Origin: a virus
Length of the DNA stretch: 33,817 bases
Strand: one strand, 5' to 3'
Virus record (IMG/VR): IMGVR_UViG_3300032053_000280
Location: 1-33,817 of that record
A program made the translations under genes and the position numbers. The notes beneath the pieces were generated by a model, which saw nothing but the letters and a program-made list of their open reading frames with translations, did not search any database and was not told the origin of the DNA. Below, piece by piece: positions 1-33,817 of the stretch (positions within the stretch are counted from its first letter, which is position 1; each line of letters begins with the position of its first letter).

Positions 1-218
1 TATTTTTTTCCTATAGTCCAACATTTTTTACAATAAACTTTTCTATAATCACCCATAGTGTTTTCTTCATAACCTATGCACTTATCGCATAAATCTTTTC
101 CGCAATATTCACAATTAGCTCTACTACATGCTAATCCTATATGTATTTCTTTTCCGCATACATCACAATATTTATGTCTTTCTATTTTTTCTGCTAATAT
201 TTTTTCTTCTTTAATCAT
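1..218 (-). CDS. Cysteine-rich zinc-binding protein, 3' end outside window
   Basis: The reading frame starts at an ATG at 218 and runs off the left edge of the window, giving at least 72 residues. It holds nine cysteines, mostly as CxxC pairs (C18/C21, C36/C39, C44/C47, C63/C66). This is the pattern of a small treble-clef or zinc-ribbon protein. Its ATG overlaps the stop of the upstream Pth2 gene as ATGA, so the two are probably translationally coupled. The specific family and function are not recognised. The call rests on the cysteine spacing only. Confidence 0.6.
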   Translation of the reverse strand, partial: MIKEEKILAEKIERHKYCDVCGKEIHIGLACSRANCEYCGKDLCDKCIGYEENTMGDYRKVYCKKCWTIGKK

Positions 219-559
219 GATGTATATTCTTTTAATGCTAATGGTAAATTTGATGTTAATTTTTGTGTTATAACATTAGGTTCAATGGCAATCGAAGTTA
301 ACTGATTACCAATGTCTGGCTCAGTAAAAATTGAGTATTTTAATTCGTAAAATTTAATTTTTTCAAGAAAGAAATGTAATGCTCGTTCATCTTTAACGGA
401 TAAAAAAACAAGATACTTAGAATTTGTATTCCAATCTTTTGCGATTTTTGGGTGTTCATATTGGAATTCGACTGCTGCATGACATGCTTGTACAGCTTGA
501 GAACCTGGAGATAAATCTCTACGAGTAATAACGATAAGTTTTTGATTAACCTATTTCAT
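215..559 (-). CDS. pth2: Peptidyl-tRNA hydrolase type 2 (Pth2), in-frame amber at codon 3
   Basis: Translation of this frame gives a 114-codon archaeal/eukaryotic-type Pth2. The N-terminal strand LIVITRRDLSPGSQAVQACHAA carries the family glycine-rich/QxxHAA signature, and the C-terminal part has the GNQLTSIAIEP strand. Pth2 releases tRNA from stalled peptidyl-tRNA, which fits a phage carrying many tRNAs. The only upstream ATG reads ATG-AAA-TAG-GTT-AAT, so codon 3 (551-553) is a stop, probably a former CAG. No other ATG, GTG or TTG lies upstream of the conserved core in this frame. Either the gene is dead, or it starts at a non-standard codon or relies on suppression. It ends in a 4-nt overlap with the next gene. 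Family assignment is fairly sure; functionality is not. Confidence 0.65.
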
Positions 560-709
560 AATAATTTTTAATTTATATATTATATATCTTTTTTATAAAA
601 TGTTTCGTCAAAATATTAATAATATTAATATAAGTACTATATACCAATCATTGACCATCTAACAATTTTATAATTGCTGGAACGATCTCGATTATAATAA
701 CTATCACTA

Positions 710-877
710 TCAATTTTTATCATAAGTTTTTTCTTTATTTTGTTTAAATACTAATAAAGTGCATTCATATGCATTTTCAGTAGGTGTTAATTCATACACA
801 TCGTCTACTTTAAAAATTTTTATTGAAGTGATATCTTCAATATTTCCTACTTGTAAAGATTTATCTCCAATATTCAT
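710..877 (-). CDS. Hypothetical protein, 55 aa
   Basis: A short acidic ORF starting MNIGDKSLQVGN. Its ATG overlaps the TGA of the upstream gene by 4 nt (ATGA), the same coupling used by other genes in this block, which supports it being real. It has no membrane segment and no recognisable motif. Residues 17-28 alternate hydrophobic and polar residues as in a beta strand. About 150 nt between its end and the Pth2 frame hold no other ORF that I can support. Function unknown. Confidence 0.5.
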   Translation of the reverse strand: MNIGDKSLQVGNIEDITSIKIFKVDDVYELTPTENAYECTLLVFKQNKEKTYDKN

Positions 878-1257
878 AATAATCCTAATTGTTTTTTAGC
901 TTCTATCATTTGTTCTTCTGCTTTTTGTAAATCTTTTTCAGCTTGTTTTAATTTCCATTTAGCATTATTAACTTCTTGCATTTGTTTTTCGTTAATAATT
1001 TTTTCTTTTGCTTCTTTAACTCGTTCAGTTTCATTCATCACTTCAGTGACAAATGCCGCCATTTTAAGAATAACAGGTATAGGTTTGTCGGGATATTGCT
1101 TTGAAGTCTGTGTTACTATAGTTCTAGCAGGAGGAAGTTTTGTATAAATACGAGCAAATTTAATATCATCTGTCCAATTGTGTCCTTTATAGTTTTTAGC
1201 AGGAAAATAATATCCTTTATCATCTTGAATTACATAAATTTCAATCGATTGTATCAT
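874..1257 (-). CDS. Hypothetical protein with C-terminal coiled coil
   Basis: A 127-residue protein. The N-terminal 65 residues look globular, with YVIQDDKGYYFPAK and a conserved-looking aromatic patch. Residues 75-125 are charged, alanine-rich and heptad-like (KQAEKDLQKAEEQMIEAKKQ), so a helical coiled coil is likely. It is coupled downstream to the 55-aa gene by ATGA and upstream overlaps the cysteine-rich gene by 4 nt, so it lies in one polycistronic unit. I do not recognise the family. Confidence 0.6.
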   Translation of the reverse strand: MIQSIEIYVIQDDKGYYFPAKNYKGHNWTDDIKFARIYTKLPPARTIVTQTSKQYPDKPIPVILKMAAFVTEVMNETERVKEAKEKIINEKQMQEVNNAKWKLKQAEKDLQKAEEQMIEAKKQLGLL

Positions 1258-1490
1258 AAGAATTCTCGTTTTAAATATTCAAATATATTATCTACTCTTT
1301 GTTTTTCATGTATCCAAGTGCACCCGCTACAATCCCATATTCCATTATCTAACATTTTTCCTAGATTTAAATGACCACAAGGATATTTTGGACAATAGCA
1401 AAATGTGCAGTCTTCTAATTTGTTTTTATCATGACAAGGATAATACGTACATGCCTTATTTATTCTACTGATTTCCATTTTTGTGGCCAA
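1254..1490 (-). CDS. Cysteine-rich small-domain protein
   Basis: A 78-residue protein with eight cysteines (C14, C19, C28, C31, C33, C38, C54, C57). The motifs ACTYYPCH, CTFCYCPKYPCG and WDCSGCTWIH match what I remember of the cysteine-rich small domain family (Pfam PF04071 type), usually a metal-binding stand-alone domain of unknown role. The start could instead be Met5 (1478), because the first 31 nt overlap the upstream gene. It overlaps the next gene downstream by 4 nt. Family assignment is from memory. Confidence 0.6.
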   Translation of the reverse strand: MATKMEISRINKACTYYPCHDKNKLEDCTFCYCPKYPCGHLNLGKMLDNGIWDCSGCTWIHEKQRVDNIFEYLKREFL

Positions 1491-1768
1491 CTATCAAGAT
1501 CAAATATTGGTTTTTTAAAGGCCTTTTTTATTTTTTTAAGAGTCCATTTAATAGCTTTTTTAGATTCTAATCCATCTAAAATACGTTTTGATTCAATATA
1601 AGAATCCGGTTTATCATTAGTATAATAAACTTCAACTACTGAAAATATTCTTTCATCTGGAAAAATTTTATTATTTCTTGCATCAGATAAATCATATGCT
1701 ATTTTTCCAGTAATTAATTTTGTAACTATTCTATAATTCCAATGATTTTTACTTTTATAATTTCCCAT
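1460..1768 (-). CDS. Hypothetical phage protein, 102 aa
   Basis: The frame stays open to 1846, but that longer version would run into the tRNA gene at 1794-1868, so the internal ATG at 1768 (MGNYKSKNHWNY) is chosen. The N-terminal part has HWNYRIVTK and IFSVVEVYYTNDKPDSY, a layout common in small phage proteins of unknown function. The C-terminus is rich in lysine and tryptophan. It is the first protein gene downstream of the tRNA/ncRNA transcription unit and may be partly co-transcribed with it. Function unknown. Confidence 0.6.
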   Translation of the reverse strand: MGNYKSKNHWNYRIVTKLITGKIAYDLSDARNNKIFPDERIFSVVEVYYTNDKPDSYIESKRILDGLESKKAIKWTLKKIKKAFKKPIFDLDSWPQKWKSVE

Positions 1769-1793
1769 TAATTTTTGTATTGAATTATTAGTG

Positions 1794-1868
1794 TAGCTCG
1801 GGTGGAATTCGAATCCACACTGAATAGGTTTTGAATCTATTGCCAACTGCCAATTGGGCTACCGAGCC
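1794..1868 (-). tRNA. tRNA-Leu(CAA), short variable loop
   Basis: A cloverleaf on the minus strand: acceptor GGCTCGG/CCGAGCT, U8-A9, T-arm GTGGA-TTCGAAT-TCCAC. The anticodon arm is ATAGA-TTCAAAA-CCTAT, reading CAA by position. The variable loop is only 5 nt, although bacterial tRNA-Leu is normally class II with a long arm. The first pair is G1-U72 and the discriminator is A73; CCA is not encoded. The anticodon stem has an A31-C39 mismatch. It directly follows the giant ncRNA in the same transcript. Confidence 0.75.
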
Positions 1869-1869
1869 A

Positions 1870-1902
1870 TAAAATAATAACCTGAGATTACAGTTATTAT
1901 AC
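1870..1902 (-). terminator. Terminator-like hairpin at ncRNA 3' end
   Basis: On the minus strand ATAATAAC and GTTATTAT form an 8-bp stem around TGTAATCTCAG, followed by TTTTA. It sits between the structured RNA and tRNA-Leu(CAA). It could be a weak terminator or the closing hairpin of the ncRNA, since the tRNA downstream must still be transcribed. Confidence 0.4.
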
Positions 1903-2221
1903 TGGAATTACCTTCGTTTCCGTACCCTTGGGGTGCTAACCCGTTGGTTAAAAACTTATCCACTCATCGATGTTACGAGAGTCTACCAGCATCGCTGCCT
2001 TGTTTTAAGTGTAGGCTATACCACTATCACCAGGAAATTACTCGACGTTCAGATTCCCTCCGACCTTGCGAGCCGTTCACTTCCGCTAAGAAGTTAAGAG
2101 TCTCATCCTATCAAACTCTTCCACCTTGCGAGTTTCCGAGTTCCTCATTCTCTTGCGAGTGAGGAATTTAGCGATTTACATCTCCTGATTGGTCGAGGCT
2201 TTGCGTTTATACTATTAATTT

Positions 2222-2292
2222 CTATAGATGCAGGGATTGCGCCTGCGCCCACCGCTCCAAAAGGCGATTGCTCTCTATTGAGCTAATCTAAA
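2222..2292 (-). other. tRNA-like cloverleaf embedded in the giant RNA
   Basis: 71 nt folding as acceptor TTTAGAT/ATCTATA (one T-T mismatch), D-stem GCTC/GAGC, anticodon stem ATCGC/GCGGT and T-stem GCAGG/CCTGC. The T-loop is CGCAATC rather than TTCGAAT, and the anticodon loop seems to be 8 nt (CTTTTGGA, possibly UUU). These flaws suggest a structural domain rather than a working tRNA. Confidence 0.6.
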
Positions 2293-2830
2293 ATCTAGTC
2301 TTCCTGAATCGGCGCTCGACCAGAGCTTCGTGAGTTTTTGACCTACAAAATACTCAACCGATCCTGCGTTTCAGGTTTTGGTTTCCCCTACTGTGCCACT
2401 CAAGAAGAATTACGGCTTCCGCCAAATCCATCTGTCATTTGTACTTAGCCTTCGTCCTCCTCAGAACTCAGACAGAATACTTACCCCTTAACTTTCATCG
2501 GACATGATTTTGACGTGCTTGTGGACGGGTGTCAACCCTATTAAGGTAGCTCCTTACCCTCTTGCGAGGGGGCTTACTACCGGTGCCCTTGCCAAAGGAC
2601 CACAATTAACCCTTTCGGGAGACTGATCATTTTTCAACTACCTCCGAACTTAATCGAAGGGCACTATTGGCTAGCGCTTGTCGAGGCTTGCGTAACTTGA
2701 CCATTGCTGGCAGGACAACTAGGAAAGTCATCCTCTTTTGAATCTTGCGACTCATTATCTCTTTTCACGTTTTCCACTGGGCGAACCATGTCGAATTGTG
2801 ATTAACCTTCTCACGCGAAGGCAGTATTTT

Positions 2831-2846
2831 CAATACGTTAAAGAAC
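2831..2846 (-). promoter_or_regulatory. boxA-like antitermination element
   Basis: The minus strand reads GTTCTTTAACGTATTG about 20 nt after the promoter. This resembles rRNA-operon boxA (E. coli TGCTCTTTAACA, which binds NusB/NusE). Similar sequences recur at 4436-4444, 6769-6784 and 7909-7924, always at or inside RNA-gene transcripts. Confidence 0.5.
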
Positions 2847-2864
2847 TATTTTAATTGATAATAT

Positions 2865-2902
2865 GTAAATATAATAAAAATTCTTGATATAAAAAAATAT
2901 TT
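2865..2902 (-). promoter_or_regulatory. Phage consensus promoter for the giant RNA
   Basis: The minus strand has a T-tract, TATATCAAGA, then TATATTTAC with exactly 14 nt from the start of TCAAGA to the start of TATATTTAC. Ten other copies in the window have the same spacing. The -7-like element matches the Bacteroidota TAnnTTTG consensus. The transcript would start near 2858. Confidence 0.75.
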
Positions 2903-2925
2903 AGCTATTTATTATCAAAATATTT

Positions 2926-3915
2926 TCATTTTCGTAGCATTTTAGTATTTTTATTTCTTATGCATGCTCCCTTTCCACTACATTGTCTAGAACAATATTC
3001 ATTATAACATTCATTCCCGCAAATTTTACATATATTTCTATTTATTTTATGAGGATTTCCTTCATATAATTCAATATAGTTTTTACCATACTTTTTTTCT
3101 ACAAAATTAAATATTTCTTTTAAATCATCATGAAATAAAACTATTAATTTAATTTCTTTAGGAAATTGACTTAATTTTTCTTTAGTTTGACTATCATTCC
3201 ATCCCTTTATTTCATAGTAATCATTTCCTATTTTAAAATCTGGATAAAATTTACGTTCTTTTTTATTAAAAATATATTTAAAAAAAATATTATTATTTCT
3301 AGTAAATTTAATATTTTTATCTAAATGATATATTACCCATGCTAATTCATATGTAGATTGGCACCAATATCCTTTATACCATCCGCATTTTCCTCTTCCT
3401 GAATTAATTTTATATCCTCCAGTTTTTCCTTTTAATGAATTGGACAATTTTTTTAAATATTCAGGTGATTTATGATAAGCTTTACTACATTCAATAGAAC
3501 AATATTTTTTATTTTTAAATTTTGTTTCAAACGCATTATTACAAGTTTTACATATTTTTTTATAGGGTTCTTTCGTTAAAGCTTTTCTTATTTTTTCGCC
3601 TATTTCTTTTCTATTATTTTTCGTACTAAAACCCTTTGCACATTCTTTAGAACAAAATCTAGCAGAACCATATTTTTTAAAAACTTCTTTTACACAATAT
3701 TCACAAAAATAATGATATTGTTTTTGTTCTTTATCGTGTGTTTTTAAATGTTTTTTATAATTAGAGCCTTTTATTTCTTTATTGCATAATTTGCATTTTA
3801 TTTTTGTATTTCTTGCTTTAATTAAACCATGCAAATGAATACAATGCATAGAACAAAAATTTTCACTTTTAATTTTAAAATTTATAGAACCACAAATTAT
3901 ACAAACTTTTGACAT
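2926..3915 (-). CDS. Homing endonuclease-like protein, zinc fingers plus PD-(D/E)XK domain
   Basis: A 330-residue lysine-rich protein. The open frame extends to 4008 but would overlap the tRNA at 3984-4071, so the ATG at 3915 (MSKVCIICG) is used. Five or six CxxC-type zinc knuckles fill the N-terminal two-thirds and recur at the C-terminus (ICKICGNEC and CSRQC). Between them lies a PD-(D/E)XK-type core, FYPDFKIGNDYYEIKGW, where D, E and K are the likely catalytic residues. The protein resembles Vsr-like nucleases and phage homing endonucleases. It is inserted between the giant RNA and a tRNA pair, a typical site for a selfish endonuclease gene. Nuclease activity is inferred. Confidence 0.65.
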   Translation of the reverse strand: MSKVCIICGSINFKIKSENFCSMHCIHLHGLIKARNTKIKCKLCNKEIKGSNYKKHLKTHDKEQKQYHYFCEYCVKEVFKKYGSARFCSKECAKGFSTKNNRKEIGEKIRKALTKEPYKKICKTCNNAFETKFKNKKYCSIECSKAYHKSPEYLKKLSNSLKGKTGGYKINSGRGKCGWYKGYWCQSTYELAWVIYHLDKNIKFTRNNNIFFKYIFNKKERKFYPDFKIGNDYYEIKGWNDSQTKEKLSQFPKEIKLIVLFHDDLKEIFNFVEKKYGKNYIELYEGNPHKINRNICKICGNECYNEYCSRQCSGKGACIRNKNTKMLRK

Positions 3916-3983
3916 ATCTTTTTGTATTATATACTTAAGTATAGCAAAAGTTTTACGAACTATTTTATATAAATTGATTGTAG

Positions 3984-4071
3984 TACTATGAGTGGGATTC
4001 GAACCCACGAATCGATTATTATCGAACTAGTTTGAGAAGCTAGTCACTTTGAACCACTTGTATATCATAGC
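3984..4071 (-). tRNA. Class II tRNA, anticodon CUC by position (Glu?)
   Basis: 88 nt: acceptor GCTATGA/TCATAGT, D-stem TAC/GTG with GTGG in the D-loop, T-arm GTGGG-TTCGAAT-CCCAC. It has a long variable arm (TCGAT/ATCGA). The anticodon arm CTAGC-TTCTCAA-ACTAG gives CUC, a glutamate anticodon, although a long variable arm normally marks Ser, Leu or Tyr. Its ends are G1-U72 and A73. Amino-acid identity is uncertain; being a tRNA is not. Confidence 0.7.
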
Positions 4072-4081
4072 ATTATATTTG

Positions 4082-4166
4082 TACTATGGATGGGATTCGA
4101 ACCCATGAATCGATTACCGAACTAGCTTGAAGGGCTAGCTACTTTGAGCCGCTTGTATACCATAGC
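4082..4166 (-). tRNA. Class II tRNA, anticodon UUC by position (Glu?)
   Basis: 85 nt, close paralogue of the tRNA at 3984-4071: acceptor GCTATGG/CCATAGT, D-stem TAC/GTA, variable-arm stem TCG/CGA, T-arm ATGGG-TTCGAAT-CCCAT. The anticodon arm CTAGC-CCTTCAA-GCTAG reads UUC by position, with an unusual C33. It shares G1-U72 and A73. The pair looks like a tandem duplication followed by anticodon change. Confidence 0.7.
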
Positions 4167-4174
4167 ATGTTAAT

Positions 4175-4290
4175 TTCAGTGAGTCTTTAAGAAAATAGAC
4201 TCACCGTGAAACTCTAGTCTATCACAAGAATGCCAACCCATTCTTCAACTGTTTTGACGCTTGATTGGAGACGCTTTATCAGTTGTTTAA
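4175..4290 (-). ncRNA. Hairpin-rich spacer RNA between tRNAs
   Basis: A non-coding stretch with strong inverted repeats: gtgagtct/agactcac (4179-4186 with 4197-4204), agaatg/cattct (4227-4232 with 4239-4244) and caactg/cagttg (4246-4251 with 4280-4285). It lies inside the minus-strand tRNA transcript. It may be a processing spacer or a small structured RNA. Fold deduced by eye. Confidence 0.4.
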
Positions 4291-4302
4291 AATAATGTTA
4301 AA

Positions 4303-4422
4303 AATCGTCACGAGGAATCAAACCTCGGTATTTCTTTGCCGGACCATTACTATAGATTAGATTTCCGTTTAATTTATAGATTTCACTACCTGTTGAATAT
4401 TAAGCAAACTCAGGATGACGAT
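4303..4422 (-). ncRNA. tRNA-like RNA with enlarged interior (120 nt)
   Basis: The ends form a perfect 7-bp acceptor (ATCGTCA/TGACGAT) and a perfect T-arm (CGAGG-TTTGATT-CCTCG). The D-arm position has CCTG/CAGG around an 18-nt loop. The anticodon region is expanded to about 60 nt with CTATA/TATAG. At 120 nt it is too long for a normal tRNA. It could be a tRNA with a small insertion or a degenerate one. It is first in the transcript driven by the promoter at 4461. Confidence 0.5.
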
Positions 4423-4435
4423 TAAATATCTTTAT

Positions 4436-4444
4436 TCAAAGAAC
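4436..4444 (-). promoter_or_regulatory. boxA-like element
   Basis: The minus strand reads GTTCTTTGA shortly after the promoter at 4461-4498 and before the tRNA-like RNA. It is a partial match to the boxA-like leader at 2831 (GTTCTTTAA). Confidence 0.4.
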
Positions 4445-4460
4445 TTTTTTTATTTAATAG

Positions 4461-4498
4461 TTAAATATAATCAATTTTTCTGAAATAAAAAAATAATT
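4461..4498 (-). promoter_or_regulatory. Phage consensus promoter for tRNA unit
   Basis: The minus strand reads T-tract, TTATTTCAGA, then TATATTTAA with the invariant 14-nt spacing. It points toward the tRNA-like RNA and the class II tRNA pair. Confidence 0.75.
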
Positions 4499-4504
4499 TA
4501 CCAT

Positions 4505-4822
4505 TTATTTTTCTGTTTTAATAATATTTTTATTTATAAAAGTAGAAAGTTTTTTTGCTTCTTCCGCACTTAATATTACTTGATCTTCATACATTTTTGC
4601 AGTTTTAAGATAATTAAATATTATTTTTAATCTTTCCCAAAAACTTGGCTTTTTATTATATTTGCCGTATGTAAACATTGCTAACCAAAATTCTTGTCTA
4701 ACTTGTGTAGTATTTCTTTCGGAATCATCAAAATACTCAACATCGTGTGTAATTTGTAATAAATGAGTACCGCATTCGCACTCAATATATTCTTTTTTAG
4801 TTTCATCTCTTGTTGTTATCAT
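4505..4822 (-). CDS. Hypothetical protein, 105 aa
   Basis: Starts MITTRDETKKEYIECECGTHLLQITHDVEYF. The CECGTHLL segment resembles a short phage protein family with a CxCGxH metal-knuckle motif, but I cannot name it. An aromatic, tryptophan-containing middle (FWLAMFTYG, SFWERLKIIFNYL) is followed by a polar tail. It lies between tRNA-Tyr and the promoter at 4461, so it may be read from the upstream cold-shock/tRNA-Tyr transcript. Function unknown. Confidence 0.6.
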   Translation of the reverse strand: MITTRDETKKEYIECECGTHLLQITHDVEYFDDSERNTTQVRQEFWLAMFTYGKYNKKPSFWERLKIIFNYLKTAKMYEDQVILSAEEAKKLSTFINKNIIKTEK

Positions 4823-4838
4823 AATCTTTAATTTTTTG

Positions 4839-4907
4839 TGCCGACGGAAGTATTCGAAACTTCAAGCTAAGGTTTTACAGACCTGTCTTCTGCCCTGGAT
4901 CGTCGGC
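4839..4907 (-). tRNA. tRNA-Tyr(GUA), short variable loop
   Basis: 69 nt: perfect acceptor GCCGACG/CGTCGGC, T-arm GAAGT-TTCGAAT-ACTTC. The anticodon arm CAGGT-CTGTAAA-ACCTT reads GUA, and A73 follows. The variable region is 5 nt and the D-arm is poorly paired, although bacterial tRNA-Tyr is normally class II. Confidence 0.7.
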
Positions 4908-4909
4908 GT

Positions 4910-4970
4910 ATGCAGTCTCTCCTGCTGTCACGCATCCTTGTTTTACTATCATCGGGTGCGTTTCCGATCC
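4910..4970 (-). other. Structured leader between csp gene and tRNA-Tyr
   Basis: The minus strand has ATCGG/CCGAT, ACGCA/TGCGT and GCAG/CTGC inverted repeats in about 60 nt just after the cold-shock stop codon. It is GC-richer than its surroundings and may be a processing or terminator structure. It could be a decayed tRNA. Confidence 0.3.
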
Positions 4971-4976
4971 ATTCGA

Positions 4977-5192
4977 TTATATCAATTTAACGTTGATTGC
5001 GTTTAGGCCTTTAGGGCCTTCTTTCAAATCGAATTCGACATCGTCGTTTTCGTTGATAGTATCCACACACCCGGTTACATGGCAAAAATATTCTTTTGTT
5101 GAATTAGAATCAGAAATAAATCCAAACCCTTTTTGTGCATTAAAAAATTTTACTTTACCATTCAATTTTGTTGTTGTTGTTTTTTCACTCAT
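4977..5192 (-). CDS. Cold-shock domain RNA-binding protein
   Basis: A 71-residue single OB-fold cold-shock domain with the classical order: LNGKVKFFN strand, RNP1-like KGFGFI (residues 21-26), RNP2-like YFCHVT (35-40), and DDVEFDLKEGPKGLNAINV at the C-terminus. Length is typical of CspA-family proteins. These proteins bind single-stranded RNA or DNA and melt secondary structure. Here the gene is embedded in a region making highly structured RNAs, which suggests, but does not prove, a role as RNA chaperone. Assignment to the fold is secure. Confidence 0.9.
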   Translation of the reverse strand: MSEKTTTTKLNGKVKFFNAQKGFGFISDSNSTKEYFCHVTGCVDTINENDDVEFDLKEGPKGLNAINVKLI

Positions 5193-5231
5193 TTTATTCT
5201 TTATTTATTTTAATTAATATAAACGATATAT

Positions 5232-6206
5232 TTATATTTTACATTTATTCATATTTGTGTAATCTTTATTAGTTATCATTATATAGTTGTAGTTATTAGC
5301 AATAGTAGCTTTTCTTTTTTCTTCAATTTGTTCTTTATCTTTTTCAGCAAGATAAGAATTTTTGCATTCAACTATAAGATTCAAAGAAGGAATATAAAAA
5401 TCTGGAAAATAATAATGTTTCTTTCCTTCAAACATATATTTTATTGATTTTGCGTTTATTATATCTGGATATTTATCATAATATTTTTCTAAAAAATCTA
5501 ATTCATAAGAACCTCTATAATAAACATCAGTATTTTTATATTGTTTTAATTTAAATGCAGATTTTTGTTGTTTCTCAAAAATTTCTTTATTTTGTAATGG
5601 ATTTTCTACACCATATTTTTTAATATATGCGTACTTTATTTTATTTTTTACTTCTTTAGATTTAAATGGATTATCTACTCCAAGATTGTTTAAATAAGTT
5701 TGTTTAACTTTTTCTCTAAATTCTTTTGTTTTAAAAAAATATTCTACACCATATTTATTTAAACATGTTTGTTTAGACTTTTCTATATTAACATAATTTT
5801 CATTACCATATTTTTCTTTTATGGTTTGTTTCTTTTTTTCAGTGTTCCAGCCAGATTTTACATCATGATTTTTTAAACAAGTTTCTTCTTTTTTCTTTTT
5901 TATTTCTTTAGATTGAGATACATATTCTACACCATATTTATTTAAACATGTTTGTTTAGTTTTTTCTAATGAACATTTTATTGAACAGGTTTCTTTGTAT
6001 CCATATCGAAAATTTGAATATGTTATTTTTACTCCACATACTTTACATTTATCATCATTTTCTTTTTTTAACCATTTATCATAATATTCCTTTGTATTAT
6101 TATGATTAATATTAATGTGTTTACTTAATTCCCTTAAATTTTTATATAGTGTATCGCATTCTTCACATATAAATAAACCTTTATTTGTTTTTCTAAATTC
6201 TTTCAT
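5232..6206 (-). CDS. Homing endonuclease-like protein, repeat-rich with C-terminal PD-(D/E)XK domain
   Basis: A 324-residue protein. It has an N-terminal C2H2-like finger (ICEECDTLY...HININH), a CxxC/CxxxC pair, then five to six copies of a KYGVENP-like repeat (NKYGVEYVS, NNLGVDNPFKS, KKYGVENPLQNKE) of the kind found in phage homing endonucleases. The C-terminus has YYRGSYELDFLEKYY and YFPDFYIPSLNLIVECK, a PD-(D/E)XK nuclease core. It is a paralogue of the plus-strand gene at 21109-21900 with near-identical ends, but it carries extra repeats. It sits between the cold-shock gene and tRNA-Pro, consistent with homing into the tRNA array. Confidence 0.7.
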   Translation of the reverse strand: MKEFRKTNKGLFICEECDTLYKNLRELSKHININHNNTKEYYDKWLKKENDDKCKVCGVKITYSNFRYGYKETCSIKCSLEKTKQTCLNKYGVEYVSQSKEIKKKKEETCLKNHDVKSGWNTEKKKQTIKEKYGNENYVNIEKSKQTCLNKYGVEYFFKTKEFREKVKQTYLNNLGVDNPFKSKEVKNKIKYAYIKKYGVENPLQNKEIFEKQQKSAFKLKQYKNTDVYYRGSYELDFLEKYYDKYPDIINAKSIKYMFEGKKHYYFPDFYIPSLNLIVECKNSYLAEKDKEQIEEKRKATIANNYNYIMITNKDYTNMNKCKI

Positions 6207-6255
6207 ATAAAATTATATCTTTTTAATTATATGATTATAAATTGATTAAGTTTTG

Positions 6256-6328
6256 TCGAAGATGTGCGATTCGAACGCCTCCAAATGCTCCCAAAGCATT
6301 TATGCAACCAAGTTACACCTCATCCTCG
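6256..6328 (-). tRNA. tRNA-Pro(UGG), weak T-stem
   Basis: 73 nt: acceptor CGAGGAT/ATCTTCG with one G-U pair (C1-G72 as in Pro tRNAs), anticodon arm AATGC-TTTGGGA-GCATT reading UGG, T-loop TTCGAAT. The T-stem has only three good pairs, so the tRNA may be decaying. The discriminator is A73. Confidence 0.6.
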
Positions 6329-6333
6329 TTAAA

Positions 6334-6433
6334 GCATATTTTGTTAAATTTAAGTCCTCTCAAAATATGCAAAACCGCTGACTATTTGTTATATACTGCA
6401 CAACTGAACAGTCTGCAGGTGAAGAAACAAATA
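6334..6433 (-). ncRNA. Hairpin-rich spacer RNA between tRNA-Leu and tRNA-Pro
   Basis: Two strong hairpins: a perfect 10-bp stem gcatattttg/caaaatatgc (6334-6343 with 6361-6370), and a nested stem tatttgtt/aacaaata (6383-6390 with 6426-6433) enclosing ctgca/tgcag and actg/cagt. No ORF fits. Such regular pairing is unlikely by chance and suggests a structured or processed RNA. Confidence 0.45.
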
Positions 6434-6439
6434 CCTTCG

Positions 6440-6514
6440 TACTCCTGGTGGGATTCGAACCCACACTTTATAGATCTTAAGTCTATTGCCAACTGCCGAT
6501 TGGGCTACAGGAGC
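6440..6514 (-). tRNA. tRNA-Leu(UAA), short variable loop
   Basis: 75 nt: acceptor GCTCCTG/CAGGAGT, D-arm with TTGG, anticodon arm ATAGA-CTTAAGA-TCTAT (fully paired) reading UAA, variable loop AAAGT, T-arm GTGGG-TTCGAAT-CCCAC, A73. It is a close relative of tRNA-Leu(CAA) at 1794 and shares G1-U72. The 5-nt variable loop is atypical for bacterial Leu tRNA. Confidence 0.8.
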
Positions 6515-6519
6515 ATTAG

Positions 6520-6685
6520 TGCTGCAGTACATTTACGAATATACATTTCCTTTCCGTTTCGTACTTGGCGACTTTCATTAGTCGAGGCAGCATTTAAAAA
6601 GTATTAGAATGTACCATATTTGTTACACTTAACGAGAATTCCTTCCAACCGCTGATTCTCACCCATTGGGTAGGGCTAATACTTT
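6520..6685 (-). ncRNA. Two-domain structured RNA between two tRNA-Leu genes
   Basis: Domain one is closed by tgctgc/gcagca (6520-6525 with 6587-6592) and contains a CGACT/AGTCG hairpin. Domain two is closed by a perfect 10-bp stem ctaatacttt/aaagtattag (6676-6685 with 6598-6607). It contains GAGAAT/ATTCTC, ACCC/GGGT and GTTA/TAAC hairpins, which makes a multi-branched fold. No coding potential. Possibly a small relative of the giant RNA, or tRNA-derived. Confidence 0.5.
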
Positions 6686-6687
6686 AG

Positions 6688-6761
6688 TACCCAGAGAGGG
6701 ATTCGAACCCTCAAACATTAGCTCCTAAGGCTAACCGATTTGCCATTTTTCGTATCTGGGC
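6688..6761 (-). tRNA. tRNA-Leu(UAG), short variable loop
   Basis: 74 nt: acceptor GCCCAGA/TCTGGGT (G1-U72), D-stem CGA/TCG, anticodon arm TTAGC-CTTAGGA-GCTAA reading UAG, variable loop TGTTT, T-arm GAGGG-TTCGAAT-CCCTC, A73. It is the third Leu-anticodon tRNA here with class I architecture. Confidence 0.8.
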
Positions 6762-6768
6762 ATATTAC

Positions 6769-6784
6769 CAATATGTCAATGAAC
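6769..6784 (-). promoter_or_regulatory. Internal boxA-like element
   Basis: The minus strand reads GTTCATTGACATATTG between tRNA-Phe and tRNA-Leu(UAG). The identical 16 nt occur at 7909-7924 at the head of the same transcript. A mid-operon repeat fits antitermination signals, which can recur in long RNA operons. Confidence 0.5.
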
Positions 6785-6793
6785 ATTTATTTG

Positions 6794-6868
6794 TGGAGAT
6801 TGCGGGAATCGAACCCACCTACTCTGCCTCTTCAGGGCAGCGCTTGAACGCTACTCAGCTACATCTCC
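6794..6868 (-). tRNA. tRNA-Phe(GAA)
   Basis: 75 nt: acceptor GGAGATG/AATCTCC (mismatch at 7-66), anticodon arm CTGCC-CTGAAGA-GGCAG reading GAA, T-arm GTGGG-TTCGATT-CCCGC, A73. Class I, with a rather long D-loop. Confidence 0.8.
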
Positions 6869-6873
6869 ATTAA

Positions 6874-6924
6874 AAGTTTAGTACGTGATTTGAATCCGTT
6901 ACACACCAATGTGCTACCAAACTT
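6874..6924 (-). other. Miniature tRNA-like element lacking the anticodon arm
   Basis: 51 nt with a 7-bp acceptor AAGTTTG/TAAACTT, a D-arm (GCAC..GTGT with TTGG in the loop) and a T-loop-like GATTCAAATC, but no anticodon arm. It is packed between tRNA-Gln and tRNA-Phe with spacers similar to the other tRNAs. It may be a deletion remnant or a processing element. Confidence 0.45.
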
Positions 6925-6926
6925 AG

Positions 6927-6998
6927 CAGTCTCTTCAGAAGTCGAATCTGAACTACTTGATTCAAAGTCAAGTGGGCTAACCATTACCCCAAGAGACT
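6927..6998 (-). tRNA. tRNA-Gln(UUG)
   Basis: 72 nt: acceptor AGTCTCT/AGAGACT, D-arm GGG/CCC with TGGTTAG, anticodon arm CTTGA-CTTTGAA-TCAAG reading UUG, T-arm TCAGA-TTCGACT-TCTGA. The G73 discriminator is as expected for Gln. Confidence 0.85.
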
Positions 6999-7008
6999 AT
7001 AAAAATTA

Positions 7009-7638
7009 TTATTTTATTTTTCTTCCTAATCTCCAATTATCTGGAATTAAATCTCCTTTATGAATTTTTTTATTTTCTTTTCCGTTTGTTATCCAACAAG
7101 TTCCATATTGAGAATTTTTTTCTCCTTTTTGTGGATGATTTATACTGCGAAATAATTTCATTTTAATTTTTGTTTCTTCTTTATGTTTTCTTCCAGTCCA
7201 ATCGCATGATTTAAGTGTGCCTTCTTCACGCATTTTTTTCCATAAAATAGACATTTTTTTACGATGTATTTTTTTATATTCTTCATTATTCCAAACAATT
7301 TTTCCTATTATTTGATAATGAATTCTATACCATTCTTCTCCTTTTCCATTATTACCTCCCCTTCCGCCTTTCATTAAATTATAACAGCTAGGATCTATTA
7401 TTAATTCTTCATTAACAAATTCTGATTCATAATGTAATGCTTCATTATATGTATCAAAAAATAATAGAATTTCTTTTTTAAATTTTTCCTTTCCATATTT
7501 ACTAATAGCATATTTTAATCGTTTGCCTGATCCTAAATACCCATCTTCTAAATAATCTGTACTATGTACGCCATAATAAAAATTTCCATTTATTAAATTT
7601 TCTGTTTTATAAAAATAATTAAATTTTGCCATAAACAT
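7009..7638 (-). CDS. GIY-YIG-type homing endonuclease (Seg-like)
   Basis: A 209-residue protein. The N-terminus has the GIY-YIG pattern in phage form: FYKTENLINGNFYYGVHST followed by DGYLGSGKRLKYAISKYG. After it come EILLFFDTYNEALHYESEFV and the conserved end CYNLMKGG. The C-terminal half has a SRSINHPQKGEKNSQYG-like NUMOD element (FRSINHPQKGEKNSQYGTCW). Domain order and length match T4 Seg-family nucleases, which home into tRNA or intergenic sites. It lies between tRNA-Gln(CUG) and tRNA-Gln(UUG). Met3 (7632) is an alternative start. Confidence 0.8.
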   Translation of the reverse strand: MFMAKFNYFYKTENLINGNFYYGVHSTDYLEDGYLGSGKRLKYAISKYGKEKFKKEILLFFDTYNEALHYESEFVNEELIIDPSCYNLMKGGRGGNNGKGEEWYRIHYQIIGKIVWNNEEYKKIHRKKMSILWKKMREEGTLKSCDWTGRKHKEETKIKMKLFRSINHPQKGEKNSQYGTCWITNGKENKKIHKGDLIPDNWRLGRKIK

Positions 7639-7681
7639 ATTTTTATCTATATATTCATAGTTCGATATCTAATAATGATAG

Positions 7682-7754
7682 CTGTCTCAGCAGGTATCGA
7701 ACCTACAATCTTTTTCTTCAGAGGAAAACGCGTTTCCAATTACGCTATGAGACA
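7682..7754 (-). tRNA. tRNA-Gln(CUG)
   Basis: 73 nt: acceptor TGTCTCA/TGAGACA (U1-A72) with G73, both Gln identity elements. The anticodon arm TTTTC-CTCTGAA-GAAAA reads CUG, and the T-arm is GTAGG-TTCGATA-CCTGC. Confidence 0.85.
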
Positions 7755-7827
7755 ATAATTTACAACTATTGCTGAAAAATAATCTTTTATTACTCTAATT
7801 AAACTTAAACACAATAGATGTATTTTG

Positions 7828-7899
7828 AGACCCCTTTCGGATTCGAACCGAAGTCTGCAGGGTTGCAGCCTGCCACCTATACCACTCGGCCAAGGAGTC
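7828..7899 (-). tRNA. tRNA-Cys(GCA)
   Basis: 72 nt: acceptor GACTCCT/AGGGGTC, D-stem GCC/GGC, anticodon arm GCAGG-CTGCAAC-CCTGC reading GCA, T-arm TTCGG-TTCGAAT-CCGAA. The U73 discriminator is the Cys identity base. It is the first tRNA of the long transcript. Confidence 0.9.
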
Positions 7900-7908
7900 A
7901 TTTATTAT

Positions 7909-7924
7909 CAATATGTCAATGAAC
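7909..7924 (-). promoter_or_regulatory. boxA-like leader of the long tRNA operon
   Basis: The minus strand reads GTTCATTGACATATTG directly downstream of the promoter at 7931 and just before tRNA-Cys. It repeats exactly at 6769-6784. Confidence 0.5.
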
Positions 7925-7930
7925 TTCAAT

Positions 7931-7970
7931 ATTAATATAATACTTTTTTCTGAATTAAAAAAATATTTTA
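7931..7970 (-). promoter_or_regulatory. Phage consensus promoter for the long tRNA operon
   Basis: The minus strand reads T-tract, AATTCAGA, then TATATTAAT with the 14-nt spacing. It is the weakest -7 match of the set but is in the expected place upstream of tRNA-Cys. Confidence 0.65.
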
Positions 7971-8002
7971 TCAATTATTTTCAAAAATTTTTAAAGAACT
8001 TT

Positions 8003-8036
8003 CCAATAAAAAGCCCTCCATTTTGGTGGAGGGCTT
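8003..8036 (-). terminator. Rho-independent terminator
   Basis: Minus strand: a 9-10 bp stem AGCCCTCCA/TGGAGGGCT followed by TTTTTATT. It ends the operon that starts above 10.7 kb and separates it from the tRNA promoter. Confidence 0.85.
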
Positions 8037-8074
8037 ATTAAGGAGTATATAATAAATGATATTATGCCATACGC

Positions 8075-8176
8075 TTACTCAGTGCCCTCCGTTTTAAAAA
8101 AATAACATAACGGTTGCTGTTCACAATTTTGTTGTGGGAGTAATGAAAAAGAAAAATATGTATTGGCAAATATCAT
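8075..8176 (-). CDS. Possible 33-aa peptide
   Basis: A short frame, MIFANTYFSFSLLPQQNC, with a hydrophobic start and three cysteines. It lies in a 235-nt gap between the 74-aa gene and the terminator that otherwise holds nothing I can support. There is no independent evidence of translation. Confidence 0.2.
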   Translation of the reverse strand: MIFANTYFSFSLLPQQNCEQQPLCYFFKTEGTE

Positions 8177-8271
8177 CTTATTTATATTTTTAATTTTATT
8201 TATATATTATAGCATATTATTAGAAAAGTTTTACTTATTGCACATATTTTTATATTTTAAAGTTTAAATAA

Positions 8272-8496
8272 TTATACGTGAAATATTTTTACTAAATATA
8301 AAGCTTCCTGCCTTTGTAAAAGTTCATCGTGTAATCTTCCTGATAAATCATGTATATTAACTATTCCGCTTTTTTTAACTGATTTTACATAATTATTTAT
8401 TAATAATTTACAATTTTCAATCTCTTTTTCATTTTGACATGAATTAATTGTATTAATAATTTTTTTTACAGGCAATACTAGACTTTTATTTTTCAT
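8272..8496 (-). CDS. Hypothetical protein, 74 aa
   Basis: A small basic, mostly helical-looking protein (KKIINTINSCQNEKEIENCKLLINNYVKSV) with no membrane segment. It is the last clear gene before the terminator at 8003 and lies 18 nt after the 132-aa CTS-bearing protein, so it belongs to the same operon. The N-terminal 40 residues have a regular hydrophobic spacing. I do not recognise the family, and the operon context (putative internal head proteins) is the only functional hint. Confidence 0.6.
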   Translation of the reverse strand: MKNKSLVLPVKKIINTINSCQNEKEIENCKLLINNYVKSVKKSGIVNIHDLSGRLHDELLQRQEALYLVKIFHV

Positions 8497-8514
8497 GGCA
8501 TTATATAATTTTAA

Positions 8515-8913
8515 TTACATGGTTAATGTATAATTTTGATTTCTTAATATTTCATATGAAATTCCTGCATCGGAATAAACATACATATAATGTATAGTAT
8601 CTAATTTATCATATCCAGTAGAAAATACTATTTTTATTTTTTTTATTTTAAACTTTCTGTTCGCATCCTGATATATATGTGTTTTAACAAAACGCCCAAC
8701 GATATTTTTTCCGACAAGTTTTTTTCTTAATTCTTTAGATTTTTTTGTTCGTAATTTTCTTCGTAATTTTGCTAATTCAAGTTGAGCTATATCAATATAA
8801 TTTTTATTTTCAACAGAAAATTCAAACGATTCTTTATATCCTATACCCATATCTTTTATAGGTTCAGATTCATCAGTAAATTTTTCGTTTAGATATTCTT
8901 TAACGTATTTCAT
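8515..8913 (-). CDS. Putative internal head protein with T4-like capsid-targeting N-terminus
   Basis: 132 residues. The first 24 (MKYVKEYLNEKFTDESEPI...) are nearly the same as in the 174-aa protein at 10201-10725, while the bodies differ. MKxxxEY plus LNE at residues 8-10 resembles the capsid-targeting sequence of T4 internal proteins (MKTYxEF), which the prohead protease cuts after [LI]xE. The body is very basic (RRKLRTKKSKELRKKL) and then beta-rich, which would suit DNA-associated packaging in the head. The CTS idea is inference by analogy; the shared leader is seen directly. Confidence 0.6.
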   Translation of the reverse strand: MKYVKEYLNEKFTDESEPIKDMGIGYKESFEFSVENKNYIDIAQLELAKLRRKLRTKKSKELRKKLVGKNIVGRFVKTHIYQDANRKFKIKKIKIVFSTGYDKLDTIHYMYVYSDAGISYEILRNQNYTLTM

Positions 8914-8918
8914 TTTAA

Positions 8919-9206
8919 TTATTCAGGAATTGGCTTACAAATTGCTTTTATAAATTCTTCTTCATTTTTATACTGTGTGATATCTATATTTTTATTTATT
9001 AAAAAATTATACCATAATTGTTCCAATTGATCTAGTTGTTTTAATTTTCCTGTTTTATATTTTTTTATTAAATCTGTTACGTGTATCCAATTATTTGAAA
9101 TTTCAAAAACAGCTTCATTATGAATTATATATTCAGGAATTTGTTGTATAGGTTGTGTATTTTGTTGTCCAAAAAATGTTTGAAAAAAAGGTTGATTTGG
9201 GTTCAT
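8919..9206 (-). CDS. Hypothetical protein, 95 aa
   Basis: The N-terminus is glutamine/asparagine/phenylalanine-rich (MNPNQPFFQTFFGQQNTQPIQQ), followed by a compact segment VFEISNNWIHVTDLIKKYKTGKLKQLDQLEQLW. It has no cysteine pairs except one Cys near the end and no membrane helix. It is spaced 5 nt from the downstream gene and 8 nt from the upstream one, so it is co-transcribed with the protease and the CTS-bearing proteins. Function not recognised. Confidence 0.6.
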   Translation of the reverse strand: MNPNQPFFQTFFGQQNTQPIQQIPEYIIHNEAVFEISNNWIHVTDLIKKYKTGKLKQLDQLEQLWYNFLINKNIDITQYKNEEEFIKAICKPIPE

Positions 9207-9214
9207 GTTTATTT

Positions 9215-9403
9215 TTATTGACGATGAATACGATTTAATTGAAAATAGTAATCTCCTAATATTTTATCCAATACTTCTTCGGGTAAAGATTGAAGATATT
9301 GCATATAAGATTTATCATCATTGTATATTACTCTTAGTATTGTAGATATTAATTCATCTTTTAATGATTCATTTAAAGATTCACTTACTATTTTTTTCAT
9401 CAT
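9215..9403 (-). CDS. Small protein with possible capsid-targeting N-terminus
   Basis: 62 residues; Met1 or Met2 (9400) may be the start. From Met2 the N-terminus reads MKKIVSESLNESLKDE, again placing an LNE motif about ten residues in, as in the two other CTS candidates of this operon. The rest is acidic and helical (SYMQYLQSLPEEVLDKILGDYY). It is adjacent to the papain-like protease gene (2 nt spacing). A role as a head-delivered peptide is inferred only from that leader. Confidence 0.5.
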   Translation of the reverse strand: MMKKIVSESLNESLKDELISTILRVIYNDDKSYMQYLQSLPEEVLDKILGDYYFQLNRIHRQ

Positions 9404-9405
9404 AA

Positions 9406-10191
9406 TTATTTATTTAATTTTTTTCCGAATAGTTTTTTGAAAATATGTTTTTTATTTTTTACTTCACTATCTGATTTTTTCTTAAGTTTTATTGGATCTG
9501 AATCAATATCTATAGCCGTCCAAATTTCCCAATGACATCCAAAATCTTTAAATGAATAATAAGTATAGCCCCTATCACCCCATTCTGCGCTCCAATGATT
9601 ACGAATAATAAAACTATCTTTAAGATAACCGACAACAGATACTGCGTGTCCTCCTAACATTTGTTGGCCAACAAGTTTAGGTTTCCAGAATTCCATAGAT
9701 TCAGGACTATAAACAGGAAATGCAATATAGCACGGGCCATTTGCAAAAAGTGCTTTTTTCAAAGAATCCGCTGTATTAATTTGAGCATATCCTTGAATTT
9801 TATACATTGCTGCTTGAACTTTTAAATCATCTGATATTGCAGTAAATGTGCCATATGGATAAGATTTTTCTGGAACTATTCCAATTTTATAAAGAATTTC
9901 CATAGTATTTTTAGGTGTCATTCCTTCATTTCCATTGGATCTTAAATTATAAATAAATTGAGGGGACATATAATCTTTAAATTGTACATCTATTAATTCT
10001 TCCCATTCTTTCATTTCTGCCGCTGTTTGAGCAGAACAAGTTCCCTGTTGTCCTTGATCTCTTATAGGTCTCATATTTGGTCTTAAATCCAAAATATCTG
10101 GAAGAGATACTGGATCTGGATAAATTGCTTCAAGCATAAAATCTCTTGGATCGACAACACTTTTTTGAAGATTAAATTCATAATTTAGCAT
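9406..10191 (-). CDS. Papain-like (C1A) cysteine protease
   Basis: 261 residues. The catalytic cysteine lies in DQGQQGTCSAQTAA (C52, oxyanion Gln at 46 or 49), the histidine in GGHAVSVVGY (H182) and the asparagine in IRNHWSAEWGDRGY (N198). This is the papain C-H-N order and spacing. It starts at residues LQKSVVDPRDF with a short lead and no signal peptide, so it acts in the cell or travels in the particle. The C-terminus is a lysine-rich tail. It lies between CTS-bearing proteins, so it may be injected or may process co-packaged proteins; that is inference. Related proteases are known from large phages. Confidence 0.85.
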   Translation of the reverse strand: MLNYEFNLQKSVVDPRDFMLEAIYPDPVSLPDILDLRPNMRPIRDQGQQGTCSAQTAAEMKEWEELIDVQFKDYMSPQFIYNLRSNGNEGMTPKNTMEILYKIGIVPEKSYPYGTFTAISDDLKVQAAMYKIQGYAQINTADSLKKALFANGPCYIAFPVYSPESMEFWKPKLVGQQMLGGHAVSVVGYLKDSFIIRNHWSAEWGDRGYTYYSFKDFGCHWEIWTAIDIDSDPIKLKKKSDSEVKNKKHIFKKLFGKKLNK

Positions 10192-10200
10192 ATTAATATA

Positions 10201-10725
10201 TTATTTTATAGTTAATTTATTTATTGCTTTTTTAATTGTTTCTGCAGCCCTTATAGTTTCATCTAATTTATTTAAAAAATAACTATTAATAGGATCATAT
10301 TTATTACTAAAATCTACAGAAGATTTTTTAATAGGAGGATTAATTTCTTTATCATAATGTAAATTATAAATTTCTTCAAAATATATTTTAATATCACGAA
10401 ATGAATATAAAGTTGAAATTCCCGCGCTTGTAACTCTATATAATCCTGTTACTATACTAGGAATTTTCATACGACTTTCATAAAATAATTGATCTGCTCC
10501 TAATTTTACACAAAGTTTAATAAGTTGTATTCTTGCTTCTATATTTTCAGCATGATGATATATAGCAGTTTTTAAGAAATTATTATATGATTTATCTTCA
10601 TCAGCCAGTTTGTTGTATTCTGGTAAATCTTTTAACAAAGTATAAAGAGGTCCTATTTTCATATCATGAATTGGATCTGATTCATCTGTAAATTTTTCAT
10701 TAATATACTCTCGTATAAGTTTCAT
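10201..10725 (-). CDS. Putative internal head protein with T4-like capsid-targeting N-terminus
   Basis: 174 residues, first gene of the operon. Its leader MKLIREYINEKFTDESDPI matches that of the 132-aa protein at 8515, with INE at residues 8-10 where a T4-type prohead protease would cleave. The body (residues 25-110) looks like an ankyrin-type helical repeat (NNFLKTAIYHHAENIEARIQLIKLC then VKLGAD), possibly one or two repeats. The end is basic. Ankyrin-like proteins delivered with DNA would be candidate host-takeover factors; this is inference. Confidence 0.6.
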   Translation of the reverse strand: MKLIREYINEKFTDESDPIHDMKIGPLYTLLKDLPEYNKLADEDKSYNNFLKTAIYHHAENIEARIQLIKLCVKLGADQLFYESRMKIPSIVTGLYRVTSAGISTLYSFRDIKIYFEEIYNLHYDKEINPPIKKSSVDFSNKYDPINSYFLNKLDETIRAAETIKKAINKLTIK

Positions 10726-10765
10726 GAATTTTCTTTATTTTATATATTCATGAATTTAGACAGCA

Positions 10766-10796
10766 AAAACCTCCAGTACTTCTGGAGGTTTTAAAA
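10766..10796 (-). terminator. Bidirectional-looking terminator
   Basis: An 11-bp stem AAAACCTCCAG/CTGGAGGTTTT with a 5-nt loop, and U-tracts possible on both strands. It separates the decayed lipoprotein gene from the protease operon. Confidence 0.8.
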
Positions 10797-10817
10797 AGTT
10801 AGTACAATGTACTAACT
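10797..10817. repeat. Perfect inverted repeat beside terminator
   Basis: agttagtac-aat-gtactaact, 9-bp arms with a 3-nt centre, immediately next to the terminator. It could be a second hairpin or a dimeric-protein operator for the operon starting at 10725. Confidence 0.45.
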
Positions 10818-10835
10818 TTGCTTTATGATTTATTT

Positions 10836-11268
10836 TTATTTTACTTCTATTACAGCATATTTTGAAGCTTTCCAAAATAATGTAGGATTTTTTATATTTA
10901 TTGTAGTAACAACTCCATTTAGATTTGTCATCAATTCGTAAGAATCTATAGGATGATTTGTAATAAATTTAACTTTTTTAGTACTAACATCAATAGATTT
11001 AAGTTTTGTTACATCAACTTGAGTAAATAATGTATCAGAAAAAAGTAATACTTGTTTTTTTCCTATTCCAAGAAATCCTCCTTCTTTAGTTATAACTCCT
11101 TTAATTTTTAATTGTTTTGAAGTTCCAATAAGTACAGATGCTTTATTAAGTTCAGCTATTTGTTTTGTAATTTTTTCATCTTTTTCTACTATGACACAAA
11201 ATATACAAAAAACAACTTAAATCTAAAGAACATGCTGTTAAAAACAATAAAATAAGATTTATAATGAT
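10836..11268 (-). pseudogene. Frameshifted lipoprotein gene
   Basis: The distal frame (10836 to about 11190) encodes about 115 residues ending YAVIEVK, with a GGFLGIGKKQVLLF centre, but has no usable start. A second frame upstream (to about 11268) reads a lipoprotein signal, INLILLFLTACSLDL, with the lipobox LTAC, and then hits a stop near 11185. Joining the two frames by one shift near 11185-11195 gives a coherent exported protein, yet even the joined frame lacks an ATG (it begins ATC-ATT-ATA). It is either decayed or a sequence error. Function of the body unknown. Confidence 0.5.
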
Positions 11269-11315
11269 AGTACAAAAAGATTATTTAAAATTTATAAAAT
11301 TATTGCAAAAAATGT

Positions 11316-11930
11316 TTATTTATTAATAGCAATAGATTTATAATCTATTGTTTCTTCTATAGAAGTTGCCAATATATCTGCTGACATAACTATTTTAACA
11401 AGAGGATGTTCAATAGCTTTATCAAACGCAAATTTATCCATTCCGGGTATTAAAGCACTTGGATTGAATGCTCCCATATGATAAGTAATTGCTAAAGCTT
11501 CAGTATCTGTAAGTTTTATATATTTAGATATTAAATAAAGAGATTTAGTAGAATGGGGTAAAGGAAATGAATCTTTAATTTCGTATCCTTCATATGCTAT
11601 CCATTTACTATTTTTATCTTTTACCCACTTTTCCGCTTTAGAATATAAATTAATTTTTGCTAAATCATGAAATAAAGCACATATTACTACAGATTCTCTT
11701 AAATATTCAAGATCTGGTTTACGTGTAACTATTACATTAAAATTATGTAATGCAAATTGAGTTACATTTACACTATGTTCAAGAAGTCCACCTTCATAAT
11801 TACCATGAAAATTAGTAGATGCCGGAGCAGTAAAAAAATCAGTTACATTTTTTAAATAAAAAACTAAATCTTCAATGCCTTCTCTTTTAATAAAAGTAAG
11901 AGCTTTTTCAAAATTTTCCTGTGTTGTCAT
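11316..11930 (-). CDS. HD-domain phosphohydrolase
   Basis: 204 residues with the HD superfamily ligands in order: H52 in GGLLEHS, H88-D89 in ALFHDLAK, H126 in LPHS, H151 in TYHMG and D185 in MSADILA. This layout (H...HD...H...H...D) is that of metal-dependent phosphohydrolases, close to YhaM/OxsA-like single-domain enzymes of phages. The substrate could be a nucleotide, an oligonucleotide or a second messenger and cannot be told from sequence. It follows the lysis-type glucosaminidase gene with no gap (11930/11931), so the two are co-transcribed. Confidence 0.85.
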   Translation of the reverse strand: MTTQENFEKALTFIKREGIEDLVFYLKNVTDFFTAPASTNFHGNYEGGLLEHSVNVTQFALHNFNVIVTRKPDLEYLRESVVICALFHDLAKINLYSKAEKWVKDKNSKWIAYEGYEIKDSFPLPHSTKSLYLISKYIKLTDTEALAITYHMGAFNPSALIPGMDKFAFDKAIEHPLVKIVMSADILATSIEETIDYKSIAINK

Positions 11931-12710
11931 TTATTTTTGTGCTATATAAGTAAATTGTTTGCTTGTATCATTTGCAAAAAAAGATAATAATTTTTCATCT
12001 GATAAATTTATTGCATCTTGATATAATTGTATAGAAGTTTTTGTATTAATATCGGACATTAATTTTCTTATTCGTTTTTCATAGTTTAATGATGTAGCAT
12101 ATCTACATCCATTAATATCTTTATACCCATGATCTTTAATTAACTCATCTAATTCTTTATTAACTAAATATTTGGTTTTAATTAATTTCATATAAGGTTC
12201 TATGGATTCATTTACATTTTTATATCTATAAAGAACTTGTCCTTCATCCCAAGAACCTACATTAAAAATAGAATTAGTAGTAACACATTTTCCTCTTGTG
12301 CCAAAATGAGATTCTAATAATCCCTGAGATAATACAAACGTGATATTTAAATTATATTTTTTACACGTTGTAACTAATAAATCAGAATTTATTTTCGATG
12401 TAGGCGCTACACTTTTAATATATTTTTCTACTTCATTTTCTAGTTGTTTATTAAATTTCGAACGTATAACAGCAGAATAATGTAACAATTGTGTTGTTGA
12501 TAGTTGTTTGTTTTCTACTGAATTTGCCATAGTATCTGTTAAAAGCGAATACTGAGCAAGCGTAGTTAATATTATTAGTATTAAAAAAATAAATATTACT
12601 TTTGATATTTTTTTTAAATGATTTAGATATTTTGCGAAACTTTGCAAATTGGAAGGAATTTCAATTTCTTTATATGCTTCCTTATTTGTTTGTTTTCGTT
12701 TTTTATTCAT
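11931..12710 (-). CDS. Membrane-anchored glucosaminidase-type muramidase
   Basis: 259 residues. There is a cytoplasmic basic N-terminus, one transmembrane helix (about residues 37-55), then a GH73/Bax-like domain. The domain has FVLSQGLLESHFGTRG with E133 as the likely catalytic acid, followed by NSIFNVGSWDEG, the usual partner motif. The repeat-free C-terminus contains CRYATSLNYEKRI, also typical. The enzyme would cut peptidoglycan from the periplasmic face while tethered to the inner membrane, as a signal-anchor endolysin or a tail-assembly lysozyme does. No holin was identified nearby. Family assignment by motif. Confidence 0.8.
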   Translation of the reverse strand: MNKKRKQTNKEAYKEIEIPSNLQSFAKYLNHLKKISKVIFIFLILIILTTLAQYSLLTDTMANSVENKQLSTTQLLHYSAVIRSKFNKQLENEVEKYIKSVAPTSKINSDLLVTTCKKYNLNITFVLSQGLLESHFGTRGKCVTTNSIFNVGSWDEGQVLYRYKNVNESIEPYMKLIKTKYLVNKELDELIKDHGYKDINGCRYATSLNYEKRIRKLMSDINTKTSIQLYQDAINLSDEKLLSFFANDTSKQFTYIAQK

Positions 12711-12735
12711 AATTTAAAATTTATTTTACTTTATA

Positions 12736-13302
12736 TCATTTTGAAAAAAGTGATATACTGCTAGCATGATAATTAATATCATCTTTATGTGCAACTTTAT
12801 TTACAGTTGGTATAACTATAGTTTCATCATAAGTAGATTCAATTTCCTTTACATGTTTTTTAACGCTGGTTAATTTTTCTTTTTCATTTATAGTTTTCAA
12901 TATCATATAAGAAATATCTTTAATTTGTCCATCTACAAGATTAAGTGTTTTAAAAGTTAGTAATTCTTCTTCTGTTATCAATCTAATAATTGATGTATTT
13001 TTAATATCTTTTAACAATATATATTTTCCACAAATTTTATTCAATGTGTAATTTAACACATCTTTTGAAAAAATTCCACCTCTTCCTCTACTCCAAGCTT
13101 TAAATTGAGTACCAGTTATTGTAGAAGGCAGTACTATTGTATGGTGATCTTCGTATATAGTAATTATAAAATTATCAAATACATTAGGTATAATGTCACT
13201 TATATTTAAATCTTTAACAGTATAGTTAACATCTTCTTCTGACTCTGTTTGTTTTTTATTTTTTATCATATCTAGTTTATTTAATAAATTTGTATGCGAC
13301 AA
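12736..13302 (-). CDS. Hypothetical protein, 177-188 aa
   Basis: The long frame starts at 13302 and overlaps the upstream gene by 26 nt; Met12 at 13269 (MIKNKKQTESEE) avoids this and is the better start. After a charged linker there is a beta-rich globular part (DNFIITIYEDHHTIVLPSTITGTQ) and SRGRGGIFSKD. The C-terminus is polar. It sits just upstream of the muramidase gene. No family recognised. Confidence 0.55.
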   Translation of the reverse strand: MSHTNLLNKLDMIKNKKQTESEEDVNYTVKDLNISDIIPNVFDNFIITIYEDHHTIVLPSTITGTQFKAWSRGRGGIFSKDVLNYTLNKICGKYILLKDIKNTSIIRLITEEELLTFKTLNLVDGQIKDISYMILKTINEKEKLTSVKKHVKEIESTYDETIVIPTVNKVAHKDDINYHASSISLFSK

Positions 13303-13474
13303 ATTCTATAGTTTCTTTGGCTGTTATAAATTGTTTGTTTTCAATCATTTTTTTTATTTGACCACTCCAAGTACTCGAATCAACGGCCATTTGCGGCTGT
13401 GTTAAATAATCATTTACTTCTTTTAAGTTTCCGCGTATATAATGATAAATAATATCTCTAACTCTTGGTGTCAT
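13277..13474 (-). CDS. Hypothetical protein, 65 aa
   Basis: A small, probably helical protein: MTPRVRDIIYHYIRGNLKEVNDYL followed by a WSGQIKKMIENKQFITAKETIEF helix. There are no cysteines and no membrane segment. It is the first gene of a short unit that runs into the 188-aa protein and the muramidase. About 100 AT-rich nt upstream hold no recognisable consensus promoter. Function unknown. Confidence 0.5.
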   Translation of the reverse strand: MTPRVRDIIYHYIRGNLKEVNDYLTQPQMAVDSSTWSGQIKKMIENKQFITAKETIEFVAYKFIK

Positions 13475-13577
13475 TTAATCTATATTTTATTTTATAAATA
13501 ATTTGTATATTAATATTATATATAGCAGCAATTTCCTTGCATATATTTATTTATGATTATTTTTACCCTCGGCTCTT

Positions 13578-13874
13578 TCATAATTTTTTGCTATCTTTAC
13601 TTTTTATATTTTTTGATATAAAACGTTCGGGACCATTGGATAAGGTATTCGCCCAATTAATCTGTAATAAAGTATCTACAGAAATTACATTATTACTTAA
13701 TAAATGACTTTGTAATCTCCACCCATTATTCCCATCATGGACTAATAATTTTATTCCTTTAAATTTAAAGTCTTTATCGGGTTTTCCTACATTATAGCCC
13801 AATTCACTTAATTTTTTTCTTGCGATACTAAAATTCTTTTTTAATCCATCGATTTTGATTGCATCTATTTGCAT
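13578..13874 (-). CDS. Hypothetical protein, 98 aa
   Basis: Starts MQIDAIKIDGLKKNFSIARKKL, followed by LGYNVGKPDKDFKFKGIKLLVHDGNNGWRLQ. Alternating strands and a glycine turn suggest a small alpha/beta domain. It is separated by 1 nt from the upstream 138-aa gene. I do not recognise the family. Confidence 0.55.
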   Translation of the reverse strand: MQIDAIKIDGLKKNFSIARKKLSELGYNVGKPDKDFKFKGIKLLVHDGNNGWRLQSHLLSNNVISVDTLLQINWANTLSNGPERFISKNIKSKDSKKL

Positions 13875-13875
13875 A

Positions 13876-14292
13876 TTATTTTTGTTTTAAATTTATTTCA
13901 AATTCTTTTAATTCTTTAATCATATCTTCATGATAAAATTCTAAAGCATCCATTACTGTTTTTTTATCTATTTGAAAATAATTACAATATTCTCTTATTA
14001 TATCATTGCTTATCGTAAGTTTTTTTTCTTTAACTTCTTGTGATTTTTTAACGCCTTTTGTATACATCCAGCCTGGCACAAATCTATGTTTTGTAGTTAA
14101 AAATCTTTGCCAAAAATCCACTACAGCAGATTGATTAATTTTTAAATGTTGTAAAACATTTGTTTGTAAAGGATAATTTATACTGAGTCTACGCTGTAAC
14201 ATAAAATAATGTTTTCTTTTTTCTCCCGGTAATATTTTTGAATACTCACCAGCATCTGTAAACAATATTTTTATAAAGGGAAATAGTTCCAT
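13876..14292 (-). CDS. Hypothetical protein, 138 aa, conserved-looking
   Basis: Begins MELFPFIKILFTDAGEYSKI and continues with KRKHYFMLQRRLSINYPLQ, LKINQSAVVDFWQRFL and PGWMYTKGVKKSQEVKEKK. These blocks look like a phage-restricted family seen beside replication genes of Bacteroidota phages, but I cannot name it. The C-terminal 50 residues are helical and charged. Position near the clamp loader and 5' nuclease is compatible with a replication accessory role; that is a guess. Confidence 0.55.
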   Translation of the reverse strand: MELFPFIKILFTDAGEYSKILPGEKRKHYFMLQRRLSINYPLQTNVLQHLKINQSAVVDFWQRFLTTKHRFVPGWMYTKGVKKSQEVKEKKLTISNDIIREYCNYFQIDKKTVMDALEFYHEDMIKELKEFEINLKQK

Positions 14293-14346
14293 AATTATGT
14301 TTATTTTATATAAATCATATATAAAAAGGTTTCATTTATATAATAA

Positions 14347-14745
14347 TTATTTCCAGGGTAAATGTGTCTCTGTAAAAAGCTTAGTATTTTCAGTTTTTGT
14401 ATTTACATTTTTTGTTTCTTCTTGTATAACATTATTAGGTTTATCTTGAGTCCCTTGATTACCCTGAATTCCTTGAGTTCCTTTTTCTACAGAAGGGTTT
14501 TCAACTTCTGGAAAATTAAACTTATAAATATCACTGGGAATAGATGTTTTTATAGGCAATTGTCTTACAACAAATAAAGACGGTTTACCCACAATATATT
14601 GAACAAATTCCCATGTTCCAGATAATTCTACAGTTCTAATTATTTCAGTAATTAAAATTTTTAAATCAGTAAAATTTATTCCTTCCAATTGTTTTGTTTC
14701 AGGAATTTTGTTTTGTAATTCTTGTACAGTTAATACGTGTGTCAT
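14347..14745 (-). CDS. Hypothetical protein carrying a short collagen-like tract
   Basis: 132 residues. The N-terminal 80 residues are a compact domain (TVQELQNKIPETKQLEGINFTDLK; GTWEFVQYIVGKPSLFVVRQ). Residues 89-100 read GTQGIQGNQGTQ, the same G-X-Q repeat that fills the fibre gene at 32908 onward, and the rest is polar and Asn/Thr/Glu-rich. The repeat links this minus-strand gene to the fibre, by sequence exchange or by a shared structural role. The TGA stop/ATG arrangement is tight with the 148-aa gene upstream (1 nt). Confidence 0.55.
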   Translation of the reverse strand: MTHVLTVQELQNKIPETKQLEGINFTDLKILITEIIRTVELSGTWEFVQYIVGKPSLFVVRQLPIKTSIPSDIYKFNFPEVENPSVEKGTQGIQGNQGTQDKPNNVIQEETKNVNTKTENTKLFTETHLPWK

Positions 14746-14746
14746 G

Positions 14747-15193
14747 TTATAATAAGTTTAATTGTTTTTCATCATTTTCAGAAAATTGTTTCCAATCTAG
14801 ATTATCAATTGCGCATTCTTTACATAATGTAGTAATCCAACCTCGTGTTTGACCTACATCCTTTGTAGAACCACATTTTTCACACATATATTCTGATAAA
14901 GTTTCAGCAAAACTTATCACTGCATATTGTGCTTCAGAAGCTCCTTGAGTATAAAATCTTAATCCACCAAATTTTTCTTTAACTTGTACTGCAGTTATTT
15001 GTGGGTATTTTCTTTTGGAATTATTATTATCAGTATTCCATTGAAGATCGCTACATAATCTATCAATTAACCAATACCAGCCATCTCCACAATCAAAACC
15101 CCAACACATTGCTGTTTTTTGCATTGATTCATTTCTATCTACAAATATCTTAGGATATTTTTTGCATAATTTTTCATCAAGTTCTTTTTTCAT
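14747..15193 (-). CDS. Conserved phage protein with CxxC...CxxC zinc site
   Basis: 148 residues. The ordered motifs are CGDGWYWLIDRLC, QVKEKFGGLRFY and CEKCG...GWITTLCKEC (C104, C107, C124, C127). I recognise this block order from a widespread phage/prophage protein family of unknown function. The four C-terminal cysteines should bind zinc. It precedes the collagen-tract gene in the same unit. Confidence 0.65.
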   Translation of the reverse strand: MKKELDEKLCKKYPKIFVDRNESMQKTAMCWGFDCGDGWYWLIDRLCSDLQWNTDNNNSKRKYPQITAVQVKEKFGGLRFYTQGASEAQYAVISFAETLSEYMCEKCGSTKDVGQTRGWITTLCKECAIDNLDWKQFSENDEKQLNLL

Positions 15194-15199
15194 AAATTT

Positions 15200-15337
15200 T
15201 TATTTTATAGATTTAGAAGAATACTGCAAAGCATTTCTATGAGTACTAGCGTATGTTGGACATATTTGTTCAGCGCATGAACATAATATTATAATTAAAA
15301 TTATCAGTGCGCTACAAAAAATTATTATTTTTTTCAT
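15200..15337 (-). CDS. Small lipoprotein, 45 aa
   Basis: Translation from the ATG at 15337 gives MKKIIIFCSALIILIIIL followed by CSCAEQICPTYAS. There is a short basic start, a hydrophobic helix and a lipobox (LCSC) at residues 19-22, so the mature peptide would be about 24 residues with a lipid anchor. Such tiny phage lipoproteins may act in superinfection exclusion or lysis; nothing here decides. It lies between the 148-aa gene and the 5' nuclease gene. Confidence 0.65.
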   Translation of the reverse strand: MKKIIIFCSALIILIIILCSCAEQICPTYASTHRNALQYSSKSIK

Positions 15338-15350
15338 ATTAATAAATTAT

Positions 15351-16529
15351 TTAAAATAATGAGTTTCCTTTTATTCGATCGATTTCTTTAAATATACTTG
15401 CCACATTTTCATTTTTCTTTTCTCTTACATATCGTGTTCCTTCAAGAAGATCATGCATATTTAAACTTGCGTAATTAAGTCTTGATTTATCTAATTCCAT
15501 TTGTTTTTTATCTTCAAAATCTTTAACAATTTCTTCAGGAAAAAGTTTCTTATCAAGGACTACTAATTTAGCCTGTCTATCTATCCTATTATTTATATCT
15601 AATGTAATATTTTGTTTTGTAATTTTTTTCAAAGCTTCTAAAATTTGAGGGCCTCTTTCATATAAATCTGTATGATCTAATAATTCATCTGGCGATAGTG
15701 CTATCATTTCATATATTTTTTCAAATTTTGAATTAGTTATACGTGTTTCTACTCCTTTATCACTTAACCAAGAATAAATGGCAGGAATATTATCGCTGTC
15801 ATCCCCACAAAATATTTTACGAAGAGCTATCATTCTTCCATCTACAACTTCCATTTTAGTTTTTTCTGCAGTAATAATTTTTTTAAAATCTTCTTTGTCA
15901 ACATCGATTGATCCTTTCATATTAAAAATATCTATTGCTTCAGTTTTATTTATCCATTCTTCAAAATATTTAGGAACATAAAGCTTACGTGAAGCATTTT
16001 TACCCTGCATAAATGGATTAAAAACAGTTGTAAATGCAAATTTATTATTTGGAGCATCATAAGGATAAAATTTAACTAATTGACGTAAATCTTCATCGCC
16101 TGATACTATAATAACATGTTGATTTTGATTAAACTGTAATTCATATGACCAAAGAGATAAAAGATCGTCTGATTCTGCTGTAGGAATTCCCGTAACAATC
16201 ATTCCTTTATTTTCTACTATTTCACAAAATTCATTGATAGATGCGTATACATTATTCCAATTTATATTACCTGATTTTGTTCTTTGAGCTTTATACCCAT
16301 CATTTTCTTCTATTTTAATTTGTTTACGCCAGGATTTATCATCTTTTGTAAAGATTACTCTTGAAGGATTAATTAATCGTATTAAGTATGTTACATCCAT
16401 ACTTATTTTTCGCATTAATTGATCTATTTCTGATTGAGAGTCAAACGTAAATTGTTTTGAGCCGTACCCAGAAATAATAAAAAGACTTCTATATACTATG
16501 TTATTTAAATCAAATAATAAATTAATCAT
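15351..16529 (-). CDS. rnh: 5' nuclease, T4 RNase H / FEN1-like
   Basis: 392 residues. Acidic ligands occur in FEN order: D7 in LLFDLNN, TKDD...WRKQ near 62-69 followed by GYKAQR (helical arch entry), E119-S-D121-D122, D145 and D147 in VSGDEDLRQL, and D243-D244-S-D246 in FCGDDSDNIP (helix-2-turn-helix for DNA binding). T4 RNase H, of similar architecture but about 305 residues, removes RNA primers and flap DNA on the lagging strand. The longer C-terminus here is unassigned. It is near the clamp-loader gene, forming a replication cluster. Confidence 0.85.
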   Translation of the reverse strand: MINLLFDLNNIVYRSLFIISGYGSKQFTFDSQSEIDQLMRKISMDVTYLIRLINPSRVIFTKDDKSWRKQIKIEENDGYKAQRTKSGNINWNNVYASINEFCEIVENKGMIVTGIPTAESDDLLSLWSYELQFNQNQHVIIVSGDEDLRQLVKFYPYDAPNNKFAFTTVFNPFMQGKNASRKLYVPKYFEEWINKTEAIDIFNMKGSIDVDKEDFKKIITAEKTKMEVVDGRMIALRKIFCGDDSDNIPAIYSWLSDKGVETRITNSKFEKIYEMIALSPDELLDHTDLYERGPQILEALKKITKQNITLDINNRIDRQAKLVVLDKKLFPEEIVKDFEDKKQMELDKSRLNYASLNMHDLLEGTRYVREKKNENVASIFKEIDRIKGNSLF

Positions 16530-16553
16530 ATTTTTATTTTTTAAATGTATTAC

Positions 16554-16793
16554 TTATGGTATTATTTCTTCTATTATGCCTTCTTTTGTTTTTCTTTCAA
16601 TACAGTTATCGCATATTCCTATATAATAAGAATTTCCGTCTAAGTTACTTCCATATCCCATGAATATTCTTTCTACTGTTCCGTGACTCCACATCCAGCT
16701 TTCAGGTCTGATTTGCTGTTCTTTTTCTTCTTCCTCAGATAATTCACAGGGTGTTATTTCAACACTACAACATATACATTTAAATGATTTCAT
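16554..16793 (-). CDS. Small zinc-binding protein, CxxC...CxxC
   Basis: 79 residues with CICC near residues 5-8 and CDNC near residues 61-64 flanking an acidic middle (SEEEEKEQQ) and WMWSHGTVERIFMGYGSNLDGNSYYIG. The layout is that of a small zinc ribbon whose core resembles many phage proteins of unknown role. It is spaced exactly 0 nt from the HAD gene upstream (TAG/ATG), which uses a true amber stop. Confidence 0.65.
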   Translation of the reverse strand: MKSFKCICCSVEITPCELSEEEEKEQQIRPESWMWSHGTVERIFMGYGSNLDGNSYYIGICDNCIERKTKEGIIEEIIP

Positions 16794-17264
16794 CTATATA
16801 AGTTTGTTAATAATTTCATCTTTTTTCCCACTTTGTTTTATACCTTCCATAAATCTTGAAGTATGCACAACGTGCATCGGTGATATCCATGTTCTTAAAT
16901 CTAAATCATCTATAGCTACCCATGAACCTGGTTTAAATTTATCAACATGATTTAATATTTCTTTAGCACGAATTTCTTCCAACAGTTGCATTGTTTTATA
17001 TTCATAAGATTCTGTTATATCTATAGGAGCTTTATTTATTTTCGCAAATTCTACAAATATCTCTTGCAGATTTTTTAAAGAATAATGATCCTTCCAATCG
17101 CTTGATATAACAATTTCTGCATCTGTTTTTTGTAAAATTTCATTAAGCGTATCTACTGCTTTTTTATTAAAACGATGTACGTATCCCCATTTAGTTAATT
17201 TTGGGTGAATTTCACTTCCTAGAGATAACACACCATCTATATCAAGATAGATATACTTTTTCAT
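16794..17264 (-). CDS. HAD-superfamily hydrolase (Swiss-army-knife RNA-repair type)
   Basis: 156 residues. Motif I is YLDIDGVL (D8, D10), motif II lies in EIVISSDWK, and the last motif is WVAIDDLDL. The SDWK block and short cap match the HAD domains I know from RNA-repair-associated proteins, where they may remove 3' or 2',3'-cyclic phosphates. A tRNA-rich phage would benefit from such repair, but the substrate is unproven. Its ATG lies 2 nt after the TATATTTAC promoter element (17267-17275), so the mRNA is probably leaderless. It terminates with TAG. Confidence 0.75.
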   Translation of the reverse strand: MKKYIYLDIDGVLSLGSEIHPKLTKWGYVHRFNKKAVDTLNEILQKTDAEIVISSDWKDHYSLKNLQEIFVEFAKINKAPIDITESYEYKTMQLLEEIRAKEILNHVDKFKPGSWVAIDDLDLRTWISPMHVVHTSRFMEGIKQSGKKDEIINKLI

Positions 17265-17266
17265 AA

Positions 17267-17302
17267 GTAAATATAAACAAAAAATCTGAGACTAAAAAAT
17301 AT
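17267..17302 (-). promoter_or_regulatory. Phage consensus promoter, leaderless HAD gene
   Basis: The minus strand reads T-tract, AGTCTCAGA, then TATATTTAC with 14-nt spacing. The start codon ATG at 17264 begins 2 nt after the element, so the transcription start falls on or next to the start codon. Confidence 0.75.
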
Positions 17303-17324
17303 TTATGATTAAATATTTGTTAAA

Positions 17325-18281
17325 TTAAGAATTTATTATCATTTGAATTTTGTACACTGCAGCTAAAAGTGTAATAAGCGGGTCTATTACTAATGTTCTT
17401 TGGGCTTGATATTCTGCTACTGCTATAATAATCATAGGAATTTTATCTTTTTTTGCTGGAACGTTTGCTTTAACATATTCAATAAAATCATTTCCTAATG
17501 TATATAAAGCATCGTCTATACGAGATGCGTATTCTCCAGCAATAAATTTATAATTTTCATAGGGTTTATCAGGAGAATTTAAACAAAGTTTATATAAATC
17601 TTCAAAATCAAAATTTATATTAAAATTTTTATCATTTAATTCTTTTATTCCTTGAAGATAAAGAGATTGAATTTTTACTAATAATGTTCTTAAACTTGGA
17701 AAATCATTTTTTACAAATTTATCTATAATTTCTTCTGTATAAGTTATATTAGCGGCTTTAAGTATTATTGATACTCTTTTTTTATATTCATTTATTAAAT
17801 ATAATTCTTCTTCATTGTTTATTGAATCAAATGAAACCCTATTAAAACGATCCTGAACACCTTCGGGTATTTTTTGAATATAATTAGTTGATGCAATAAA
17901 TCTTACCATTCCAGCATATTTTTCAATTGGAACTTTTATTGCATCAAAAAATGCTGCGCTTGCTCCATCAAATTCATCAAGAATAACACACTTAAGTTTT
18001 TCTTTTCCACTCTCTAATGATATAGTAGAACAAAACTTTGAAACTTTATTTCTAAGTATTTCGATATTAGCATCTTCTCTTGCGTTTATATATAAGGTAG
18101 GATGATTTTTTGACAATATAAATAAAGTACTAGTTTTTCCAGTACCCGGACTGCCATAAAGTAAAAGATTTTGTACTAAACCTCTTGCTAATTCATTTTT
18201 TATTCTGGGAACTGCAATTAAAGATGAAAGATCTTGTGGCCTAAATTTTTCTGTAAAAAGTTGTGGGATTACATTGTTCAT
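17325..18281 (-). CDS. Sliding-clamp loader large subunit (T4 gp44-like AAA+ ATPase)
   Basis: 318 residues with an RFC/gp44 layout: EKFRPQDLSSLI N-terminus, Walker A GSPGTGKTS (residues 43-51), Walker B VILDEFDGAS, sensor-1 FIASTNY with N133 and an arginine-finger-like QDRFNR near 143-148. A helical C-terminal collar follows. The length equals that of T4 gp44 (319). The complex opens the sliding clamp at primer ends. A small-subunit (gp62) gene was not identified; the 138-aa or 123-aa unknowns are weak candidates by location only. Confidence 0.9.
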   Translation of the reverse strand: MNNVIPQLFTEKFRPQDLSSLIAVPRIKNELARGLVQNLLLYGSPGTGKTSTLFILSKNHPTLYINAREDANIEILRNKVSKFCSTISLESGKEKLKCVILDEFDGASAAFFDAIKVPIEKYAGMVRFIASTNYIQKIPEGVQDRFNRVSFDSINNEEELYLINEYKKRVSIILKAANITYTEEIIDKFVKNDFPSLRTLLVKIQSLYLQGIKELNDKNFNINFDFEDLYKLCLNSPDKPYENYKFIAGEYASRIDDALYTLGNDFIEYVKANVPAKKDKIPMIIIAVAEYQAQRTLVIDPLITLLAAVYKIQMIINS

Positions 18282-18346
18282 AAATATACTTTTATATATT
18301 TGTATGTAATTATTAGGAATTTGTTTTTAATAATTTGTTAAACTTA

Positions 18347-18718
18347 TTAGTTTCTTACCCATATAATTATTTCTGACACATAATATGGATTTTTTTTATA
18401 ATATACAGTTCCTTTAGGAATAATGAATTTTTCTATAGTTGTATTTTGATCTTCATTTATTTGCCAAAATGGAAATGATACAAAGGAATGATATCCTACA
18501 TATATATCATATTTAAGCCAAAACCAACTAAATTTTCTTTTAATTTTCATTATTGGTTGGTTTATATTTTCTTCATAAAAGTGGCCTTGTGTATATGAAG
18601 AAAATATTGTTTTGTCAATTGTAGGATCTTCGGACGTTAAAATATATCCTATTTTATAACAAACAATATCTTCTTTTGCTATTTTTTTAAAATTAAAAAT
18701 ACTTGTAGTAAAACACAT
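18347..18718 (-). CDS. Hypothetical protein, 123 aa
   Basis: Begins MCFTTSIFNFKKIAKEDIVCYKIG and ends FIIPKGTVYYKKNPYYVSEIIIW. Both ends match a layout I recall from phage and prophage proteins of unknown function (MCL...IAEEDIVCYK ... IPKGTxYY...YVS). A CYK motif follows the first 15 residues and there is a central aromatic segment. It lies upstream of the clamp-loader gene in the minus-strand run. No function proposed. Confidence 0.6.
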   Translation of the reverse strand: MCFTTSIFNFKKIAKEDIVCYKIGYILTSEDPTIDKTIFSSYTQGHFYEENINQPIMKIKRKFSWFWLKYDIYVGYHSFVSFPFWQINEDQNTTIEKFIIPKGTVYYKKNPYYVSEIIIWVRN

Positions 18719-18735
18719 AATTTTATAATTTTATA

Positions 18736-18915
18736 TTAGCACAACACATCAATTTCATTACCATCATCTAATTTGACAGTGGCAATATTATCATTCCACT
18801 GTTTGATGACTCCTTCAAACTGTTGATTTATAATATTTATCCATTTAACTCTTTCTCCTACTTTACACGCATAATCAATATACGGAAGTTTTTTAATTAC
18901 TTTTTCTTTTTTCAT
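18736..18915 (-). CDS. Hypothetical 59-aa beta-barrel-like protein
   Basis: Translation starts MKKEKVIKKLPYIDYACKVGERVKW and continues FEGVIKQWNDNIATVKLDDGNEIDV. The alternation of strands (GERVKW, FEGVIKQW, IATVKLD, EIDVLC) looks like a small SH3/KOW-like barrel. Its ATG overlaps the Nudix gene stop as ATGA. This coupling supports the gene despite its small size. Function unknown. Confidence 0.6.
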   Translation of the reverse strand: MKKEKVIKKLPYIDYACKVGERVKWINIINQQFEGVIKQWNDNIATVKLDDGNEIDVLC

Positions 18916-19475
18916 TGTATTAGATATTTTTCAAATTTTATTATTGCTTCTTCAATTCTCTTGTTATGATCAAATCCCCATAAATAATTAGGGGTTAAAA
19001 CTCTTTCAATGGGTATCCATTCTATTTTTTCTATTTCTTTATATTTATAATTTTCAATTTCTCTTGGCAAATCTATTTCTGAAAAATCAAAAATTACACA
19101 ATAACACAAAACAACATTTTGTCTATTTTCATTTACATCTGTTATTGTATAATATGGTTCTTTGTCATTATTAAATATCATATATTTTTTATATTCATCT
19201 ATATAAAAAGAAGTTTCTTCATATACTTCTCTTCTTAAAGCATCCCAACCATTTTCATTCCAATCCATATAACCACAGGGAGCTACCCATAAGCCGGGAC
19301 CTTCTGGCATAATTTCTGATCTTTTTTCTGCTAAAACAAAAATATTATCTTTATGTATAGCAAATATAAATGCATTTATAGCAGGCGACCTAGATTCCCA
19401 TATATCAAAGCCTTCAGAAATACCCGTATTAATATGATAACGTCTATTTTGTCTATTATTAAAAATAGGTTTCAT
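18912..19475 (-). CDS. Nudix hydrolase
   Basis: 187 residues with a complete Nudix box, residues 68-90: G68 x5 E74 x7 R82-E83 xx E86-E87 (CGYMDWNENGWDALRREVYEE). The core strand NAFIFAIHKDNIFVLAEKRS precedes it, as usual. Nudix enzymes cut X-linked nucleoside diphosphates; in phages, dNTP analogues, NAD or RNA caps are possible substrates. The start MKPIFNNRQNRR is basic. It is coupled downstream by ATGA to the 59-aa gene and lies 3 nt from the small membrane protein at 19479. Confidence 0.9.
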   Translation of the reverse strand: MKPIFNNRQNRRYHINTGISEGFDIWESRSPAINAFIFAIHKDNIFVLAEKRSEIMPEGPGLWVAPCGYMDWNENGWDALRREVYEETSFYIDEYKKYMIFNNDKEPYYTITDVNENRQNVVLCYCVIFDFSEIDLPREIENYKYKEIEKIEWIPIERVLTPNYLWGFDHNKRIEEAIIKFEKYLIQ

Positions 19476-19478
19476 AAT

Positions 19479-19652
19479 TTATTTCTTTTTAGGTGATTGA
19501 GGGGCGGGATCAATAGACGGTCTTGGTTGTGTAGGGTTATTTTTGATATTAGCGGGTGATCCATTGTGCAATCCAATTCTATAGGATAACAAAGCGATAC
19601 CTCCTACAAAAATTAATATATTAAACATCAGTATATATAATATAAGTTCCAT
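19479..19652 (-). CDS. Small membrane protein with proline-rich tail, 57 aa
   Basis: MELILYILMFNILIFVGGIALL forms one transmembrane helix. It is followed by SYRIGLHNGSP and a tail NNPTQPRPSIDPAPQSPKKK. The tail NNPTQPRPSI is repeated in the broken gene at 24545-24760, so the two are paralogues. The protein is probably an inner-membrane peptide with a cytoplasmic or periplasmic proline-rich arm. It overlaps none of its neighbours. It may be a lysis or exclusion factor; this is unproven. Confidence 0.6.
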   Translation of the reverse strand: MELILYILMFNILIFVGGIALLSYRIGLHNGSPANIKNNPTQPRPSIDPAPQSPKKK

Positions 19653-19656
19653 TAGT

Positions 19657-19821
19657 TCATTTTTTTATAATTTCTAATAAAGATTTTCCAAGTTGAAACC
19701 ACGCAAAATTATTATGATCATCTGTGACTAAAAATGTTATTGCACCAATAATACTTATGCCTAAAATAAAAGTAAACGCCATCCAAATAATTAGTAAAAT
19801 AGATACGCAAAAAGTTTTCAT
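19657..19821 (-). CDS. Small membrane protein, 54 aa
   Basis: MKTFCVSILLIIWMAFTFILGISIIGAITFLV is a long hydrophobic region long enough for one helix or a helical hairpin. It is followed by DDHNNFAWFQLGKSLLEIIKK. It ends with TGA 4 nt before the next ATG. It belongs to a run of small membrane proteins between 19.4 and 20.8 kb. No family recognised. Confidence 0.55.
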   Translation of the reverse strand: MKTFCVSILLIIWMAFTFILGISIIGAITFLVTDDHNNFAWFQLGKSLLEIIKK

Positions 19822-19850
19822 ATTATAATTTATTAAGTATTTCTAAATTT

Positions 19851-20093
19851 TTATACTCTTACTATTTGAAGTCCTATCATATGCGCGAAAAAAATCAAGG
19901 CACATAGTACAATAAATACAACTATTCCCTTACCACCGCTATCCATAATATTTTCCAATTCATAAGGTGTATAATTATGGTATGCGAAAAGATTAGAAAA
20001 GAACAATATAATTACGCCGAAAACAAAAAATACAGCGTACATAGATAATACAAATCCTAAAATAATTCCAAGTCCTATTAAAATTTCTTTCAT
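19851..20093 (-). CDS. Two-helix membrane protein, 80 aa
   Basis: The two hydrophobic helices are residues 3-34 (ILIGLGIILGFVLSMYAVFF onward) and 56-76 (IVVFIVLCALIFFAHMIGL). A short loop FAYHNYTPYELENIMDSGG lies between them. The size and topology are holin-like, but T4-type holins and Bacteroidota holins vary so much that this is not decisive. It is directly adjacent (1 nt) to the 105-aa gene. Confidence 0.6.
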   Translation of the reverse strand: MKEILIGLGIILGFVLSMYAVFFVFGVIILFFSNLFAYHNYTPYELENIMDSGGKGIVVFIVLCALIFFAHMIGLQIVRV

Positions 20094-20094
20094 A

Positions 20095-20412
20095 TTATAA
20101 TTTATTAAGAATTTCTAAAATTTCATCATATGCAGTAATTTTTCCTTTTAAAAAATTAGTCAAAAGTTTTTCACTACTTGTAAGTTCTTTAATTATATGA
20201 TTTACGATATTTTTATTTTCCACAAGTGTATCAATTAAAACCCCTACTATTTTATCATTTTTACTTTTTGTATATGATTTTCCAAAATCAACTTTTGCAG
20301 CAATTGCATCAGCTACAAACTGAGGATTAAAATGACTTGAACAATCAAGCTGTCCTGCTAAAGAATTTTGAAGAAGAGTGACGATAATTTCTGTTGCTCT
20401 ATTGCTTTCCAT
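20095..20412 (-). CDS. Hypothetical protein, 105 aa
   Basis: A soluble, mostly helical protein: ATEIIVTLLQNSLAGQLDCSSHFNP, then FVADAIAAKVDFGKSYTKSKNDK and a helical C-terminus with LLTNFLKGKI. It lies 4 nt from the upstream membrane-protein gene. It resembles no family I can name. Confidence 0.55.
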   Translation of the reverse strand: MESNRATEIIVTLLQNSLAGQLDCSSHFNPQFVADAIAAKVDFGKSYTKSKNDKIVGVLIDTLVENKNIVNHIIKELTSSEKLLTNFLKGKITAYDEILEILNKL

Positions 20413-20416
20413 GTTT

Positions 20417-20737
20417 TTATTTGTTAAAAATTAAAAATAATATAATGAATACAATTAGTATGAAAAAAGATAATTTTCCCCAAGAGAATTTTGTAGTGTA
20501 ATAACTACGATAGCCCGGCCCGTATATTCCATTATTTCCAGTATTAATGTGATCATAAAATAAATCTATTATTTTTCGTATAATCTTCCACCCATAATAA
20601 AATGGATATATTAAACAGTGTAAAATAAATAATCCTATTTCTTCTAATCTTTCTTTAAACATTGGTTCTCTATAATCAAATTTTATTTTGCAATGTTTAT
20701 TATAGTATTCTCTATTTAAATATAATTTTTTGCTCAT
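20417..20737 (-). CDS. Membrane protein, C-terminal anchor, 106 aa
   Basis: The polar N-terminus (MSKKLYLNREYYNKHCKI) is followed by an amphipathic aromatic segment (LFILHCLIYPFYYGWKIIR), a glycine/tyrosine loop and a C-terminal transmembrane helix LSFFILIVFIILFLIF. There is no signal peptide, so the tail anchor probably leaves the bulk in the cytoplasm. It adjoins the 81-aa gene with no gap. Function unknown. Confidence 0.55.
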   Translation of the reverse strand: MSKKLYLNREYYNKHCKIKFDYREPMFKERLEEIGLFILHCLIYPFYYGWKIIRKIIDLFYDHINTGNNGIYGPGYRSYYTTKFSWGKLSFFILIVFIILFLIFNK

Positions 20738-20983
20738 TTACCATAGTATAGATTCGTTTACAATTTTTATTGATGTTATAATTGGCGTCTTTTTCTTTTG
20801 ATTATTAAGACTTCCATCTTCAGATAAAACATCTTTACGTTCATTTGCCATTTTATATTTAATAAAAACCGTTGCTTTTTCTGCCGCTGCATTATAATCA
20901 TCAGCCACTACATATATTAAAGTATGATTATAACTATATTCATCATTTGAAAATTCAACTATAAATAATCTTTTTTCTTTCAT
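20738..20983 (-). CDS. Hypothetical protein, 81 aa, first gene of small-protein operon
   Basis: MKEKRLFIVEFSNDEYSYNHTLIYVVADDYNAAAEKATVFIK looks like a ferredoxin-like or DUF-type alpha/beta domain. It is the first gene after the consensus promoter at 21011, with a leader of roughly 25 nt. The downstream small-protein genes to 18.7 kb probably share this transcript. No specific family recognised. Confidence 0.6.
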   Translation of the reverse strand: MKEKRLFIVEFSNDEYSYNHTLIYVVADDYNAAAEKATVFIKYKMANERKDVLSEDGSLNNQKKKTPIITSIKIVNESILW

Positions 20984-21010
20984 ATTATTCGAGTATTAAT
21001 CCGAGTTTAT

Positions 21011-21046
21011 GTAAATATAATCAATTTTTCTGAAATAAAAAAATTT
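21011..21046 (-). promoter_or_regulatory. Phage consensus promoter for the small-protein operon
   Basis: The minus strand reads T-tract, TTATTTCAGA, then TATATTTAC with 14-nt spacing. The core is identical to the copies at 26113 and 4461. It lies 28 nt upstream of the ATG at 20983. Confidence 0.8.
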
Positions 21047-21108
21047 TGGAGAACTTATTTTTAAAACAAAGTAACAATTTTTTCATATAATATTATTAAC
21101 TATCAATC

Positions 21109-21900
21109 ATGAAAGAATTTAGAAAAAATATACAAGGATATTTTATTTGTGAAGAATGCAGAATATTTACAAAAAGACGATGTGGATTAAGTAAACACAT
21201 TAATGTTTTTCATAATGGTGTAAAAGTATATTTCGATAAATGGATAAAAGATAATGATGAAGATAAATGTAACATATGTAAAAAAGAAACAACATATCGT
21301 AATTTTAAATCAGGGTATAAACAAACATGTTGTAAAAAATGCGAAAATAAATATAAGCATAATAAATCAAAAGAAGCGTGTCTTAAAAAATATGGTGTTG
21401 AATATCCTTTGCAAAATAAAAATATAAATAATAAACAAAAACAAACAATGAATAATAATTGGGGTGTTAATAATCCTGGTCAATCTTCAATATTAAATAT
21501 TAAAAAGAAAAATACTTTCATTAAAAAATATAATTGTGAAAATCCTTTACAAATTAAACAAATATTTGAAAAAACACAAAAGTCTAGCTATAAATTAAAA
21601 AAATTTCGCGATACTAGTATTTATTACAGAGGCACCTATGAATTAGATTTTTTAGAAAAATTTTATAATATATACCCTGATATACAAAATGGCCCAACAA
21701 TAAAATACATTTTTCGGGGAATAAAAAAAATTTATTATCCTGATTTTTATATTCCTTCTTTAAATTTAATTATTGAATGCAAAAATTCATATTTAATAAA
21801 AAAAGATATAGAAAAAATAAAAGCTAAAGAAAACGCTGTATTATTAAATGGCTTTGATTATTACATAATAATTGATAAAAATTATGAAAATTTATTCTAA
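21109..21900 (+). CDS. Homing endonuclease-like protein, PD-(D/E)XK, plus strand
   Basis: 263 residues. Finger-like N-terminus (ICEECRIFTKRR...HINVFH), CNICKKE/CCKKC pairs, two or three KYGVEYPLQ-type repeats, then YYRGTYELDFLEKFY and the nuclease core YYPDFYIPSLNLIIECK. It is clearly paralogous to the minus-strand gene at 5232-6206 but has fewer repeats. It is the only plus-strand gene in the first 27 kb and overlaps the convergent winged-helix gene by 9 bp. Both facts fit a recently inserted selfish gene. It lacks the consensus promoter. Confidence 0.75.
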   Translation: MKEFRKNIQGYFICEECRIFTKRRCGLSKHINVFHNGVKVYFDKWIKDNDEDKCNICKKETTYRNFKSGYKQTCCKKCENKYKHNKSKEACLKKYGVEYPLQNKNINNKQKQTMNNNWGVNNPGQSSILNIKKKNTFIKKYNCENPLQIKQIFEKTQKSSYKLKKFRDTSIYYRGTYELDFLEKFYNIYPDIQNGPTIKYIFRGIKKIYYPDFYIPSLNLIIECKNSYLIKKDIEKIKAKENAVLLNGFDYYIIIDKNYENLF

Positions 21901-22572
21901 AATTAATCCTATACCCGATATATTTTTAATAGATAATTTTATTTTATTGTTTTTTAACGTGTTGCGAAGATAAGTGATGTACACATCACAAGATCTTCCA
22001 GCAAAATAATCGTTAGGTTTTCTCCAAACTTTTTCAAGAATAACTTCTTTTTTAACAACTTCACCATAATTTATTGCAAGAATTTCAAGTATACCTCCTT
22101 CTTTTGCAGAAAGTTTTTTAATTTCCTTTCCTTTATGATATAATATTCGTCTAGTTGGATCATATACACAATTTGCAAATTCTATTTTTTCATGCATTTT
22201 TGCTGTAAGTTTTTGAAGAGTCTGAAAATTTTTAATATATTTTTGAATATTAATTAAAATCATACTTACAAGATTTTCATAAGGTAACGATATTTGCATT
22301 AATATATCTGTTGAGGGCGTATAATTTAATGCAGGAGCAGTAATTAAACCTACTATAGGAACATATGGATTTGATTTTTTAATAAAATCTGTAGCTTTAT
22401 TAAAATATAAAGAATCTTTTGATAAAATATAAGCGTCTATTCCTCCGTTTTCAATTTGTTCAAATAAAACACGCTCTGCTTTAGCCAAAATTATTTCATA
22501 GCCAGATTCTTTTGAAAATTTAATGAATATATTTAGTAGTTCATTATTTTCTGTATTGATAGCAATTTTCAT
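21892..22572 (-). CDS. Response-regulator-like winged-helix transcription factor
   Basis: 226 residues. The C-terminal 95 residues match the OmpR/PhoB winged helix: LSAKEGGILEILAINYGEVVKKEVILEKVW, then YFAGRSCDVYITYLRNTL and a terminal NISGIGLIL hairpin. The N-terminal 120 residues keep a receiver-like pattern (strand, helix, GGIDAYILS), but I see no clear phosphoacceptor aspartate pocket. It is probably a phosphorylation-independent or atypical regulator. A consensus promoter lies directly upstream. It is a plausible phage-encoded switch for middle or late genes; that role is inferred. Confidence 0.75.
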   Translation of the reverse strand: MKIAINTENNELLNIFIKFSKESGYEIILAKAERVLFEQIENGGIDAYILSKDSLYFNKATDFIKKSNPYVPIVGLITAPALNYTPSTDILMQISLPYENLVSMILINIQKYIKNFQTLQKLTAKMHEKIEFANCVYDPTRRILYHKGKEIKKLSAKEGGILEILAINYGEVVKKEVILEKVWRKPNDYFAGRSCDVYITYLRNTLKNNKIKLSIKNISGIGLILE

Positions 22573-22593
22573 ATGTAATTTGTTAATGTATTA

Positions 22594-22630
22594 CAAATAT
22601 AAACAAAAATTCTGAATAAAAAAAATATTT
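22594..22630 (-). promoter_or_regulatory. Phage consensus promoter for the regulator gene
   Basis: The minus strand reads T-tract, ATTCAGA, then TATATTTG with 14-nt spacing. This copy matches the Bacteroidota TAnnTTTG element exactly. It is 22 nt upstream of the ATG at 22572. Confidence 0.8.
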
Positions 22631-22675
22631 GTTAAAAAATAATTAAATTTTAATATTAAATTTTTGTTAAAGATT

Positions 22676-23458
22676 TTAAAATCCTAAATTCTTTTTTCTT
22701 ACGTATTCAAGATCGTAACTAGTTATAGTAAATGGTATATCTTCATTGTTAAATGGATATCGCCATGGATTCATTTGTCTCCAGCCAGCTCCCCACTTTT
22801 TTGTAAGATATTCAAAATTAATTTCGTTAACTTTATTTAATTTATCCCATAATCCCGGCTCGCCTCTTTTAGTTTGCATTCCAGTTTCATAGTAATTAGT
22901 TCCGCCGCCATGATAATATGGTTTACTAATACCATAAATTCTTTTTATTTTATTATTATTAAGTTTCATGATATAATCTGCATCTTCACCATAAGCAGGA
23001 TATAGATTTTCATCAAATAAACCTATTTTTTTAACTACCCAATCTTTAAGTAAAAATAATTCAAAAGAACCCACATTTTCAAAATCACCAGCTGCAGCAT
23101 GAACCATTCCAACTTCAGGATCTTCAGCTTTAGTAACCATTTCTTCCAGAAAACCCGGAGTAAATTGTATATCATGATTAACTATTATCCAATATGGAGA
23201 ATTCATATAACATTTTATTATCATATTCCACGCGCCAGAACAACCTATATTAGAAGGTAGATGACACACTGTTATTTTTTTAATATGTGGATGAGATATC
23301 TTGGCCATATTATCAAGATCTTCAGTTATTTGGCCACGGCCATTATTATCAAATATTACTAGATTATCTGTAGGATAATCAATGCTTGTTATTAGTCGTT
23401 CTACCCAAAACGGGAGATTAACGACGGCAGTTCCTATTACAGGAATAGATTTTGTCAT
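22676..23458 (-). CDS. GT-A fold glycosyltransferase, copy 2 of tandem pair
   Basis: 260 residues. GT2-like blocks: VIGTAVVNLPFWVERLITSI, LVIFDNNGRG, SNIGCSGAWN, IVNHDIQFTPGF (NHD in place of the DxD metal site), YPAYGEDADY and KPYYHGGG. The C-terminus ends EYVRKKNLGF. It shares block order with the adjacent 258-aa gene, so the pair is a tandem duplication. The acceptor could be host surface glycan, phage DNA or a virion protein; sequence does not tell. No signal peptide. Confidence 0.75.
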   Translation of the reverse strand: MTKSIPVIGTAVVNLPFWVERLITSIDYPTDNLVIFDNNGRGQITEDLDNMAKISHPHIKKITVCHLPSNIGCSGAWNMIIKCYMNSPYWIIVNHDIQFTPGFLEEMVTKAEDPEVGMVHAAAGDFENVGSFELFLLKDWVVKKIGLFDENLYPAYGEDADYIMKLNNNKIKRIYGISKPYYHGGGTNYYETGMQTKRGEPGLWDKLNKVNEINFEYLTKKWGAGWRQMNPWRYPFNNEDIPFTITSYDLEYVRKKNLGF

Positions 23459-23471
23459 ATATTTATTAGTA

Positions 23472-24248
23472 TTAAAATCCTAAATGTTTTCTTCTTACAA
23501 ATTCAAGATCATAGTGTGTAAAAGTTAAAGGAATGTTTGGATTATTAAACGGATCAATGTATGGTGTAGATGTCATCCAGCCTTCTCCCCATTTTTTAGT
23601 AATATATTCTAAATTTACTCTATTGATATGTTCTAACTTTTCTTTTAAAGATGGATCACTTTTCTTTGTGCTTTCTCCGGTTTCATAATAATTAGTTCCT
23701 AATCCATGATAATATGGTTTTCCAACCTGTTTTATGGCTTTTACAGGTCTTCCTTTTAATCTCATTATATAATCTAAATCTTCTCCATATGCTGGATAAA
23801 AATTTTCATCAAATAAACCATGACTTTGAATAACCCAATCTTTAATTAAAAATACATCATAACTACCATCTCCGAAATCTCCTCCATGCCCAAAAATCAT
23901 ACCGACATCTTCATTTTTTTCAGCAGCTTCAGCTATTTCTTTTAATAAACCCAAAGAAAATGCTATATCATGATTAACAAATATCCAATGGGGAGATTTC
24001 ATATAACACTTTATGGTTAAATTCCATGCACCAGCAAGACCGATATTTGCAGGCATATGACATACTGTAATTTTTTTAATAAACCTATGTGTTATTTTAG
24101 TCATATTATCTAATTCCTGTGTGATTTCTCCACGTCCATTATTGTTAATGATAACGAGATTATCTGTTGGATAATCTATACTCGCAATTAAACGATACAA
24201 CCAATAGGGTTCATTGACTATTGCTGCACTTATTACTGGTATTGACAT
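23472..24248 (-). CDS. GT-A fold glycosyltransferase, copy 1 of tandem pair
   Basis: 258 residues with the same series: ISAAIVNEPYWLYRLIASI, LVIINNNGRG, ANIGLAGAWN, FVNHDIAF, YPAYGEDLDY, KPYYHGLG and an EFVRRKHLGF end. The gap to the second copy is 13 nt. Divergence between the copies in the middle (FGHGGDFGDGSYDVF against HAAAGDFENVGSFELF) suggests different donors or acceptors. It probably starts a two-gene unit; no consensus promoter is seen upstream. Confidence 0.75.
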   Translation of the reverse strand: MSIPVISAAIVNEPYWLYRLIASIDYPTDNLVIINNNGRGEITQELDNMTKITHRFIKKITVCHMPANIGLAGAWNLTIKCYMKSPHWIFVNHDIAFSLGLLKEIAEAAEKNEDVGMIFGHGGDFGDGSYDVFLIKDWVIQSHGLFDENFYPAYGEDLDYIMRLKGRPVKAIKQVGKPYYHGLGTNYYETGESTKKSDPSLKEKLEHINRVNLEYITKKWGEGWMTSTPYIDPFNNPNIPLTFTHYDLEFVRRKHLGF

Positions 24249-24318
24249 ATTTTATTAAGTTTTTAAAAAGAATATATGTATCAAGATATATATCAATATT
24301 AAAACCAGTATCATCTCT

Positions 24319-24360
24319 TTTGCAGAAATATACGTAAAAAACTTTTTTATTATCTGCAAA
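24319..24360. repeat. Inverted repeat tttgcaga / tctgcaaa
   Basis: 8-bp arms around a loop that itself holds aaaaaa/tttttt pairing. It overlaps the 3' end of the 64-aa gene. The same arm sequence forms the terminator at 26178-26227, so this may be a terminator for the minus-strand gene. Confidence 0.4.
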
Positions 24361-24544
24361 AATTAAAAAGTAAATACAATACAATAATTTCTGAAGTCAT
24401 AATATGAGAAATCATCATCCATATAACGGCGTGTTTCTCATGAAGGAGTTGGTCATAGATTTTACTATTAGAGAAGAAAAGCACAATTCCGAAGATTAGT
24501 CCGAGAATTGGGAAATAAACGAGTTTAGGAATAATATTTTTCAT
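24350..24544 (-). CDS. Two-helix membrane protein, 64 aa
   Basis: MKNIIPKLVYFPILGLIFGIVLFF and IWMMISHIMTSEIIVLYLLFNF are the two hydrophobic helices, linked by SNSKIYDQLLHEKH. Size and topology could suit a holin or a small exclusion protein. It lies directly downstream of the broken proline-tailed gene, 0-4 nt apart. No family recognised. Confidence 0.55.
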   Translation of the reverse strand: MKNIIPKLVYFPILGLIFGIVLFFSNSKIYDQLLHEKHAVIWMMISHIMTSEIIVLYLLFNFCR

Positions 24545-24760
24545 TTATCTTGGGTTATTTTCCATCCATTCATGGAGTTCTTGTTCATCAGAAGTTCTAC
24601 TATGTTTATTTATTTTATTCGATTGAGCCGCAGGCTCAATCGAAGGTCTGGGCTGTGTTGGGTTATTCTTCACATGAGTTTTCGACCCATGACATAATCA
24701 GATTTTATACGATATAATGGCAATAACTGCAGTATAAACCAATAAACTTATAAATTTCAT
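24545..24760 (-). pseudogene. Membrane protein with proline-rich tail, interrupted by UGA
   Basis: The frame from the ATG at 24760 reads MKFISLLVYTAVIAIISYKI, then TGA, then continues LCHGSKTHVKNNPTQPRPSI and on to a stop at 24545. The intact paralogue at 19479 has SYRIG at the same point, so a glycine codon GGA became TGA. The downstream tail is 50 residues and preserved. TGA is used as a real stop by neighbours, so this is a nonsense mutation or a low-level readthrough site. The long conserved tail is surprising if dead. Confidence 0.6.
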
Positions 24761-24785
24761 AATTTTATTTATTAATACATTCATA

Positions 24786-25079
24786 TTATTTCTTAATTTT
24801 AACAAATTCAAGAGTATCTCCGACTTGGAATCCTTCTATTAGAGTGAACCATTGTTTTGACCATATATACCTGATGCCGTTTTCATCCGTGGTAATTACG
24901 TTCATTTTATATCTCGTTACATGATTTTGTTTGTCATATAATGATTGAGATATTTCAGATACAGTAAACGTTGTTGGGGTACTTGAAGATAGCCCTTTTT
25001 GGCAACTGGTAAGTATATCCAAGGCAGTGAGAGCGAGAGCGGCCAAAATAATTATAATAATTATATTTTTTCTTTTCAT
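24786..25079 (-). CDS. Lipoprotein, 97 aa
   Basis: MKRKNIIIIIILAALALTALDILTSCQKG carries a strong hydrophobic stretch and a lipobox-like LTSC with the lipidated Cys near residue 26. The mature part (about 71 residues) is polar: SLYDKQNHVTRYKMNVITTDENG, IWSKQWFTLIEGFQVGD. It is probably exported and anchored in an outer or inner membrane. No function recognised. Confidence 0.65.
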   Translation of the reverse strand: MKRKNIIIIIILAALALTALDILTSCQKGLSSSTPTTFTVSEISQSLYDKQNHVTRYKMNVITTDENGIRYIWSKQWFTLIEGFQVGDTLEFVKIKK

Positions 25080-25194
25080 TTTATTATTTTTTATTTAACA
25101 AATCTTCTTTTTCTCTTTCTTTTTCTCTTTCTTGTGAATATGTAATATTTAATTACAATGCTATGTTTTTTATTATTTACAGCAAAATGTAAAT

Positions 25195-25470
25195 TTATTT
25201 TGTAGATTTAAGTTCTTTTTGAATAGTTTTTTCAAGTCTATATTGACAATACTTGCAATTTCCTTTATGAACTAACTTATCATCTTGTGTATTATATATA
25301 CTATGATACATAATATATTCACAAGAATCGATTGTAATTTCTTTATATAATAAAGTTTCTGCTTTATTTTCTGAATTAGTATTTTTTGATACACAAATCC
25401 AGAATATTAAAATAAAAAGTACTAAAATTGCACACCCTATAATGAATTCAACAATAGTTTTTTTAATCAT
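25195..25470 (-). CDS. Membrane protein with cysteine knuckle, 91 aa
   Basis: One N-terminal transmembrane helix (FIIGCAILVLFILIFWIC) is followed by a polar domain containing DSCEYIMYHS and HKGNCKYCQYRL. The HKGNCKYC block is familiar from Bacteroidota/phage small proteins, but I cannot name the family. It overlaps the SWIM-domain gene upstream by 8 nt. The 115 nt to the next gene downstream hold only a purine/pyrimidine-rich tract with no ORF. Confidence 0.6.
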   Translation of the reverse strand: MIKKTIVEFIIGCAILVLFILIFWICVSKNTNSENKAETLLYKEITIDSCEYIMYHSIYNTQDDKLVHKGNCKYCQYRLEKTIQKELKSTK

Positions 25471-25795
25471 TGTATTTTAATTTTATTTGTTCTACATGTT
25501 TGCATCTGCCTTTAAAGGAAAACCCCATACATGTACAAGACCAATATCTACCACTAAATCTAACTTCATATTTTTCTCCAGTTCTGGAAGAAACAACAGT
25601 TTCAGACAATGGTGATTCTGGATTAATAGAAAATTTATCAAGTTCAAATGTTTCTTTTTCCCAATGTTCTTTAACTTCATCAAGAGTGGTATCGCTGGGA
25701 ACTACATGCCATCCTGGAACTACATAAGTAATATTATTAAATGTTACTAACCCAGGATTCATAAGAGATTTAAATTTTACATCTGAAGGTATCAT
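25463..25795 (-). CDS. SWIM zinc-finger protein
   Basis: 110 residues ending in a SWIM finger: C87 and C89 in WSCTCMGFSF, C98 and H100 in GRCKHV (CxC...CxH). SWIM modules mediate DNA or protein binding. The N-terminal region, with YVVPGWHVVPSDTTLDEV and PLSETVVSSRTGEKYEVRF, is beta-rich, which suggests a DNA-repair or mobile-element-type domain. It is the gene most likely to bind nucleic acid in this block. Family assignment from motif. Confidence 0.8.
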   Translation of the reverse strand: MIPSDVKFKSLMNPGLVTFNNITYVVPGWHVVPSDTTLDEVKEHWEKETFELDKFSINPESPLSETVVSSRTGEKYEVRFSGRYWSCTCMGFSFKGRCKHVEQIKLKYND

Positions 25796-25799
25796 ACAA

Positions 25800-26090
25800 T
25801 TAGTCGTTAAAAATCATAAATTTAAAATTATCTTTAGATTGGTATATCCAGTATTGAACTTCACCTTCTTCATCCTTTTTTTCAAATTTATAAAAGAAAG
25901 TTTTTCTATGAGAATTTTCTTTAATCGTAACATCAAAAGAAGAAAAGAACGAAGTAGTAACTCCTGCACATTCTAAATCTGATGCATCACATGAAAAAGT
26001 TTTGTCAGATTTATCATAACAAAGCAAACCTTGTGTAGAAGAGTTTACTTCTCTCATTGATTTTTCCTTATGGTTATAAATAATATTCAT
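25800..26090 (-). CDS. Hypothetical protein, 85-96 aa
   Basis: An ORF open from 26126 would begin with TTG inside the promoter; the consensus promoter at 26113 rules that out, and the ATG at 26090 (MNIIYNHKEK) or 26057 (MREVNSSTQG) is the start. The body is beta-rich: FSCDASDLECAGV, FFSSFDVTIKENS. Two cysteines are close together. Function unknown. Confidence 0.55.
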   Translation of the reverse strand: MNIIYNHKEKSMREVNSSTQGLLCYDKSDKTFSCDASDLECAGVTTSFFSSFDVTIKENSHRKTFFYKFEKKDEEGEVQYWIYQSKDNFKFMIFND

Positions 26091-26112
26091 AAATATTATA
26101 TTTAAATTATAA

Positions 26113-26148
26113 GTAAATATAATCAATTTTTCTGAAATAAAAAAATAT
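26113..26148 (-). promoter_or_regulatory. Phage consensus promoter
   Basis: The minus strand reads T-tract, TTATTTCAGA, then TATATTTAC with 14-nt spacing. It sets the 5' limit of the 25800 gene and rules out the upstream TTG start. Confidence 0.8.
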
Positions 26149-26177
26149 TTTTAATAGAATTTTAGCAAAAAAGAAAA

Positions 26178-26227
26178 AAGTTTGCAGACTTGGGGTAGGT
26201 AGATTAGCGTAATACATCTGCAAACTT
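26178..26227 (-). terminator. Terminator for the 70-aa gene
   Basis: An 11-bp stem AAGTTTGCAGA/TCTGCAAACTT around a 28-nt loop, followed on the minus strand by TTTTTTCTTTTTT. The long loop is unusual for a terminator and may be structured. Confidence 0.65.
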
Positions 26228-26232
26228 AAGTA

Positions 26233-26445
26233 TTAACGAATTTTTCTTATTAATTGATGTTTAGCCAATTTTACAAAAACATTACAAGATTCTGTGATAT
26301 TATAAAGATGTAATTCATCTTTTGCCGCATCAATATTTTTAATTTGTACTAAATCTTTTGTGTGAGTCATATAAACTGATCCATTTTCCAAATCTTTAAC
26401 ATCAATTACAATAGGTTCTTTTAATTCTTTCATACTTTGTTTCAT
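26233..26445 (-). CDS. Hypothetical protein, 70 aa
   Basis: MKQSMKELKEPIVIDVKDLENGSVYMTHT is acidic, followed by LVQIKNIDAAKDELHLYNITES and a basic end KHQLIRKIR. The alternating strands VQIKNI and ELHLYNI suggest a small beta domain. It is flanked by the terminator below and the tRNA-like element above, so it may be transcribed from the promoter at 26697. Start Met1 or Met5. No family recognised. Confidence 0.5.
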   Translation of the reverse strand: MKQSMKELKEPIVIDVKDLENGSVYMTHTKDLVQIKNIDAAKDELHLYNITESCNVFVKLAKHQLIRKIR

Positions 26446-26472
26446 AAATATATTTATTTTAATTAATCTTGG

Positions 26473-26551
26473 CTGCCTCAGAAAGATTCGAACTTTCAGC
26501 CTTTTCAGGTTCCATATCTCTCAACAGGCTATCATCTGAAGGAGTAAAGCA
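26473..26551 (-). ncRNA. Degenerate tRNA-like element with Gln-type ends
   Basis: 79 nt: acceptor TGCTTTA/TGAGGCA with U1-A72 and G73, and a perfect T-arm GAAAG-TTCGAAT-CTTTC. The interior is not a normal cloverleaf. AGCCT/AGGCT closes a 23-nt loop in place of an anticodon arm, and the D-arm is not clear. Possibly a tRNA remnant or a tRNA mimic. It is isolated from the main tRNA array and driven by the promoter at 26697. Confidence 0.45.
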
Positions 26552-26563
26552 GTATATCGTATA

Positions 26564-26674
26564 TTATCTAAATAATGGTAAAATAAATGGCCACATCATT
26601 AATGTAGATATTAAAATAATAATTATAGCAAGCATTAATACTATTATTCTATCAGATTTCGTGTAATATTTCAT
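26564..26674 (-). CDS. Tiny membrane protein, 36 aa
   Basis: The frame from the ATG at 26674 reads MKYYTKSDRIIVLMLAIIIILISTLMMW, then PFILPLFR and a stop. There is one transmembrane helix after a short basic start. The consensus promoter lies 23 nt upstream, which supports expression. Size and topology suggest an inner-membrane micropeptide, such as an antiholin or exclusion peptide; unproven. Confidence 0.55.
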   Translation of the reverse strand: MKYYTKSDRIIVLMLAIIIILISTLMMWPFILPLFR

Positions 26675-26696
26675 ATAAGTATTTTAATTCTTATAG

Positions 26697-26736
26697 TTAA
26701 ATATAATAAAAATTCTTGATATAAAAAAATATTTTA
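26697..26736 (-). promoter_or_regulatory. Phage consensus promoter
   Basis: The minus strand reads T-tract, ATATCAAGA, then TATATTTAA with 14-nt spacing, the same TCAAGA variant as the promoter of the giant RNA at 2865. It drives the micropeptide and tRNA-like element. Confidence 0.75.
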
Positions 26737-26757
26737 CTATTTATTTTTAACAATTTT

Positions 26758-27528
26758 TCAATTTTTTATAAATTTATTCCAGTATTTATCTGGATATAAT
26801 ATCTCATCTAACATTGGCGGTTTAATTCCTACTATAAGTTCAATTCCTTTTTTTATACCGTGTTTATCTAAAAAAGATTTAACATATTCAGCTGAATACT
26901 GATACATTATTTCATATTTATTTTCTTTATCTGTTATTTCATCTAACGTTTCAGGAATATAATCATTACCAACAATGCATTCTCCTATTTTTATAGGTAC
27001 GTACATACATATTCCTTCTTCAATAAATTTAGCACCAAAAGAATTTCGAGGAATCATATTAAAATTATAGTATTCTGGACATACATACATACTGTCTAAT
27101 CTCATTTCCATTATTACTTGATTAAAATAAAAATGTGTTAATTCATGAAAAATAACTCCTTTTACAAATGTATTAGCTTCTATTATAGTACGCCTTTTAT
27201 ATTTGGATAACATCGAAACTTCATATCCAATAAATTTTTCTTCATTTGTTATAATTATTTCAGAAGAACTTTTTTCTGATATACAAAAACCTAAAGCATC
27301 ATCACCATCAGTATATTGGCTTAAAACATCTATAGAAATATATACGTCGTATAAAGAATCATGTACAAAATTTTGATATTCAGTTATAAGTTTTGATTCA
27401 TTTTGTTTTACATACATTTCAATTCCTTTAGATGTAGGTCTACCATCTTTGCGTAATGGATAAATTTTTTGTGATAATAACGAAAATGATAAAAGGAAAA
27501 ATAATATGAAAGTAAAATATTTTGTCAT
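26758..27528 (-). CDS. Secreted HExxH zinc metallopeptidase candidate
   Basis: 256 residues. An upstream TTG at 27534 lies in the promoter, so the ATG at 27528 is the start. Residues 1-19 are a signal peptide (FILFFLLSFSLLSQK). Zinc-site motif HELTH (H128, E129, H132) lies in VKGVIFHELTHFYF, and a downstream FIEEGICMY offers the gluzincin glutamate (E170/E171). The protein is thus a plausible exported peptidase. Its start codon lies 3 nt after the TATATTTG element, so the mRNA is leaderless. Substrate unknown; a role in host envelope or exclusion is possible. Confidence 0.7.
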   Translation of the reverse strand: MTKYFTFILFFLLSFSLLSQKIYPLRKDGRPTSKGIEMYVKQNESKLITEYQNFVHDSLYDVYISIDVLSQYTDGDDALGFCISEKSSSEIIITNEEKFIGYEVSMLSKYKRRTIIEANTFVKGVIFHELTHFYFNQVIMEMRLDSMYVCPEYYNFNMIPRNSFGAKFIEEGICMYVPIKIGECIVGNDYIPETLDEITDKENKYEIMYQYSAEYVKSFLDKHGIKKGIELIVGIKPPMLDEILYPDKYWNKFIKN

Positions 27529-27531
27529 ATA

Positions 27532-27570
27532 CAAATATAAACAATATTTCTGAGATTAAAAAATAAATTT
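27532..27570 (-). promoter_or_regulatory. Phage consensus promoter, leaderless metallopeptidase gene
   Basis: The minus strand reads T-tract, TAATCTCAGA, then TATATTTG with 14-nt spacing. The ATG at 27528 follows after 3 nt. Confidence 0.8.
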
Positions 27571-27605
27571 AAATAAAAATGAAAATAATACTATACCTAT
27601 ATCTA

Positions 27606-27692
27606 ATCGCGTATTGTACGCGTACGCGAGTCGCGACACGATCTAGAGACTTGATATTCCTAGAGGCTTAAGTACTTGAGTTATATGATCAC
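27606..27692. other. Palindrome-dense GC-rich island at the divergence point
   Basis: About 50% GC over roughly 60 nt in a genome region of about 25%. It contains GTACGCGTAC, TCGCGTA/TACGCGA as an inverted repeat, GTCGCGAC, TCTAGA, CTTAAG, AAGTACTT and TGATCA. No ORF fits. It lies between the leftward and rightward halves of the window. It may be an operator, a replication origin or a site for a dimeric protein. Confidence 0.5.
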
Positions 27693-27780
27693 TTTTAAAA
27701 AAGTTTCGCATAGAAATTAATTTTTTGTTAATTTTATATTAATTTTTTGTTAAAGTTTTTTGAAAATAATTGCTAAAATA

Positions 27781-27812
27781 TTTTTTTATGTCAAGAATTA
27801 TAATTATATTAG
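27781..27812 (+). promoter_or_regulatory. Phage consensus promoter, plus strand
   Basis: Plus strand: T-tract, TTATGTCAAGA, then TATATTAG beginning 14 nt after TCAAGA. It lies about 40 nt upstream of the RNase H-like gene at 27856 and is the first of the two plus-strand copies. Confidence 0.65.
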
Positions 27813-27855
27813 TACTGAAATTAAATATATAAAGAAATTGGTTTAATAAAATATA

Positions 27856-28368
27856 ATGGAAGCTTTAAAATTTAAAAAAATAGATGGTACTGCTATCGAT
27901 AACGTAGAAAAATACGTAAAGGATTGGGCTAAAGAAAACATTCATGGAAAAATTATAGTTGGGTGCGATAGCCAAATTCATGGAAGGCGAATTAAGTACA
28001 GTGTTGTTATTGTAATGCATAGAATTGATAGAATGGATGTTGGCCATGGTTGTCATTTACTTATATGTGATGTGTGGGAAAAAAGAATGAATAAATCACA
28101 AACAGAAGAAATGCCAAGCAAATTATGGCGCGAAGCAGAATTCGCTTTACAGACAGCAGAATTAATAAATGGTTCAGATGAATATTTTAAAAAATCAATA
28201 GAAGTTCATTTAGATTTTAATTCTGTAGCTACTTCTAATTCTCATGAAAATTTATCTAATAAAATGTATGCATCTGGATTAGGCTTATTGAGCGGTTATG
28301 GTTATAAAGTTTATGGAAAACCTTTTGCAAAAATTGCCAGCAACGTTGCAGATCATTTTTGTAGATAA
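27856..28368 (+). CDS. RNase H-fold protein, YkuK/DUF458-like
   Basis: 170 residues. The first strand IIVGCDSQIHGRRI supplies D38, a later strand EVHLDFNS supplies D120, and VADHF near the end gives D166: the acidic set expected of an RNase H-like fold. The layout and length match the YkuK family (PF04308 type), whose activity is unclear. Nuclease function would need testing. It is followed 18 nt later by a lipoprotein gene on the same strand. Confidence 0.75.
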   Translation: MEALKFKKIDGTAIDNVEKYVKDWAKENIHGKIIVGCDSQIHGRRIKYSVVIVMHRIDRMDVGHGCHLLICDVWEKRMNKSQTEEMPSKLWREAEFALQTAELINGSDEYFKKSIEVHLDFNSVATSNSHENLSNKMYASGLGLLSGYGYKVYGKPFAKIASNVADHFCR

Positions 28369-28386
28369 CATTAAATTTATTATATT

Positions 28387-28722
28387 ATGAAAACATTTAT
28401 TTTTTTATTATTTTTATTTTTGACGTGTTCATGTTATTCTGTAGTAACAAAGTATCTTTTTAAAAAAACTTATGCTGCAGCAGATAGCAATATTGTTATT
28501 TCAGATATATATGAACAATGTAGTTTGTATCATCTTAAAGAAACCCCGATAAATAATTGGATTGTTAATGAATATTCTTCAGATACTTCTCAATTTGTTC
28601 AAAGAATGATTAGACATGAAGAAAGTAAAAAAGAGATATATGATTTTATCTATTCAAAAATCATATATCCACATAAAACATATTATGAATTTAAAATTAG
28701 ATATACTGGTAAAAGAAAATAA
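28387..28722 (+). CDS. Lipoprotein, 111 aa
   Basis: MKTFIFLLFLFLTCSCYSVV has a signal sequence with lipobox-type LTCSC; the lipid-modified Cys would be residue 14 or 16. The mature part is polar, with YLFKKTYAAADSNIVISDIYEQ and a basic end YTGKRK. A terminator follows at 28746. No family recognised; an exclusion or envelope role is possible. Confidence 0.65.
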   Translation: MKTFIFLLFLFLTCSCYSVVTKYLFKKTYAAADSNIVISDIYEQCSLYHLKETPINNWIVNEYSSDTSQFVQRMIRHEESKKEIYDFIYSKIIYPHKTYYEFKIRYTGKRK

Positions 28723-28745
28723 AATTTAATTTTTATTAAATAAAG

Positions 28746-28787
28746 TCTGAAATATTTTTTTATTTCAGATTTTTTTATTATATTTAC
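28746..28787 (+). promoter_or_regulatory. Terminator hairpin fused with consensus promoter
   Basis: TCTGAAATA/TATTTCAGA is a 9-bp hairpin followed by TTTTTTTATT, a terminator for the lipoprotein gene. The right arm and T-run are also the upstream part of the promoter: TATTTCAGA then TATATTTAC (28779-28787) with 14-nt spacing. The ATG at 28790 follows after 2 nt, so the mRNA is leaderless. Confidence 0.75.
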
Positions 28788-28789
28788 TT

Positions 28790-29263
28790 ATGAAAGTTTT
28801 GATACAAGGCAAGAGAGAATTTAATAAATTCATGGAATATAATAATATCATAGATGATAATGTTACAACTAAAGATATGATGATAATTTCTATCAATAAT
28901 CATATTGAAGATATTAATTCATATTTTAAACGTCAACATTCTAATGTTATGATAATGCATTTTGGAGATTATAGTATTGATGAATTTAATAAAAATGATT
29001 TTTCTGGACCAACTGGAATTTTTAATGAATATAAAGCTAAAAAACTTTATGAATTCATTAAAAGAAATAAAGAAAAGAAATTAGCTGTACTACACTGTGG
29101 AGCAGGAATATCTCGGAGTGGTGCAATAGGTACTTTTATATTTGATTTATATGGCGAAGGAACTTTTGAAGAATTTAAAAGAAAAAATCCACGCGTACAG
29201 CCTAATCAACATATTCTTAGATTATTAAATGAACAAAAAAGAAATGATAAATCAATCACTTAA
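28790..29263 (+). CDS. Tyrosine/dual-specificity protein phosphatase
   Basis: 157 residues with the PTP signature HCGAGISRSG (C103, R109) in LAVLHCGAGISRSGAIG. A candidate general-acid Asp lies in MHFGDYS (D60). The compact size fits DSP-type enzymes. It could remove phosphate from host proteins or from phosphoinositide-like/RNA substrates; some DSP-like enzymes act on RNA 5' triphosphates. It is expressed as a leaderless mRNA from the promoter at 28765. The following HD-hydrolase gene overlaps it. Confidence 0.85.
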   Translation: MKVLIQGKREFNKFMEYNNIIDDNVTTKDMMIISINNHIEDINSYFKRQHSNVMIMHFGDYSIDEFNKNDFSGPTGIFNEYKAKKLYEFIKRNKEKKLAVLHCGAGISRSGAIGTFIFDLYGEGTFEEFKRKNPRVQPNQHILRLLNEQKRNDKSIT

Positions 29264-29735
29264 AGAATTTATAAAAGAAACTCCTGTTGAAATACAAGAA
29301 TATCTTCAAAAATCAAAAACTTTACAACAATCAAAAAGTTGGCATCCTGAAGGAGATGCTTATACTCATATAAAAATTGTGTTTAATAGAGCAATAAAAT
29401 TAAATGATATAAATTTAATTATTGCTGCAGTAATGCATGATTTAGGAAAAGTAGATGTTACAATTAAAAGATCTGATGATATATACAACACGTATGGACA
29501 TGAAAATGTATCTGCTAAATTAGTAGAAAAATATAGAGATTGGATTGAAAGTTTAGGAGCAAACTATGAAATTGTTCATTATGTAGTTAAAAATCATATG
29601 AAAGCTAAACTTCTTTTAGAAATGAGATCTGCAAAACGTCGTGCCTTTCAAACTCATAGATTTTATAGATATATTATGATGTTTATAGAATTAGATAATA
29701 TGCAAATTGATTATTCTGATGATCTTAACGACTGA
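29229..29735 (+). CDS. HD-domain nucleotide phosphohydrolase
   Basis: 168 residues, or 163 if Met6 (29244) is the start, which would reduce the overlap with the phosphatase gene to 20 nt. The ligands are H39, H47, H70-D71 in AVMHDLGK, H91 in YGHENV, and H117 or H123 in VHYVVKNHM. The arrangement is like the HD domains fused to CCA-adding enzymes, here stand-alone. A 2',3'-cyclic phosphatase, 2'-nucleotidase or nucleotide hydrolase role is possible. It overlaps the next gene by 17 nt. Confidence 0.8.
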   Translation: MNKKEMINQSLKEFIKETPVEIQEYLQKSKTLQQSKSWHPEGDAYTHIKIVFNRAIKLNDINLIIAAVMHDLGKVDVTIKRSDDIYNTYGHENVSAKLVEKYRDWIESLGANYEIVHYVVKNHMKAKLLLEMRSAKRRAFQTHRFYRYIMMFIELDNMQIDYSDDLND

Positions 29736-30483
29736 ACAAATATTATTATTAAATAGATGTGTGGCTCAGGGACCTATAGATAAGGCCTCTGTAGTTATAT
29801 TTGGTAATGAATTTGGAACAGCAGGAGGAGAAGGCGATACTGAAAGATGTGTTAAACGATTTATAAATGAATTTAAAACAAGAAAACTTTTACAAATAGG
29901 AGAAGGCTTTTCTACAATTGATATTGATCCGCCGCCAGTTAATAGTACGTTTCTTCAATTTATAGCAAGATTAATGCTAGCGTTAAAATATAAAGATGAT
30001 AGATTTTTTGAAGAATTAACGCCAGAAGGAAAAATTTTTCTTAATAATTATATAATGAACTCTCTTTATAGAGAAGATACAGCAATTGTTAATCTTAAAC
30101 CTTATCCACAACACACAGAAAGACACTGGGACTATTCAAATATAGATGAAAAGGTGTATTATAAACAATACAATTTTATGCATAGAAATCATCTAAGTGA
30201 TCAATATAAAGAAATAAGAATTAAAGCAATGAAAGAAGCGTTTGATTTAGCAAAAACTGCGTTAATAATTGGAAGTGGAGATAAAGAAAATAAAAGAGCT
30301 TTTTTACAAACAATATATCCTGAAATTGAATTTGCTGAATACAAATTAAATGAAACTGCAAAAATTTATTTTTCAAGATATCCAAAAATTATTTTATCAA
30401 ATTATTATGATCATAGAAGCGGTATTCGTTTAAGTGGTTTAAAAAGTATTTATGAATTTATTGTAAAAAGTAATTTGCTATAG
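29719..30483 (+). CDS. Hypothetical protein, 254 aa
   Basis: The frame opens at 29707, but the ATG at 29719 (MILTTEQILLLN) gives less overlap with the HD gene. Early motif VVIFGNEFGTAGGEGDTE and later NLKPYPQHTERHW faintly recall uracil-DNA-glycosylase-like proteins (a G-rich first motif and a conserved NLxP), but I would not assign it. There is no signal peptide or zinc site. It is the last gene of the plus-strand enzyme cluster and ends in a strong terminator. Confidence 0.6.
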   Translation: MILTTEQILLLNRCVAQGPIDKASVVIFGNEFGTAGGEGDTERCVKRFINEFKTRKLLQIGEGFSTIDIDPPPVNSTFLQFIARLMLALKYKDDRFFEELTPEGKIFLNNYIMNSLYREDTAIVNLKPYPQHTERHWDYSNIDEKVYYKQYNFMHRNHLSDQYKEIRIKAMKEAFDLAKTALIIGSGDKENKRAFLQTIYPEIEFAEYKLNETAKIYFSRYPKIILSNYYDHRSGIRLSGLKSIYEFIVKSNLL

Positions 30484-30512
30484 TTTTTATTAAATAATAT
30501 TAAGTTGTATTT

Positions 30513-30540
30513 AAGACCGCTAGTGATAGCGGTCTTTTTG
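30513..30540 (+). terminator. Rho-independent terminator
   Basis: A perfect 10-bp stem AAGACCGCTA/TAGCGGTCTT with a GTGA loop, then TTTG. It separates the enzyme cluster from the fibre gene. Confidence 0.9.
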
Positions 30541-30615
30541 TGCTTATATTTTTGTAAAAAATCTTTTATACTTATTTTATTTGAATAAATAAATAAAATA
30601 AATCTTAGCATAATT

Positions 30616-33600
30616 ATGCAGTATTCAAATTTTTCGCGATTAGAAGAAGGATTAACAATTAAATTATATAATGCTGTTCCTATCGAGAACGTTTTAGAAA
30701 TTAAATATTTTAATGATAATTCTGCTGGTACATTTCTAAAAAAAGAATTTCGTTGGTCATTTAATAATGAATATTGGTCAGCATGGGAAACATTAAATCA
30801 AAGCGCTATTTCTCGTTTAGATACTCATAGTAATTATTTTTTATTTTTACAAATACGTTATGTATTATCATCAGAAAATTCTGGTACTGTTTCTAAATTT
30901 TCAATACATTATAATGAAGGCTTTTCAACTCTTACACCTACAATCTTACAACAAAATATTCATGATTTAGACGTATCCACTGTTCTTATCTATGATTATC
31001 TACAAAAATATAATATAATACCTATAACAGATGCAAGTTTATTAAATGGATACGCTGGAAGTTATTATTTAGATAGAACTCATCATAAAGGACAACAACC
31101 GATTTCTTCTGTAACAGGCTTACAAACAATTCTTAATAATTTACAACTAGTTGGTACAACATATTTAAAAGAATCATCTATCGGCGTAGGATTTAATTGG
31201 AATAATGGAAAATTAGATGTTAGCGGTGGAGGAGATGTAACTAAATCATATGTAGATGGAAGTTTAGCTTTAAGAGATTTATCCATAAATGATATTTATT
31301 ATATAATAGAATCTTCTATTTATATAAAAACTCAAGTAGATAGCTCATTTGCATTAAAATCTGATGTTAATTCATCTTTAGGTCTTTATGTCCAGAAAAT
31401 TGGAGACACAATGTTTGGAGCTTTAAATATGAGCGGCCAATCAATATTTGACATTGCGATACCTATTAATTCATCCGATGCTACAAATAAATTTTATGTA
31501 GACAATATAACTTCAACTAAACAAAACAATTTAACATTTGGAGATTTTTTAACAAATACAGATGGAAGTATTAGACTTGGAGGAATAGGACGTACTTCAT
31601 CTATTTTAGATTATAGAGGTCATATATTTGATCCTGGTATAGGATTTGATGTTGGTAATGTTTGGGGAATTTATGTTGATCCTAGTAATAAAATTTATGC
31701 AGCAGGAGAATTTACAGGATATCAAGGACAATCTGCTAATGGAATTATTCGTTTAAATCCCGATGGAACAATAGATACAACATTCGATGTAGGTACTGGT
31801 TTAGATCCAGCAGGAGCATATTATATTACGCCTGGAATTAATAATAAGATTTATGTAGGCGGTTATTTTACATCATATCGAGGGCAATCTGCTAATGGTG
31901 TGGTTAGAATTAATTCAGATGGTACTATAGATAATACTTTTGATGTAAGTTCTGGATTTAATGCTGAAGTTGATGCAATGGTAGAAGATTCTTCAGGAAG
32001 ACTTTACGTTAATGGAACCTTTAGTACGTATAGAGGTTTACCTCAACCTAGATTAATTAGATTAAATCCAGACGGAACTAAAGATACAACATATGATGTC
32101 GGTACAGGTATGAACGGCTATTGTTATAATATGTTATTAGATGCAAGCGAAAAACTTTATCTTGCTGGAACTTTTACTACATATAAAGGATTACCTGAAT
32201 ATAGATTGCTTAAATTAAATTCTGATGCAACGAAAGATACTTCATTTGATATAAGTACCGGATTTAATAGTAATGTTATTTGGCTTGCGTTAGATCCAAG
32301 CGAAAAATTATATGCAGGTGGTTATTTTACAACATATAAAGGATTACCTCAAAATCATTTAATTCGTTTAAATCCTGATGGAACTAAAGATGCTGTCTTT
32401 GATATAAGTTCAGGTTTTGGCGAAACATATGGTTATTTATATTCAATAGCATATGATTCAAGTATTAATAAATTATATGCTGGTGGTTATTTTAGTACTT
32501 ATCAAGGAGAAACTAATAATTGTCTTATTAGATTAAATACTGATGGAACTAAAGATGCATCTTTTTATACTGGTACCGGATTTGATCCTTATGTTTTATC
32601 TTTAGCGTTAGATTCAGCAGGAGAAATTTATGCAGCAGGAGAATATACTACATATCAAGATGTATCTCAAAATACTATAACTAGATTATACCCTAATGGA
32701 GATTTACAATTGCCTATTAGTATTAATATAAATGAAAAAGGACTTTCATATGGTGCTAATTATTCTGTAATAAACACATTTAATAATAGATGGTTGCCCG
32801 ATAAAGAATATGTTGATACAACTGATAATCTTAGACTAAAAGAAGCTTCAATTGGTGCTGGATTTGTTTGGAATATTGGAAAATTAGATGTTAGTTCTGG
32901 TGGTAGTGGTACTCAAGGAATTCAGGGCTCACAAGGAATTCAAGGTTCTCAAGGAACCCAAGGCCAAATTGGTTATGGAACTCAAGGAACTCAAGGAACC
33001 CAAGGAATTCAAGGTTCACAAGGTACCCAAGGAATTCAGGGTGGACAAGGAACTCAAGGAATACAGGGTAGTCAAGGAACCCAAGGTGAAATTGGTTCTG
33101 GATCTCAAGGTTCTCAAGGAATACAAGGTTCTCAAGGAACCCAAGGCCAAATTGGTTCTGGAACTCAAGGAACCCAAGGAATTCAAGGAACACAAGGAAC
33201 ACAAGGAATTCAGGGTAGTCAAGGAACTCAAGGAACTCAAGGAACTCAAGGAACACAAGGCCAAACTGGTTCTGGATCTCAAGGAACCCAAGGAATTCAA
33301 GGTATAACAAGTACTGGATCTCAAGGAACTCAAGGAATTCAAGGTTCTCAAGGAACACAAGGAATTCAGGGTAGACAAGGAACAACACAAGGAATTCAAG
33401 GAATTCAAGGTTCTCAAGGAACTCAAGGAACACAAGGTTCTCAAGGAACACAGGGAACACAAGGAACTCAAGGCCAAACTGGCTCTGGATCTCAAGGAAT
33501 TCAAGGTATAACAGGTGCTGGTACTCAAGGAACACAAGGAATTCAAGGTTCTCAAGGAACTCAAGGAATTCAAGGTCAAACTGGTTCTGGATCTCAGGGT

Positions 33601-33817
33601 TCACAGGGGATTCAAGGTATAACAGGTGCTGGTACTCAAGGAACACAAGGAATTCAGGGTAATCAAGGAACTCAAGGAACCCAAGGAATTCAAGGAATTC
33701 AAGGTACACAAGGAATTCAAGGAATTCAAGGAATTCAAGGAATTCAAGGTTCTCAAGGAACTCAAGGAACACAAGGAATTCAGGGTAGACAAGGAACAAC
33801 ACAAGGAATTCAAGGAA
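30616..33817 (+). CDS. Tail-fibre/adhesin with seven-bladed propeller and collagen-like tract, 3' truncated
   Basis: The frame from the ATG at 30616 is open to the window edge (at least 1067 residues). Residues 1-110 are a globular head-proximal domain. A linker has KSYVDG and KFYVDN, typical of phage fibres. Residues about 351-695 hold seven copies of a unit of about 50 residues such as KLYAGGYFTTYKG...LIRLNPDGTKD.TFD. This is the DUF5122/delta-60 beta-propeller repeat, and a lone IFDPGIGFD before copy 1 could close the ring. From residue 765 on, G-X-Q collagen-like triplets (GTQGIQGSQ) run to the end. A segment LKESSIGVGF...KLDVS is duplicated before the collagen tract. It is a receptor-binding fibre in all likelihood. 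Confidence 0.85.
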   Translation, partial: MQYSNFSRLEEGLTIKLYNAVPIENVLEIKYFNDNSAGTFLKKEFRWSFNNEYWSAWETLNQSAISRLDTHSNYFLFLQIRYVLSSENSGTVSKFSIHYNEGFSTLTPTILQQNIHDLDVSTVLIYDYLQKYNIIPITDASLLNGYAGSYYLDRTHHKGQQPISSVTGLQTILNNLQLVGTTYLKESSIGVGFNWNNGKLDVSGGGDVTKSYVDGSLALRDLSINDIYYIIESSIYIKTQVDSSFALKSDVNSSLGLYVQKIGDTMFGALNMSGQSIFDIAIPINSSDATNKFYVDNITSTKQNNLTFGDFLTNTDGSIRLGGIGRTSSILDYRGHIFDPGIGFDVGNVWGIYVDPSNKIYAAGEFTGYQGQSANGIIRLNPDGTIDTTFDVGTGLDPAGAYYITPGINNKIYVGGYFTSYRGQSANGVVRINSDGTIDNTFDVSSGFNAEVDAMVEDSSGRLYVNGTFSTYRGLPQPRLIRLNPDGTKDTTYDVGTGMNGYCYNMLLDASEKLYLAGTFTTYKGLPEYRLLKLNSDATKDTSFDISTGFNSNVIWLALDPSEKLYAGGYFTTYKGLPQNHLIRLNPDGTKDAVFDISSGFGETYGYLYSIAYDSSINKLYAGGYFSTYQGETNNCLIRLNTDGTKDASFYTGTGFDPYVLSLALDSAGEIYAAGEYTTYQDVSQNTITRLYPNGDLQLPISININEKGLSYGANYSVINTFNNRWLPDKEYVDTTDNLRLKEASIGAGFVWNIGKLDVSSGGSGTQGIQGSQGIQGSQGTQGQIGYGTQGTQGTQGIQGSQGTQGIQGGQGTQGIQGSQGTQGEIGSGSQGSQGIQGSQGTQGQIGSGTQGTQGIQGTQGTQGIQGSQGTQGTQGTQGTQGQTGSGSQGTQGIQGITSTGSQGTQGIQGSQGTQGIQGRQGTTQGIQGIQGSQGTQGTQGSQGTQGTQGTQGQTGSGSQGIQGITGAGTQGTQGIQGSQGTQGIQGQTGSGSQGSQGIQGITGAGTQGTQGIQGNQGTQGTQGIQGIQGTQGIQGIQGIQGIQGSQGTQGTQGIQGRQGTTQGIQG
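32908..33817 (+). repeat. Collagen-like coding repeat tract
   Basis: About 300 codons of nine-nucleotide-type units encoding GTQ, GIQ and GSQ triplets, with occasional QTGSGS or ITGAG breaks. The tract continues past the edge. The repetitive DNA gives false long ORFs on both strands and would allow copy-number change by slippage or recombination. Confidence 0.85.

Follow-up and report, generated by a model that had tools for sequence, protein, structure and literature searches.

A putative promoter class with a T-tract and a spacer TC box in huge phages of Bacteroidota

In this work we analysed a repeated motif in a 33.8-kb fragment from IMG/VR (G000; this whole stretch of DNA is further referred to as the window). 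The analysis confirmed, at the level of sequence, that its eleven copies represent a genuine class of predicted promoters, P1, of a huge Bacteroidota phage. We regard it as fairly probable that P1 is an early/middle class, in which the -7 box would be read by the host RNA polymerase with sigma-ABfr and the TC box would be an extra element, and that late genes would be transcribed from a second class, P2, by means of a gp55-type sigma. The takeover of transcription by huge Bacteroidota phages has been largely obscure so far, and our search of the huge-phage literature returned no promoter map. P1 and P2 could make early/middle and late genes of uncultured phages recognisable, in the nine genomes or contigs examined here and, in a modified form, in Lak megaphages. 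They also provide testable promoter parts for Bacteroidota and sharpen the question of what reads TCRRR at -26.

The proteins encoded in the window include a T4-type clamp loader, an exonuclease of the T4 RNase H type, enzymes for nucleotides and RNA, and homing endonucleases; tRNA genes number 9-11. The best match of the clamp loader (gp44 type) was found in the Prevotella Lak megaphages (44.6%). As to the other markers of a T4-like jumbo phage, the gp23 capsid, gp20 portal, gp17-type (T4-type) terminase and S77 protease were found not in the window but in G001, a syntenic relative of 405 kb, which also encodes UvsX and a gp55-type late sigma (phrog_234, E 4e-17). The search for close named relatives by DNA gave a single 200-bp match, to 735-kb huge phages. 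The Lak and 634-735-kb genomes form the Mahaphage clade, whose predicted hosts are Bacteroidetes (PMC7162821). We infer that the window is part of the genome of a T4-like jumbo phage near the Lak/Mahaphage clade and that its host belongs to Bacteroidota. The other contigs compared are also fragments, and genes were called as simple ATG open reading frames.

The P1 motif and its copies

We recovered all eleven copies listed in the sequence-only reading, nine on the minus and two on the plus strand, and in 11/11 the TC box starts exactly 14 nt ahead of TATATT[TA]. The list was complete, with no other match in the window scoring above 15.0 in our matrix search. The description of both boxes had to be amended: TATATTTR holds for nine copies and fails at 7931 (TATATTAA) and 27791 (TATATTAG), and TCAGA/TCAAGA, although present as described, is too narrow, the consensus being TCRRR (TCAGA, TCAAG, TCAAA, TCGGA, TCAGG). 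When up to 3 mismatches to the consensus were allowed, 10 of the sites were found in the window, in comparison to 0.55 expected from shuffles. The weight matrix of 56 positions, built from the window and G001 sites, gave scores of 33.7-55.6 for the eleven sites and 15.0 for the next-best match in the window; Markov-3 controls (n=30) gave 0.03 matches per window at score 14 and none at 16 or above. Since the matrix was partly built from the window sites, the decisive evidence is independent, namely the spacing peak in G001 and the matches in other contigs. In G001, which has about 31 P1 sites, TCAGA, TCAAGA, TCAAA and TCAAG each peaked at a spacing of 14, and scrambled boxes gave no peak. P1 was found in at least seven further contigs; matrix matches were many in G004, G007, G017, G019, G021 and G031, and reversed-matrix controls stayed near zero.

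The anatomy of P1 was derived from 42 sites in the window and G001, with index 0 at the first T of TATATTT, set at -12 following PMC6847099 and PMC9723704. The full motif reads AAAATAA - AAATATTTTTTT - N3 - TCRRR - N9 - TATATTTRC. The AAAATAA block lies at about -54 to -48, the A-tract/T-tract AAATATTTTTTT at about -41 to -30 (the T-tract itself at -36 to -30, 17 nt from the -10), and TCRRR in the spacer at -26 to -22, where its C carries 2.5 bits of information; TATATTTR at -12 to -5 is followed by C at -4. The earlier claim that TCAGA replaces the -33 TTTG is thus not correct, as position -33 is occupied by the T-tract; TTG around -33, as expected of a sigma-ABfr promoter, was seen at only 0-2 sites per genome. 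The host -7 consensus is TAHHTTTG, with the start site 4-5 nt downstream, and in F. johnsoniae promoters the G at -5 is nearly invariant (PMC6847099). The TAnnTTT part of this element is present in P1, with G at -5 in only about a third of sites and A in about two thirds, and in G019 and G031 TAGATTT is frequent, contrary to the host rule of no G at -10. In comparison to sigma-ABfr promoters (-33 TTTG/-7 TAnnTTTG), P1 is therefore alike in the position of TAnnTTT, in the predicted start about 5 nt downstream and in the AT-rich upstream region, and unlike in the T-tract at -33, the extra TCRRR at -26, the base at -5 and its near-absence from host genomes.

This last difference was pronounced. 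A strict P1 pattern was found in 83 viral stretches versus once in 84,980 prokaryote genomes, and a looser one 62 times in about 1.25 Mb of phage DNA versus 4 in 148 Bacteroidota genomes. The pattern is virtually confined to phages, and the suggestion of a phage promoter motif was borne out in this respect. Literature searches, mostly of sources other than subscription journals and preprints, returned no description of the P1 motif. In a smaller collection of host data sets, TCR occurred at -26 in 22/283 cases versus 6.3 elsewhere, which we treated as a hint. It failed to replicate in 80 host genomes anchored on TTG and TAHHTTTG (TCR 104 times at offset 14, 104 at 13 and 140 at 16), and TCR at -26 was rejected as a general host element. 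The T-tract at -33 was rejected as a general host feature as well (9/410 at that offset, with no excess over other offsets).

Within the window, the minus-strand site at 2865..2898 (score 55.6; TATATTTA, box TCAAGA) is followed by a boxA-like GTTCTTTAAC, and the site of the tRNA-Glu pair at 4461..4494 (49.4; box TCAGA) by a boxA-like GTTCTTTGA. The site at 7931..7964 (47.7; TATATTAA) belongs to the tRNA-Cys/Gln/Phe/Leu array; there, a boxA-like GTTCATTGACATATTG is located 25 nt ahead of tRNA-Cys. The HAD-fold gene 16794-17264, behind the site at 17267..17300 (39.4), is predicted to be leaderless, with its ATG 11 nt past the T of TATATTT, a layout kept in three genomes (the window, G001 and G004). 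Further minus-strand sites precede gene 20738-20983 (21011..21044, 50.6), the OmpR-type winged-helix gene 21892-22572 (22593..22626, 38.3), for which P1 is kept ahead of the orthologues in G001, G004 and G005, gene 25800-26090 (26113..26146, 46.6) and gene 26758-27528 (27531..27564, 33.7; predicted leaderless). The site at 26697..26730 (52.6) has no called gene of at least 40 aa within 250 nt downstream. On the plus strand, the site at 27780..27813 (50.2; TATATTAG, box TCAAGA) precedes the RNase H-like gene 27856-28368, and the site at 28754..28787 (45.1) precedes gene 28790-29263, predicted leaderless. The latter site belongs to a hairpin subclass (TCTGAAATA-TTTTTT-TATTTCAGA).

Genes behind P1, the P2 class and terminator-like hairpins

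In the window and G001, strong P1 matches fall between genes, and nearly all are aimed into the next gene. Five orthologous-gene groups keep P1 across two to four genomes (G001, G004 and G005 among them), and identity at these orthologous sites is 78% in the motif, 54% in the upstream flank and 42% in the downstream flank. The ATG lies 11-12 nt from the T of TATATTT (10 sites) or mostly 26-38 nt from it. These offsets are compatible with a start 4-5 nt past the -7 element, and at the distance of 11-12 nt several transcripts are expected to be leaderless.

Genes behind P1 in the window are tRNA operons and those for the OmpR-type regulator and HAD, RNase H-like and phosphatase-like proteins; in G001, P1 precedes NAD-dependent DNA ligase, and in other contigs RNA ligase, ribose-phosphate pyrophosphokinase, phosphoesterases and an ECF-type sigma. 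An unbiased k-mer enrichment revealed the P2 class (GAATATATAA or GATATATA): GAATATAT occurs in 41 G001 upstream regions versus 3.5 expected, and GATATATA in G017 and G019. P2 precedes genes for the tail sheath, head protease, giant proteins and others, including homing-endonuclease-like genes. In the window, a late-type P2 promoter, GAATATATAAAATAA, is located at 10735..10749 on the minus strand upstream of gene 10201-10725, and a P2-like GAATATATAG at 7642..7656 on the same strand upstream of the homing endonuclease gene 7009-7638. The likeness of GAATATATAAAATAA and GATATATA to T4 late promoters (TATAAATA, gp55), together with the gp55-family sigma of the relatives, indicates that P2 fits T4-like late promoters presumably read by this sigma. 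This likeness belongs to P2, which is a class separate from P1; P1 has upstream elements and was absent ahead of the structural genes examined, so the role of a T4-type late promoter would be filled by P2. Judging from the gene classes behind P1 versus the late-type P2 ahead of structural genes, P1 is most likely an early/middle promoter class. Neither a third promoter class nor an early class of the host type (TAnnTTTG) rose clearly above controls in G001, G017 and G019.

At 26/169 P1 sites, the T-tract forms the loop of a perfect stem, the right arm of which contains the TCRRR region (for example AGCCCGAGA-TTTTTTAG-TCTCGGG-TTTTTT). At 25 of these 26 sites, the preceding gene runs in the same direction and ends about 57 nt upstream. 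In Lak, a stem just ahead of the T-tract was found in 9/25 cases versus 0.4 in shuffles. These stems would speak for the repeats being intrinsic terminators rather than promoters, but most sites are stemless, and all of them end in a -7 box, with bases conserved to -4, just upstream of start codons; we give this explanation hardly any credence. The hairpins are best read as predicted terminators added on top of the promoters, with which they would share the T-tract. Such fused terminator-promoters with a single T-tract may constitute a compact insulation device.

Lak megaphages and the possible readers of P1

In 221 kb of Lak-A1 (MK250016) there are 27 GTATCTTTG sites, of which 25 show A-TTTTTTT-ATTT in the register of P1, with A at index -25, T at -24 to -18 and purines afterwards. 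These promoters mostly have no TC box and carry a perfect host-type -7 box (TGTATCTTTG, TATCTTTG), that is the complete sigma-ABfr element TAnnTTTG (TAHHTTTG). Apart from the register, they share with P1 a run of purines behind the T at index -14, the terminator-like hairpins joined to the T-tract and the gene-proximal placement; they differ in A or G, not C, at index -13 and in the -7 box TGTATCTTTGTA.

The perfect host -7 box retained in Lak makes host sigma-ABfr the most likely reader of P1, and the LR756502 promoters, with TTTG-like elements and TATATTTG, support host reading of the -7 box. The dedicated phage-modified polymerase proposed earlier found no support. In our proposal, host RNA polymerase with the primary sigma-ABfr would recognise TATATTTR at -12 to -5, the A-tract/T-tract AAATATTTTTTT would substitute for the usual -33 TTTG, and the A-rich block near -50 may behave as an UP element. 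TCRRR (-26 to -22), always on one face of the helix, would be a clade-specific added contact which strengthens or licenses the promoters. Transcription would be expected to start about 5 nt past TATATTTR, a position that in several genes coincides with the AUG or is at most one nucleotide away from it. Transcription of late genes would depend on a separate -10-only promoter (GAATATATAA/GATATATA), with the gp55-type phage sigma as its probable reader.

The prevalence of A at -5, the TAGATTT variants and the fact that the TC box is not a general host element would allow for an altered holoenzyme or for an accessory factor. We see a little under an even chance that P1 is read directly by RNA polymerase, TC box included, and a slightly smaller one that some phage factor acts on the TC box. 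A specific form of the latter, that a phage factor which is neither MotA nor OmpR-like binds TCRRR and re-targets the host sigma-ABfr polymerase to T-tract promoters, is put forward tentatively. If true, such sigma appropriation through a TC-box factor would, as far as we know, have no precedent among Bacteroidota phages.

T4 middle promoters (MotA box and -10) resemble P1 in having a second element placed at a short, constant distance from a host-type -10 and in serving early/middle genes of a T4-like phage. P1 differs in the sequence of the box, in its position at -26 and not -30, in the host sigma, which is sigma-ABfr, and in that no confident MotA match was obtained. In a MotA-like mechanism, which corresponds to the activator suggested in the sequence-only reading, a phage protein would bind TCRRR at -26 and recruit host RNA polymerase-sigma-ABfr, with the -33 contact lost. 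The invariant spacing and near-invariant sequence of TCRRR, its practical absence from hosts, the loss of TTG at -33, the relaxed G at -5 and the early/middle kind of P1 genes are all in line with this idea. However, no candidate activator tracks the motif, no second early class was found that could produce the activator first, and Lak shares the architecture largely without the C, so that we consider a MotA-like activator unlikely. The OmpR-type (PF00486) DNA-binding protein (21892..22572, minus strand), examined as a candidate P1 factor, is limited to the window, G001, G004 and G005; being absent from G017, G019, G021 and G031, it was ruled out as a universal P1 factor. A search of 8 records for the MotA C-domain (PF09158) gave no match over the cut-off (best E 0.04, in G001).

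Alternatively, a phage ECF-type sigma (sigma2 and sigma4) could read P1 and thereby control its own gene; the T-tract would then act as the -35 and TATATTTRC as the -10 element. Such a sigma is encoded in 5/5 P1 contigs checked (G001, G017, G019, G021, G031), P1 lies 34-45 nt ahead of its start codon in all of these except G001, where no P1 stands directly ahead of the gene, and the gap of 17 nt between the T-tract and the -10 would suit this reading. On the other hand, sigma orthologues occur in Lak, LR756502 and LR756501, all without the TC-box form, the -10 resembles the host consensus (perfectly in Lak), and a start-up source of the sigma, from the virion or another promoter, would be required. 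We consider reading by the ECF-type sigma improbable.

The related genomes can be arranged in a series. TTTG-like elements are present in LR756502, and in LR756501 A occupies index -25 in 14/14 sites, mostly with a T-tract. The simplest order would lead from the host-type TTTG to the T-tract and then to the T-tract with the TC box.

Promoter classes and predicted leaderless transcripts

The distance from the T of TATATTT, the -7 element of the probable early/middle promoters, to the ATG was 11 nt at window 17264, 27528 and 28790, and the mRNAs of these genes are predicted from sequence to be leaderless. Hairpins resembling intrinsic terminators were built onto the promoter T-tract at window 28754-28787, in the contigs G031, G017 and G007, and in Lak megaphages.

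A distinct, late-type class had the form GAATATATAAAATAA in the syntenic 405-kb relative G001 and GATATATA in G017 and G019 (other relatives), with sequence matches at window 10735-10749 and 7642-7656. Structural genes and homing endonuclease genes lay downstream of promoters of this class.

Phage sigma factors and OmpR-type protein

Genes for ECF-type sigma factors were located at G001:57428-58060 (minus), G017:14494-15093 (minus) and G019:98777-99385 (plus); their conservation reached Lak and 640-735-kb phages, and a gp55-type late sigma was also present. The OmpR-type winged-helix gene (window 21892-22572), kept in close relatives, gave no recognised receiver domain match.

boxA-like elements

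In several phage tRNA operons, boxA GTTC[AT]TTGACATATTG, resembling that of host rRNA leaders, lay 23-30 nt upstream of the first tRNA. Boxes of this kind occurred on the minus strand at window 7924, 6784, 4444 and 2846, as well as in G004, G017, G019, G021 and G031; one host copy sat in a tRNA/rRNA-operon-like context. These boxes suggest that antitermination was borrowed.

Window end

Window 31000-33817 contained low-complexity ORFs on both strands and is probably a gene for a repeat-rich protein, cut by the contig end.
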